From Kiritimatiellota bacterium (GTDB lineage: Bacteria > Verrucomicrobiota > Kiritimatiellia > Kiritimatiellales > Tichowtungiaceae): a stretch of 44,972 bases of DNA. Shown here one piece after another: positions 1-44,972 of the stretch. The notes under the pieces were generated by a model, which searched no databases, was not told where the DNA came from, and worked only from the letters and a program-made list of their open reading frames with translations. A program made the position numbers and the translations under genes. Every line of letters starts with the position of its first letter. Position 1 is the first letter of the stretch. Where the stretch lies: NCBI GenBank assembly GCA_014381785.1, contig JACNKZ010000049.1, positions 1-44,972 on the forward strand. Reading direction: 5' to 3'.

Positions 1-1
1 T

Positions 2-751
2 AATGCTCGTCATAAGGTTTGGGGACATCTTTTCCAAGGGCGATACAAAGCGTTACTGGTGGATGGAGACGGAGATTATTTTTCTACGGTGGCGAGCTAC
101 ATCCATTTAAATCCGGCCCGCGCACATTGTTTTGATTTAGAAAGCGGCAAACTCTCCGATTTCAGACCGAGCAGTTATCCTTGTTACATGCGTCCATCGG
201 AGCGCCCCGCCTGGCTGGTTGCTGAACGGGTTTTAAATAGTTTGGGTTTTGAAGACACGACGTCGGGTCGCACAAAGTATCGTAATTACATGGCAAAGCG
301 GATTCTTGAAATCGCACACAGCGACTGTCCGTCCGAGGCAGACGAAACTTGGGGGAAAATTAGGCGCGGCTGGATTTTTGGATCGGAAACTTTCTGTGCA
401 AAGATGCGCGATGCGGTTGATCGGGCCGCAACGGGACATCGTCGCGACTCGCATAGTGGTGGCGCAACTCTACAGCATGACGAGGCGACTGCTGAGAAGC
501 TTCTAAGAAAAGGACTTCACATCCTGCAACTAAAACGATCTGATTTGGCAGGAATGAAAAAAGGCGATAAGCGAAAGAAAGCCATTGCATGGTTAATGCG
601 TAAAAATACAAGTGTGAAAATCGAGTGGATTGCAAAGGCTCTAATTATGGGGAATGTAGCAACGGTATCAAGGGGAGCGAGCGAGATTGAGTCCGCGACA
701 GAAGGTTATTTATTTGAACTAAAATCTAAAATGTCAGAATTCAAGGACTGA
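2..751 (+). CDS. REP-associated tyrosine (Y1/RAYT) transposase, 5'-truncated by window
   Basis: The reading frame is open from base 2, so the gene begins upstream of the window; a GTG at 59 is internal. The visible start reads N-A-R-H-K-V-W-G-H-L-F-Q-G-R-Y-K-A and is followed by Y-I-H-L-N-P-A-R-A, both hallmarks of the C-terminal half of the Y1 transposase domain of the RAYT (IS200/IS605-related) family. The HUH metal-binding motif and catalytic Tyr would lie mostly upstream. The last ~110 residues are Lys-rich and resemble the DnaA-like/HTH tail found in long RAYTs (K-K-A-I-A-W-L, I-A-K-A-L-x-M-G-N-V-A-T-V-S). RAYTs mobilise REP palindromes. The stop codon lies inside a copy of a REP-like unit that is immediately repeated, supporting the assignment. 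Family call is confident; activity cannot be judged without the N-terminus. Confidence 0.85.
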   Translation, partial: NARHKVWGHLFQGRYKALLVDGDGDYFSTVASYIHLNPARAHCFDLESGKLSDFRPSSYPCYMRPSERPAWLVAERVLNSLGFEDTTSGRTKYRNYMAKRILEIAHSDCPSEADETWGKIRRGWIFGSETFCAKMRDAVDRAATGHRRDSHSGGATLQHDEATAEKLLRKGLHILQLKRSDLAGMKKGDKRKKAIAWLMRKNTSVKIEWIAKALIMGNVATVSRGASEIESATEGYLFELKSKMSEFKD

Positions 752-799
752 CCCCACCTCCGTAAAATGTCAGAATTCAAGGACTGACCCCACCTCCGT
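728..799 (+). repeat. Tandem 36-bp REP-like unit at the 3' end of the transposase gene
   Basis: Two perfect 36-bp copies (728-763 and 764-799) lie head to tail. Read on the minus strand, each contains GGGGTCAGTCC followed by TTGAATTCTGACATTTT. The first copy supplies the last residues (M-S-E-F-K-D) and stop codon of the transposase. The GGGGTCAGtCC core reappears at 15909-16158 and 30860-30914, so this is probably the substrate class of the neighbouring RAYT. The rest of the gap up to mutS (800-890) holds a short repetitive stretch at 808-838 (GCCTAAGGCCT-like) and no gene. Confidence 0.75.
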
Positions 800-890
800 G
801 GAAACTCCATCTGAAGCCTAAGGCCTCAGGTCTAAAGCCTTCTTCTTATCCGTTGCGACAGCGGTTTTTGTCTGCTAGCCTTGCGGGCTT

Positions 891-3383
891 ATGGCGAAAA
901 AATCGACACCGATGATGGATCAGTACCGGCGCATCCGCCGCGAACTGCCCGAAAACACCATCCTCTTTTTCCGGCTGGGCGATTTCTATGAAATGTTCAT
1001 GGATGATGCCAAAGAAGCCGCGCGCATTCTCGACATCACCCTGACCAAACGCCACGACATTCCGATGTGCGGAATCCCCTACCATGCCGCCGACAACTAT
1101 CTCGCTCAGCTGATTGACGCGGGCAAAAAGGTGGCGATCTGCGAGCAGGTCGAAGACCCCGCCGCGGCCAAGGGCATTGTGAAGCGCGAAGTGACGCGCA
1201 TCATCACCCCCGGCACCATTCTCGACGAAGGCACGCTCGACCGCTCCCAGAACAATTACCTCGCCGGACTGGTGCGTGACGGCAACCACTTCGGCCTCGC
1301 CATGCTCGACCTCTCCACCGGCGCGTTCTGGATCGAAGAATCGGCCAGCGCCGACGCCCTGTGCGGCAATCTGGCGCGCTACTGCCCGCAAGAGTGCATC
1401 GTTCCCGAACTATCCATTGAGGACAATCTGATTGATCCAATCCTTGGAAACACGCTCAAAACGATCTGCGAGGACTGGACGTTTGAAGCCGACAACGCCG
1501 CGGACACGCTGCTGCGCCACTTTAAGGTGCACTCGCTCAAAGGGTTCGGCTGCGAAAACGCGCCGCTCGGTCTGCGCGCCGCGGGCGCCGTGCTCCATTA
1601 TGTAAGCACCGAGCTGCGCCGCAATCTGGCGCACGTCCGGCGCATCCAGCTCAAAAATCCCGAAGACTATCTGCTGCTCGACGAAACGACGGTGATGAAC
1701 CTCGAGTTGATCGCGCCGCTCAACCCGGCGCGCCAGGGGCCGAAATCCACCCTGCTCTCGGTGCTCGACTCGACCCGCACGGCGATGGGCGCGCGCATGC
1801 TGCGCGAGTGGATCGTCCGGCCGCTGCGTGAGCTCAGTGCGATTAACGCGCGGCACGACGCCGTTGAAGCGTTCACCACCAACCGCATGCTGTTGAATGA
1901 CGTGCGCGAAGTGCTGGGCAACATGCGCGACCTCGAACGGATTATGTCGCGCCTCGGCTCGGGCGGCGGCAACGCGCGCGATCTGCGCGCCGTCGGCGAA
2001 TCATTAGATCAACTCCCTCAGCTTAAGGAGCTTCTGTGCCGCAACGCAGTTGCTTTCCAAACCTTGGAAAAATCGATAGAAATTCTTCCGGGCCTTGGGA
2101 AAATCATCGATGAGGCGATCACCGATGAGCCCGCCGTTTCAACCAGGGAGGGCGGAATGATCCGCGCGGGCTATTCGGCGGAGCTCGACGAGCTGCGCAA
2201 TGCAGGCGCGAAGGGTAAGCAGTGGCTGGCGGAGTTTCAGGCGGCCGAGCAGGAGCGCACCGGTATCAAGTCGCTCAAAATCCGCTACAACAAGGTATTC
2301 GGCTATTTTATTGAGATCACGAATTCCAATTTGTCGATGGTGCCGGAGGAGTACACCCGTAAGCAGACGATGACCAACGCCGAACGGTTCATCACGCCGG
2401 AGCTCAAAGAGTACGAGAACAAGATTCTCGGTGCGCAGGACCGGGCGATCACGCTGGAAATGGAACTGTTCGCCCAGATCCGCGACGAGGTGGTGAAGGA
2501 GATCGACACCATTCAGCGCAACGCGCGCGCCGTGGCCGAAACCGATGTGCTGGCCGCCTTTGCAGAAAACGCGCTGACCCGCCGCTACGTGCGCCCGCAG
2601 ATGAGCGAGAGCGACGACTTGGAAATTGTCGACGGCCGCCACGCGGTGGTCGAGCAGATGCCCGACGCCGAGCGCTTTGTTCCCAACGACACAACGCTCA
2701 ACTGCATCGACCATCAGCTGGTCATCATTACCGGGCCGAACATGGCGGGAAAATCGACCTACATCCGGCAGGTGGCACTCATTACGATACTGGCGCACAT
2801 CGGTTCGTTCGTGCCGGCGAGCGAAGCAAAAATCGGTTTGGTCGACCGCGTTTTCACCCGCGTCGGCGCCAGCGACGATCTCGCGCGCGGTCGCTCCACC
2901 TTTATGGTGGAGATGCAGGAAACCGCCAATATTTTGAACAACGCGACGCCGAAGAGCCTGATTGTGCTCGACGAGATCGGGCGCGGCACCAGTACATTTG
3001 ACGGCATCTCCATTGCGTGGTCGGTGGCCGAATATCTCTGCACGAATCCGGCGGTGCGCGCCAAGACGCTGTTCGCCACGCACTACCACGAGCTGACCGA
3101 CCTGAGCTTGACGATGCCGGGCGTTCAAAATGCCAACGTGCTGGTTAAGGAGCGCGGCGACCAGATTACGTTCCTGCGCAAGATTGTTCCCGGCTCCGCC
3201 GATAAAAGCTACGGAATCCACGTTGCGCGCCTGGCGGGCCTGCCCGCCACGGTGCTCGACCGCGCCAATGAAATCCTGCGCAACCTCGAAGAGGGCGAAT
3301 TCGAGGCAGAGGGCGCACCGAAAATCGCCCGCCAGCGTCCGCGCAAACAGAAAGCCGATGATTCTCAGATGGATCTCTTTTAG
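891..3383 (+). CDS. mutS: DNA mismatch repair ATPase MutS
   Basis: MutS recognises base mismatches and small loops as a dimer and licenses excision through MutL. The 830 residues match the usual length (E. coli 853). The N-terminal mismatch-binding domain has the F-x-E motif (F32, E34 in G-D-F-Y-E-M-F). The clamp/core regions follow, with G-Y-F-I-E-I-T. The ABC-type ATPase carries Walker [10 protein letters not shown] (615-623), Walker B L-I-V-L-D-E near 690-695, and the G-R-G-T-S-T-F-D-G signature. The C-terminus ends Q-M-D-L-F. The ATG at 891 is used although the Shine-Dalgarno is weak; a small inverted repeat (AGCC/GGCT) lies just upstream. A TTTCCAA-N3-TTGGAAA palindrome at 2054-2070 is translated as F-Q-T-L-E-K in the lever region. 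Confidence 0.97.
2054..2070. repeat. Palindrome TTTCCAA-ACC-TTGGAAA in mutS (with degenerate partner at 2093)
   Basis: Perfect 7-bp arms with an ACC spacer, centred at 2062 and read F-Q-T-L-E-K. A degenerate copy (TTCCGG-GCC-TTGGGAAA) is centred at 2093, exactly 31 bp away. From my memory of E. coli MutS, this stretch of the protein has no length change. Confidence 0.85.
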
Positions 3384-3399
3384 CGTCTCTGCGAGACGC
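3383..3399 (+). other. Hairpin overlapping the mutS stop codon
   Basis: GCGTCTC (3383-3389) and GAGACGC (3393-3399) form a perfect 7-bp stem with a 3-nt loop directly at the end of mutS. No U-tract follows, so it is not a canonical intrinsic terminator. It could stabilise the mutS mRNA 3' end. Confidence 0.45.
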
Positions 3400-3556
3400 G
3401 GAATGATGGAGTAGAGGAATTATGGAATATTGATTTGCACCGAATTCTCCTACCAAAAACATCTAAGAAAACGGTGAGGTTACCCGGTCCAAATGGATTT
3501 CTGGATGGGAACCATTGATCCAACATTCCCCCATTCCAACATTCCACTCCTCCTGT
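3395..3556. repeat. Inverted pair of GGAAT/ATGGAGT-type periodic repeats between mutS and the membrane protein
   Basis: The mutS-3631 gap contains a run of short GGAATGATGGAGTAGAGG-like words at 3400-3430 and their approximate reverse complement (CCATTCCAACATTCCACTCC) near 3530-3555, so the two arms could fold on each other. The same word family, again with both orientations, occurs at 35656-35743. No gene is supported here; the open frame upstream of 3631 lacks a ribosome site and is repeat-derived. Confidence 0.5.
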
Positions 3557-3630
3557 TTACTGCTTGTAAAAGAAGCCGCCACTGTCTAATAATCATCGAT
3601 CTGTCAACAGAACATAAGGAGTCCTTGTCT

Positions 3631-5640
3631 ATGAGCAGTAAGAAGTCCCTCGGTCTTATTTTAGTCGTTCTCGGCTTTATCCTCATCGCTTTAACCGGCA
3701 TCCGCACCATCAGCAGTCCGGAAATCTTCACAAACATTGCTCTGGGTCAGGCTGAAAGCAGTGTTGGAGACCCGATCTCCTACACCATGGCCAACCAGAA
3801 CTGGATTAATCTCAATCCGCTCTACAATAAACTGGTCGCCGCGTTGTGGGCTGCGGGCGGCGGTGGACTGATCACGATCATCCATCTCCTTGCGATGCTG
3901 ACGGCCTTTATTCTGATGTTCCGCCTGGGTAAGGACTGGGGCGGCCCACTTAGCCAGAGTCTGGCGTTGCTGCTCTGCGCATGGCTTCTCATGCCGGTTT
4001 TCACCCCCTCGGCCACCTCATTCGCCCTGCTCTTCACCGCGTTGTTTGTGACGCTGCTCTACCGGCTGAAGAACTTCACCATATTGGCGACCATCCTGTT
4101 GGTTCTGCAGATTCTATGGACGAACATCCACCCCTCCTTCCTGTTCGGGCCGGTTCTGATTCTCTTCTTCGCCATTGAAAACTGGAAAGAAACCAAAAAT
4201 ACATCCCGCACAGCGCGGATGACTCCACTGACCACCCGGCTGTTCGGACTGGCGGGGGCTACGCTGCTGGTCACACTGGTCAATCCCAATTTGATTAATC
4301 TCCACACACACATTTTCGCCAATGCGGCGCTACTGACCGGCACCGGAGGCCTGGAGTGGATCTCGCTGTTCAGCAGCGGATTCCCGCAGGGCTTCATCAC
4401 CAAACTAACCATCTTCTCACTGGTCCTGGGTGCCGGAGGGCTCATCACCCTGCAGAAAAAACTGCCGGCAATGATTACCCTGCTGGCGTTGGTCGGCGCA
4501 TTCCTGACCGTCCGCTCGATCGGTGCGCTGCAATCATTCTCCCTGCTTGCTCTGCCCTTCATGATTCTCAGCATCAGCGCCGTCGGGGAATACCTCTCCC
4601 GCAGCCTGACCACCGCATTTAAAGTAAACGAAAACCTGCTCCACAACCTGATGGTGGTCGTAACGCTTGTGCTGATCCTGATCTCCGCCGGAACCATCAT
4701 CACCAACAACGCTTATGTCAGCATGGGCAGCGCATCCCGGTTCGGTCTCGGGGTGGAAGAGGAAGCTTTCCCGGTTGCGGCCGCCGGCCTGCTGGAACGA
4801 AACGACTTCCCGAAAAAGATTCTGAATATCGCCCATGACGGTGGATATATCGCCATGCAGAACCCGGGCCGCAAAGTATTCTGCGACACCCGCACCACGC
4901 TCTATGGCGAGGCCTTTTACAAGTCGCTGACCCGCGCCCTGCTGGGTCAGGCCGGAGCCTGGAATACCATTCTGAGCGACTGGAACCCCCACGCCGTTGT
5001 CCTGAACGGCGCCTGGCCGGATTCCGGAGCGCTAGCCAACCGCCTCGTTGCAACCAAAGCCTGGAAACTGGTCTACTTTGACGGAGCCACCATCATTCTC
5101 GTCCGCGCTCTTCCGGAATACGAATCGCTGATCAATGACCCGTCCATTCAACAGTACGGCATGAAGGTGTTGAAAGAGACCCGCAAGGCCTATGTGGAAG
5201 GGAACAAGGGGCTGGTTAAGTCCGGCAATTCTTCCCGGCTGATCGGCGCAGGGGGGCTTTACCTCGCCCTGAACCGTCCGGTTGAAGCGCAAGCCATCTA
5301 CAGCACGCTGACCAAGAACTGCCCGGATATGTCAACGGCATGGCTGGGTCTCGGACGGAGTCTGATCCTTCAGAAAAAACTTACACAGGGCATCGTCTAC
5401 ATGGAAAAAGCGGCGGAAATCACCCCGCGCAGCTCACGGGTCTGGATGGGGCTTTATGAGGCCTACAAGCTCAAAGGCGACCAGGCGAAAATGGGCGAAG
5501 CCGCAGAACAGCTGAACAAATTCTTCCAGGCAGAAGAGGCCACCATTGAGCAGCAGGAAGTCACGAAGAAAAAAGAACCGGTCAAACCCGCAGGCGCACT
5601 GAAGGGGAATGAACCGGAAATGCCCTCAGAGCTCAAATAA
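3631..5640 (+). CDS. Polytopic inner-membrane protein with C-terminal TPR repeats, function unknown
   Basis: The ATG at 3631 has an AAGGAG site 9 bases upstream, giving 669 residues; an in-frame extension to 3493 is repeat sequence. The first helix is at residues ~7-23 and about ten or more hydrophobic segments follow to ~residue 400. An extracytoplasmic-looking segment contains G-G-Y-I-A-M-Q-N-P-G-R-K-V-F-C-D-T-R-T-T. That motif resembles one I know from large bacterial membrane proteins with glycosyltransferase-C-like topology, but I see no proven catalytic motif. The last ~120 residues form TPR-like helices (A-W-L-G-L-G-R-S-L, V-Y-M-E-K-A-A-E-I-T-P), ending in a Lys/Glu/Pro-rich tail. It is followed by a strong terminator and appears monocistronic. 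A role in envelope polysaccharide or protein glycosylation is possible but unproven. Confidence 0.75.
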   Translation: MSSKKSLGLILVVLGFILIALTGIRTISSPEIFTNIALGQAESSVGDPISYTMANQNWINLNPLYNKLVAALWAAGGGGLITIIHLLAMLTAFILMFRLGKDWGGPLSQSLALLLCAWLLMPVFTPSATSFALLFTALFVTLLYRLKNFTILATILLVLQILWTNIHPSFLFGPVLILFFAIENWKETKNTSRTARMTPLTTRLFGLAGATLLVTLVNPNLINLHTHIFANAALLTGTGGLEWISLFSSGFPQGFITKLTIFSLVLGAGGLITLQKKLPAMITLLALVGAFLTVRSIGALQSFSLLALPFMILSISAVGEYLSRSLTTAFKVNENLLHNLMVVVTLVLILISAGTIITNNAYVSMGSASRFGLGVEEEAFPVAAAGLLERNDFPKKILNIAHDGGYIAMQNPGRKVFCDTRTTLYGEAFYKSLTRALLGQAGAWNTILSDWNPHAVVLNGAWPDSGALANRLVATKAWKLVYFDGATIILVRALPEYESLINDPSIQQYGMKVLKETRKAYVEGNKGLVKSGNSSRLIGAGGLYLALNRPVEAQAIYSTLTKNCPDMSTAWLGLGRSLILQKKLTQGIVYMEKAAEITPRSSRVWMGLYEAYKLKGDQAKMGEAAEQLNKFFQAEEATIEQQEVTKKKEPVKPAGALKGNEPEMPSELK

Positions 5641-5659
5641 CGCAATCTTTTGCGAAACA

Positions 5660-5692
5660 AAACGGTTCCGGATCCTCGGGGCCGTTTTTTTT
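5660..5692 (+). terminator. Intrinsic terminator after the membrane/TPR gene
   Basis: AAACGG (5660-5665) pairs with CCGTTT (5682-5687). The stem extends through two G-U pairs and CCG/CGG, the loop is six bases, and a run of eight T follows. The T-run touches the stop codon of the convergent hydrolase gene at 5691. Confidence 0.85.
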
Positions 5693-6839
5693 ATTTAAGC
5701 AGTGTCGCTTTTGACGTCGGCTGATGATTTTCAAACAGGTGGGAATAAGCAAACAGGGCGAAGCCCCTGCAACCCGCCTCGCGTGCCGCCGCAATCTGCC
5801 GCCGGATTTCGCGGGCGTCTCCCTCGCAATTGATGCCCACCACCAATTGATTGGCAGCGCCCCTGCGCCCAAGCACACGCTTCATGTTGATCAAACGCTC
5901 ATCATACAGCGAAGCGTTGTAGTTCATAGGCACCAGCCAGTCGACTGAACCGGTTTTCGCCCACTGGGAGCTGTCTTGAAACGCCTGGGTGTAGCCTGCA
6001 GAAAAATCGGCCATCACGCTGGCGGAGAGAACCGCCTGTGGCCCGCGGGAGGCTTTAAGCACCCCGCGCAGATCGCTCACCACCTGCGACACCGCGTTGC
6101 GACGAAAGGCATCCCACTGCTTGCGTGACGTAGATGAGCCCATTGCACGGCGCGAGACCGGATCGAACGAAAAGGTGGAGTGCGCCATGATTTCGGCAGA
6201 CGAAGCGCGCGGATAGATTTCGCGGGCGACATCCTTATAGTCGTAGGGAAAGCGAATGTAGTCCAGATGCAGCCCGGCGATGTCGTAGCGCGCCAGTTCG
6301 GCGGCAATCTGCGAAAGATGACTGCGCACCGCCGGATGCGCCGGATTCAAAAAACTGTACCACGCGCTGGTCGGCCGCATCCGCGCGCCGGTCGAGTCGA
6401 CCATAAACCAATCGGGGTGCGCGGTCCAAAGCTGACCAGCCGCGCGCGGCGGGTCGACCTTCCCGCGCCAGCCGGGCAACACATTGATGTAGGCGTGGAG
6501 CCGGATATTGTATCGTTTGGCCCAGCCAGCAGCCATTTGCAGCGGGTCCCAGCCCGGATCTTTACCGGTGTTCGCCACATCCTTGCCGTGCAGCTCAAAG
6601 GCCCACGGCTCAACCTGGCTGGGATAAAATGCTGTTCCGTTGCCGCGCACCTGAAAAAAGATATCCGTAAATCCCGCCTTGGCGCAGTTAACAACAATCG
6701 ACGAAACATCGAGCGGGGTTTTGTAGTCGAAGCGCGTCACCCAAATCGCACGCACCTCGGGCTGGCGAGGCGGGCGGGCCCCGGCGAACAGAACGACAGG
6801 CAGGAGCAAAAGCAAAAAAAGAAGCGGGCGCGTTTTCAT
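5691..6839 (-). CDS. Secreted glycoside hydrolase-like protein, GHL10/DUF187 family
   Basis: The protein starts with a signal peptide (M-K-T-R-P-L-L-F-L-L-L-L-L-P-V-V-L-F-A-G). It continues with V-R-A-I-W-V-T-R-F-D, then G-F-T-D-I-F-F-Q-V-R-G-N-G-T-A-F-Y and G-L-H-L-D-Y-I-R-F-P-Y. These are the conserved strands of the GHL10 (Pfam PF02638) TIM-barrel family that includes E. coli DigH, a hydrolase of denuded peptidoglycan glycan strands. At ~382 residues it is the usual single-domain size. I chose ATG 6839 over the GTG two codons upstream because AAGGTG then lies at a sensible distance. The gene is convergent with the membrane/TPR gene and divergent from tolQ. The substrate (glycan strand or another polysaccharide) cannot be read from sequence. 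Confidence 0.88.
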   Translation of the reverse strand: MKTRPLLFLLLLLPVVLFAGARPPRQPEVRAIWVTRFDYKTPLDVSSIVVNCAKAGFTDIFFQVRGNGTAFYPSQVEPWAFELHGKDVANTGKDPGWDPLQMAAGWAKRYNIRLHAYINVLPGWRGKVDPPRAAGQLWTAHPDWFMVDSTGARMRPTSAWYSFLNPAHPAVRSHLSQIAAELARYDIAGLHLDYIRFPYDYKDVAREIYPRASSAEIMAHSTFSFDPVSRRAMGSSTSRKQWDAFRRNAVSQVVSDLRGVLKASRGPQAVLSASVMADFSAGYTQAFQDSSQWAKTGSVDWLVPMNYNASLYDERLINMKRVLGRRGAANQLVVGINCEGDAREIRRQIAAAREAGCRGFALFAYSHLFENHQPTSKATLLK

Positions 6840-6858
6840 CCGCACACCTTAAGCGATT

Positions 6859-6979
6859 TTTCCAATGTTTGGAAAGCAACAGGTTGCGGCTTGCGGTTTT
6901 TTCCAAGGTTTGGAAAATGAAGGTCGCATTTTTTCCAATGTCTGGAAAAATGGAGGTCGAGTTTTCGGAACCTTGGAAT
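6859..6979. repeat. Array of four TTTCCAA-N3-TTGGAAA palindromes upstream of tolQ
   Basis: Sites are centred at 6867 (perfect, TGT spacer), 6908 (perfect, GGT), 6940 (one mismatch, TGT) and 6971 (degenerate left arm, ACC). Centre-to-centre spacings are 41, 32 and 31 bp, close to 4, 3 and 3 helical turns. The array fills the gap between the divergent GHL10 hydrolase and tolQ, so it sits where promoters for both must lie. A small hairpin AACGCC-gtt-GGCGTT (6984-6998) follows just before the tolQ ribosome site. Confidence 0.85.
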
Positions 6980-7011
6980 TGATAACGCCGTTGGCGTTAA
7001 AAGGAGTTTTT

Positions 7012-7689
7012 ATGAACGGACTGATGTTTCCACTGTTTTTAGGGAGTGTGACAGAAATGTTCAATCAGAGTGCGCTGCCGGGCAAACTGATTGTGATGAT
7101 TCTGTTCATCAGCTCGGTGGGGGTCTGGTATGTGATGGCCAGCAAAATGATTCAGCTCTCCCGTGCCCGGTCCGGTTCGGAGCGATTTCTGATCGCGTTC
7201 CGCAATAAAGGCAACCCGTTTGATCAAGGGCCCCGGATTCCGGAAAGCCCGCTGAACACGCTGTATGAAGCGGGTTGCTCAGCGATTTCATCGCAAGGCA
7301 ATCCGCCGTTAACCGCCTATCAGGTTGAAGCGGTGCGTGCGGTGGTCGACCGCACGATGGCCGACGAGGCCCTGCTGCTGGAGGATGGAATGGGACTGCT
7401 GGCGACCGCGGTGACCGCCTGCCCGTTTCTCGGCCTGCTCGGCACGGTCTGGGGGGTGATGGATGCGTTCGGCGGCATGGCATCGTCCGGCGCGGCGACG
7501 CTCTCGGCGGTGGCGCCGGGAATTGCGGGCGCATTGCTGACGACAGTGGTCGGCCTGGTGGTCGCCCTGCCCTCGTCCATCGGCTACAACATGCTAACCT
7601 CACGCATCCGGCGGCTGGCGGTGCAAATGGATAATTTCGCGCAGGAGTTCGGCACGGCGGCGCAGCAGCATTTCGGAGCGGCGGAGTAA
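7012..7689 (+). CDS. tolQ: Tol-Pal system proton channel subunit TolQ (MotA/TolQ/ExbB family)
   Basis: TolQ pentamers with a TolR dimer form the proton-driven motor that energises TolA and keeps the outer membrane attached during division. ATG 7012 is preceded by AAGGAG (about 6 bases), giving 225 residues; the longer open frame upstream is made of palindromic repeats and is not translated. Hydrophobic segments lie at residues ~20-40 and ~125-190. The conserved family region reads G-L-L-A-T-A-V-T-A-C-P-F-L-G-L-L-G-T-V-W-G and then A-P-G-I-A-G-A-L-L-T-T-V-V-G-L. It is first of tolQ-tolR-tolA-tolB-pal, with 3 bp to tolR, which distinguishes it from the second ExbB-like gene at 23831. Confidence 0.94.
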   Translation: MNGLMFPLFLGSVTEMFNQSALPGKLIVMILFISSVGVWYVMASKMIQLSRARSGSERFLIAFRNKGNPFDQGPRIPESPLNTLYEAGCSAISSQGNPPLTAYQVEAVRAVVDRTMADEALLLEDGMGLLATAVTACPFLGLLGTVWGVMDAFGGMASSGAATLSAVAPGIAGALLTTVVGLVVALPSSIGYNMLTSRIRRLAVQMDNFAQEFGTAAQQHFGAAE

Positions 7690-7692
7690 GCG

Positions 7693-8103
7693 ATGGGACG
7701 GCGTAAAACCAGTCTAATTGCACTCAAGGAGATCAGTGAGATCAATATGACTCCGCTGATGGATTTGACGTTTATTCTACTGATTACCTTTATCATCACC
7801 TTCCCACTCATCGAACAGGGCATCCCAGTCAACCTGCCCAAAGGGAAAACCGCTGATCTGGATAATCCGGACACCCGCAGCATTACAATCAATGCGGTGG
7901 GCACGCTCTTTCTCGATGACCTGCCGATCACCAAAAATGCACTAGCCGGAGAAATGCAGCGCACCGGCGAGCTGACGCCGAACGCAACCGTGTATGTGCG
8001 GGCCGACCAGACCATCAACTATGGCCGCGTGGCCGAGGTGATGAAGGTTCTTTATGACGCAAAGATCACCCGCATGGCTCTGGTGACGGAAGCGGAAGAG
8101 TAG
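7693..8103 (+). CDS. tolR: Tol-Pal system protein TolR (ExbD/TolR family)
   Basis: This 136-residue inner-membrane protein has one N-terminal helix and a periplasmic domain. E-I-N-M-T-P-L-M-D-L-T-F-I-L-L contains the family's essential membrane aspartate (D24), which transports protons with TolQ. The periplasmic part has the ExbD pattern (V-Y-V-R-A-D-Q-T-I-N-Y-G-R-V-A-E-V-M). The length is that of E. coli TolR (142). It starts 3 bp after tolQ and ends 2 bp before the next gene, consistent with translational coupling. Confidence 0.94.
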   Translation: MGRRKTSLIALKEISEINMTPLMDLTFILLITFIITFPLIEQGIPVNLPKGKTADLDNPDTRSITINAVGTLFLDDLPITKNALAGEMQRTGELTPNATVYVRADQTINYGRVAEVMKVLYDAKITRMALVTEAEE

Positions 8104-8105
8104 AT

Positions 8106-8759
8106 ATGCGCAACCGCCCCAATAAGATTTTCTGGTGGGTGTTCGGCGTTCATGCCAGCGCTCTTTTTCTTTTGCTGGTGATTCCGCTTCTGCGCGGTTG
8201 TATTCACCGCAAGCCGAAAGAGATCGTGCAAGAGTTCAGCATTGTCAGCGAGGCTCCGGCGGCGGTCGCCGCACCGGAGCCGATCCTGCCGAGGATCCAA
8301 CCGGCACCCGCGCCCGAACCGGAAAAACCGACGCCGACGCCCGAACCGGAAAAGCCGAAATGGAAACCGGCCGAGGTGATTCCGCAAAACAAACGGGTGA
8401 CCCGCCAGACAGCCACACCGCAGCCCCAGCCCGCCGTTCAACCCCGCACCGATTTGTCGGAGCTGAAGCGGAGCTTAAACTCCGTGATTGATCCGGATGA
8501 TGCCTACTACGCTGTGATTCAGCCGCGTTTCTACGCCGTCTGGCAGCAACCGGCGGCCGCGCCGTACGGCACCAAAGCAACGGCAGCCATTCGGGTCAGC
8601 TCCAATGGACAGGTGAGTTACCGCACACTCACCGCGCCCTCCAGCAACACGATGTTTGATCAATCGGTGCAGGCTGCGCTCCGCGCGGTCAATCAACTGC
8701 CCGCGCCGCCAAAAAGCCTAGTCAACCGGGACATCCTGATCTATTTCGTGCTCGATTAG
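8106..8759 (+). CDS. tolA: TolA-like periplasm-spanning protein with TonB/TolA C-terminal domain
   Basis: It has 217 residues: an N-terminal membrane anchor (~10-28, V-F-G-V-H-A-S-A-L-F-L-L-L-V-I-P-L-L) and a Pro/Glu/Lys-rich linker (~55-105, with repeated P-E-P-E-K-P). The C-terminal domain (~120-217) has the TonB/TolA pattern (Y-Y-A-V-I-Q-P-R-F-Y-A-V-W, A-A-I-R-V-S-S-N-G-Q-V). TolA contacts TolQR in the inner membrane and Pal/TolB at the outer membrane. It is much shorter than E. coli TolA (421) because it lacks the long Ala/Lys helix; a Pro-rich linker is common outside Gammaproteobacteria. The gene symbol rests on position between tolR and tolB. Confidence 0.85.
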   Translation: MRNRPNKIFWWVFGVHASALFLLLVIPLLRGCIHRKPKEIVQEFSIVSEAPAAVAAPEPILPRIQPAPAPEPEKPTPTPEPEKPKWKPAEVIPQNKRVTRQTATPQPQPAVQPRTDLSELKRSLNSVIDPDDAYYAVIQPRFYAVWQQPAAAPYGTKATAAIRVSSNGQVSYRTLTAPSSNTMFDQSVQAALRAVNQLPAPPKSLVNRDILIYFVLD

Positions 8760-8808
8760 CACCCGCAGACTTGTCGAACCGGCCGGATTCCGATAAGGAA
8801 TAGGTGTT

Positions 8809-9999
8809 ATGAAAAAACTCATTTTCCTTTTCCTGTTATCCGCCTGCTGCACCGCCTCAGCCCAGGTCCGGGTGGCAAAGTCCGCAGATCGCAAATTAAC
8901 GATCAATCTGGCCGGCCTGCGCATCAGCGGCCCGGCTGCACAGCAGGTTTTCCAAACATTGGAAAACGACCTGCGCCTGTCCGGATGGTTCCAGCCAATG
9001 CGCGGCGGCGGCGACCTGCAGCTGAGCGGATCGGTTGATCAAAACGGCTCCAACGTCAAAGCCTCACTGCAGGTGACCCGCGCGGCAGACCGCGCCCTTC
9101 TACTTTCCAAAGGCTACTCCCTTGAGGCCGCCCGTGCCCGCACTCTGGCCCACCGCGCGGCGGACGATATCGTCGAGGCCATCACCGGCCGCAAAGGAAT
9201 CGCCTCCACCAAGATTGCCGTGATCGGCACCCAGTCGGGCGCTAAAGAAATCTATCTCTGCGATGCGGACGGCGGGGGACGGGTACAGCTCACCCGGGAC
9301 AGAAGTATTGTGGTGGGCCCCAACTGGGGGCCGGACGGCAATTCACTGGTTTACACTTCTTTCATGCGAGGCTTTCCCGATGTCTATTCCGTCAACCTGC
9401 GCAGCGGGAAGCGCGAAGGGCTCGCGAGCTACAGCGGCCTCAATACCGGGGCGGCGCTGTCGCCCAACGGCAAAGAACTGGCGCTGATTCTCTCCAAGGA
9501 CGGCAACCCGGAGCTTTACATCCAGACGCTCCGAGGCAAAAAATTGACCCGCCTCACCTCCACGCTGCGCGCCACGGAGGCCAGCCCGACCTGGTCGCCA
9601 GACGGACAGCATCTGGTTTATGTCTCGGATCGCAACGGGACGCCGCAACTCTATAAAATCAGCCGCACCGGCGGCCGACCGCAGCTCATCAGCAGCCGGG
9701 GAACAGAAAATGTCGCTCCGGACTGGGGGCCGAATGGGCTGATTACCTGCGCCAGCCGCTCCGGCGGCCGCTATCACATCGCAATCATTCATCCCTCCAC
9801 GGGCGAAACCCGTTACCTTCCAAACGACGGGGCCGATTATGAGGATCCGTCATGGGCTCCCGATGGACGTCATCTGGTCGCCACCCGCTCTGTACGCTAC
9901 CGATCCAGCCTCTACCTCCTTGACACAGTCAGCGACGCTCCGGTAGCTTTGATCTCTGGCGGCGGGGACTGGATTTCTCCGGCCTGGGCGCCACAATAA
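8809..9999 (+). CDS. tolB: Tol-Pal system periplasmic beta-propeller protein TolB
   Basis: A signal peptide (K-K-L-I-F-L-F-L-L-S-A-C-C-T-A-S-A) precedes an N-terminal alpha/beta domain that includes D-D-I-V-E-A-I-T-G. Successive WD-like propeller blades follow with the TolB hallmarks P-N-W-G-P-D-G-N-S-L-V-Y, A-A-L-S-P-N-G-K-E-L-A-L, P-T-W-S-P-D-G-Q-H-L-V-Y and P-S-W-A-P-D-G-R-H-L-V. Its 396 residues are slightly short of E. coli (430). TolB shuttles between Pal and TolA/OmpA. The palindrome at 8949-8965 is read as F-Q-T-L-E-N within the N-terminal domain. The ATG at 8809 follows an AAGGAA-like site. Confidence 0.95.
   Translation: MKKLIFLFLLSACCTASAQVRVAKSADRKLTINLAGLRISGPAAQQVFQTLENDLRLSGWFQPMRGGGDLQLSGSVDQNGSNVKASLQVTRAADRALLLSKGYSLEAARARTLAHRAADDIVEAITGRKGIASTKIAVIGTQSGAKEIYLCDADGGGRVQLTRDRSIVVGPNWGPDGNSLVYTSFMRGFPDVYSVNLRSGKREGLASYSGLNTGAALSPNGKELALILSKDGNPELYIQTLRGKKLTRLTSTLRATEASPTWSPDGQHLVYVSDRNGTPQLYKISRTGGRPQLISSRGTENVAPDWGPNGLITCASRSGGRYHIAIIHPSTGETRYLPNDGADYEDPSWAPDGRHLVATRSVRYRSSLYLLDTVSDAPVALISGGGDWISPAWAPQ
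8949..8965. repeat. Palindrome TTTCCAA-ACA-TTGGAAA in tolB
   Basis: Perfect arms, centred at 8957, translated F-Q-T-L-E-N in the N-terminal domain of TolB. I see no clear partner at 31 or 42 bp. Confidence 0.85.
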
Positions 10000-10026
10000 A
10001 ACAACTGGAACACAAAGGGGTTCACG

Positions 10027-10527
10027 ATGAAAAAACAAACTCTATTTATTATCTTTCTTCTAATCGCAGCAGCCCTGACCGGGTGCCAGAGCCCCGGAAG
10101 AAATCCTGCAGGTGTCTACGGATCCGGCAGTGAATACGGCGTAGCCGGCAGCATCCCGCTGGCGGACCGTTTTACAGGCGGAGCCGAGCACCCCGGAATG
10201 TTCGAGTCCGTTCTCTTCGCCTACGACAGCTCGCAAGTAAGCGCGACAGAACGGAGTAAGATTGAAGCCGTTGCCCAGCATCTGAAACAAAATCCTGCTG
10301 TCGCCGTTATTGTTGAAGGTCACAGCGATGAACGGGGAAGCCGCGAATACAATCTGGCCCTTGGCGAACGCCGCGCACTGGCCGTTCGCTCCTACCTCTC
10401 CGGCCTCGGCATTGAGGTGGAACGCATCCAGACCAAAAGCATGGGCGAAGAGAAGCCGGCGAGTCTGGAACACAACGACTCCGCATGGAGCCAAAACCGT
10501 CGCGGGGAGTTTATTCTCTACTACTAA
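10027..10527 (+). CDS. pal: Peptidoglycan-associated outer-membrane lipoprotein Pal
   Basis: The 166-residue product has a lipoprotein signal ending A-A-L-T-G-C (lipidated Cys20). Its OmpA-C domain contains V-I-V-E-G-H-S-D-E-R-G-S-R-E-Y-N and L-G-E-R-R-A-L-A-V-R-S-Y-L, the residues that hold meso-diaminopimelate of peptidoglycan. The N-terminal linker is unusually Gly-rich. It closes the tol-pal block, 27 bp after tolB, and no cpoB/ybgF follows. The 32-bp gap to the next gene has no terminator, so the downstream genes may be cotranscribed. Confidence 0.95.
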   Translation: MKKQTLFIIFLLIAAALTGCQSPGRNPAGVYGSGSEYGVAGSIPLADRFTGGAEHPGMFESVLFAYDSSQVSATERSKIEAVAQHLKQNPAVAVIVEGHSDERGSREYNLALGERRALAVRSYLSGLGIEVERIQTKSMGEEKPASLEHNDSAWSQNRRGEFILYY

Positions 10528-10559
10528 ACACCCTCCCGGACCCCTGAAATCTTAACTTC

Positions 10560-11759
10560 ATGCTGAGCACGTATAACTTATTCGCGTTTATGTCGCAGCT
10601 GCCCTTGGTCGAAGCCGGGCAGCTGCTTCTTGTCATAGGTATTGCATTCGCAGTCATTACGCTGATCGCAAGCATGTATCGTTTTCACCAAATGATTGCG
10701 CTTGAGGAAAAAGACCTCGCAACGATCGACGCCTGTAATGACTATTTTTTCGTTCAGGTCACCCGCTATCTAAGCAAAATCAACCGTGTATCCGGCGGAT
10801 TCGGGGTCATCGTTATCCAGTTTCAAACCGAAAACGACAACCTGCGTGCTATACAGGAAAAGCTGTTGCACCTTGCGAGGGGCCTGATTCGTGATGAGCG
10901 CGACAAAGCCTGTCTTTTTGGTGAGAATTGCGTGGCAGCGATTATCGACACCGAAGAAGATCGGGTGGAAAATGTTGCCGCGCGCCTTGTTGTCGATCTC
11001 ATTAATGCCCTGCCTTCAATTGCAGAAATCTCTGCGTTACGGGCCGGGGCCAGCTCCTTTCCCGGGCACGGACTGACTACGCAAACCCTTATTGATACGG
11101 CAACCAACGCAATGGAAAAGGCCCTTTTCGATCAATCCGCATCGGTTTTTACAGCCCCCTTGCCGGATAAAGAGGAAGAGGAGCCGGAAATAGAAGAGAT
11201 CGGCGAGCTCAGCAAAGAAGACAAAAGCTCCTCCATTGACCGCCTGACCGGCGTTCTCAAGCCGGAAGTCATCGGCTCCTACATGCGCAAATACCTCTCT
11301 GAAATCCGCTATAAGAAAGATCCGGCTACCGTACTCTGCGCCGGCATCAACCGGATCGATCACATCATCCAGCTGCACGGAGAGGACGCCGCCGATCAAG
11401 TCATCGCCGGGGTAAGCGGCGTACTGCAGCGCCTGACCCGGGAAAGCGACCTCATCGGCCGCTACCATCGCGACGACTTTCTCATCCTCGCGCCCTGCTC
11501 CATAGAACAGGGCGAAATGATTGCCATTCGCCTTCGCAACGCCGTACAGAAAGAGGTCTTTCTCTTTGAAGGCAGACGAATCAAAACCTCGATCAGTGTC
11601 GGCATCAGCGCGCATCCCGAACACGGCCGCACGCTGCGCGACCTGTTCCGGGGAGCCTATGCGGCCTTGACCATTATCCGCGAATGGAACACCAGCGCCT
11701 GTCTGGTTTATAACCCTGCTCAACACGACAAACGAGGTGTCCATGAGCCGATCTCTTAA
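10560..11759 (+). CDS. Membrane-anchored protein with two degenerate GGDEF-like domains
   Basis: 399 residues with one N-terminal membrane helix (~18-40). Residues ~60-200 show the GGDEF fold outline but L-F-G-E-N-C-V-A where the signature should be, then S-S-F-P-G-H-G followed by an A-x-x-A-M-E-K-A-style helix. Residues ~225-390 form a second, clearer GGDEF domain (D-R-L-T-G-V-L-K, ending S-I-S-V-G-I-S-A-H-P-E-H-G). There the signature is Y-H-R-D-D-F instead of G-G-D/E-E-F. Both Gly residues needed to bind GTP are missing in each domain, so diguanylate cyclase activity is unlikely; it may bind c-di-GMP or GTP, or act structurally. It overlaps pdxJ by 17 bp and follows pal, suggesting an envelope or division-linked role. 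Confidence 0.8.
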   Translation: MLSTYNLFAFMSQLPLVEAGQLLLVIGIAFAVITLIASMYRFHQMIALEEKDLATIDACNDYFFVQVTRYLSKINRVSGGFGVIVIQFQTENDNLRAIQEKLLHLARGLIRDERDKACLFGENCVAAIIDTEEDRVENVAARLVVDLINALPSIAEISALRAGASSFPGHGLTTQTLIDTATNAMEKALFDQSASVFTAPLPDKEEEEPEIEEIGELSKEDKSSSIDRLTGVLKPEVIGSYMRKYLSEIRYKKDPATVLCAGINRIDHIIQLHGEDAADQVIAGVSGVLQRLTRESDLIGRYHRDDFLILAPCSIEQGEMIAIRLRNAVQKEVFLFEGRRIKTSISVGISAHPEHGRTLRDLFRGAYAALTIIREWNTSACLVYNPAQHDKRGVHEPIS

Positions 11760-12474
11760 GCTGGGCGTTAACATCGACCATGTCGCCACCCTGCGACAGG
11801 CACGCGGAACGGTCTACCCCGACCCCGTAGAGGCTGCAAAAATCTGCGCCCGGGCCGGGGCCGATAGCATTACCGTCCACCTGCGCGAAGACCGTCGCCA
11901 CATTCAAGACGCCGATGTCTACCGCCTCAGCAAAGAGTGCCCCCTGCCCATCAATCTGGAAATGGCCAACGCCGAAGAAATCGTGCAGATCGCTCTGGAA
12001 GTTCAACCGGCCGAAGTCTGCCTCGTTCCGGAAAAACGGCAGGAACTCACCACCGAAGGCGGCCTGGATGTCATCGGAAATTTCCAACCATTGGAAAAAA
12101 CCGTCCAGCGACTTCAGGAGAACGGATCGCTCGTCAGCCTGTTTGTCGATCCCGATGAAAAAACACTTGAAGCCTGCGCTCAAACGGGAGCCCGCGTTGT
12201 GGAACTGCACACCGGCGCATTCTGCGACGCAACCGATCCCGCGGAAGTAGCCGCCCTGCTCCGGAAACTGATTGCCGGCGCAGAAACCGCGCATCGACTG
12301 GGTCTGCAGGTCAATGCCGGACACGGCATTAATCTGAACAACCTGCCGCGCATCCTGACCCTTCCCCACCTAGACACACTCAACATTGGCCACAGCATCA
12401 TCGCCCGCGCGGTTTTCCACGGTTTGGAACATGCGGTGCGTGAACTGATCGCGGCCATGAACCCGACACCATGA
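11743..12474 (+). CDS. pdxJ: Pyridoxine 5'-phosphate synthase PdxJ
   Basis: PdxJ condenses 1-deoxyxylulose 5-phosphate with 3-amino-2-oxopropyl phosphate to give pyridoxine 5'-phosphate in the DXP-dependent vitamin B6 route. The 243 residues match the family. Landmarks are L-G-V-N-I-D-H-V-A-T-L-R-Q-A-R-G, H-L-R-E-D-R-R-H-I, P-E-K-R-Q-E-L-T-T-E-G-G-L-D-V and V-N-A-G-H-G-I-N. I chose ATG 11743 because the family begins within a few residues of L-G-V-N-I-D-H; a GAGG lies 10 bases upstream. Its stop overlaps the next start (ATGA). It carries a palindrome (12081-12097, F-Q-P-L-E-K) and a degenerate one near its end (12414-12430). Confidence 0.97.
   Translation: MSRSLKLGVNIDHVATLRQARGTVYPDPVEAAKICARAGADSITVHLREDRRHIQDADVYRLSKECPLPINLEMANAEEIVQIALEVQPAEVCLVPEKRQELTTEGGLDVIGNFQPLEKTVQRLQENGSLVSLFVDPDEKTLEACAQTGARVVELHTGAFCDATDPAEVAALLRKLIAGAETAHRLGLQVNAGHGINLNNLPRILTLPHLDTLNIGHSIIARAVFHGLEHAVRELIAAMNPTP
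12081..12097. repeat. Palindrome TTTCCAA-CCA-TTGGAAA in pdxJ
   Basis: Perfect arms, centred at 12089, translated F-Q-P-L-E-K just after the conserved T-T-E-G-G-L-D-V. Compared from memory with E. coli PdxJ, the spacing to the next conserved V-S-L-F is unchanged, so the site replaces residues rather than adding them. Confidence 0.85.
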
Positions 12475-12959
12475 AATTCACCGCCATCGACTTTGAAACC
12501 GCCACCGGAATGCGCAGCAGTGCCTGCGCAGTCGGCATTGTTACGGTCGAAGACGGAGCCATCACCGAAGAGTTCCACTCGCTCATCCAGCCACCCAGCA
12601 ACGCCTACTTCGGAATGAACATTGCGGTGCACGGCATCCGCCCTGCCGACACAATGGATGCGCCGACGTTTGACGAGCTCTACCCCGAAATCAAACAACG
12701 ACTTCTGGGCCGGACGATAGTGGCGCACAACGAAGCCTTTGACCGAAGCGTCCTCCGGCGCACCATGGAACACTACGCGCTCGACTACGCCGAACTGGAA
12801 CTGGCCGAGCGCTGGGAATGCACCATGCGGATCTACAAGACCAAAGGTTTTGTGCCGTACAAGCTGAACGCCTGCTGCGAACGGCTCGGCATCGCGCTCC
12901 GGCATCACGAAGCCCTCTCCGACGCCATCGGCTGCGCACACCTCTACCTGTTGCGATAA
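12471..12959 (+). CDS. DEDDh-family 3'-5' exonuclease (DnaQ-like)
   Basis: This 162-residue protein consists of a single exonuclease domain. The metal-binding residues are in place: D7 and E9 in A-I-D-F-E-T, D91 in V-A-H-N-E-A-F-D, and H146/D151 in R-H-H-E-A-L-S-D-A, which makes it DEDDh. It resembles the DnaQ-like fold of DNA polymerase III epsilon and short stand-alone exonucleases. It lacks polymerase-binding extensions, so the substrate (DNA repair intermediate or RNA) is not set by the sequence. Its ATG overlaps the pdxJ stop (ATGA), indicating coupled translation. Confidence 0.88.
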   Translation: MKFTAIDFETATGMRSSACAVGIVTVEDGAITEEFHSLIQPPSNAYFGMNIAVHGIRPADTMDAPTFDELYPEIKQRLLGRTIVAHNEAFDRSVLRRTMEHYALDYAELELAERWECTMRIYKTKGFVPYKLNACCERLGIALRHHEALSDAIGCAHLYLLR

Positions 12960-12999
12960 AACATTCGACGAGGCAGAACGCGCTGTTTATCCTGCGGGC

Positions 13000-14502
13000 A
13001 TGAAAACGATCTCTTCCGCTGACATGCGCGAACTCGACCGCCGGACCATCGAAGAATTCAACGTTCCCGGCGACGTGCTGATGGAGCGCGCCGGACAAGG
13101 GGTCGCTGAGATTACACTCGATATTCTCACCGCCCGGATGAGCGACTCGGTGCTGCTCATCGCCGGAACCGGAAACAACGGAGGCGATGTATTTGCCGCC
13201 GCCAGCTTTCTCGCTGAAGCCGAGCTGGATGTAACCGTCTGGATTTGCGGATCGAAACGGAAAATCAAAGGCGATGCGGAATATCATCTGAAAAAAATGA
13301 TCCGCCGCGGGATCCAGCCCGTCGAAATCACCAACCCTGAGGATCTCGCCCTGGAGCGCACGCCCGCCGTCATTGTGGACGGCCTGCTTGGCACCGGCGC
13401 CACCGGCGCGCCGCGCGGTTTTATGAGCGAGGTGATCAACTTCATCAATAAGGAGGCGCAGCGCAGCTTTATTCTTTCAGTCGATATTCCCTCCGGCGTG
13501 GATGCCGACACCGGGATCGCGGAAGGCAGCGCCGTCCGCGCCAACCTCACCGCCACCATGTGCCTGCCCAAAACCGGCCTGATTCGGCCTGAGGCGATCC
13601 CATACGTTGGGAATATTGAAGTGATCGACATCGGCATTCCCTCCATTCTGAAAGAACAGGTTCCGGCCTGTCCCGATGCGGAGCTGATCGACCGGGCCAA
13701 CCTGCTGATTCCATTTCGCGGCAACGAAACCCACAAGGGCCATCACGGTCATGTGCTGCTGATTGGCGGTTCGGTCGGAACCACAGGAGCCATCGCCATG
13801 GCCGCGCGCGCCGCGCTGCGCTCCGGCGCGGGGCTTGTCAGCGTGCTGGCACCCGAAGAGGTCTATCCAATTGTCGCGCAGGCCGCCGGACCTGAAATCA
13901 TGGTGCACCCTTTTCCTGACATTGGAAAACTGAGTGTCGATTTTTCCAAGGTTTGGAAAAAAGTGAATGCGGTTTGTGTCGGGCCCGGCCTCGGACAGCA
14001 TCCAGAGTTCATTGAGCAACTCTTGAAGGTATGCCCGGTTCCGCTGGTGCTCGACGCGGATGCGTTATGCGTATCGCCGGAGAAGATTGCCGCGGCCAAC
14101 TGTCCGGTGGTGCTCACACCGCATCCCGGCGAGTTTGAGCGGTTGTTCGGCGAGCCGGTCAGCGACCGCTGGGCGCAGACCCGCGCCGCCGCAGACCGTA
14201 CCAGCCAAACCGTTGTGCTGAAAGGCGCGGGAACGGTTGTGGCGCACCCGGACTATAAAATGGGGGTGAACATGAGCGGGAACCCCGGTATGGCAACGGC
14301 CGGCTCCGGCGATGTGCTTACCGGAATTCTCAGCGCCCTGCTGGGTCGGGGCATGGAGCCGTTTGAGGCCGCCATCACTGGCGTGCACCTGCACGGGCTG
14401 GCTGGCGACATTGCCGCAGAGGAGATGACGCAGGAGGCGATGATTGCCACAGATATCATCCTCGCCCTGCCCGATGCGTTCCGCATGATTCAGTTCAGTT
14501 AA
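13000..14502 (+). CDS. nnr: Bifunctional NAD(P)H-hydrate epimerase / ADP-dependent NAD(P)H-hydrate dehydratase
   Basis: The enzyme repairs hydrated NADH/NADPH. The N-terminal YjeF_N domain (~1-215) epimerises the S/R forms and has A-G-T-G-N-N-G-G-D-V-F-A-A-A and V-D-G-L-L-G-T-G. The C-terminal ribokinase-like domain (~225-500) dehydrates the S form and has the catalytic N-P-G-M-A-T-A-G-S-G-D-V-L-T-G motif. 500 residues is normal for the fusion. The segment P-D-I-G-K-L-S-V-D-F-S-K-V-W-K-K is encoded by two palindromic sites 31 bp apart. Its 3' end overlaps the convergent phosphofructokinase gene by 8 bp. Confidence 0.95.
   Translation: MKTISSADMRELDRRTIEEFNVPGDVLMERAGQGVAEITLDILTARMSDSVLLIAGTGNNGGDVFAAASFLAEAELDVTVWICGSKRKIKGDAEYHLKKMIRRGIQPVEITNPEDLALERTPAVIVDGLLGTGATGAPRGFMSEVINFINKEAQRSFILSVDIPSGVDADTGIAEGSAVRANLTATMCLPKTGLIRPEAIPYVGNIEVIDIGIPSILKEQVPACPDAELIDRANLLIPFRGNETHKGHHGHVLLIGGSVGTTGAIAMAARAALRSGAGLVSVLAPEEVYPIVAQAAGPEIMVHPFPDIGKLSVDFSKVWKKVNAVCVGPGLGQHPEFIEQLLKVCPVPLVLDADALCVSPEKIAAANCPVVLTPHPGEFERLFGEPVSDRWAQTRAAADRTSQTVVLKGAGTVVAHPDYKMGVNMSGNPGMATAGSGDVLTGILSALLGRGMEPFEAAITGVHLHGLAGDIAAEEMTQEAMIATDIILALPDAFRMIQFS
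13912..13959. repeat. Pair of TTTCCAA-N3-TTGGAAA palindromes in nnr, 31 bp apart
   Basis: The perfect copy is 13943-13959 (GGT spacer, centre 13951), read F-S-K-V-W-K-K. A copy with two left-arm mismatches lies at 13912-13928 (ACA spacer, centre 13920), read F-P-D-I-G-K. The same DNA word is therefore translated in two different frames within 16 codons. Confidence 0.85.
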
Positions 14503-15790
14503 GCAGGTTGGACGCCTGATGCGTGGATTGCAGGACGGTCTGCCAGAACCAACTTTGCGGATCGATCATTTTGCGTGCGCCGATTAACGGAATCGGCAGA
14601 TGCACCAGCCGGTCGTTATGCAGACCGACAATCACATTGGTCAATCCCGCCATCGCGGCGTGTACCGCATTGTTGCCGAGCCGCAGGCAATACATGGAGT
14701 CATTGGCATTGGCGCGCCGGGATCGAATGTTGTAGCCGGGATCGAAATACTTGACGTTAATCTCCATTTTTTCCTCAGCAAAATGATTCTGCATTTCATC
14801 CCGCAGAAACACACCAATGTCACCCAGCTTCTTGTTGCCTGATTTATCGCGGCCATCACCGCCCGCCAGAAGATTCTGTCCGGCACCTTCCGCCACCACC
14901 ACCACCGCATGCTGCTTGCGCTGCAGGCGCTCTTTGAGGTGAGCGAAGAATCCGTTCGGTCCGTGTAAATCGAATGGCACTTCCGGAACAAGGCAGAAGT
15001 TCACATTGCTGTTGGCCAGCGTGGCGGATGCGGCGATCCAGCCGGATTCGCGACCCATGAGTTTGACTAACCCCACCCCGTTGCGGAAGGCTTTCGCCTC
15101 GGAATGGGCATTGGTGATGATTTCCCAGGTGGCTTCCACGGCGGTTTCAAATCCAAAGCTACGCTGAATCACATTGATGTCGTTATCGATTGTTTTCGGG
15201 ATGCCGACCACCGCAATGGGCAGATTGCGTTTTTTAACTCCCTCGACAATATCGCGGGCGCCGCGCTGCGTACCGTCGCCGCCGATAGTGAACAGCACAT
15301 TCACGCCGTAGTGAATCAGTGTGTCAATAATCTCTTCCGTGTCCTGCCCGCCGCGCGAGGTTTTCAGGATGGTGCCGCCTTTTTCGTGGATCTCATCGGT
15401 GTTGGTGGTGTTGAGCTCCATCGGGTAGTGATAGTACTTCGCGACCAGCCCCTCATAGCCGTACTGGAAGCCGATGACTTTTTTAACGCCATACCCTTCC
15501 AAGCTGCAGAAGGTCAGCGCGCGAATCACATCGTTGAGTCCCGGGCAGAGGCCACCGCAGGTGACAATCCCGACCACCGTCTCTTCCAGGTTGAAGTAGA
15601 TTTTTTTGCGCGGACCGGCCAGCTCGAAAAACTCAATGTCGCTGATGTTTTCCAGCGTGCAGAAATCTTTGGTGCGGCTGCCGCGGGCGATGCCTTCATT
15701 TTCGTAAAAACGGCTGATATCATCTTTCAGCGGTGAATCAAATTTGCATTCGCCCAGCGAGTCGGGGCGGATAATTTTGGGCTCGATCAT
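14495..15790 (-). CDS. pfkA: 6-phosphofructokinase, ATP-type (long PFK subgroup)
   Basis: 431 residues of the PfkA superfamily: G-G-L-C-P-G-L-N-D-V near residue 78, then T-I-G-G-D-G-T-Q-R-G-A and G-I-P-K-T-I-D-N-D-I. The Gly in G-G-D-G-T (Asp in PPi enzymes) argues for ATP as donor. The Lys in P-K-T-I-D-N-D is the form shared with plant PFKs and the TP0108-like bacterial subgroup. The enzyme commits fructose 6-phosphate to glycolysis. SD AGGAG lies 7 bases before the ATG and is partly enclosed in a hairpin (15799-15820). The 3' end overlaps nnr by 8 bp in convergent orientation. Confidence 0.92.
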   Translation of the reverse strand: MIEPKIIRPDSLGECKFDSPLKDDISRFYENEGIARGSRTKDFCTLENISDIEFFELAGPRKKIYFNLEETVVGIVTCGGLCPGLNDVIRALTFCSLEGYGVKKVIGFQYGYEGLVAKYYHYPMELNTTNTDEIHEKGGTILKTSRGGQDTEEIIDTLIHYGVNVLFTIGGDGTQRGARDIVEGVKKRNLPIAVVGIPKTIDNDINVIQRSFGFETAVEATWEIITNAHSEAKAFRNGVGLVKLMGRESGWIAASATLANSNVNFCLVPEVPFDLHGPNGFFAHLKERLQRKQHAVVVVAEGAGQNLLAGGDGRDKSGNKKLGDIGVFLRDEMQNHFAEEKMEINVKYFDPGYNIRSRRANANDSMYCLRLGNNAVHAAMAGLTNVIVGLHNDRLVHLPIPLIGARKMIDPQSWFWQTVLQSTHQASNLLN

Positions 15791-15798
15791 TAAAAACT

Positions 15799-15820
15799 CC
15801 TGAAGGGTTAAACCGTCAGG
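15799..15820 (-). promoter_or_regulatory. Hairpin overlapping the pfkA Shine-Dalgarno
   Basis: On the minus strand CCTGA (15820-15816) and TCAGG (15803-15799) pair, with inner GGTT/AACC. The right arm includes part of the AGGAG ribosome site at 15801-15797. The structure could restrict initiation. No known riboswitch consensus is visible. Confidence 0.35.
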
Positions 15821-15908
15821 GAATATAAGAGAATCCCCTGCGAATAAAACGAAATTAAGCGACTGTTTTCGTGTCCGCCAGCCAGCCAGCCGATCCTACA
15901 GCCGCAAT

Positions 15909-16158
15909 GGGGTCAGACCAGAATGGCACTAAGTTAAGCCAGTTTTAATGCTGGAGAAATTAATTAACGGGCATGTTTAACCGCGGATTACGCGGATGTA
16001 TACGGATGAACCGGAGTGAGTGCTTTCTAGAAAACAAACCATTTTCAGCCCAACTTGCCGGCTGGTGGATTTTAAAAGGATGCTCCTGCCTTATCCGTGC
16101 TATCAGCGCAATCCGCGGTTGAAATTCCCTTAACTTAGTGCCATTCGGGTCAGACCAC
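15909..16158. repeat. ~250-bp MITE/REP-doublet-like element with 28-bp inverted ends
   Basis: The left end reads GGTCAGACC (15911-15919) then GAATGGCACTAAGTTAAG (15921-15938). The right end is the exact reverse complement of the 18-mer (16129-16146) followed by GGGTCAGACC. The interior carries a nested pair: CCGCGGATTACGCGGAT near 15980-15996 and GCAATCCGCGGTT near 16108-16120, in opposite orientation. The right end contains the stop codon of the dGTPase gene (TGA at 16152-16150). No coding potential is seen inside. The GGTCAG core matches the REP unit beside the transposase at the window start. The remaining gap 15821-15908 has no recognisable feature. Confidence 0.75.
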
Positions 16159-17292
16159 CCCGTACTTTTCGCACTCTTCGATGGCGTAGCGATCGGTACA
16201 ACCGGCGACGTAGTCGCAGACGGTGCGCATGAGCCCCTCTTCTTCAAGACGGCTCTGCGCTTTTATGCCCATGGTTTCAGGATGATCGACGTAGTGAAGG
16301 AAAAGTCCGCGCATGAGTTCAACGGCTTCACTGTTCGCGTCAGCTACGCCGGGATGATAGTAGAGCTGCTGATAAAGGAAGTCGGCGAATTCCTTGAGCA
16401 TACCGGTCATTTCATCACTAAAAATAATCAGACGTTCCGGCGCATTCATGATGTCGGCAATACCATGCGGATGATGGTTCTCGAGCCGGCGGCGGCCTTC
16501 GGTTAGAACATCCTGCGCCTGCAGATCGAGAAGGTTGCGGATGGTAATGCGACGGTGCTGATCTTCATCGAGCCCCGCATACTGCTCATCCGTGCGGGCG
16601 GCGGCCTTTTTCCAGAAAGCGAGTTCACGAAGCTGGGTGAGTGTAATGAGCCCGGCAGAGAGGCCGTCATCCACATCATGAGCATGGTAGCTCATATCGT
16701 CGGCCACATCCGCAACCTGCGCTTCCAGATACTGGAAGGGCCCGATGGGGTGTCCGTCGAGCTCCGCGCCGGGGGCGGCGGCTTCGTGCTTGAGCAGTCC
16801 GGCGCGCACCTCCCAGGTGAGGTTAAGGCCGGGAAAGCCGGGATATTGATACTCGAGTCTATTCACCGCGCGCAGGCTCTGCAGGTTGTGGTCGAACCCT
16901 CCGTGATCTTTCATGAGCTCGTTGAGCACATGTTCGCCGCGATGGCCAAAGGGGCTGTGGCCCACATCATGGGCCAGGCAGATGGTCTCGGTGAGGTCTT
17001 CGTTGACGCGGAAGGCGCGGGCGAGGGTTCGGCCGACGGCGGTCATCTCCATGGTATGGGTCAGTCGCGTGCGATAGTGATCGGCCGTTCCATTGACAAA
17101 AACCTGTGTTTTATATTCAAGCCGGCGAAAACAGCGGCTGTGCAGGACCCGGTCGCGATCCCGCTGAAAACAGGAACGCACCGGATGGGCGTCCTCTTCA
17201 TATCTGCGTCCACGGCTAGTCGCGCTGTGCGCAGCGTACGGGGCCAGACCGTTGTCCTCCAGAGTTTCCCATGCCTGCCGATTGTTTGTCAT
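16150..17292 (-). CDS. dgt: dGTPase-like HD-domain deoxynucleoside triphosphate triphosphohydrolase
   Basis: 380 residues. The HD metal site is visible as R-T-R-L-T-H-T-M-E (H79) and C-L-A-H-D-V-G-H-S-P-F-G-H (H108, D109), the pattern of dGTP triphosphohydrolase-like proteins. These enzymes cleave dNTPs to nucleoside and triphosphate, balancing pools or limiting phage. The length fits the shorter 'dGTPase-like, type 2' group rather than E. coli Dgt (505), so substrate choice is open. The last codons and stop (K-Y-G-V-V) lie at or inside the right end of an inverted-repeat element, so the native C-terminus may have been altered by it. It is divergent from the NUDIX gene. Confidence 0.92.
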   Translation of the reverse strand: MTNNRQAWETLEDNGLAPYAAHSATSRGRRYEEDAHPVRSCFQRDRDRVLHSRCFRRLEYKTQVFVNGTADHYRTRLTHTMEMTAVGRTLARAFRVNEDLTETICLAHDVGHSPFGHRGEHVLNELMKDHGGFDHNLQSLRAVNRLEYQYPGFPGLNLTWEVRAGLLKHEAAAPGAELDGHPIGPFQYLEAQVADVADDMSYHAHDVDDGLSAGLITLTQLRELAFWKKAAARTDEQYAGLDEDQHRRITIRNLLDLQAQDVLTEGRRRLENHHPHGIADIMNAPERLIIFSDEMTGMLKEFADFLYQQLYYHPGVADANSEAVELMRGLFLHYVDHPETMGIKAQSRLEEEGLMRTVCDYVAGCTDRYAIEECEKYGVV

Positions 17293-17394
17293 TAACGGTA
17301 TCCTAAGCGCAGAAGATCATTTGACCAATGACACGGCATGAAAAAACCGCTACGTTCCGCATCTGGTGGAGACACCGGAGGAGGAGCACAAAAT

Positions 17395-17946
17395 ATGCGC
17401 GAAAAAACGATTGGAAGCCGCACGGTTTTTGAAGGACGCATCATGCGCGTCGAGGTGCTGGATGTTGAACTGCCGGACGGGCGCGTTGCGACCCGCGAAA
17501 TTGTGCGCCACGGTCCGGCCGTGGCCGTCGTAGCCCGCCGCCGTGACGGCCGGTTCGTCTTTATCCGCCAATTTCGCAAGGCCATGGAGCGGATCTGCTT
17601 CGAAGTGATGGCTGGCAACTGCGACCCCGGGGAAGAAGCGGAAGTTTCAGCCATACGGGAACTCCGCGAAGAAACCGGCTATGAACCCGACGCCATCCGC
17701 TTCCTCGCGCCGATCTACCCGTCGGTCGGCTACTGCGATGAGCGGATTGATGTCTTCTACGCCGACGTCCACGAGCCGGGCGACACCGACTTTGACCACG
17801 ACGAGGAGATCGAAACCGTTCTGCTGACGGAAGAGGAAATGGACGAAATGATCCGCGCCGGCGAGGTGCAAGACGCTAAAACCCTGGCCGTCTGGGCGCT
17901 CTGGAAAATATTCAATTCTCAACAATCAATGAACATTGCTCATTGA
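17395..17946 (+). CDS. NUDIX hydrolase, ADP-ribose pyrophosphatase-like
   Basis: ATG 17395 has GGAGGAG about 12 bases upstream and gives 183 residues; an in-frame ATG at 17338 lacks a site. The complete Nudix box is present: G-N-C-D-P-G-E-E-A-E-V-S-A-I-R-E-L-R-E-E, then T-G-Y. Upstream V-R-H-G-P-A-V-A-V-V-A and I-R-Q-F-R are typical of ADP-sugar pyrophosphatases (NudF/ADPRase), which turn ADP-ribose into AMP and ribose 5-phosphate. The Pro-containing stretch about 15 residues after the box (A-P-I-Y-P-S-V-G-Y) supports this subgroup. Substrate not proven. Confidence 0.9.
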   Translation: MREKTIGSRTVFEGRIMRVEVLDVELPDGRVATREIVRHGPAVAVVARRRDGRFVFIRQFRKAMERICFEVMAGNCDPGEEAEVSAIRELREETGYEPDAIRFLAPIYPSVGYCDERIDVFYADVHEPGDTDFDHDEEIETVLLTEEEMDEMIRAGEVQDAKTLAVWALWKIFNSQQSMNIAH

Positions 17947-17964
17947 GAATCGGATATTGAAAAT

Positions 17965-18288
17965 TTAAATGGCCAGTAGGCCGGTCAGCTGCAGAACAAA
18001 CAGCAGCACACAAATCAGGCACAGACTGATCGACCAGAACGGCAACGGACTCTGATCCTCCGAGCGGCGGACCACCTTTACGGCCGTTGCCAAAACGCCC
18101 AACAGCAGAGTGAAACCCAATACGGACAGGAATGAGCGCTGGTTTTGATCTGCATACGGCACACTGGAACCGGCGCGACCAACCAGCGGCAGCAGCATGC
18201 AGGTGAAGAAAAAGGAAAGACCAGCCGCGACGGTTAACACGCTACCGGTCACCGGTTTCAGTAGAATTGTTTTAAGATCGTTTTTCAT
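17965..18288 (-). CDS. Small membrane protein, three predicted helices, unknown
   Basis: 107 residues with hydrophobic segments at ~15-36 (S-V-L-T-V-A-A-G-L-S-F-F-F-T), ~52-69 (F-L-S-V-L-G-F-T-L-L-L-G-V-L-A) and ~83-105 (F-W-S-I-S-L-C-L-I-C-V-L-L-F). The loops are short and charged. I recognise no family. An AAAGGGCGG stretch upstream of ATG 18288 is a plausible ribosome site. It lies between convergent and divergent neighbours and is probably a single gene; the palindrome array upstream of uvrA is also its upstream region. Confidence 0.6.
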   Translation of the reverse strand: MKNDLKTILLKPVTGSVLTVAAGLSFFFTCMLLPLVGRAGSSVPYADQNQRSFLSVLGFTLLLGVLATAVKVVRRSEDQSPLPFWSISLCLICVLLFVLQLTGLLAI

Positions 18289-18302
18289 ATCCGCCCTTTA
18301 TA

Positions 18303-18392
18303 GTTCCAAACCTTGGGAAAATACAGGCTGTTTTTTCCAAGGTTTGGAAAACCAACTACGTCGGAGCTTGCTGTTTTTCCAAGGTCTGGAAA
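18303..18392. repeat. Array of three TTTCCAA-N3-TTGGAAA palindromes upstream of uvrA
   Basis: Centres are 18311 (degenerate: GTTCCAA-ACC-TTGGGAAA), 18342 (perfect, GGT) and 18384 (one mismatch, GGT). Spacings are 31 and 42 bp. The last site ends 9 bp before the uvrA ATG, so it covers the place where a ribosome site would normally be; a bound protein or the RNA hairpin could affect uvrA expression. The array fills the divergent gap with the small membrane protein. Confidence 0.85.
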
Positions 18393-18401
18393 AATAGCGG
18401 C

Positions 18402-21320
18402 ATGAGTGAAAAATGGATCACCGTCACTGGCGCGCGCGAGCACAACCTCAAAAATGTGGATGTGCGGATTCCGCGCAATAAACTCACCGTCATCACCGGC
18501 TTGAGCGGTTCAGGTAAATCGAGCCTCGCCTTCGACACGCTCTACGCCGAAGGCCAGCGCAAATATGTCGAAAGCCTCTCAGCCTACGCCCGCCAGTTTC
18601 TCGACCAGATGCAAAAACCCGATGTCGACACCATTGAGGGCCTCTCGCCCGCCATCTCCATCGAGCAGCGTACGGCAGGTTCCAACCCGCGCTCCATCGT
18701 CGCCACCGTCACCGAAATCCACGACTACCTGCGCCTGCTTTTTCCAGCCATTGGAAACGTCCACTGCCCCGGGTGTGGCAAACCGATCCAGCAGCAGAGC
18801 GCCGAGAACATCGTCGAGCAGCTGCTGGACATTCCGGCCAAAACCAAAGTGATGTTGCTCGCCCCGCTGGTGCGCGGACGCAAAGGCAAGCACGAAGAGG
18901 TGTTCGAGACGATCCGCAAGCAGGGCTTTGTGCGCGTGCGCGTCGACGGCGAACTCTACGAAATCGAACACGCCCCCGATCTGGAGAAAAATAAAAAACA
19001 CACCATCGAGGCGGTCGTCGACCGGCTGGTCATTGACTCCGCCGTGCGCAGCCGCATCAACGACTCGGTCGAGCTCGCGCTCTCCACCGGCGAGGGACTG
19101 CTGATCGCCATGGTTCAAACCGGAGACAAATGGGCCGACCGGCTCTACTCCGAAAAAAACGCCTGTCTCGACTGCAACATCAGTTTTGAAACCCTCACAC
19201 CCAAACACTTTTCGTTCAACAGTCCCTACGGCGCCTGCCCAACCTGCCACGGCCTGGGCAACATGCTCACCTTCGACGAAGAGCTGATTGTCCCCAACGA
19301 AGAGCTGCCGCTCGAAGAATGCGTTCACCCGTGGCGGCGCGGCGGGCGCCGAGCCATCATCTACTACAAAAAACTGCTGTCCGCCGTCGCCGACAACTAC
19401 GGCATCGATCTAAACACCCCGTTCAACGAGCTGCCCGCCTCCTTTAAGAAAATTCTCTTCTACGGCTCGGACGAACCCATCAGCTACTACATGCGCCGCC
19501 GGAAAATCGAAAAACCCTTCGAAGGCATCATCCCCAACCTGCAGCGCCGTTACACGGAAAGCGACAGCGACTGGACGCAAGACCGTCTGCGCGCCTACAT
19601 GGGCCAGCAGCAGTGCACCGACTGCCACGGCGCGCGCCTGCGGCCCGAAAGTCTCGCCTGCACCGTCAACGGACAGAACATCCACCAACTCTGCTCCCTC
19701 TCCATCGACCGCGCGCAGGAGTTTTTCCAAACATTGGAAGGGAATAGTGGCAAAGGGCAAGGGGCAAAGGGCAAAGGAAAAACGGAAAGCTCTGCGATCA
19801 CTCGCCACTCGCCACCCGACACTCGCCACCCTCCGGGGTTAACCCCGGAGGAGGCGCACATCGCCCGCGACATCCTCAAAGAAATCCGCGCGCGTCTCGG
19901 CTTTATGATCGATGTGGGGCTCGACTACCTCACCCTCGACCGCGAAAGCGGCACGCTCTCCGGCGGCGAAGCGCAGCGCATCCGGCTCGCCACGCAGATC
20001 GGCTCGCGCCTGACCGGCGTGCTCTACGTGCTCGACGAGCCAAGCATCGGCCTGCACCAGCGCGATAACGACCGTCTGCTCGCCACCCTTAAAGAGTTGC
20101 GCGACCTCGGCAATACCGTTGTCGTTGTCGAACACGACGAGCAGACCATCCGCGAGGCCGACCACGTGATCGACCTCGGCCCCGGCGCGGGCGTCCACGG
20201 CGGCGAGATCGTTTTTGCAGGCACGCCAAAACAACTGCTGAAAGCCAAAAACTCACTGACCGCGCAGTACATGCGGCGCGAAACCCAGATCGAAGTGCCA
20301 AAAAAACGGACCAAAGCAACGAACGGCTTCCTCGAAATTAAAGGGGCGTCCGAAAACAATCTCAAAAACGTGAACGTGAAAATTCCGCTCGGACTGTTCA
20401 CCTGCGTCACCGGGGTTTCCGGCTCCGGCAAAAGCACGCTCACCGACGATGTGCTGCGCCGCGCCCTCTTCCGCCATTTCCACGGTTCCAAGGAACGTCC
20501 CGGAAAACACAAGGAACTGCTCGGCGTTGAGCAGATCGACAAGGTAATCGTGATCGATCAGTCGCCGATCGGTCGCACCCCGCGATCCAACCCCGTCACC
20601 TATACCGGCGCCTTTTCGATTATCCGCGATCTTTTCGCGCAGCTGCCCGCCTCGAAGGTGCGCGGCTATAAACCGGGGCGGTTCAGCTTCAACGTCAAGG
20701 GCGGCCGCTGCGAGCACTGCACCGGCGACGGTCTGCTCAAAATCGAAATGCACTTTCTGCCGGATGTCTATGTGACCTGCCCGCAGTGCAACGGCAAACG
20801 TTACAACCGCGAAACACTTGAAGTGCACTACGGCGGCAAAAGCATCGCCGATGTGCTCGCCATGACGATCAATGAAGCCTGCGAATTTTTCAGCGCGATC
20901 CCCGGCGTGGAGCGCAAACTGCGCACGTTGCGCGAAGTCGGGCTCGGCTACCTTTGCCTCGGTCAGTCCGCCACCACGCTCTCCGGCGGCGAGGCCCAGC
21001 GCATCAAGCTCTCCTCCGAGCTGAGCAAAAAGGCGACCGGCAAAACACTCTACATTCTCGACGAACCGACCACCGGGCTGCACTTCGCCGATGTCCATAA
21101 GCTGATTGAGGTGCTCGAAACACTGCGCGACGGCGGCAATACCGTGCTGGTGATTGAGCATAACCTCGATGTAATCAAACGCGCCGACTGGCTGATCGAC
21201 CTCGGCCCCGAGGGCGGGGAGCGCGGCGGAAAGGTCGTCGTCGCCGGTACCCCCGAAAAGGTCGCCGCCCACCCAAAATCCTATACGGGAAAATACTTGG
21301 CAGAATTGCTAGGGGAATAG
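18402..21320 (+). CDS. uvrA: Excinuclease ABC subunit A (UvrA) with a repeat-derived insertion
   Basis: UvrA scans DNA for bulky lesions and loads UvrB. Landmarks are Walker A1 G-L-S-G-S-G-K-S (33-40), zinc module 1 (C-L-D-C ... C-P-T-C near 249-277), signature 1 L-S-G-G-E-A-Q-R with [11 protein letters not shown], Walker A2 G-V-S-G-S-G-K-S-T, zinc module 2 (C-E-H-C ... C-P-Q-C) and L-D-E-P-T-T-G-L-H. The 972 residues are 32 more than E. coli (940). The excess is explained by residues ~447-479, a Gly/Lys then Arg/His/Pro-rich stretch made of low-complexity DNA repeats, between E-F-F-Q-T-L-E and [11 protein letters not shown]. All catalytic motifs remain in frame, so the protein is probably active. 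Confidence 0.98.
18741..18757. repeat. Palindrome TTTCCAG-CCA-TTGGAAA in uvrA
   Basis: One arm mismatch, centred at 18749, translated F-P-A-I-G-N: the third reading frame of the motif, the only case in this window. Spacing to flanking conserved UvrA residues (Y-L-R-L-L-F ... C-P) equals that of E. coli as I remember it, so it could also be chance convergence. Confidence 0.55.
19724..19740. repeat. Palindrome TTTCCAA-ACA-TTGGAAG in uvrA
   Basis: One mismatch in the right arm, centred at 19732, read F-Q-T-L-E-G. It directly abuts the low-complexity insertion that follows. Confidence 0.8.
19741..19851. repeat. In-frame repeat-derived insertion in uvrA with a 22-bp palindrome
   Basis: The segment consists of AAGGGCAAGGGGC-like purine repeats (19749-19780), CACTCGCCACTCGCCAC-like repeats (19799-19829), and a perfect palindrome whose core is CTCCGGGGTTAACCCCGGAG (19831-19850, extending one base each side). 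It encodes roughly 33 residues absent from typical UvrA. Base use differs sharply from the surrounding gene. Confidence 0.8.
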
Positions 21321-21334
21321 GATACTCCCCGCCA

Positions 21335-23818
21335 ATGAAACACCGTCTTTTTAAACCTTCTGTTCTAATGCTTCTACTTGCGCCTGCGCTGTTTGCGCAG
21401 GACTTTTCCATCCGCGCCATTGAGGCCGCGCTGGAGGATGAACTGTACCCGCTGGCCGAGCAACAGATCTGGAACGCACTCAGCATTGACCGAAACATCG
21501 AAGAGAAAACCGAACTCACGATCCTGCTGGTTCGATCACTCATCGGGCAGCAACGTTATGACGATGCCGTTATTCTGACGGAAGAGTCCTCCCACCTGCT
21601 GCAACAGGATGCTTTCACCTACTGGAAAGCGCGGGCATACTTCGAGGCTGGCGAGATAGATTCGGTTTTCCAAACCTTGGAAACCTTACCCAAAAACAGC
21701 ACCTACCTCCCTGCCGCCCTGCGGCTGAAGGGCCGCGCGGCCGATACAAACGGTGATCTCCGGGATGCTGAAAAGTTTTTTGAGCAATTCGAAAAACAGT
21801 TCCCGGAAAACGAAAACGCCGCACAAAACCTGCTCGATCTCGCGGATATCAATTTGAAGCGCGGGCGGGGAAGACCGGCCGTAAAAACCCTGAACAAACT
21901 GTTGGAACGATTCCCTGAAAGTGCGGAAGCGAACTTCGCCCGCTTATTGCTGGCCCGCGAGCTGATTGCCGATGACGGGAAAAAAGAGCGGGAGGAAGCC
22001 TCCGAGCTGCTCACCCGACTTGGCTCGAATGAAACCGCCCTCGCGCGCCTGCGCATCGCCGCCTGGGTGGAGCTGGCTGCGCTGGAGAAACGAATGGATC
22101 GCCCGGCTGTCGCCGCAGAGGCGTTGCTCAACGCGGAAAACCTGACCGCCGAAAACGTCGTGCGCGTTCGCCAGAAAACCGCCCGCGCCAATCTACTGAT
22201 GGATGAAGGCAAAACCAAAGAGGCCTTTGATCTGTTTGACGAAACCATTCAGTCTGCGGCCAACAAAGAGCTCGCCACGGAGGTTCTCATTCAAAAAGCA
22301 GAAGCTCTGCTGGATGACGGGCAGTGCGCTGCGGCCGAACAGGCTTTTCAGGCCTGCTTAAACGTCACCGAGCAGCTCCCGTTGCAAACCCGGGCCCTCT
22401 CCGGCAAAGGGTGGAGTCTCTGGGAGCAGGAACGCTACGAGGAGGCCGCCGTGGCCTTTGAACAGGCGGCCGCCAAAAGCACCGATCCATCCGACTGTGT
22501 GACGACACGCGTCAAAGCCGGCGATGCCCGCCTTTCGGCTGGCCAATACGAACTAGCCTATACAAATTATCAGATCGTCAATCAGACCGAGCCCACTCAC
22601 CCGCTCGCGGCACGCGCCAGTTATCAAAGCGGGGTTGCCCTGCTGCGAACTGGCAACATTGAAGAGGCTCAACTTCAGTTTCGCCTGACAGAGGCGGATT
22701 TTCCTGACAGCGAATTCGCACCGCGCGCCGCGCTGCAGCTGGCTGAGCTACTCAAAAAAGAAACCCAACTGGATGCCGCGCTGCAGGAATATATCCGCAT
22801 CGCCGGACAGTACACCGATGCGGCAACCCGCGCCACAGCCCTGCACCAGCAGGGACTGATCCTCTTCCAGTTCAACCGCTATGCGGACGCACTCAACATC
22901 TTCGACTCCATCGCCGAAACCTATCCGGATGCCGCCGAAACCCCTCAGGCATTTTACATGCGCGGGTTCTGCCGCTATCTGCAGGGGAATGCCGAAGAGG
23001 CGCTCGCGATTTTTAACGTCTATGTTGAAAAATTCCCGGATTCGCTCTGGACGCCAGAGGTGCTCTTTTTGGTGGGCGAACACGCCTACAATCGAGGAGA
23101 CTACCTCCGGGCCCAAACAACATTTTTCAACATTGCCAAGCAGTTCCCGCAACACGACCTCGCCGACAACTCCCTCTTCTGGGCCGGAAATGCTCTGCTC
23201 CGGCAGGACAATTTCATCGAGGCCTTCAGCACCTACACCCGGCTCGCCAAGGAATACCCGCAGAGCGACCTTCTTCTGCAAACCCGCTTCGCACAGGGCG
23301 AAGCCTTAACAGAGCTCGGCGAGTTTTCACGAGCGATTCTCGCCTACGAAGAAATTATTAAAACCGTGCCGGACAACCCACTGGCCGACCGCGCCCGCGG
23401 CCGGCTCGGCGACTGCCTTTTCACACTGGGTGCCACAGAGCCGGGCCGTTATCAGGAAGCTCTGGCGGCCTATCAAATGCTCTATAAACGACCTGGGACC
23501 CCTTTTGCACTGAAGCTGCAGGCCCTCTATAAAATCGCGCGCTGTAATGACAAAACAGGCCAGAGCGACCGGGCCTTCACCCGATACATGGAAGCGGTCT
23601 ATAGTATCGCCGAACAGAGCACCCCTCTCTCACCCGAAGCCGCTCTCTGGTTCACCCGCGCCGCCTTCGAGGCCGCCGCCATCCAGGAGCAGCAGCAGAA
23701 CTGGAAAGAGGCCGTTCATATTTACAAACGCATCGTTCAGGCAGGGGTCTCTGCTCAAAACGAGGCACAAAACCGTATAGAAAAAATTCAACGCGAACAC
23801 GCGGATGTATTTCAGTAA
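21335..23818 (+). CDS. Large periplasmic TPR protein (CpoB/BamD-like repeats)
   Basis: 827 residues with a signal peptide (M-K-H-R-L-F-K-P-S-V-L-M-L-L-L-A-P-A-L-F-A) and then almost only TPR-type helical pairs. Repeated patterns include A-x-x-x-F-x-x-x-x-x-x-F-P-x-S, e.g. N-A-Q-L-Q-F-style units, L-A-I-F-N-V-Y-V-E-K-F-P-D-S and A-F-S-T-Y-T-R-L-A-K-E-Y-P-Q-S. Such proteins scaffold envelope complexes. It begins 14 bp after uvrA and is followed at 12 bp by ExbB/ExbD/TonB-like genes, an arrangement common for TPR partners of ExbBD motors in the PVC group and related phyla. A palindrome at 21667-21683 reads F-Q-T-L-E-T. No enzymatic domain is seen. Confidence 0.85.
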   Translation: MKHRLFKPSVLMLLLAPALFAQDFSIRAIEAALEDELYPLAEQQIWNALSIDRNIEEKTELTILLVRSLIGQQRYDDAVILTEESSHLLQQDAFTYWKARAYFEAGEIDSVFQTLETLPKNSTYLPAALRLKGRAADTNGDLRDAEKFFEQFEKQFPENENAAQNLLDLADINLKRGRGRPAVKTLNKLLERFPESAEANFARLLLARELIADDGKKEREEASELLTRLGSNETALARLRIAAWVELAALEKRMDRPAVAAEALLNAENLTAENVVRVRQKTARANLLMDEGKTKEAFDLFDETIQSAANKELATEVLIQKAEALLDDGQCAAAEQAFQACLNVTEQLPLQTRALSGKGWSLWEQERYEEAAVAFEQAAAKSTDPSDCVTTRVKAGDARLSAGQYELAYTNYQIVNQTEPTHPLAARASYQSGVALLRTGNIEEAQLQFRLTEADFPDSEFAPRAALQLAELLKKETQLDAALQEYIRIAGQYTDAATRATALHQQGLILFQFNRYADALNIFDSIAETYPDAAETPQAFYMRGFCRYLQGNAEEALAIFNVYVEKFPDSLWTPEVLFLVGEHAYNRGDYLRAQTTFFNIAKQFPQHDLADNSLFWAGNALLRQDNFIEAFSTYTRLAKEYPQSDLLLQTRFAQGEALTELGEFSRAILAYEEIIKTVPDNPLADRARGRLGDCLFTLGATEPGRYQEALAAYQMLYKRPGTPFALKLQALYKIARCNDKTGQSDRAFTRYMEAVYSIAEQSTPLSPEAALWFTRAAFEAAAIQEQQQNWKEAVHIYKRIVQAGVSAQNEAQNRIEKIQREHADVFQ
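21667..21683. repeat. Palindrome TTTCCAA-ACC-TTGGAAA in the TPR gene
   Basis: Perfect arms, centred at 21675, read F-Q-T-L-E-T within a TPR helix where this hydrophobic/charged pattern is well tolerated. Confidence 0.85.
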
Positions 23819-23830
23819 AAGGAGTCAGTT

Positions 23831-24460
23831 ATGTTGAATTGGATACACAGTGGCGGCCCGGTCATGTGGCTTATTCTGGCCGGTGGCTTCATCGCCCTCG
23901 TCATCTTTCTGGAGCGCCTGTTCCATCTGCACAGGGCGCAGATTGAAATTGATGATTTCATTAACGGGATCACCACAAACCTGAAACACGGCAACGAACT
24001 TGAAGCCATCACCATCTGCGATCAGACGCCCGGCCCGGCCGCCCTGCTGGTGCGCACCGCGATCATCAATTCAAAAGAGAAAAAAGAAGATCTGATCAAA
24101 GCGGTTCAGCTGGCGGGTATTCAGGAAGTTCCGCGTCTGGAGCGACACACCAACCTGCTCATCACCCTCGCGCAGGTGCTGCCGATGCTCGGACTGCTCG
24201 GCACGGTGCTCGGACTGCTCACAATGCTCGTAATGCTCCAGCAGGGCTCTCCGATAGCGGAAATCGGCGATCTGGCCGGCGGCCTGTGGGGCGCCCTGCT
24301 TACCACCGCCGCCGGACTCATCACCGGCATCCCCGCCTACGCCGGCTACCACTTCCTCATCAGCCGCGTGGAATCCATTGCCCTCGACATGGAGCAGGCT
24401 GCCGGGGAAATCATCTGCTTTCTGACCCGTCCGGAAACAGGAGTACACAATGAGTCGTAA
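23831..24460 (+). CDS. exbB: MotA/TolQ/ExbB-family proton channel protein (second copy)
   Basis: 209 residues, three membrane helices: ~13-32 (V-M-W-L-I-L-A-G-G-F-I-A-L-V-I-F-L), ~112-135 and ~145-175. Family-conserved stretches are L-I-T-L-A-Q-V-L-P-M-L-G-L-L-G-T-V-L-G and G-L-W-G-A-L-L-T-T-A-A-G-L. The ribosome site AAGGAG precedes ATG 23831. It overlaps the ExbD-like gene by 11 bp. As it groups with a TonB-like protein and a TPR protein rather than TolB/Pal, I call it ExbB-type, energising outer-membrane transport or another envelope process. Confidence 0.9.
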   Translation: MLNWIHSGGPVMWLILAGGFIALVIFLERLFHLHRAQIEIDDFINGITTNLKHGNELEAITICDQTPGPAALLVRTAIINSKEKKEDLIKAVQLAGIQEVPRLERHTNLLITLAQVLPMLGLLGTVLGLLTMLVMLQQGSPIAEIGDLAGGLWGALLTTAAGLITGIPAYAGYHFLISRVESIALDMEQAAGEIICFLTRPETGVHNES

Positions 24461-24905
24461 CGACTGCGAAGCCGTCCTGCATCTACACCGCATGTTCCGG
24501 CCGCGCCGCCGGACCGGCCGCGGCTTTCTCACCGGCACCGTATTCCTTGATGCCGCCCTGTTGATTTCCGCCTTCGTGCTGGCCACCTCGCCCTTTGTGC
24601 GCAAGCCCGGCATCCTGCTCGACCTTCCGGTTTCCACTCAGGCCGGCGGCATCCGCTTCAACGACATGGTTCTCAGCATCTCCCGCGAAGGACTGATCTT
24701 CTTTGATGACGAACTGGTCTCCCTCGACCGCCTGCAACCCGCATTGCGCGCCGCCGCGCAGGCGCAACCCGGAGTCGCATTGATCCTTGAAGCCGACCAG
24801 TCCATTCAGCAATCAACCGTAACCGCTGTATACGACGCCGCGGCCGCGGCCGGTTTCCGGCAGGTTTTCATCGCAACCCAGAATGCTGCTCAACCCGCAC
24901 CGTGA
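24450..24905 (+). CDS. exbD: ExbD/TolR-family protein (second copy)
   Basis: 151 residues: a basic N-terminus, a single helix (~31-49) with the conserved membrane aspartate D34 (T-V-F-L-D-A-A-L-L-I-S), and a periplasmic domain ending V-Y-D-A-A-A-A-A-G-F-R-Q-V-F-I-A-T, as in ExbD. The N-terminal 30 residues are longer and more Arg-rich than usual. It overlaps exbB by 11 bp and its stop overlaps the next start (GTGA). Confidence 0.88.
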   Translation: MSRNDCEAVLHLHRMFRPRRRTGRGFLTGTVFLDAALLISAFVLATSPFVRKPGILLDLPVSTQAGGIRFNDMVLSISREGLIFFDDELVSLDRLQPALRAAAQAQPGVALILEADQSIQQSTVTAVYDAAAAAGFRQVFIATQNAAQPAP

Positions 24906-25624
24906 AGCTTCGCCTCCAACTCACCCCGGCACTCGTAGCCGCTACGGTCTGCGCCCTGCTCTGGTTTGCCGCCTGGCTGATTCCATTCCGGCCCACCCCC
25001 CAGCGGGAGATTATTCCACTGATCCGCCCGGCAGTCTGCTTCTGGCCCGGCGGCGCGGAAACCATACGGGAAATCCGCTCTCCCTCCCTGTTTGCGCTTC
25101 CATCCGAACAGGGCTTTAGCGGAAATTTTCCGGAATCCCGCATCAACCTGCTTGTCCCTTCCGCCGGAGACATCCCTGGCATCGCCATAAAATCCCGCAT
25201 AACCCCGCCGGAGCACCCTGCCCAAAACGAATCCTATCTGATGCGCAATCCCGTCGTCCGGACACAACCGGACACCGTCTCCCTGCTTGAAACCATTCCG
25301 CGCCTCACAACGGATCTCCCGTTCCCGAACGTACGCCCAGCGTCCATCATCCCGCAACCAGACCGGATTGCCCTCTTTCTCTCACCGGAACTTCGCGCTC
25401 GGTCAGATGCACCGCCACAGCTTGCCGTCCCGGGCGAGCTTCCGGCCTCGGTTCGTATTCATTTGAGTATCCGGCCCGACGGAACGGTGGATCAGGCCCT
25501 GTTTGAAACCCCGGTTCAAAACGATGCGCTGGCGGGCGCGATTCGTCAGTTGCGCTTTGAGCCGGCAACCGTCCGCACAGAGGGCTGGCTTGAGCTTCGC
25601 TTCACACCCGGAGGAGATACCTGA
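24902..25624 (+). CDS. TonB-like energy transducer
   Basis: 240 residues starting at GTG 24902, which overlaps the exbD stop. One N-terminal helix (~10-30, A-L-V-A-A-T-V-C-A-L-L-W-F-A-A-W-L) is followed by a Pro-rich low-complexity periplasmic region. The ~75-residue C-terminal domain, R-I-H-L-S-I-R-P-D-G-T-V-D-Q-A-L-F and A-I-R-Q-L-R-F-E-P-A, fits TonB_C. The domain ends with a short G-G-D-T tail. Position after ExbBD supports the TonB role. The C-terminal motif is weak, so the family call is moderate. Confidence 0.7.
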   Translation: MKLRLQLTPALVAATVCALLWFAAWLIPFRPTPQREIIPLIRPAVCFWPGGAETIREIRSPSLFALPSEQGFSGNFPESRINLLVPSAGDIPGIAIKSRITPPEHPAQNESYLMRNPVVRTQPDTVSLLETIPRLTTDLPFPNVRPASIIPQPDRIALFLSPELRARSDAPPQLAVPGELPASVRIHLSIRPDGTVDQALFETPVQNDALAGAIRQLRFEPATVRTEGWLELRFTPGGDT

Positions 25625-25854
25625 TGCCTGTCGACCCGCTCTATTTTTTTGTAATTCCACTGGCACTGGTGTTGACCGGCCTGTTCGCGGCGGCTTGGGT
25701 GTATGACATCAAAACGTTCCGGCGGCGCAAAAGCAAAGACGAAACCGTATACCGGTGCGTGAACTGCAAACGCATCTTCACCGATATTCACCGCACCCCG
25801 CTGGCGCGCTGTCCGAACTGCGGAAAGCAGAATGAACCGGTTCCCGCGCGCTGA
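25624..25854 (+). CDS. Small membrane-anchored zinc-ribbon protein
   Basis: 76 residues: an N-terminal helix (Y-F-F-V-I-P-L-A-L-V-L-T-G-L-F-A-A-A-W-V) and a cytosolic zinc ribbon with two Cys pairs (R-C-V-N-C ... R-C-P-N-C-G). Its ATG overlaps the preceding stop by one base (TGATG), so it is the last gene of the TPR-exbB-exbD-tonB set. No partner or function can be assigned. It ends one base before the convergent fetB gene. Confidence 0.8.
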   Translation: MPVDPLYFFVIPLALVLTGLFAAAWVYDIKTFRRRKSKDETVYRCVNCKRIFTDIHRTPLARCPNCGKQNEPVPAR

Positions 25855-26652
25855 TCAGCCCTTCAGCCGATCCATCCTCAAGCGGTGACGATCGTCAAAC
25901 AACCGGTGCGATGTCATCCAGACTGCGGCCAGCGTGCCGAACCCTGTGCCGCCCGCAATCAGAAACATGATCAGGATCTGATACTTCACCGCATCGAGCG
26001 GCTGATTACCTGCCAGAATCTGGCCGGTCATCATACCCGGCAAGCTGACCAGTCCCGCGGCGGCCATCGAATTAATAATCGGGATCAGCCCCGTTCGGAC
26101 ACTCTCACGGCGGATATCGTCAATCGCTTCCGATTGGGTCTGGCCCAGCGCCAACCGCGTCTCAATTGCCGCACGGTTCTGACGCACATTCTGCGTCAAA
26201 TGATTCAGCGACAGCGACAATCCGTTCATCGTGTTACCCAGCAGCATGCCGAGCAGTGGAATGGCGTAGCGCGGCGCATACCACGGCTCCGGCCCCACCA
26301 CGACGGTCAGCGCCAGCACCACCACGGCAAAAGACGAAACAAACATCGAGCTTAGGCCAACACCAAAACCCCACCCGCCGCGCAACGGATTCTTCTGCCG
26401 CGCACGCACTTCGCGTCCCGCGCCCAACAGCATCACCAGCGCCATCAGCGCCACCCAGAACGGCGACGAGCTGGCAAACAGCGCTTTGAGCACGAAGCCG
26501 ATTAAGGACAATTGAATCACCGTGCGGGTTGCATTCCACAACAGCTTGCCTCCGACGCCCAAACGGAGACGCCGGCATACCACGGCCAGCGCGATTACCA
26601 GCAGCGCGGCCAGAGACAGCTCAAACGGGGAAAGCTGAATGATTCCACTCAT
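25855..26652 (-). CDS. fetB: FetB-like ABC transporter permease (UPF0014, iron export)
   Basis: About 265 residues with six to seven hydrophobic segments. The family motifs are present: P-L-L-G-M-L-L-G-N-T-M-N-G-L-S-L and L-V-S-L-P-G-M-M-T-G-Q-I-L-A-G-N-Q-P. FetAB (YbbLM) of E. coli exports iron and protects against oxidative stress. The ATG at 26652 overlaps the fetA stop (ATGA) and has GGAGG upstream; a start four codons earlier is less likely. Cotranscribed with fetA and probably kdsD. Confidence 0.92.
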   Translation of the reverse strand: MSGIIQLSPFELSLAALLVIALAVVCRRLRLGVGGKLLWNATRTVIQLSLIGFVLKALFASSSPFWVALMALVMLLGAGREVRARQKNPLRGGWGFGVGLSSMFVSSFAVVVLALTVVVGPEPWYAPRYAIPLLGMLLGNTMNGLSLSLNHLTQNVRQNRAAIETRLALGQTQSEAIDDIRRESVRTGLIPIINSMAAAGLVSLPGMMTGQILAGNQPLDAVKYQILIMFLIAGGTGFGTLAAVWMTSHRLFDDRHRLRMDRLKG

Positions 26653-27377
26653 GCAACCTCCCACAGCTGAAGGTGCCGATCCGCCGCGCGGGCGATCTGC
26701 TCCGGATTATGGCTCACCCACACCACCGCCGCGCCGGTTGATTTCCGATACTCCGCAATCACCTCTTCGACTTTCCAAACATTGGAAGCATCCAGCGCCG
26801 CGGTCGGCTCATCGAGTAGCAGCACCTTGGGTTCATTCAGCAAAAGACGGAACAACGCCAGCCGCTGCTTCTCCCCCGTCGAAAGTCGATCCACCCGCCA
26901 CTCCAACACATCGCGTTGAAACCCTAATTTTTCCAAACATTGGAAATCTGAACCGCGAATGAACGCGAACCGAGCCCCTGGCGAGCTGGGCTCCGCGAAT
27001 GCGGGGCAACGAAGTGGCAATGAACGCGAATCCCCTCCTTCGGAGGGGTGGCCGTAGGCCGGAGTAGGTTCTTTTTGACTCCTGGCTCCTGATCTCTGCC
27101 CCCTGAAGTGGTCTCCGACGCAATCGGCCCACCAACTGCTTTCAGCCGACAGCCATCCGACCTGCCGCCGCCACTGCGGTGCTGGCATTTCATTGCGATC
27201 GGTTCCGTCCAGAAAAACGGCACCTTCCGCCAGATCGAGATCGGCCAGCGCGCGCAACAGCAGCGTTTTACCGCACCCCGACGGGCCGGACAACGCCACG
27301 CACTCCCCGCGCTCCACCGCAAAAGAAAAAGGGCCTCCGCAGACTGTGCGCAGGCCCTCTATGATCAACCGGCTCAT
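26649..27377 (-). CDS. fetA: FetA-like ABC ATPase carrying a ~53-residue repeat-derived insertion
   Basis: 242 residues. Walker A G-P-S-G-C-G-K-T is at 31-38, the signature L-S-T-G-E-K-Q near 165-171, Walker B V-L-L-L-D-E-P at ~185-191, and a switch His lies in W-V-S-H-N-P. Residues ~92-144 have no counterpart in FetA-type ATPases as I know them; they come from several dispersed repeats placed in frame (26930-27110). No Gln stands at the Q-loop position (V-G-W-L-S-A-E-S). The helical subdomain that contacts FetB is exactly where the insert lies, so coupling could be impaired although all catalytic motifs are intact. It starts 5 bp after kdsD. Confidence 0.88.
   Translation of the reverse strand: MSRLIIEGLRTVCGGPFSFAVERGECVALSGPSGCGKTLLLRALADLDLAEGAVFLDGTDRNEMPAPQWRRQVGWLSAESSWWADCVGDHFRGQRSGARSQKEPTPAYGHPSEGGDSRSLPLRCPAFAEPSSPGARFAFIRGSDFQCLEKLGFQRDVLEWRVDRLSTGEKQRLALFRLLLNEPKVLLLDEPTAALDASNVWKVEEVIAEYRKSTGAAVVWVSHNPEQIARAADRHLQLWEVA
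26772..26788. repeat. Palindrome TTTCCAA-ACA-TTGGAAG in fetA
   Basis: One arm mismatch, centred at 26780. On the coding strand it reads S-N-V-W-K-V in the D-loop region right after Walker B, without changing the length of this segment relative to E. coli FetA as I remember it. Confidence 0.75.
26930..26946. repeat. Palindrome TTTCCAA-ACA-TTGGAAA in fetA
   Basis: Perfect arms, centred at 26938, coding strand F-Q-C-L-E-K. It abuts the 80-bp repeat (4 bp away), marking one edge of the insertion hot spot. Confidence 0.85.
26951..27030. repeat. 80-bp dispersed repeat, copy 1, inside fetA
   Basis: Starts AACCGCGAATGAACGCGAA and ends CAATGAACGCGAA; it matches 41325-41404 (reverse complement) at 79 of 80 bases. 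In fetA it is read in the orientation opposite to the pabB copy, as D-S-R-S-L-P-L-R-C-P and so on. It is followed by CCCCTCCTTCGGAGGGG (27031-27047), a GGCCGTAGGCC unit and CTCCTGGCTCCTGA-type repeats up to ~27100, i.e. at least four repeat types nested in one gene. Confidence 0.92.
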
Positions 27378-27382
27378 TCGCT

Positions 27383-28354
27383 TTAAAGAATCTTGAGTTT
27401 GGGCAGATCCTGAATGTCGACGGTGCCGGCGACGCGACCTTCATCGTCCACCACCACGAGGTCGTCGATGTTTTTCTCTTCGTAGATTTTCAGCAGATCG
27501 ACCGCGAGCTGCTCCGGCTTCAACGTAATCGGATTAGCGCTCATGATGGTGTCAATGACGGCTTCGGTGATGTCGGGCGTATCCATTAAGTGGCGGCGCA
27601 GATCACCGTCGGTAAAGATGCCGAGCAGCTTTTCATCCGCATCAGTGATCGCCACGCAGCCGGAGCGCGCGCCGGTCATGGCCATCACGGCCTCCTTCAC
27701 TTTGGAGCCGCTGACCACTTTTGCAAGGCGGTCGCCGGTGCGCATCACATCGGCTACTTTCAAAAGCAGTGTGCGGCCGATGGCCCCGCCGGGATGGAGT
27801 TTGGCGTAGTCCTCTTTTTTGAACCCGCGCGCTTCGAGCAGCACAATCGCCAGCGCATCGCCAAGGGCGAGTGTCACGGTGGTGCTGGTGGTCGGCGCCA
27901 TGCCAAACGGACAGGCTTCTTTATCAACCGTAATCGGAAGAATCAGATCGCTTTGCACCCCCAGCGGACTGGCGGCATCAGCGGTCATGCCGATAATCTT
28001 GAGTCCCTGCCGCTTAAGAGCCGGCAGAAGAGCGATCAGCTCATCGGATGCGCCGCTATAGCTGAGGGCCAGAACAATGTCCTTTTCGCCAACCACGCCG
28101 AAATCGCCGTGCATCGCTTCAATCGGATGCAATAGAGCGGCCTTGGTGCCGGTACTGTTGAAGGTGGCGACCATTTTCTGGCCAATATGAAAGTTTTTGC
28201 CAACACCGGTAACGATCACCTTGCCGCCGTTTTTCTCCGCTTCGAGAATCCATTCAATCGCGGTGGTGAATCCGCCGTCAATCTGATCGCGCACCTTTTC
28301 CATGCCCGCGATTTCGATGTCTATGATCTCTTTAGCCCGTTTCTGAAAATCCAT
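27383..28354 (-). CDS. kdsD: Arabinose-5-phosphate isomerase (KdsD/KpsF family)
   Basis: 323 residues. The SIS domain (~35-175) has V-I-V-T-G-V-G-K-N, then F-N-S-T-G-T-K-A and L-S-Y-S-G-A-S-D-E-L. It is followed by two CBS domains (V-A-D-V-M-R-T and D-T-I-M-S-A-N-P). The enzyme turns ribulose 5-phosphate into arabinose 5-phosphate, the first step to Kdo for LPS, which shows a Gram-negative envelope. The usual G-K-S-G-H is G-K-N-F-H here, a small change near the active site. It heads the kdsD-fetA-fetB run. A palindrome pair lies 14 bp upstream of its start codon. Confidence 0.95.
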   Translation of the reverse strand: MDFQKRAKEIIDIEIAGMEKVRDQIDGGFTTAIEWILEAEKNGGKVIVTGVGKNFHIGQKMVATFNSTGTKAALLHPIEAMHGDFGVVGEKDIVLALSYSGASDELIALLPALKRQGLKIIGMTADAASPLGVQSDLILPITVDKEACPFGMAPTTSTTVTLALGDALAIVLLEARGFKKEDYAKLHPGGAIGRTLLLKVADVMRTGDRLAKVVSGSKVKEAVMAMTGARSGCVAITDADEKLLGIFTDGDLRRHLMDTPDITEAVIDTIMSANPITLKPEQLAVDLLKIYEEKNIDDLVVVDDEGRVAGTVDIQDLPKLKIL

Positions 28355-28367
28355 TTTGTCTCCTGTT

Positions 28368-28426
28368 TTTCCAATGTTTGGAAAATTATAATAAAAACCG
28401 ATCTCGCCAGCTCCAAAGGTTGGAAA
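28368..28426. repeat. Two TTTCCAA-N3-TTGGAAA palindromes between kdsD and the nuclease gene
   Basis: A perfect site (28368-28384, TGT, centre 28376) and a degenerate one (GCTCCAA-AGG-TTGGAAA, centre 28418) are 42 bp apart in the 103-bp divergent promoter region. Confidence 0.82.
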
Positions 28427-28457
28427 ACCCTACAGGCCTCTGTACAATTCATCAATC

Positions 28458-31400
28458 ATGAAGATGAGCAACGGCGCACTGACAATTTTTCCGACCGAAC
28501 TGGCCAAACGCCGGGCGGAGCGGAACGCCGTTCTCAAAGCCGGGGCCATCGACACCTCCCGCCTGTTTACGCAGAAAAAGCTGATGGACACCTGCGAGCG
28601 CGCCGCGCGCCGCACGGGGCTGCTCGCCGGTCGCGCTCACGGTGAGGCGGAAATGCGGCTCCTGCTCGAACAGACCGCAGAAAATGTGCGGTTTACCCCT
28701 CGTCAACCGATCGCCAGGCTCTCCCCCGCCGCGCGCGCCGACCTATTAAAACAGCTTATCGAAAAACTGGCTTTTCTGGCGGAAGACAGCAGAGCCGTTA
28801 CCGAATGGCTACTGGCGCATGAGCCGGAGCATAAACTCCACGGCCTCGGGCAGCTGCTCGACGCATGGCGCGCTCAATGTTCAAACATGGGTCTTGCGGA
28901 CCGTTTTGCGATCAACACCGCCCTGCTGCAACTGATTGAAAGCGGCGACCTGCCCGCAGAGCTGGACGGAGAAATCCACTTCCGCGCCGTGCGCTGGTTC
29001 AACCCGTTCGAAGAACGCTTTGCGGCCGCGCTCAAAACCCGGCTCGGAACGGAGCGGGTACAGATTTTCTCGGTTCTGCCGGGCGAACACGCACAGGCCG
29101 CCGGAGACCGGCTCTGCGCAAGAGTTCGCGCGGATCTCGGCAACGAGGAGGAATGGAAGCAGTGGGCCGAGGATTTTGCCGATGCCTATGAAGCCGACGA
29201 CAGCAACATTCTCGAAAAAAACTCCCGCGAACGGGTTTCGTGTTTTGTCTCCGCTCATCCCTACGGCGAAATCGAAGACGCCGCACGGCGCATTGCCGCT
29301 GAAATCGAACACGGCAACGCGCCCGATCAGATGGCGCTGATCCTGCGCGACCTCAGTCCGTACACCGACATCGTCCCCGATGTCTTTCAGCGCTTCGGAA
29401 TTCCCTACTACTTCCGGCGCGGCACGCCCGCCGCCGCGCACCCGCCAGTGAAAGCCCTGCTCGCCCTGCTCGCCTTTCCGCACAACCACTCGCGCGACCG
29501 GTTATGCGACCTGCTTCTTTCACCGTCCATTGACTGGCCCGGCGTGGAAGACCGCGGGGAACTGGTTGCGCAAATCCGCCAAACCGAGCCGCCGCGCCTG
29601 CGCCGCCTGCCGAAGGAGCTCCGTGACTTTTTCCAGAGTTCGGAATTTTCGGAACAGGTTCAATTTTTGATAAAACAACACCACCTCGAACTGCCGGAAG
29701 AGGTTCACAGCCTAATTCAAGAAATTGCGTTGCTTCCGGCGCTACCGATGGAACGAATGATTTCCCTTTTTGAGAAACTGCTCGATAACGTCACCCTCAA
29801 CGATGAGCTCAGCACCGAAAGCGGCGTATGGATCGTCAACCCGATGGATGCGGCGGGCCTGCGGTTCGAGTCGGTCTACATCGCCGGCATGGACGACCGC
29901 ACCTTCCCGCAAATTCCGAAAGCGGACTCTCTGTTCAACGCCGCCGAACGCAACGCCCTGCGCGCTTTTCTGGAAGAGCGCAACATTCCCTGCCCGCGGC
30001 TCGCACTGTCCGAAACCGGCGAAGCTCTGATTCAGGAAGAGATTCTCTTCCTGACCGCCCTGAGCGCCGCCACCGAAAAACTGACCCTTTCGTACACACA
30101 AAGCGATGCGGACGGCAAAGAGCGCGCGCCCGGTGAATTCTTTGAGCGGATGCGCGGGCTGTCAAAAATCGATGCGCCGGCACACGGCGAATCATTCCAC
30201 ACCATTCTGCCGCCGGAAGCCGTCCGCGCTGAAGATGAAGCCAGGCAGACCCAGGCCTGGTTAAATCCATCTCCCGCAACCATCCAGACAGCCATCACGC
30301 CATTACCCGCTCTCCAGAAGTGGTTGGAAAAAAATCCGGAGTTCAGCGCAACGGCACTGGAATCGCTGGCCCGCAATCGCTTTGTTTTCTTCCTCGAAAA
30401 AGTGCTGGGCATCAAACCCGACCGCACCCACGGGGACGACACCGACCCGATGGACCGCGGCTCGATCGTTCACGACATTCTGGAGCGGGTGTATGCCGCT
30501 GTCGCTGAACGGAGCGACTGGTACGCAAAAAAAGTTTCCAATCATTGGAAACTTTCACAGGAAGGTGAGATTCCGCTCGCGGTGTTTGACCCGGCCAAAG
30601 CCGATGAGCTATTGGCGCTGGCCCGCGGGATTGCAGAAGAGGAGTTTGCGAAAGCGGAGCGGCGGGCGAGCTGTCATCTGGGACATCGCGCGGTATGGGA
30701 AACGGAAAAACGCAAGCTGCACCAAGTGATCGAAAACATTGTCCGCATGGATATCAATACGGCACAAGCCGAGAACCGCTATCCCGCCCTCTTTGAAATG
30801 AAGTTTGATGAAAAGCACGATCTGCCGATTACCCTCCACTACACTCAGGGGTCAACTCAGGGGTCAGTCCGTGAATCGTGCATCGAAGATGACACGATTC
30901 CTCGTACTGACCCCATTCGCTTCGAGGAGGGTATCCGGCTGAAGGGAAAAATCGACCGCATCGATCTGATTTTTGATGACGACGGCGAACTGCAACAGTT
31001 GCTGGTGGTGGACTACAAAGGAAAATCAAGGATCGACACAGCGGAGACCATCGCCAAAAAGACCGCGCTCAATCTCGACTGCCAGCTGGCGCTCTACACC
31101 TTTGCCGCCCAGCAGTTTTTCTTCGGCGAGCACAACACACCGGAACTGAACGAAAAGGTGCAGGCGGTCTACCACCTGCAGGAGCGCGACCTTGAAAAAA
31201 TGTCGAAGCACTTCGGCAACGACAAAAAACGCCTCGTCATGACGCCGGAGCTAACGGAACAATTCCTCGAAACGCTTTTTTCCAATGTTTGGAAACTCCG
31301 CAACGGCGATCTTGCCCCCGAACCGCTCATCGAAGGCTACGACGATTACTCCCACATCTGCCGCACCCCTGCTATCGATCCAAAAGAACTGTTGAAGTAA
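28458..31400 (+). CDS. AddB/RecB-like PD-(D/E)XK nuclease protein
   Basis: 980 residues. The first ~600 have the inactivated helicase layout of AddB-type proteins, including V-W-I-V-N-P-M-D-A-A-G-L-R-F and Y-I-A-G-M-D-D-R-T-F-P. The C-terminal third holds a RecB-like nuclease with M-D-R-G-S-I-V-H-D-I-L-E-R-V (motif near 660), L-K-G-K-I-D-R-I-D-L and V-V-D-Y-K-G-K-S, giving the D...D-Y-K catalytic set. No Walker A is evident, so it is probably a partner nuclease for recombination or double-strand break end-processing, but no addA lies nearby. Two palindromes (30535, 31279) and a REP-type hairpin (30843-30914, about 24 residues) are translated in frame between nuclease motifs. ATG 28458 or 28464 are both possible starts. 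Confidence 0.88.
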   Translation: MKMSNGALTIFPTELAKRRAERNAVLKAGAIDTSRLFTQKKLMDTCERAARRTGLLAGRAHGEAEMRLLLEQTAENVRFTPRQPIARLSPAARADLLKQLIEKLAFLAEDSRAVTEWLLAHEPEHKLHGLGQLLDAWRAQCSNMGLADRFAINTALLQLIESGDLPAELDGEIHFRAVRWFNPFEERFAAALKTRLGTERVQIFSVLPGEHAQAAGDRLCARVRADLGNEEEWKQWAEDFADAYEADDSNILEKNSRERVSCFVSAHPYGEIEDAARRIAAEIEHGNAPDQMALILRDLSPYTDIVPDVFQRFGIPYYFRRGTPAAAHPPVKALLALLAFPHNHSRDRLCDLLLSPSIDWPGVEDRGELVAQIRQTEPPRLRRLPKELRDFFQSSEFSEQVQFLIKQHHLELPEEVHSLIQEIALLPALPMERMISLFEKLLDNVTLNDELSTESGVWIVNPMDAAGLRFESVYIAGMDDRTFPQIPKADSLFNAAERNALRAFLEERNIPCPRLALSETGEALIQEEILFLTALSAATEKLTLSYTQSDADGKERAPGEFFERMRGLSKIDAPAHGESFHTILPPEAVRAEDEARQTQAWLNPSPATIQTAITPLPALQKWLEKNPEFSATALESLARNRFVFFLEKVLGIKPDRTHGDDTDPMDRGSIVHDILERVYAAVAERSDWYAKKVSNHWKLSQEGEIPLAVFDPAKADELLALARGIAEEEFAKAERRASCHLGHRAVWETEKRKLHQVIENIVRMDINTAQAENRYPALFEMKFDEKHDLPITLHYTQGSTQGSVRESCIEDDTIPRTDPIRFEEGIRLKGKIDRIDLIFDDDGELQQLLVVDYKGKSRIDTAETIAKKTALNLDCQLALYTFAAQQFFFGEHNTPELNEKVQAVYHLQERDLEKMSKHFGNDKKRLVMTPELTEQFLETLFSNVWKLRNGDLAPEPLIEGYDDYSHICRTPAIDPKELLK
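30535..30551. repeat. Palindrome TTTCCAA-TCA-TTGGAAA in the nuclease gene
   Basis: Perfect 7-bp arms that extend to 11 bp (AAAGTTTCCAA / TTGGAAACTTT), centre 30543, read S-N-H-W-K-L. The unusual TCA spacer occurs only here. Confidence 0.85.
30843..30914. repeat. In-frame REP-type hairpin in the nuclease gene
   Basis: A 12-bp direct duplication ACTCAGGGGTCA (30843-30854, 30855-30866) leads into a two-part stem. GGGGTCAGT (30860-30868) pairs with ACTGACCCC (30906-30914), and GAATCGTG (30873-30880) pairs with CACGATTC (30893-30900). The GGGGTCAGTCC core equals that of the REP unit beside the transposase at the window start. It adds about 24 codons (T-Q-G-S-T-Q-G-S-V-R-E-S and so on) without a stop or frameshift, just before the catalytic L-K-G-K-I-D. 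Confidence 0.88.
31279..31295. repeat. Palindrome TTTCCAA-TGT-TTGGAAA in the nuclease gene
   Basis: Perfect arms, centre 31287, read F-S-N-V-W-K-L near the C-terminus. It is the last good site before a 10.8-kb stretch with none. Confidence 0.85.
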
Positions 31401-31419
31401 CGCGGAACCCTCGGATGGC

Positions 31420-32709
31420 CTACGGGCTCTCTGCGCCTAGGGGAATAAGCCGATAAAACCGGAGAGGGACTGCGTTCGTGTCCGCAATGACCAGCCGGGA
31501 GCTGGTTGAAGTGACGGTCATCAAGGGGGTCCAGTCGAGCGGTTTCAAAGTCGGTGTGTATTCCGCACGGTAAGCATCTCCTGCGGCGGCGGTCCATATA
31601 ATCTGCATATCACCGGTTTCAGCCTGTCCGATATCTACCGCCTGTTCGGGAACCAGCGCCGTGCTGATGGCGACTTGATGGATTTCGGTGTTGTCAGCGA
31701 CCGTCGTCGCCAGATCGGCATTGAGCCCCCAGGCATACACCGGAACCGGCGTGGCGGTGTGGCCGGTGGTAGACCAGGTGACGGTCGGATTCACGCCGGG
31801 GCCGTTGTCCGCCAGAACATCCAGCCCGCCCGTTTCGTGGTCCGCTGTCACAATGATAAGCGTGTCGGAACGGCTGCCGGCCCAGTTGCGGATCAGCTCA
31901 ACCGTTTCGCTGAACGCCAGAGTTTCGCCAATATTCCGTGAAAGATCATTGCTGTGTCCGGCATGATCAATCCGGCCGCCCTCGACCATCAGAAAAAATC
32001 CGTCGGGATCCTCTTCAAGAATGTCCAGTGCCACAACAGCCATTTCGGGCAGACGAGGCAGATCACCAAGGCCATCAAACTCATATGGCAGATGGTCGGT
32101 TCCAAACTGACCGGAAACCAAAGAGGCGTCCGTTGTGTTCAGGGAGAACAGATCATCCCGGGTGGTGACAACGGTATAACCCGCATTGACCGCTGCGGAC
32201 GGGCTCATCCCATTTGCGCCGCCGCCGAAGAGAACCTGTGGACGGGTCTGGGTCAGGTAATCAGCGGCTATCTCTGAGAGGTTGTTCCGACTGATCGTGT
32301 GAGCGCCAAACGCGGCCGGCGTGGCGTGCGTCACATATGTGGTGGTTACAAGTCCGGCGGCCTTGTCTTTGGTTGTGAAATACTCCAGCAGAGTTCGCAA
32401 CTCAGACCCGTCGCCCGGTAGAGACAGACTGATGACTCCATTGTTCACTTTCTGCCCGGAAGCCATGGCCGTGGCCGACGCCGCCGAATCCGTAACCGGA
32501 TTATCCGCGGAGTCTGTGATCATCGTGCTCTGATACGGAAAGGTTTCAAAAAACAGGTTGGTGCTGGCGTAATATCTCGCGGCTTTCACCTGTTCCGGCC
32601 CCATTCCATCGCCAATGCAGAGAATGATATTGCGAATGGGGGCTGCAAAGCCATCTATCGCCAGAACCTCCATCAAAATGAATCCAGTAACCAATCGTCT
32701 CGGCTTCAT
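31420..32709 (-). CDS. Secreted alkaline phosphatase (PhoA family)
   Basis: 429 residues with an N-terminal signal sequence (ending D-G-F-A-A). The active site is complete: metal ligand in I-L-C-I-G-D-G-M-G, nucleophile Ser in V-T-D-S-A-A-S-A-T-A, then H-A-T-P-A-A-F-G-A-H, V-E-G-G-R-I-D-H-A-G-H and V-T-A-D-H-E-T-G-G-L, with T-G-H-T-A. It releases phosphate from monoesters in the periplasm or outside the cell. The C-terminal ~80 residues (ending R-F-Y-R-L-I-P-L) look like a small beta domain common at the ends of secreted proteins in Verrucomicrobia-related bacteria. It is convergent with the nuclease gene (19 bp gap). I see no Pho box. Confidence 0.93.
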   Translation of the reverse strand: MKPRRLVTGFILMEVLAIDGFAAPIRNIILCIGDGMGPEQVKAARYYASTNLFFETFPYQSTMITDSADNPVTDSAASATAMASGQKVNNGVISLSLPGDGSELRTLLEYFTTKDKAAGLVTTTYVTHATPAAFGAHTISRNNLSEIAADYLTQTRPQVLFGGGANGMSPSAAVNAGYTVVTTRDDLFSLNTTDASLVSGQFGTDHLPYEFDGLGDLPRLPEMAVVALDILEEDPDGFFLMVEGGRIDHAGHSNDLSRNIGETLAFSETVELIRNWAGSRSDTLIIVTADHETGGLDVLADNGPGVNPTVTWSTTGHTATPVPVYAWGLNADLATTVADNTEIHQVAISTALVPEQAVDIGQAETGDMQIIWTAAAGDAYRAEYTPTLKPLDWTPLMTVTSTSSRLVIADTNAVPLRFYRLIPLGAESP

Positions 32710-32900
32710 GATTCAGCCTGCATTTGCTAATCCATAAATCCCCTTCATGCCGGATAAATGAAGCAGATATCACGCCACAGAATCAGCGTCAAATAACTTT
32801 TGGGAATAAATCTCTATACTGTCTGCCCCGGCGTCTCCCCGTTAAAGACAAAGATATATATTACCAAATACTCCTGTTTTGGAATCCTCATTCAAATAAA

Positions 32901-32930
32901 AAAAGCCCCTCCGCGAGCGGAAGGGCTTTT
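32901..32930 (-). terminator. Intrinsic terminator of rpsO-pnp
   Basis: AAAAGCCC (32901-32908) pairs with GGGCTTTT (32923-32930) and TCCGC with GCGGA, interrupted by a single C/A mismatch, around a 2-nt loop. On the minus strand a T-rich run follows (plus-strand A-run 32897-32904), as expected downstream of pnp. The rest of the 32710-32980 gap holds one dispersed repeat and the upstream region of the phosphatase gene. Confidence 0.85.
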
Positions 32931-32940
32931 CATGTCCCCT

Positions 32941-32964
32941 GTCCGCCGTAGCCTTGGCGGAGGA
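32941..32964. repeat. Dispersed TCCGCC-GGCGGA repeat between pnp stop and its terminator
   Basis: TCCGCC and GGCGGA form arms around GTAGCCTT. On the minus strand this is the widespread unit whose translation reads S-S-A-K-A-T-A-D in many PVC/Bacteroidetes genomes (recognised from experience). It lies in the pnp 3' untranslated region. Confidence 0.6.
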
Positions 32965-32980
32965 GGAACCGGGGTGAAGC

Positions 32981-35152
32981 TTAGTCCGTGGCTTCTGCCT
33001 CGGCGTTGGCATCTTTGGCAGTGTCTTCGCCGTGAACTTCAGCATCTTTTTCAGCCATGGCCGCTTTGCGGCTGAGGCGGATTTTGCCGTCGCGGTCGAC
33101 GTCGAGGACCTTGACCCACATGGTGTCGCCCTCTTTACAGATGTCTTCGACTTTGCCGACGCGGAAGTCAGCGAGTTCGGAGACGTGCACGAGGCCGTCT
33201 TTACCGGGCAGGATTTCGACGAACGCACCGAAGTCGCGGATGGTGCGGACGGTTCCTTCGTAGAGGGCGCCGATTTCAGCTTCAGCGCAAATGCCGTTGA
33301 CGACTTTAAGCGCACCCAGCATAGCTTCGCCGTCGGAGCTGAAGATACTGACGGTTCCGTCTTCTTCAACGTCGATCTGCACGCCGTAGGTTTCAGTGAT
33401 TCCGCGGATGACTTTTCCACCGGGGCCGATGAGGGCACCGATTTTTTCCGGGTCGATTTTGACCACTTCAACACGCGGAGCATGAATGCTCATTTCTGCG
33501 CGCGGAGCGTCGATGACGGTCTGCATGTAGTCGAGAATTTCGAGGCGACCTTTAAGGGCCATCGCGAAAGCGCCTTCAACCTGGTTCCAGTTAAGGCCGT
33601 TGATTTTCAGGTCGACCTGGAAGGAGGTGATTCCTTCGCGGGTTCCGACGACTTTGAAGTCCATGTCGCCGCAGTGGTCTTCGGTTCCGAGAATATCGAT
33701 CACAAGGTCGGACTGTTCACCTTTGGTGAAGAGACCCACGGAGATACCGGCAACCGGAGCCTTGATCGGAACACCCGCATCCATAAGGGCGAGTACGCCA
33801 ACACAGGCGGAAGCCATGGAAGACGATCCGTTGGATCCCATGATTTCGGAAACAACGCGCACGGCGTAGGGATAGTCTTTCGGCAGGATCGGAACGATAC
33901 TGCGTTCAGCCAGGTTACCGTGGCCGATTTCGCGACGACTGGTGAATCCGAGGCGACCACACTCACCCACGCAGTAAGGCGGGAAGTTGTAGTGCAGCAT
34001 GAATTGTTTCTCGGTCGGACCGCCGGTCACAGCGTCCATGGACTGAGAATCTTTCTTCGGGCCGAGGGTAACAGTCGCGAGCGACTGCGTTTCACCGCGG
34101 TTGAAGATGGCGGAACCGTGCACGCGCGGCAATACGCCGACTTGTGCTTTCAGTTCACGCATTTCGTCGAAGCCTCGGCCACCGATACGCATCTTTTTCT
34201 CAAGCACGTTGTTGCGGAGGGTTTCGATTTCAAGTTCGTGGAAGGCGTGGAAGTAGTCTTCGTCGGTCATGTCCGGGAACACTTCAAGCATCTTCGCTTT
34301 TACTTCTTCTTTCAGCGCGTTAACCGCGTCCTGACGTTTGAGCTTGGCGCCTTCTCCGAGGATGGTGCTGAACTTCTCGCCACCGATTTCGCGCGCTTTA
34401 TCGAGGAGCGTGGTGTCTTTCTCAGCAACAACCACTTTCCATTCCGGCAGGCCGAGCTGTTTGCGCAGTTCGAACTGAGCGGCAATGATCGGCTGAATGG
34501 CTTCGTGCGCCACTTTCATGGCGGCGATGAAGTCGGCTTCGCTGATTTCCTCAGCAGACCCTTCGATCATCATGGTTTTTTCGGCGGTACCAACGTAAGT
34601 GAGGTCGAGGTCGCTTTTGAGCATGTCGTCGTGGGTGGGGTTCACAATGAGTTCCCCGTTGACGCGAGCCATGCGCACGCCACCGATCGGCCCACCGAAC
34701 GGCAGTTCGGTCAGCATAAGCGCGGCGCTTGATGCGTTGATGCTGAGGAAATCGCACGCACGGGTGCAATCGGTGGACATCAGCGTGTTGTTGATCTGGA
34801 CTTCATTATAAAACCCTTCAGGGAACAGGGTGCGGATCGGACGGTCCGTTACACGCATGGTGAGAATTTCCGATTCGGAAGGACGAGACTCACGTTTGAA
34901 GTATCCTCCTGGAAAGCGCCCTGCGGCATAAAACTTTTCGCGGTATTCAACCTGCAGCGGGAAAAAGTCGCACCCTTCGCGCGAATTGCCCGTGGTAACG
35001 GCTGAGAAGACGACATTGTCGCCGAATTGGCAGGAGACGGCACCAGCGGCTTGCTGTGCGAGGACTCCGGATTCAAAACTCATCGGCATGCCGCCGACTT
35101 CGAACTCTACTTTTACTGTATCTTTCATTTCTTTCCTTACTTCTGCATCCAT
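32981..35152 (-). CDS. pnp: Polyribonucleotide nucleotidyltransferase (PNPase)
   Basis: 723 residues in the canonical order: two RNase PH-like domains (first ~15-210, with [11 protein letters not shown]; second ~310-540, with [13 protein letters not shown] and [10 protein letters not shown]), a KH domain ([12 protein letters not shown]) and an S1 domain ([16 protein letters not shown]). PNPase degrades RNA 3'-5' using phosphate. It follows rpsO, the classic order, and an RNase III-type hairpin lies between them. The start gives [12 protein letters not shown]; initiation at the second Met is possible. A long antisense open frame is a codon-bias shadow. Confidence 0.98.
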
Positions 35153-35203
35153 TGCTGCCGGGAGCCTGCGAGGCCGGATGCGCTTACCTCTTAAGTGGAA
35201 ATT

Positions 35204-35236
35204 CCCCGTCTAGACGGTTTGCGCCTGTAGACGGGG
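35204..35236 (-). promoter_or_regulatory. rpsO-pnp intercistronic hairpin (possible RNase III site)
   Basis: CCCCGTCTA (35204-35212) pairs perfectly with TAGACGGGG (35228-35236) around a 15-nt loop, about 50-85 bases before the pnp start. In E. coli, RNase III cleavage of a hairpin at this place triggers pnp autoregulation; equivalence here is inferred from position only. Confidence 0.55.
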
Positions 35237-35249
35237 TTTAGAACAAGAC

Positions 35250-35271
35250 AGCCCCGCAGAAGTGCGAGGCT
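35250..35271 (-). terminator. Weak terminator-like hairpin just after rpsO
   Basis: AGCC/GGCT plus CGCA/TGCG arms with a 4-nt loop start 15 bases after the rpsO stop codon; only a broken T-rich tract (GTCTTGTTCT) follows on the minus strand. It probably attenuates or protects rather than fully ends transcription. Confidence 0.5.
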
Positions 35272-35285
35272 GACGTGGCTTGTAC

Positions 35286-35549
35286 TTAGCGGCGAAGGCC
35301 AAGGCGCTTGATCAATTCCTGATAGCGCGTGACGTCTTTTTTCGTCACATAACTAAGTAATTTGCGGCGTTTGTTGACCATGGTGATCAGGCCACGGCGC
35401 GAGCTGTGGTCTTTCTTGTGCACTTTGAGGTGCTCGGTCAATTCCGCGATATGGCTGGTCAGCAGTGCAACCTGCACTTCAACCGAACCGGTGTCGCGAT
35501 CGTTTTTCTGATACTCTTTTTTTATTTCCGCTGTTGCTGCCTGATCCAC
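35286..35549 (-). CDS. rpsO: 30S ribosomal protein S15
   Basis: 87 residues, the usual size. It contains [13 protein letters not shown], then [22 protein letters not shown] and the basic C-terminal [13 protein letters not shown]15 binds 16S rRNA early in small-subunit assembly. ATG 35549 is preceded by AAGGAG. It is the first gene of rpsO-pnp; upstream 35550-35655 probably holds the promoter, but I cannot pick a confident -35/-10 pair. Confidence 0.97.
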
Positions 35550-35655
35550 TATAGGCTCCTTCTATAAAACTCTTATTTTTTTCTCTGTCTCTATTTGAGC
35601 GCCGCAATATACAGGCGGCCTCACCCCTTGTAAACCGCAATATTCAGGAATTTTA

Positions 35656-35743
35656 GAGGGGATATTGGAGTTGTGAAGTATGGATTCATGGGGATATTCC
35701 CATATTTCCAACACTCCTCCACTCCATTACTCCATTCCCCTAT
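35656..35743. repeat. Inverted GGATATTGGAGT / ACTCCATTACTCC periodic repeats after ilvC
   Basis: GGGGATATTGGAGTTGTGAAG-like words at 35658-35677 are mirrored by CCATATTTCCAACACTCCTCC-like and ACTCCATTACTCCATTCCCC at 35701-35743. This belongs to the same word family as 3395-3556. The right arm touches the ilvC stop codon (35740-35742) and could act as its transcription end structure. Confidence 0.55.
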
Positions 35744-37215
35744 CGTGCGAGGGCCTTCATGGCGCCCATGGAGGCGCGCAGCTCCTCACCGACGATCTCA
35801 ACCAGATGGTTGCGGATCTCGTAATTGACTTCGACCAGCAGTTTGTTGTCAACCGACAGATCGGTCAGTTCCAGCCCTTTGCCGATCACATCGGTGCTGA
35901 TTCCGGCCATGAACTCCTCAAGCATCGGCACGGCGGCGTGAGCGAAGAGGTAGCAGCCGTACTCGGCGGTGTCGGAAATGATGCGGTTCATTTCGAACAG
36001 CTTCTTGCGGGCGATCGTGTTGGCAATAAGCGGGGTCTCGTGCAGGGACTCATAGTAAGCCGATTCCGGCTGAATACCCGACTCCACCATCTCTTCGAAG
36101 GCCAGCTCCACGCCGGCTTTCACCATCGCGACCATCAGAATGGCCTTATCAAAGTGTTCCTGCTCGGTGATTTCGCCGGCGGCTTCGGTCGCTTCAAACT
36201 CGGTTTCGCCGGTCGCTGTGCGCCAGCGCAGCAGATTGACATCGTCGTTGGCCCAGTCTTCCATCATCGTTTTGGAAAACTCGCCGGAGATGATGTCGTC
36301 CATGTGTTTTTCAAACAGCGGACGCAGGATGATCTTCAGCTCTTCCGACAGCTCGAACGCTTTCAGTTTCGCCGGGTTGGTCAGGCGATCCAACATATTG
36401 GTGATGCCTCCCTGCTTGAGCGCCTCGGTGATGGTTTCCCATCCGTACTGAATCAGCTGAACCGCCCACGCCTTGTCGATGCCGTTGGCGGTCATCTTAT
36501 CGTAGGAGAGCAGCGCGCCCGCCTGCAGCATGCCGCAAAGAATGGTCTGCTCACCCATCAGGTCAGATTTCACTTCGGCCACAAAAGAGGATTCCAGCAC
36601 ACCGGCGCGGTCGCCGCCCTGCGCAACACAAAGGGCTTTGGCAATTTCCATGCCGTTACCATTCGGGTCATTTTCGCCGTGGCAGGCGATCAACGTCGGA
36701 ACACCGAAGCCGCGCTTGTACTCTTCGCGCACTTCCGAGCCCGGAGATTTCGGAGCCACCATGATGACGGTGATGTCCTCGCGGATCAGCACACCCTCTT
36801 CAACAATGTTAAAACCGTGCGCATAACAGAAGGTCGCACCCTGCTTCATCAGCGGAACAACGGTTTCCACCACATTGGTGTGCTGTTTGTCGGGAGCGAG
36901 GTTCATAACGATATCCGCAGTCGGAAGCATTTCAGCGTACGTACCAACAGCAAATCCGTTTTCGGATGCGTTGAGGAACGACTGACGTTTTTCCGCAATG
37001 GCGGCATCACGAAGCGTGTAGGAAACGTCCAAGCCGCTGTCGCGCATATTCAGACCCTGATTGAGGCCCTGTGCGCCGCAACCGACGATGACAATTTTTT
37101 TGCCCTGAGCGGCTGTTGTGCCGTCAATAAATTCTGAAGCGTCCATAAAGCGGCAGGTGCCGAGTTCGTCAACCTGACGGCGAAGCGGAAGCGTGTTAAA
37201 CCAGTTTTGTCCCAT
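35740..37215 (-). CDS. ilvC: Ketol-acid reductoisomerase, class II (long) form
   Basis: KARI isomerises and reduces acetolactate/acetohydroxybutyrate in valine and isoleucine synthesis. 491 residues equals E. coli IlvC, with [11 protein letters not shown] start, the Rossmann motif [31 protein letters not shown], and duplicated C-terminal knotted domains. SD GGAG precedes ATG 37215. It is divergent from the ilvY-type regulator, as in Enterobacteria. A second, class I KARI lies 1.2 kb away on the other side of that regulator. Confidence 0.97.
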
Positions 37216-37277
37216 GAGAGTTCTCCTTCTTTTAATTAAAAACGGCCCGTAGGGTATCTCAACTCCTGTGTTGCGTA

Positions 37278-37317
37278 AATTGATTTGATTTCAATTATAT
37301 ATTGCATAAAAAGCAAT
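37278..37317 (-). promoter_or_regulatory. Candidate IlvY operator and ilvC promoter
   Basis: Two inverted repeats lie in the ilvC-ilvY gap: AATTGA/TCAATT (37278-37283, 37291-37296) and ATTGC-N7-GCAAT (37301-37317), the latter matching the LysR-type TTGC-N7-GCAA box. On the minus strand a TATAAT (37299-37294) is followed about 80 bases later by the ilvC start. The 17-bp-spaced -35 region has no consensus, as expected for an activator-dependent promoter. Confidence 0.55.
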
Positions 37318-37363
37318 GGTACGGGATACAGGATGCGGGATTCGAGAAATGACAACAGTAAGA

Positions 37364-37428
37364 AACCACGAAATACACGAACCACACGAAATATATATCT
37401 CCGCTCAGCTTTCGTGTATTTCGTGGTT
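37364..37428. repeat. 17-bp inverted repeat AACCACGAAATACACGA just upstream of ilvY
   Basis: AACCACGAAATACACGA (37364-37380) is exactly mirrored at 37412-37428, separated by 31 bp. It is a member of the dispersed CCACGAAnnCACGAA family (decayed relatives near 42964-43000). It ends 11 bp before the ilvY ATG and would place a large hairpin over the ribosome site region of its mRNA. Confidence 0.8.
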
Positions 37429-37439
37429 AACACCCTTCT

Positions 37440-38321
37440 ATGAACATTCATGAGCTGAATAATTTCCTGACTCTGGTCGAAACACTGCATTTCGGGCAGG
37501 CCAGCCGCGCATGCAATCTCAGCCCGTCAGCGCTGACCCGCTCCATCCAAAGGTTGGAAGGGGAAATCGGCCAGCCGCTGTTCACGCGCGACAACCGCAA
37601 CGTCGCCCTCACCCCGGCGGGTGAGCGCATGAAGACCTACGCCCTGCGCACGCGCAGTGAATGGAAAACTCTGCAGGAAGAGCTGAAAGACGAGCCAACC
37701 ATTTCCGGAACCCTCTCCATCTACGCCTCCATCACCGCCGTCTACAGCCTGCTGCCCGATCTGCTCGAAACCTACCGCGCCGCTCACCCGCAGGTTCAGC
37801 TTGAGCTCAATACCGGCGCCGCCGAGCAGGCGGTCGATCAAGTGCTCGCCGGAGAAATTGACCTCGCGGTCGCCGCCCTGCCCGACCGCCCCGCCGCGCG
37901 GATCGAATTTCTGCCCCTGGCGGAAATCCCGCTGGTCTTCATCGCCCCGGTCAGCGGCGAATTCGCCGACCCGCCGCGCAAAGGCAAACAGCTCGACCTC
38001 GCACGCGCTCCGCTCGTGCTACCGCGCAGCGGGCTTTCGCGCAGTCGTCTCAACAAATGGTTAAAGGGGAAAGCAATCCAGCCGGACATTCGCTCCGAAG
38101 TTTCGGGGAACGAAGCACTGATTGCTATGGTGCGGCTCGGCTGCGGCATCGGCGTTGTTCCACAGCTGGTACTCGAACGCAGCCCCTTCCGCGACGAAGT
38201 GCAGATTCTACAAAACGCGCCGCAACTCGACCCCTACTCCGTCGGGCTCTGCGCCGCCAAGCGCTCCCTTACCCGTCCCGCCGTTCGCGCGCTGTGGGAT
38301 CTCGCCGCGCAAGCCCAATAA
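37440..38321 (+). CDS. ilvY: IlvY-type LysR-family transcriptional regulator
   Basis: 293 residues. The winged HTH (1-65) reads L-N-N-F-L-T-L-V-E-T-L-H-F-G-Q-A-S-R-A and S-P-S-A-L-T-R-S-I-Q-R-L-E, then G-Q-P-L-F-T-R-D-N-R-N-V-A-L-T, strikingly like E. coli IlvY. The effector domain includes the S-V/I-T-A-V-Y-S region and C-G-I-G-V-V-P-Q-L-V-L-E. IlvY activates ilvC in response to acetolactate, and here too it is divergent from ilvC. ATG 37440 lacks a clear SD because the upstream DNA is a mobile inverted repeat, so expression may differ from the ancestral state. The C-terminus ends about 30 bp before a double terminator. Confidence 0.9.
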   Translation: MNIHELNNFLTLVETLHFGQASRACNLSPSALTRSIQRLEGEIGQPLFTRDNRNVALTPAGERMKTYALRTRSEWKTLQEELKDEPTISGTLSIYASITAVYSLLPDLLETYRAAHPQVQLELNTGAAEQAVDQVLAGEIDLAVAALPDRPAARIEFLPLAEIPLVFIAPVSGEFADPPRKGKQLDLARAPLVLPRSGLSRSRLNKWLKGKAIQPDIRSEVSGNEALIAMVRLGCGIGVVPQLVLERSPFRDEVQILQNAPQLDPYSVGLCAAKRSLTRPAVRALWDLAAQAQ

Positions 38322-38349
38322 AAAACGGACCCTCCGAGGAGAGCCCGTT
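38318..38349 (-). terminator. Intrinsic terminator for the second KARI gene
   Basis: AACGG (38324-38328) with CCGTT (38345-38349) and CTCC with GGAG form the stem; on the minus strand a run of six or more T follows (plus-strand A-run 38318-38325). Confidence 0.75.
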
Positions 38350-38351
38350 GC

Positions 38352-38373
38352 AAAATCTGCTGTCGCAGATTTT
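38352..38373. terminator. Bidirectional hairpin AAAATCTGC-tgtc-GCAGATTTT
   Basis: A perfect 9-bp stem with 4-nt loop and A/T flanks lies between the convergent ilvY and KARI genes; its right arm includes the first base of the KARI stop codon. It is usable as a terminator on both strands. Confidence 0.75.
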
Positions 38374-39472
38374 AATTGGCGCCGCGACCGCCGACACCTT
38401 TTGTGCCTTTGGCGATATCTTTGGCTTTGCCTTTCGGACGCAGCGAACGGGAGGCCGCACCGGCCTGCCACATTTCGGAGTCGTGAATGGCTTTGAGTTC
38501 TTTTTCCAGACGTTCGCGATAGTTCTTCGCTCCGCAGACTTTCAGCACACGCTTGGCTTCATCTTTGTTTTTGACCGCTTTGTAGAGGTCTTTGAAGACG
38601 GGCAGTGTGGCTTTTTTGAACTTCGGTGACCAGTCAAGCGCACCGCGCTGCGCGGTGGCCGAGCAGTTGGAGAACATCCAGTCCATGCCGTTTTCGTCGA
38701 CGAGGCGGATCAGGCTCTGGGTGAGCTCTTCAACGGTTTCGTTGAACGCTTCGGACGGGCTGTGTCCGTTTTTGCGGAGCACTTCGTACTGCGCTTCCAT
38801 CACGCCGGCCAGGCAGCCCATCAGCACACCGCGCTCACCAACGAGGTCGGAGGTGACTTCTTTCTCGAAAGTAGTCGGGAAGAGGTAGCCGGATCCGATA
38901 CCAATACCGAGGGCCATGCAGCGCTCTTCGGCGTGGCCGGTCGCATCCTGGTGAACAGCGAAGCTGGAGTTGATGCCCGCACCACTCAGGAAGTTACGAC
39001 GCACGTTGAGGCCGGACCCTTTCGGGGCAACGAGAATCACATCGACATCTTCCGGCGGAATGATTTTGGTGAGGTCTTTGTAGACGATGGAGAACCCGTG
39101 GCTGAAGTAGAGGGCATCGCCCGCGTTCAGATTGCGTTTAACCTGCGGCCAGCAGATTTTCTGCGCAGCATCGGAAAGCAGGTACTGAATGACGGTACCC
39201 TTCTGAACCGCTTCTTCGATTTCGAACAGCGTTTCGCCGACCACAAAACCGTCGCGCTTAGCGCGGTTCCAGTCCTTCATGAATTTTTTGGACTGACCGA
39301 TAATGACGTTGAAGCCGTTATCGCGCAGGTTGAGCGCCTGGGCCGGGCCCTGCACGCCGTAACCGATGATGGCGATGGTTTCGTTTTTGAGGACCTTGCG
39401 GGCTTTCGCCAGCGAGAACTCTTTACGGGTAACGACGGTTTCTTTGGTTCCGCCAAAGTCAATGACTGCCAT
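38372..39472 (-). CDS. ilvC: Ketol-acid reductoisomerase, class I (Bacteroidetes-like)
   Basis: 366 residues starting M-A-V-I-D-F-G-G-T-K-E-T-V-V. It has I-I-G-Y-G-V-Q-G-P-A-Q-A-L-N-L, the ligand region L-V-A-P-K-G-S-G-L-N-V-R and A-F-N-E-T-V-E-E-L-T-Q-S-L. This is the single-knot short KARI as found in Bacteroidetes, not a fragment of the long form. It catalyses the same reaction as the gene at 35740. The C-terminal ~20 residues are Gly/Lys/Arg-rich. SD AAGGAG lies before the ATG. It is on the same strand as purQ upstream, separated by 103 bp with a hairpin. Confidence 0.94.
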   Translation of the reverse strand: MAVIDFGGTKETVVTRKEFSLAKARKVLKNETIAIIGYGVQGPAQALNLRDNGFNVIIGQSKKFMKDWNRAKRDGFVVGETLFEIEEAVQKGTVIQYLLSDAAQKICWPQVKRNLNAGDALYFSHGFSIVYKDLTKIIPPEDVDVILVAPKGSGLNVRRNFLSGAGINSSFAVHQDATGHAEERCMALGIGIGSGYLFPTTFEKEVTSDLVGERGVLMGCLAGVMEAQYEVLRKNGHSPSEAFNETVEELTQSLIRLVDENGMDWMFSNCSATAQRGALDWSPKFKKATLPVFKDLYKAVKNKDEAKRVLKVCGAKNYRERLEKELKAIHDSEMWQAGAASRSLRPKGKAKDIAKGTKGVGGRGAN

Positions 39473-39521
39473 AACTCTCTCCTTTTTTTATTTGAATCTA
39501 CGCTTCCCAAACACCACTAGA

Positions 39522-39538
39522 TCGGCTCATCGAGCCGA
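39522..39538. other. Hairpin TCGGCTC-atc-GAGCCGA between purQ and the second KARI
   Basis: A perfect 7-bp stem with 3-nt loop lies in the 103-bp gap 39473-39575. It lacks a T-run on either strand, so it may be a processing or stability element. Nothing else is recognisable in the gap. Confidence 0.45.
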
Positions 39539-39575
39539 CAAACTTTATTCAGTGTCTGTAAAATCTGTAACCCGG

Positions 39576-40373
39576 CTAGCCGGCGGCGAGAAATTTCACG
39601 CCGTTTTCAAAAAGTTTGAGTCCCAGTCCCTGGGGGGGGAGCGTTCCGTCGAGTTTTTGTTTGTCCCAGTTGGGGTGGTTCTCAGCAAAGAGGTAGGCCT
39701 CGGGGTGCGGCATCATTCCGAAGATGCGCCCGGTCGGGTCGCACAGCCCCGCGATCGCATTGAGCGAGCCGTTGGGGTTGGCCGGAAAATCCTGCGTCGG
39801 GGTTCCCGCATCGTCTGCATAGCGGACGGCGGCGCATCCCTGCGCTTCAATTTTTTCGATCACCGACGCGTCGGTGGTGAAAATCTTACCCTCGCCGTGG
39901 CGAATCGGCATCGGCATCGTGTCGAGCCCTTTGGTGAAGATACAGGGTGAGGCGCTTTCGAACTTCAGGTTGACCCAGAAGTTCTGGAAGGTTCCGCAGT
40001 CGTTCTGCATCAGGGAAACTTTGGGGTCAAAATAGTCGCCGTCAAAACCGGGCAGCAACCCGATCTTGGTCATCGTCTGGAAGCCGTTGCAGACCCCCAT
40101 GATGATTTTTCCGTCGTCGATAAACTGCTGCAGCTCGGCGCGCAGATGGTGCTTCACCCGCAGCGCGAATACATGGCCGCTGGTCATGTGGTCGCCGTAG
40201 GAAAAGCCGCCGATGAACATCATGCCCTGAAAATCGCGCATCTGCTGCGGCTTTTCAATCAGGTCGTTAATGTGTACTTGAACCGCGTCGGCGCCCGCCA
40301 GATTCCATGCATGGGCCGACTCCGCTTCGCAGTTCACTCCGTATCCGGTAATAATCAAAATCTTTGGTTTCAT
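39576..40373 (-). CDS. purQ: Phosphoribosylformylglycinamidine synthase, glutaminase subunit PurQ
   Basis: 265 residues of class I glutamine amidotransferase type. G-Y-G-V-N-C-E-A-E at the start is followed by F-I-G-G-F-S-Y-G-D, the nucleophile Cys in I-M-G-V-C-N-G-F-Q, and the His-Glu pair in M-M-P-H-P-E-A. It feeds ammonia from glutamine to PurL in step four of purine synthesis. It is ~35 residues longer than typical stand-alone PurQ (~225-230) and no purS/purL lies adjacent. ATG 40373 is near-certain from the family start. Confidence 0.93.
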   Translation of the reverse strand: MKPKILIITGYGVNCEAESAHAWNLAGADAVQVHINDLIEKPQQMRDFQGMMFIGGFSYGDHMTSGHVFALRVKHHLRAELQQFIDDGKIIMGVCNGFQTMTKIGLLPGFDGDYFDPKVSLMQNDCGTFQNFWVNLKFESASPCIFTKGLDTMPMPIRHGEGKIFTTDASVIEKIEAQGCAAVRYADDAGTPTQDFPANPNGSLNAIAGLCDPTGRIFGMMPHPEAYLFAENHPNWDKQKLDGTLPPQGLGLKLFENGVKFLAAG

Positions 40374-40398
40374 GAGCCTTGGAGTTAAACAGAATTTG

Positions 40399-40425
40399 AA
40401 CCGCTAATGAACGCTAATTTACGCC
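40399..40425. repeat. Degenerate AACCGCTAATGAACGCTAAT repeat overlapping the pabB stop codon
   Basis: The sequence is a decayed form of the AACCGCGAATGAACGCGAA ends seen in the 80-bp repeat. The TAA stop of the downstream-ending pabB gene (40419-40421) is formed within it. Confidence 0.6.
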
Positions 40426-42179
40426 AATATTGCCTTCCGCCATTTGCGGACAGAATTGATGAGCCAAATGAAGTCTGCACGCTTTAGATCATCGAGCATC
40501 ACAATCCCCTCTTCAATTTCGCCTCGCTCCAAAAGTTCATCGCGGAATGTGCCAGCTAGCAGACCGCAGGAAACCGGCGGGGTGATCTTGTGGCCGTCGA
40601 GCTCCACCACCACATTGGCAATGCAACTCTCCGTCACCTCGCCGCGCTCATTATAGAGAAGCACATCATCCGCCTCAGGAAAATCCACCTTCGCCCGCTC
40701 ATACGCCGCACGGTTCGTCGTCTTATGGTAAAGGAACACATCACCTGAATCGATCGGTTCTTTCGCAATGGCCAGCCTAATCACACGTTCGAAGGTGTGA
40801 TTAGGCTGATGCCTGATCGAAATTACCCCGTCCCGGTTCAATAGCAGTCGAATTCGCTGCGGCTCGTCAAAGGAGAGCGCCGCCAGCTCCGCACGGATCT
40901 TTTCGGAATCGATTTGGAAATCAAAATAGTCCGCTGACTCAGCCAGCCGCTTCAGATGACGTTCCAAAAGAAATATTTCTCCACCCTCCCAGAGCATTGT
41001 CTCGAGCAGCTCTAACGGCGGCATCCGCTTTGTCAAAATCGCGGCTTTTGAAAGTGCCTCTTCGTATTCCGATTCCGAATCAGAATCCCAGACGATCCCG
41101 CCACCAATCCCATACTCCACCACTCCAGAACTCCGATCCACCACCGCCGTGCGGATCGCCACATTGAACTGCGCGGTTCCGTCCGGCGCAATGAATCCAA
41201 TCGAGCCGGTGTAGATGCCGCGCGGGCCCTTTTCCAAACCCTGGATTAACTCCATCGTCTTGGCCTTCGGCGCGCCCGTGATCGAGGCGCAGGGAAACAG
41301 CGCCCTCATGATCTCCCCCAACTTTTCGCGTTCATTGCCACTTTGTTGCCCCGCATTCGCGGAGCCCAGCTCGCCAGGGGCTCGGTTCGCGTTCATTCGC
41401 GGTTGAAGCCTCCCTCGAACAGTAGACGTCATCTGCCAGACGGTCGGATATTTTTCGACATCGAAGCGGCTGAGCGTTTCAACTGAGCCGGCCTCGGCAA
41501 CGCGGCCGATGTCATTGCGAATCATATCGACGATCATGATATTTTCCGCGCGGTCCTTGGGCGAATTCTGCAAAACCTCCCGCTGCTTGCAATCATCGGA
41601 AAACGTCAGTCCGCGCGGAAGCGTTCCCTTCATCGGGCGCGAGGTGATGGTTCCATCTTTCAGTTCAAAGAAGAGCTCGGGTGAGGCGGAGCAGATCGCA
41701 ACGTCGTCCGTTTCGATGTACGCGCCGTAACGCCCCTGCTGCGCGGCGGCCAGATCGCAAAAGAAGGAAAATGGATCGCCCTCAAAATCCGCATTGAGCC
41801 GGAAGGTATAGTTGACCTGATAGGTGTTACCCGCCGCGATGTGCTCCTTGATTGCCGCAATCACTTTGGAATACTCATCGCGAGAAACCGATGGTATCCA
41901 CTCGCCGAGTCGATACTCCCCGTTTGATTCGGGTGATATTTTTCCCAAGGTTTGGAAAAGTCCGAATTGAAGAAGCGGCAGATCGCCCGGTTGATGCGTT
42001 TTGAGTGCGTCGTCAAACGCACCCGCGGCTTCGTAGGAAACAAAGCCCGCGGCCCACAGGCCGCTCGCTTCTATTTTTTCCAAACATTGGAAAACTTCGT
42101 CCGGCGTGCGAGCCGTCAGCACCTCGACCGGATCCTTAAAGGAAAGCCAGTCGTCACCGTGTTGGATCAGGCAGTTCAT
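40419..42179 (-). CDS. pabB: Fused aminodeoxychorismate synthase component I (PabB) / aminodeoxychorismate lyase-like (PabC)
   Basis: 586 residues. The N-terminal chorismate-binding domain (~1-370) has S-R-P-M-K-G-T-L-P-R-G, then I-M-I-V-D-M-I-R-N-D-I-G-R-V, F-P-C-A-S-I-T-G-A-P-K and Y-G-I-G-G-G-I-V-W-D-S. The C-terminal part (~380-586) is a class IV aminotransferase-like domain (V-L-L-Y-N-E-R-G-E-V-T-E; L-L-A-G-T-F-R-D-E-L-L). Together they make 4-aminobenzoate for folate. Residues ~259-285 (P-R-M-N-A-N-R-A-P-G-E-L-G and on) derive from an 80-bp mobile repeat in frame just before the F-P-x-x-S-I-T-G-A-P-K active-site segment. A palindrome near the N-terminus reads F-Q-C-L-E-K. ATG overlaps the small upstream gene's stop (ATGA). 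Confidence 0.93.
   Translation of the reverse strand: MNCLIQHGDDWLSFKDPVEVLTARTPDEVFQCLEKIEASGLWAAGFVSYEAAGAFDDALKTHQPGDLPLLQFGLFQTLGKISPESNGEYRLGEWIPSVSRDEYSKVIAAIKEHIAAGNTYQVNYTFRLNADFEGDPFSFFCDLAAAQQGRYGAYIETDDVAICSASPELFFELKDGTITSRPMKGTLPRGLTFSDDCKQREVLQNSPKDRAENIMIVDMIRNDIGRVAEAGSVETLSRFDVEKYPTVWQMTSTVRGRLQPRMNANRAPGELGSANAGQQSGNEREKLGEIMRALFPCASITGAPKAKTMELIQGLEKGPRGIYTGSIGFIAPDGTAQFNVAIRTAVVDRSSGVVEYGIGGGIVWDSDSESEYEEALSKAAILTKRMPPLELLETMLWEGGEIFLLERHLKRLAESADYFDFQIDSEKIRAELAALSFDEPQRIRLLLNRDGVISIRHQPNHTFERVIRLAIAKEPIDSGDVFLYHKTTNRAAYERAKVDFPEADDVLLYNERGEVTESCIANVVVELDGHKITPPVSCGLLAGTFRDELLERGEIEEGIVMLDDLKRADFIWLINSVRKWRKAILA
41325..41404. repeat. 80-bp dispersed repeat, copy 2, inside pabB
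   Basis: Reverse complement of 26951-27030, with one difference in 80 bases. On the pabB coding strand it starts AACCGCGAATGAACGCGAA and is translated N-A-N-R-A-P-G-E-L-G-S-A-N-A-G-Q-Q-S-G-N-E-R-E. The near-identity against otherwise unrelated genes indicates recent movement or gene conversion. Confidence 0.92.
41941..41958. repeat. Degenerate palindrome TTTCCCAA-GGT-TTGGAAA in pabB
   Basis: Arms match the 17-bp motif except for one extra C in the left arm; coding strand F-Q-T-L-G-K. Treated as a decayed site. Confidence 0.5.
42077..42093. repeat. Palindrome TTTCCAA-ACA-TTGGAAA in pabB
   Basis: Perfect arms, centre 42085, coding strand F-Q-C-L-E-K in the N-terminal region of PabB. It is the first good site after the 10.8-kb site-free interval. 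Confidence 0.85.
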
Positions 42180-42382
42180 TCGCCTTTTACTTTGTAGTCG
42201 GCAGGTTCTTCAGCCACACGGAGCTCCGGCACGGCGCGGCCGTACAGTTCCAGATAAGCCGCGTTGGCCTCCTCCAGCCAAGTCAGACGCTGGTCGGGCG
42301 TCATCCGGGCGAATGCTGTATGCCCGTCGAAATCTTCCGGCGTAGTCTGCTTCAGTATCTCGAGCATCTCTTTATTCATCAT
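42176..42382 (-). CDS. Small acidic protein paired with the nucleotidyltransferase gene
   Basis: 68 residues starting M-M-N-K-E-M-L-E-I-L-K, containing F-A-R-M-T-P-D-Q-R-L-T-W-L-E-E-A-N-A-A-Y-L. The T-P-x-x-R-L-x-W-L-E-E motif is familiar from small partner proteins next to stand-alone nucleotidyltransferase genes. It overlaps the nucleotidyltransferase stop by 11 bp, has AGGA 6 bases before its ATG, and its stop overlaps the pabB start (ATGA). Tight coupling suggests a functional pair, perhaps toxin-antitoxin-like. The function is not established. Confidence 0.7.
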   Translation of the reverse strand: MMNKEMLEILKQTTPEDFDGHTAFARMTPDQRLTWLEEANAAYLELYGRAVPELRVAEEPADYKVKGE

Positions 42383-42869
42383 GAATCATCCTGCGCAGTG
42401 CGGCTATATCCAGCTGATCCTTATCACGTGGCGGCGTGATGGCCTCTTTGATCGCCAGAAGTTTGGCGCGAGAAACCAACTTAATGGATCGTTCTCCCAG
42501 ATCAACGGCTTCTGAATGCCGATTCAACACGTCATAAGAGAGATCATCACGCAAAAACACATCTACATGACGCATCGGGTTGTTTACATCGAGGAAGGTA
42601 AAAACCAGCGCATGCTTTTCTTCTACCATCATCTTCACAGCATCCGGATTCAGCAGCGCTTCAGGAGGAACTGGAACCCGCGGCGTGAGATGTTGCTCCT
42701 TCATAACCGCAACAAACCGCTTCAGGTTTTCCGGCGTCAGGTTGATCGCAATATCCAAATCCATCGTGAAACGCTCGACGCCCTGCAAAACACAAGCCAC
42801 TCCGCCGCCAATGACGAATTCTACTTCAGCATCAGCAAGCGCAAGTATGATTTCCCGCAAATGAGTCAT
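42372..42869 (-). CDS. Stand-alone nucleotidyltransferase-fold protein (AbiEii/MNT-like)
   Basis: 165 residues with the polymerase-beta-like signature F-V-I-G-G-G-V-A-C-V-L-Q-G and R-F-T-M-D-L-D-I-A-I, i.e. the h-G-G-x-A ... R-x-T-x-D-L/I-D form, then L-V-S-R-A-K-L-L-A-I-K-E and K-D-Q-L-D-I-A-A-L-R. These are the features of uncharacterised nucleotidyltransferases related to AbiEii-type toxins. Paired with the 68-residue gene downstream, it could be an accessory toxin-antitoxin module or a modifying enzyme. No phage or plasmid gene is adjacent. Confidence 0.8.
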   Translation of the reverse strand: MTHLREIILALADAEVEFVIGGGVACVLQGVERFTMDLDIAINLTPENLKRFVAVMKEQHLTPRVPVPPEALLNPDAVKMMVEEKHALVFTFLDVNNPMRHVDVFLRDDLSYDVLNRHSEAVDLGERSIKLVSRAKLLAIKEAITPPRDKDQLDIAALRRMIHDE

Positions 42870-42937
42870 ATGCGATGCAGATTACTATGCCCGGTCTTCA
42901 GCTCAAGGATGAAATGCCTTCCGGCAAAGTCATTTTA

Positions 42938-43080
42938 ACCGCGAATAGAAGAGGAATATTATTGGCCACGAAAAACACGAGGGACCACAAAAGGCCACGC
43001 CTGTTTTTTATGATCTGTGCGCTCTTCTTGACCGCCATCTTATCCCTCCATAGCTCACAGAGCGACGGCGGAAGCCTTAG
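42938..43080. repeat. Decayed cluster of dispersed repeats
   Basis: Within the gap 42870-43415 lie a TAACCGCGAATAGAAG start (42938-42953), GGCCACGAAAAACACGAGG and CCACAAAAGGCCACG (42964-43000), and a stretch (43035-43080) resembling the common CTCCATAGCTC...GACGG unit. All are imperfect. Open frames across it are not gene-like. Confidence 0.55.
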
Positions 43081-43102
43081 CAACGGCTGGTTTGTAAAAA
43101 AT

Positions 43103-43198
43103 TCAATCTTCCAGTTCGACGCCGATTTTGTAGAACATCTGGCTATCTTCCACGTGGTTGGTGTCGGTGAAGGATTCGACTGTCCACGGGATATTCAT
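43103..43198 (-). pseudogene. Remnant of the C-terminus of an exported protein
   Basis: The minus strand reads M-N-I-P-W-T-V-E-S-F-T-D-T-N-H-V-E-D-S-Q and ends M-F-Y-K-I-G-V-E-L-E-D. The ending resembles the F-Y-R/K-I-x-V tails of secreted proteins in PVC bacteria (compare R-F-Y-R-L-I-P-L in the phosphatase of this window). The frame upstream is closed by a stop, so I take it as a gene fragment. Identity of the parent is unknown. Confidence 0.35.
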
Positions 43199-43354
43199 TT
43201 ACAAAGGCAGGAACCCGTCCAGCAACACTCCTCGAATGACCAGAAAATTGCGCTCTTGACTAGCGAGTAAAGGAGCGGGCAGAAAAATTGCTCTCTGATG
43301 TTGCATTATGTGCTCAGCTCGAGCACCTTTGAAGGGTTAACATGCGCATAAAAG

Positions 43355-43386
43355 AAGCTGCAGGCACACCGAGGTGTTTGCAGCTT
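43355..43386. other. Long hairpin upstream of the GH16 gene
   Basis: AAGCTGC (43355-43361) pairs with GCAGCTT (43380-43386), and inside it ACACC (43366-43370) pairs with GGTGT (43373-43377). No T-run follows. It precedes a short open frame and the GH16 gene by 30-145 bases, so it could be a leader structure. Confidence 0.5.
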
Positions 43387-43415
43387 ATGTTAAGCAACCA
43401 AAAAACAGGAGAGAA

Positions 43416-43517
43416 ATGACTGTACCTGCAAACGCAAGCCCCTTCATTTATCGATCTCTCTTGTCTGTTGATGAAAATAGCCCCTCTTCACCGACAGTAA
43501 TTGTAAGGGGAAAATAA
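43416..43517 (+). CDS. Possible 33-residue leader peptide or small gene
   Basis: The ATG at 43416 follows AGGAGAG at good spacing and encodes 33 residues (M-T-V-P-A-N-A-S-P-F-I-Y-R-S-L-L ... V-R-G-K) ending 14 bp before the GH16 start. No family is recognised. The good ribosome site and closeness to GH16 are the only support. Confidence 0.3.
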   Translation: MTVPANASPFIYRSLLSVDENSPSSPTVIVRGK

Positions 43518-43531
43518 AAAGGAGACAGTTC

Positions 43532-44972
43532 ATAAACATACCCAGACAACTATCACGCAAGCTGAAACTCTTGCTCCTCCTCATATCCGGGGTCACATTG
43601 TCGTATGGAATAGCGACGGCTCAGGTCATCTGGAGCGATGAATTCGACACCGGGACGGCTCCTGACAGTACTGTATGGACCATAGAAACCGGCGCTGGCG
43701 GCTGGGGCAACCAAGAGCTTCAGGAATACACCAGCAACCCCGAAAACGTTCGTGTCGAAGGCGGCAACCTGATCATTACGGCCATCTCTACCGACGTCAC
43801 CATCGGGAGACCGGGATCCAAGAGCTTTACCTCCGGTCGAATGAAAACTCAGGACAAGTTCACATTCCAATACGGAACAATTGAAGCAAGCATAAAGACC
43901 CCCGATCTGGCCGACGGTCTCTGGCCTGCCTTCTGGACTCTCGGCAGTGATATATCGAGCGCGGGATGGCCTGCCTGCGGCGAAATCGATATCGTAGAAA
44001 TGGGATTTGCGGATGCCATAGCCGCCGGCCTTGTCAACAGACGGGTTGGATCAGCGGTTCACTGGGACGTCAATGGCAGTTACGCAACCTATGGGTTGAC
44101 TCATGACGCGTCCTCCGATCTGAACGGCTCATTCCACACCTATCGCATGGAATGGACCCCAACCATGATTTCCACCTATATCGATGATGTAATGATGTGG
44201 GCGTTCGATATCAGCGACCCGGCAAGCTTTGGAGGCGAAGAGTTTCATCAACCGCACTTTATCATCCTTAATCTTGCTGTAGGCGGCATACTGACCGATA
44301 TCTACGGGTCCGCTGACATCACCGCGCCCTTCCCAGCCGAATACGTAGTCGACTACATCCGCATCTCCGATAACGGATACACCATCCTCGGCGGAAGCTC
44401 TGTTGGCGGCGGCGGGGAAAACCTGGCTCCGACCTGGAATGCCAACCCGATCGTTGAAGCGGATGCGACTGAAGCAGCAGCTTACAGCTCAACACTCTCC
44501 GACGATGCTTCTGATGCAGACGGCGACTCACTGACCTTCTCGAAGGTTTCAGGTCCGTCCTGGTTGAGCATTGCCTCCGACGGCACACTCTCCGGCACTC
44601 CGGCTTTGAGCGATGTGGGCGTCAATACGTTTGACGTTACCGTCAGCGACGGCATCAACTCTGCCGTAGCAGCCGTGCTGGAAATTACCGTGCTTTCAAA
44701 TGGCGGCGGATCCGAAGGTACTGCTGCGCATGTGGCATCCATCGTCCCCGGCACATCCGGTGGCGGCCCGCAGACCGTAGCAACCGCTGTAATCAACATT
44801 GTTGACGAAAACGGCAGCCCGGTTGCAGGAGCTGACGTGACAGCAATCTTCTCCGGATCGCACAATGAGACGGTCACCGGAACAACAGACGCCACCGGTT
44901 CTGTCACATTGGTAACGAGCGTGAAAAACAAGACGGTGTCATTTGACGTCTGTGTTGATGATGTAAGCTCCG
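43532..44972 (+). CDS. Secreted glycoside hydrolase family 16 (laminarinase-like), 3'-truncated; apparent ATA start
   Basis: A signal peptide (basic R-K-L-K, then L-L-L-L-L-I-S-G-V-T-L-S-Y-G, cut near A-T-A) precedes a GH16 domain: V-I-W-S-D-E-F-D, G-G-W-G-N-Q-E-L-Q-E-Y, W-P-A-F-W-T-L-G and the catalytic G-E-I-D-I-V-E-M-G (E151 nucleophile, E156 acid/base). The pattern is that of beta-1,3(4)-glucanases/laminarinases. A cadherin/putative-Ig-like module (A-P-T-W-N-A-N ... D-A-D-G-D-S-L-T-F) and another Ig-like domain follow to the window edge, typical of large exported PVC enzymes. No ATG, GTG or usable TTG exists in frame before the signal peptide. GGAG (43521-43524) lies 7 bases before an ATA at 43532, which I take as the start. 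Confidence 0.88.
   Translation, partial: MNIPRQLSRKLKLLLLLISGVTLSYGIATAQVIWSDEFDTGTAPDSTVWTIETGAGGWGNQELQEYTSNPENVRVEGGNLIITAISTDVTIGRPGSKSFTSGRMKTQDKFTFQYGTIEASIKTPDLADGLWPAFWTLGSDISSAGWPACGEIDIVEMGFADAIAAGLVNRRVGSAVHWDVNGSYATYGLTHDASSDLNGSFHTYRMEWTPTMISTYIDDVMMWAFDISDPASFGGEEFHQPHFIILNLAVGGILTDIYGSADITAPFPAEYVVDYIRISDNGYTILGGSSVGGGGENLAPTWNANPIVEADATEAAAYSSTLSDDASDADGDSLTFSKVSGPSWLSIASDGTLSGTPALSDVGVNTFDVTVSDGINSAVAAVLEITVLSNGGGSEGTAAHVASIVPGTSGGGPQTVATAVINIVDENGSPVAGADVTAIFSGSHNETVTGTTDATGSVTLVTSVKNKTVSFDVCVDDVSS

Follow-up and report, generated by a model that had tools for sequence, protein, structure and literature searches.

Helically phased palindromes in Kiritimatiellota genomes as putative sites of a cooperative, dimeric DNA-binding protein

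The stretch of DNA analysed here (44,972 bp of a Kiritimatiellota bacterium, GCA_014381785.1 JACNKZ010000049.1:1-44972; hereafter the window) carries many copies of a 17-bp palindrome, TTTCCAA-N3-TTGGAAA, which raises the question of what these copies are for. The original prediction, made from this stretch alone, suggested that a dimeric DNA-binding protein recognises this motif throughout the genome. Our results support such a role for a putative protein, and the helical phasing of the sites strengthens the case. The phasing of the motif, the parity of convergent and divergent gene junctions, and the dialects of different lineages are new here. No earlier description of the motif was found in the literature searched (six 15-letter forms; Kiritimatiellota, Verrucomicrobia, Lentisphaerae), most subscription journals being outside this search.

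The palindrome in the window and in related genomes

All coordinates of the 13 perfect sites and 5 one-mismatch sites predicted originally are correct (Table 1), and the division into 12 sites in genes and 6 between genes holds when the start of the 6865–7689 ORF is taken downstream of its sites. Six weaker sites can be added, with one mismatch (41942) or two (1434, 12414, 13912, 18303, 28410). The over-representation is evident from 24 sites with at most two mismatches, compared to a mean of 0.17 and a maximum of 2 in dinucleotide shuffles. A de novo scan of all gapped palindromes revealed no other notable ones in the window, and searches of the window for Rfam families and tRNAs gave no matches. 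The array that opens at 6859 lies upstream of a MotA/TolQ/ExbB-family gene (6997–7689) and, divergently, of a GHL10 gene (5691–6839).

Table 1. Sites of the palindrome in the window (positions counted from the first letter of the window; spacings between site starts).
Site	Positions	Source
two-arm-mismatch site in mutS	1434..1450	
perfect site in mutS	2054..2070	
perfect site, opens phased array	6859..6875	
perfect site, 41 bp (4 turns) after 6859	6900..6916	
one-mismatch site, 32 bp (3 turns) after 6900	6932..6948	
degenerate site (3 mismatches), 31 bp after 6932	6963..6979	palindrome scan
perfect site in PD40 beta-propeller gene	8949..8965	
perfect site in pdxJ	12081..12097	
two-mismatch site in pdxJ	12414..12430	
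two-mismatch site in NAD(P)H-hydrate dehydratase/epimerase gene	13912..13928	
perfect site in same gene, 31 bp after 13912	13943..13959	
two-mismatch site, opens an array of three sites in the divergent gap upstream of uvrA	18303..18319	
perfect site, uvrA upstream array, 31 bp after 18303	18334..18350	
one-mismatch site, uvrA upstream array, 42 bp (4 turns) after 18334	18376..18392	
one-mismatch site in uvrA, made by substitutions	18741..18757	
one-mismatch site in uvrA	19724..19740	
perfect site in TPR gene	21667..21683	
one-mismatch site in ABC transporter ATPase gene (26649–27377, - strand)	26772..26788	
perfect site in same gene, 158 bp (15 turns) after 26772	26930..26946	
perfect site in the gap separating divergent SIS-CBS and PD-(D/E)XK nuclease genes	28368..28384	
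two-mismatch site, 42 bp (4 turns) after 28368	28410..28426	
perfect site in PD-(D/E)XK nuclease gene (28458–31400)	30535..30551	
perfect site in same gene	31279..31295	
one-mismatch site in chorismate-binding/aminotransferase gene (40419–42179)	41942..41958	
perfect site in same gene, 135 bp (13 turns) after 41942	42077..42093	

In its own genome and in relatives, the motif is neither close to chance expectation nor confined to the window. The own genome (2.22 Mb, 88 contigs) contains 331 perfect sites and no copies of the reversed control word, and the site density in the window is ~1.9 times the mean of this genome. The exact word was present in all 13 congeneric genomes searched, with copy numbers that differ several-fold among species of this one genus (30–412). 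Some sites and site pairs occur at orthologous places between species, while others turn over; some pairs keep their exact spacing at orthologous places in two species, with orthology judged by eye from sequence and spacing. The origin of one site can be read from uvrA, where the site at 18741 encodes FPAIGN and homologs have, for example, FARIGR. This column is ungapped in 80 homologs, and hence the site was born by substitution and not by insertion.

The proposal that the central 3 bp are constrained as well was borne out and can be extended. Across nine genomes, ~98% of the sites have C:G as their centre base, and the spacer is mostly N-C-(A/C) when read on one strand. The preferred spacer varies with lineage: ACA or ACC in the own genome, GCC in G050 and TCA in G065. 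The arms are fixed in sequence, and conservation of the flanks does not extend more than 2 bases from the palindrome.

The exact word is patchily distributed in the class (53 of 149 genomes), yet this patchiness is partly false, because other lineages use dialects of the word. These dialects were read from stretches of genomes with few or zero exact-word matches. For instance, G063 uses TTTCCAC-N3-GTGGAAA and G069 uses CTTCCAA-N3-TTGGAAG, both in pairs with a spacing of 31 or 32 bp, and the lineages share the core TTCCA-N5-TGGAA. Genomes G056–G057 have the AA...TT form and G058–G064 the AC...GT form, and congeners also contrast in the presence of arrays (G081 vs G080 and G082; G060, G062 and G063 vs G061). 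A phylogenetic profile based on the exact word was misleading for this reason, and was redone with the core. Phased pairs of the core were found in 61 of 184 genomes, with the reversed control at zero throughout. The positives comprise most members of families f1, f2, f7 to f11, f14, f17, f23, f24 and f71; in the same 184-genome search, families f13, f18 to f22 and f27 had none. Phased pairs were also absent from ~190 genomes of other classes of the phylum and from the Lentisphaerae MAG that holds the best named UvrA relative (68%). Among IMG/VR viruses, only two contigs contained a phased pair; single sites were scattered, mostly one per contig among the matches listed (raw counts with no control rate). 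More generally, counts of exact words give false absences wherever dialects exist.

The original prediction overlooked the phased arrays, the dialects of relatives, and the occurrence of arrays at convergent gene ends as frequently as at promoters.

Spacing by whole helical turns

Neighbouring sites are separated by whole turns of the DNA helix, at distances of 22, 31–32, 42, 52–53, 63, 74 and 84 bp. In the window, the adjacent separations of at most 160 bp were 41, 32, 31, 31, 31, 42, 42, 158 and 135 bp, and each of these deviates from a multiple of 10.5 by no more than 1.5 bp. Pooling all pair distances of eight genomes gave the same series (with 62–63, 73–74 and 83–84 bp), continued at 92–95 bp and beyond, with R=0.865 at a period of 10.4 bp. 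To avoid counting sums of distances, we also used adjacent-site pairs alone, which gave R=0.86 at 37–150 bp (n=31) and R=0.72 at 101–300 bp (n=18, p ~1e-4). Pairs within genes, according to our own gene calls, were phased as well (R=0.92, n=67).

The range of this phasing was investigated by whole-genome pattern searches. Among the matches listed for G036, distances of 100–130 bp peaked at 104, 115 and 123–127 bp, with a phasing (R=0.70, n=50, p<5e-5) unmatched by 20,000 uniform draws. Phasing at these distances was weak among the matches listed for G019 (R=0.36, p=0.10). At 188–218 bp, G036 showed weak phasing (p=0.03), and G018 and G020 showed none. Hence, phasing is strong up to 100–130 bp in one relative and is lost by ~200 bp.

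A rule that places sites on the same face of the helix, over a range of about one persistence length, would be what cooperatively binding dimers need. Site orientation in the arrays of G050 was random (56:59), which is consistent with a symmetric dimer. We therefore propose that one sequence-specific, putatively homodimeric protein recognises the palindromes in several related families of the class. This dimer would read TTCCA-N5-TGGAA, extended here to TTTCCAA-N3-TTGGAAA, with its dyad on the C:G pair. The dimers would bind cooperatively on one face of the helix, and may nucleate complexes along the chromosome in which protein wraps or bridges the DNA. A homodimeric protein that would bind cooperatively in this way is well supported by the symmetry and phasing of the sites.

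Placement along the chromosome and rival explanations

What such a protein would do is less certain. In eight genomes, the density of sites per kb was 0.18 in genes, 2.0 in co-directional gaps, 2.8 in convergent gaps and 1.9 in divergent gaps, an enrichment between genes of ~10-fold; the genes were called with a simple caller that we built ourselves, so that the absolute densities are approximate. In 455 kb of G050, arrays were found in 41% of the convergent, 29% of the co-directional and 30% of the divergent gaps. The 84 array clusters of this genome lie ~5.5 kb apart and are more evenly spaced than a random choice of gaps (mean CV of 0.54 vs 0.90). Arrays of G049 were similarly even when compared to a uniform null, and even spacing was not seen for the arrays of the own genome. 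Since arrays occur at all three kinds of gene junction (convergent, co-directional and divergent), and sites in genes too, the main role is probably architectural. This role is favoured by placement independent of promoters, which is even in two relatives. The large differences in copy number among congeners, however, are odd for an essential architectural protein.

An alternative explanation might be that the sites are operators of a single global transcription factor, the dimers of which act cooperatively upstream of many genes, with inert sites inside genes. The enrichment between genes would fit this explanation, as would the arrays within ~150 bp of many gene starts, some of which adjoin -10-like boxes. 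The adjoining genes are of all kinds, including sulfatase, glycoside hydrolase and housekeeping genes; they might be regulatory targets, but they lack a common function. Moreover, convergent regions match or exceed divergent ones in site density, sites showed no concentration in promoter-bearing regions, arrays have no fixed distance to the -10-like element, and the supposedly inert sites in genes are phased too. With arrays equally dense between convergent and divergent genes, this is not simply a set of operators, and we consider a global regulator unlikely as the main explanation. Regulation at some sites is possible, as some of them overlap likely promoters.

A different possibility is that the palindrome marks DNA for uptake: a receptor at the cell surface or pilus would prefer the word, uptake and recombination would spread it, and lineages would fix their own dialects. 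DNA uptake sequences (DUS) come in dialects that differ between lineages around an invariant core (PMC3630211), and the motif resembles the DUS and USS of Neisseriaceae and Pasteurellaceae in these respects and in its very many copies across the genome (hundreds to ~1,000 per genome, in genes and between them, with no promoter preference). The large copy-number gaps between congeners and the origin of the uvrA site by substitution are in line with uptake as well. In three array-poor genomes, several arrays adjoin defence genes and one set is written in a foreign dialect, as if imported from array-rich relatives. In contrast, DUS are short, non-palindromic and of a single orientation, whereas the sites described here are dyad-symmetric. 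To our knowledge, helical phasing between copies, which extends to ~12 turns here, has no counterpart in DUS or USS. An uptake signal appears about as unlikely as a global regulator. Among the functions offered in the original prediction, chromosome organisation and uptake are still standing; restriction avoidance is disfavoured, because it would predict rarity of the word and an excess was found.

A mobile element of the REP type, dispersed by a RAYT-like transposase, would also give many palindromic copies between genes, and by eye the ORF at 2–751 of the window resembles a RAYT. This ORF has no Pfam match, however, and the repeat that follows it, at 735–800, is a different one. In contrast to REP elements, the motif has a variable spacer, flank conservation that ends ~2 bp out and helical phasing, and in uvrA, the one gene in which insertion was tested, it arose by substitution; this makes spread by transposition very improbable. 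An RNA hairpin or terminator, for which the inverted repeat and its presence at gene ends might speak, can practically be dismissed, as the arms are fixed in sequence with no compensatory variation, T-tracts lie on both sides, spacing tracks the DNA helix and sites occur within genes.

The comparison with HIP1 of cyanobacteria, named originally as the nearest concept, does not hold. The HIP1 word, GCGATCGC, is a palindrome of 8 bp associated with orphan methyltransferases (PMC4390886). HIP1 is likewise iterated highly across the genome, but its word GCGATCGC and its architecture are unlike those of the present motif. We know of no spacer and no phased arrays in HIP1.

The putative binding protein and the meaning of the arrays

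Our best reading, which we hold to be on balance probable, is that the palindromes are bound by a putative homodimer that acts cooperatively on one helix face and is probably architectural. The best architectural fit among known systems is with the Lrp/AsnC family. Its sites are palindromic with a degenerate centre, and have their centres two or three helical turns apart on one face (PMC2995911); its octamers wrap or bridge DNA (PMC2995911; PMC10127797). The motif shares the 6-N3-6 palindrome and the spacing of 2 or 3 turns, but its sites take any whole number of turns to ~12. Furthermore, the recognition helix of the sole HTH-bearing Lrp of most genomes differs from one array-rich genome to another, and this Lrp is equally present in array-free genomes. 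Lrp as the binder is unsupported: it occurs in 130 of 149 genomes, array-free families commonly have the orthologue too, and conservation of the recognition helix is not higher in array-rich genomes (HTH entropy of 1.23 in motif-rich vs 1.32 in motif-poor genomes, with no motif-specific residues).

Noc sites have similar TTTCC...GGAAA arms, and are likewise scattered along the chromosome, where Noc acts structurally. In contrast to the present motif, their half-site spacing is off by about half a turn. A second, Noc-like ParB is ruled out, since nearly all genomes of the class have one ParB, whatever their motif count, and no second paralogue tracks the motif. With these tests, Lrp and the Noc-like ParB drop out as candidates, but the class of explanation as such does not. 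No shared candidate protein was found among the sequence stretches compared from motif-rich genomes. Likewise, no sign of autoregulation was found, in that arrays in array-poor genomes had no shared regulator nearby; their neighbours were defence genes, lexA/dinB and others.

The homodimeric binder may even be part of a chromosome-marking system that has not been described before. In this tentative extension, a clade-restricted dimer would tile the chromosome by means of phased arrays, with whole-turn spacings that extend to roughly the persistence length, docking on a continuous surface, and the word and its protein would co-evolve in dialects. The freedom of the sites to take any whole number of turns suggests such a continuous surface (a protein filament, a membrane or a second DNA) and not one fixed oligomer.

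The arrays offer a readable, sequence-encoded map of predicted binding places for many genomes of uncultured bacteria, in which helical phase would serve as a signature of cooperativity. Finding the protein would test whether sequence-specific, evenly placed arrays fold chromosomes outside the model phyla, or alternatively whether DNA-uptake watermarks have evolved in a new form.

Genome-maintenance genes and the start of the window

Inside their coding sequences, mutS, uvrA and the PD-(D/E)XK nuclease gene carry two motif sites apiece, which is above the gene average and may point to an enrichment in genes of genome maintenance. Directly past one of its in-gene sites, UvrA also has a low-complexity insertion of ~30 residues (within window 19724-19840), and the homolog alignment showed that this insertion is missing from the displayed homologs.

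By eye, the open reading frame at the start of the window resembles the C-terminal portion of a transposase of the REP-associated (Y1) type. After this ORF, AAAATGTCAGAATTCAAGGACTGACCCCACCTCCGT occurs twice in direct orientation, and a Pfam search returned no match for the ORF.

Features in the window and in relatives (G142, G069)
Feature	Location	Remarks
mutS	window 891-3383	two in-gene sites
uvrA	window 18402-21320	two in-gene sites
PD-(D/E)XK nuclease gene	window 28458-31400	two in-gene sites
ORF with direct repeats	window 2-800	open at contig start; inspected by eye
Three-site array	L441 2659-2740 (G142)	flanked by genes for a LexA-like S24 repressor and a Y-family polymerase
GCGGGC-N5-GCCCGC	L386 8275-11820 (G069)	GC-rich palindrome, unrelated to the motif; 12 copies in 3.6 kb

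Viral contigs

A phased pair was found in only two viral contigs of IMG/VR. In one of these, L206, the gene content resembles Mu by eye, and its array may be flanking host DNA.

Arrays beside defence genes

In the relative G026, phased pairs are confined to three stretches (L424, L425 and L423, on contigs C99, C250 and C98) whose arrays are written in a different dialect, e.g. TTCCATTGTGTGGAA. These arrays, which may represent imported DNA or bin contamination, neighbour genes for a DUF499/HmaC-like ATPase, a PglZ-like protein and a DUF1156 methylase. Likewise, several of the few phased pairs of two array-poor genomes, in stretches L438 and L440 (G066) and L435 (G144), adjoin defence genes, namely those for a type III restriction enzyme, Cas3 and a type IIG restriction enzyme.

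Follow-up and report, generated by a model that had tools for sequence, protein, structure and literature searches.

An in-frame REP-type dimer in addB, and RAYT genes nested within conserved host genes of Kiritimatiellales

In the genome of a Kiritimatiellota bacterium, the only gene encoding an AddB/RecB-like helicase-nuclease subunit contains a 72-bp palindromic dimer in frame. Very probably, a non-autonomous TIR/REP dimer of the RAYT/TIRYT (HUH tyrosine) type was inserted into this addB gene in the organism's own lineage, the frame being kept and about 26 residues being added in a tolerant loop. The gene lies on contig C76 (44,972 nucleotides, here called the window), which belongs to a draft genome of 2.2 Mb in 88 contigs, 98.4% complete.

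In bacteria, important genes are expected to be cleared of transposable elements. Across the order, REP dimers and REP-flanked transposase genes persist in frame at recurrent sites, and their carriers include replication-restart, recombination, nuclease and tRNA-maturation proteins. If such fusions are made and working, they would provide mobile elements with a route to building protein insertions, and would offer a transposase a refuge from which imprecise deletion cannot remove it. The observations also open to testing an old question, whether RAYTs serve the host or are selfish, and with it the reason for the repeated presence of intragenic REPs in repair genes.

The insertion in addB

The features of the gene and its insert are listed below.

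28458..31400, + strand: AddB/RecB-like helicase-nuclease subunit, 980 aa, only copy in the genome
30840..30917, + strand: net insertion relative to orthologues, 78 bp (26 codons), edges uncertain by a few bases in the alignment
30843..30914, + strand: REP/TIR dimer, 72 bp, translated as TQGSTQGSVRESCIEDDTIPRTDP
30843..30866, + strand: 12-bp tandem duplication of ACTCAGGGGTCA (30843-30854 and 30855-30866), left edge of the dimer
30860..30880, + strand: left arm GGGGTCAGTCCGTGAATCGTG, outer 12 nt conserved in five dimers from three species
30893..30914, + strand: right arm CACGATTCCTCGTACTGACCCC
30945..30965, + strand: GKIDRID, PD-(D/E)XK nuclease motif, just 3' of the insert
31008..31025, + strand: VDYKGK, catalytic D-Y-K motif, intact

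The 980-aa product matches PDDEXK_1 (2.4e-23), and the top five PDB structural matches of its C-terminal nuclease domain are AddB chains of AddAB. The host is an AddB-type nuclease subunit with a C-terminal PD-(D/E)XK domain and an AddB-like fold. The original prediction had named an AddB/RecB-like nuclease correctly, but had placed the element between nuclease motifs, and it sits upstream of them. Close relatives of this AddB in public genomes come from Kiritimatiellales and Pontiellaceae MAGs and from Pontiella isolates. Ten orthologues from congeners are 26 codons shorter between the conserved LPxTL and RLKGKIDRID, and the palindrome is therefore an insertion. AlphaFold, with a mean pLDDT of 80 over the domain, models the insert as a loop between strands 164-168 and 197-212, the inserted residues having a pLDDT of about 46-63. 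As modelled, it is a flexible beta-hairpin loop ahead of the nuclease motifs that leaves the catalytic residues in place. Across 27 aligned sequences, G-x-x-D-R-x-D, D-Y-K and the other nuclease residues do not vary.

Decay or mis-assembly of addB, with the insertion as one of its lesions, might be suspected in a fragmented draft genome that has repeats at contig ends, as in the addB of congener G006. It is the least probable of the explanations weighed here, since the 980-aa frame is open, the catalytic motifs are intact, no other copy exists and the phenomenon is seen in many genomes, including that of an isolate type strain. It is also improbable that the insert is adaptive, its REP-encoded peptide altering AddB activity or partner binding. 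Repair and replication genes are indeed recurrent hosts, both here and in the 2013 survey of Di Nocera and colleagues (PMC3733652), but unrelated peptides fill the AddB loop in other species, no peptide sequence is conserved, and the insert region is modelled at low confidence.

The predicted stem, 12-bp duplication and in-frame 72-bp unit are all borne out in the sequence. The stem pairs 30860-30871 with 30903-30914 and 30873-30880 with 30893-30900, and two facing repeats form one long hairpin, as is the feature of REPINs. The folding energy of the 72-mer, taken as single-stranded DNA, is -21 kcal/mol; shuffled sequences give -9.0 +/- 2.2 (z = -5.6), and none of 200 shuffled 72-mers folded equally well. 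Such a strong hairpin, together with the roles proposed for extragenic REPs, could favour a function in nucleic-acid structure, either as an mRNA hairpin that tunes expression or as the binding site of a DNA-binding protein, the peptide being incidental. This is very unlikely, given that the element lies about 2.4 kb from the addB start, deep in the ORF, is missing in congeners and has its place in the loop taken by other sequences. The insert is in frame and free of stop codons within ORF 28458-31400. Open-frame counts of the repeats are no higher than those of shuffles, and thus give no evidence that the repeats have adapted to coding.

Family of the dimer and recurrent insertion loops

The sequence GGGGTCAG at both ends of the dimer fits GGGGWSAS, the published consensus of the TIRs of RAYT-like "TIRYT" genes, which are often dimers (PMC3733652). 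No unpaired GTAG tag is present at the dimer ends (TCA-GGGG / CCCC-ATTCG), and the CGTC tag of Rickettsia palindromic elements is absent from the 72 bp. The element had been described as a REP/BIME-like, RAYT-associated dimer; this holds, yet it is of the TIR (GGGGWSAS, TIRYT) type and not of the GTAG type. Its core, GGGGTCAGTCC, occurs 24 times in the 2.2-Mb genome, against none for a reversed control. The search for this core with gene context, which had been suggested as a check, covered 25 sites and found most to be extragenic and three to lie well inside an ORF of at least 150 aa; addB is the only intragenic site backed by a protein family. Inverted core copies flank two Y1_Tnp genes of the same genome, and two cores lie beside a RAYT-like fragment at the window start, as follows.

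C18, between core copies at 46221 (+) and 47290 (-): Y1_Tnp gene (4.6e-10)
C83, between core copies at 30317 (+) and 31388 (-): Y1_Tnp gene (5.8e-13)
Window 59..751, + strand: RAYT-like ORF, truncated at the contig end and without a match in Pfam
Window 745..755, - strand: 3' end of the RAYT-like fragment, GGGGTCAGTCC core within a related single repeat
Window 781..791, - strand: second GGGGTCAGTCC core, 36 bp from the first and in equal orientation

The repeats flanking the Y1_Tnp genes have the core in common with the addB element, without its inner stem. A core in common with the units beside the RAYT gene at the window start had likewise been claimed, and is present, although only about 11-18 bp are shared with the 72-mer. 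At positions 1-30, the contig start overlaps a repeat/RAYT region of contig C88 (L025), and the window thus begins at a repeat-caused assembly break.

Dimers were sought in 346 genomes of the class with a pattern consisting of the two outer arms, GGGGTCAGTCCGN{15,45}CGTACTGACCCC. Five (GGGGTCAGTCCG...CGTACTGACCCC) were found in three genomes, all of this genus; one is intergenic and four are in frame in conserved genes, namely addB, cysS (in two species) and aconitase. The addB dimer has conserved ends in common with the four others, which come from two sister species. Left and right arms differ alike in all five (TCCG vs TACG), as the search pattern itself required. Two findings count against the proposed mechanism: the full dimer is single, with no second whole copy of the 72-mer in its own genome, and its inner stem differs from the RAYT-flanking repeats. 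The 72-mer had no match among plasmid records.

Two other congeners have palindromes of the GTAG type, unrelated to the dimer, in the same AddB loop. In G007 it reads LYNVGQASSLS...GQAGSLSYVN, while in G006 the contig ends inside the repeat. Of 12 congeners, five have an in-frame insert in one loop of cysS: a TIR dimer in two, a GTAG dimer in one and other repeats in the remaining two, the insertion being placed against congeners because comparison with solved structures was ambiguous. The fixed sites may reflect targeting or only tolerance; that a single loop takes up short dimers from different families speaks for tolerance.

In the mechanism proposed for addB, a short TIR/REP dimer, of a type whose movement is attributed to RAYT/TIRYT transposases, would have entered the gene, probably mobilized by a transposase acting in trans. 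Since the length of the dimer and the reading frame keep addB open, the subunit would gain about 26 residues; the insert is presumably translated and near-neutral for AddB activity. More generally, what RAYT/TIRYT elements insert may be either a short dimer, the small form represented by the addB element, or their own gene with its flanking repeats, with selection retaining only in-frame copies in tolerant loops, which would then be translated. Such a filter would explain the repeated refilling of AddB, CysS, XseA and PriA loops in related species, be it with differing repeats or with entire repeat-flanked RAYT genes.

Several other repeats were observed in passing. Further in-frame repeats (L074, L081, L086, L098) are present in aconitase and two other ORFs of G006 and in a periplasmic binding protein of G012. 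In the window, an ABC ATPase ORF (26649-27377, - strand) has about 60 repeat-like in-frame codons between the Walker A region and the signature motif (GARSQKEPTPAYGHPSEGG...), and a UvrA ORF has an in-frame low-complexity insert of about 30 codons at 19735-19850 (GGGCAAAGGGCAAAG... / ACTCGCCACTCGCC...). An overlapping ORF just past the PNPase gene (32842-32990; SSSAKATADRG) looks repeat-derived. A separate, highly iterated palindrome, TTCCAANNNTTGGAA, occurs 15 times in the window (expected 0.01), at 2055, 6860, 6901, 8950, 12082, 13944, 18335, 19725, 21668, 26773, 26931, 28369, 30536, 31280 and 42078. Its genome total is 595, against one for a reversed control, and genomes of the order have between 0 and 1177 copies each. 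Twelve of the 15 window sites are intragenic, in two reading phases, and the palindrome is HIP1-like.

RAYT genes nested in conserved proteins

Tracing the GTAG repeats brought up xseA of G007, where a Y1_Tnp domain is embedded in the large subunit of exonuclease VII; exonuclease domains lie to either side of it, all in a single frame of 647 aa. A RAYT occupies this one place in three congeners (G007 included) and in six genomes of the sister family. At the same site, five genomes have only an in-frame REP dimer and one has a short remnant; most, including the genome that carries the addB dimer, are empty. All three congeners with the xseA-nested RAYT also have the GTAG repeat core GGACAGGCTTCCAGCCTGTCC, against one of 11 others (hypergeometric P about 0.01).

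When the xseA RAYT was used in an order-wide search, most of its relatives were located within frames of about 440-1200 aa. Hosts confirmed by Pfam are PriA, with all PriA domains around the insert, HypF, the CCA-adding enzyme and a B12-binding radical-SAM/DUF4080 protein. The genome with the addB dimer itself has two repeat-flanked cases: a Y1_Tnp domain in its only PriA (C55, 971 aa; L240:2685-5597) and another in HypF (C74, 1034 aa; L241:1669-4770). Pontiella sulfatireligans F21(T), an isolate type strain (G024), has nested RAYTs in PriA and in the radical-SAM protein, and these are hence not a binning artefact. Among 30 genomes in which the PriA junction could be read on one contig, 15 have an insert of 654-921 bp, six one of 21-87 bp and nine none; the 15 have a nested RAYT and include the genome with the addB dimer and the P. 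sulfatireligans type strain. All PriA insert lengths are multiples of three, in copies that are homologous and hence not independent trials.

In a tree of 46 RAYT domains, drawn from the order-wide relatives and skewed to long ORFs, the domains group by host gene: the label changes six times, where five is the minimum and shuffled labels give 27.1. The CCA group (support 100/98) and the PriA group (91/86) are recovered; the XseA RAYTs are not resolved as a single clade, although one clade is allowed (AU p = 0.43). Genomes of both families are intermixed within the host-gene groups. Such host-gene-specific lineages speak for targeting or homing at the fixed sites, or else for vertical inheritance of long standing combined with losses.

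Of 42 nested copies, 41 retain the HUH motif. The Y---NP tyrosine was examined in 47 domains and is retained in 46; the PriA copy of the genome with the addB dimer has lost it (Y to H). SFDHI/SYDHI, considered for a time as the catalytic tyrosine site, was dropped, as the literature (Y---NP) and the alignment favour the YIxxNP tyrosine. Nested RAYTs have dN/dS values of 0.06-0.18 in twelve pairs, many of the values being near saturation. Their synonymous divergence, with many values again near saturation, is often about 1.5-7 times that of adjoining host sequence and about equal to it in two CCA pairs. Fast evolution of rayt genes has been noted previously (PMC2817692), and the divergence pattern, as read from sequence, fits either this or repeated replacement at one site.

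In 22 of the 42 nested copies, there is no ATG, GTG or TTG within 25 codons upstream of the catalytic core; these would hardly be made except within the host protein or by initiation at some more distant upstream codon. An AlphaFold model of the XseA-RAYT fusion (mean pLDDT 51.9) was too poor for use, and a search by sequence for PDB relatives of the nested RAYT gave nothing useful. A broader proposal is that a Kiritimatiellales clade of RAYTs is intein-like without splicing. Each lineage would have a fixed site in a conserved gene (PriA, XseA, CCA-adding enzyme, DUF4080 radical SAM), persist as a translated, catalytically intact nested domain, invade that site anew in other species and supply the enzyme that seeds in-frame REP dimers in further genes, addB and cysS among them. 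We advance this tentatively, judging it slightly more apt to prove wrong than right.

Comparison with known systems

The original prediction held REPs to be strictly extragenic, which is contradicted by the many intragenic REPs reported by Di Nocera and colleagues, including those in recB, uvrA and tRNA synthetases (PMC3733652). These encode 20-30 aa and many lie in DNA-repair genes; in Xanthomonas recB, different REPs occupy about one site (PMC3733652). The authors speculated that intragenic REPs in repair genes are linked to mutator states (PMC3733652). The in-frame dimer in addB is a further case of this published phenomenon. It resembles the intragenic GTAG REPs of Opitutus terrae uvrA and Xanthomonas recB, which are dimers of 20-30 codons in genes for DNA repair or tRNA enzymes, the recB case also having about the same site across related species (PMC3733652). 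However, the addB element is without GTAG, and Kiritimatiellales nest whole RAYT genes as well.

The likeness to TIRs of TIRYT genes lies in the GGGGWSAS ends, the occurrence of both dimers and single repeats, and the inverted copies flanking Y1_Tnp/RAYT-like genes. In that paper, the intragenic elements described are GTAG and CGTC repeats (PMC3733652); the addB dimer is intragenic and of the TIR type. Rickettsia palindromic elements are likewise palindromes in frame within coding genes, but they differ in sequence, bear the CGTC tag and have no dedicated transposase known, while the elements described here are RAYT/TIRYT associated.

The nested RAYTs recall inteins and IStrons, which are also mobile elements residing within host genes. 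Unlike inteins, the nested RAYT ORFs scanned had no Pfam match to the Hint splicing domain, and their frame is open through both ends, which makes a translated insert a likelier outcome than splicing. A word-based search of the open-access literature found no earlier paper on nested in-frame RAYTs, nor one on the refilled AddB and cysS loops of this group. The addB dimer belongs to a known phenomenon, and the gene-specific nested transposases look like a novel form of it.
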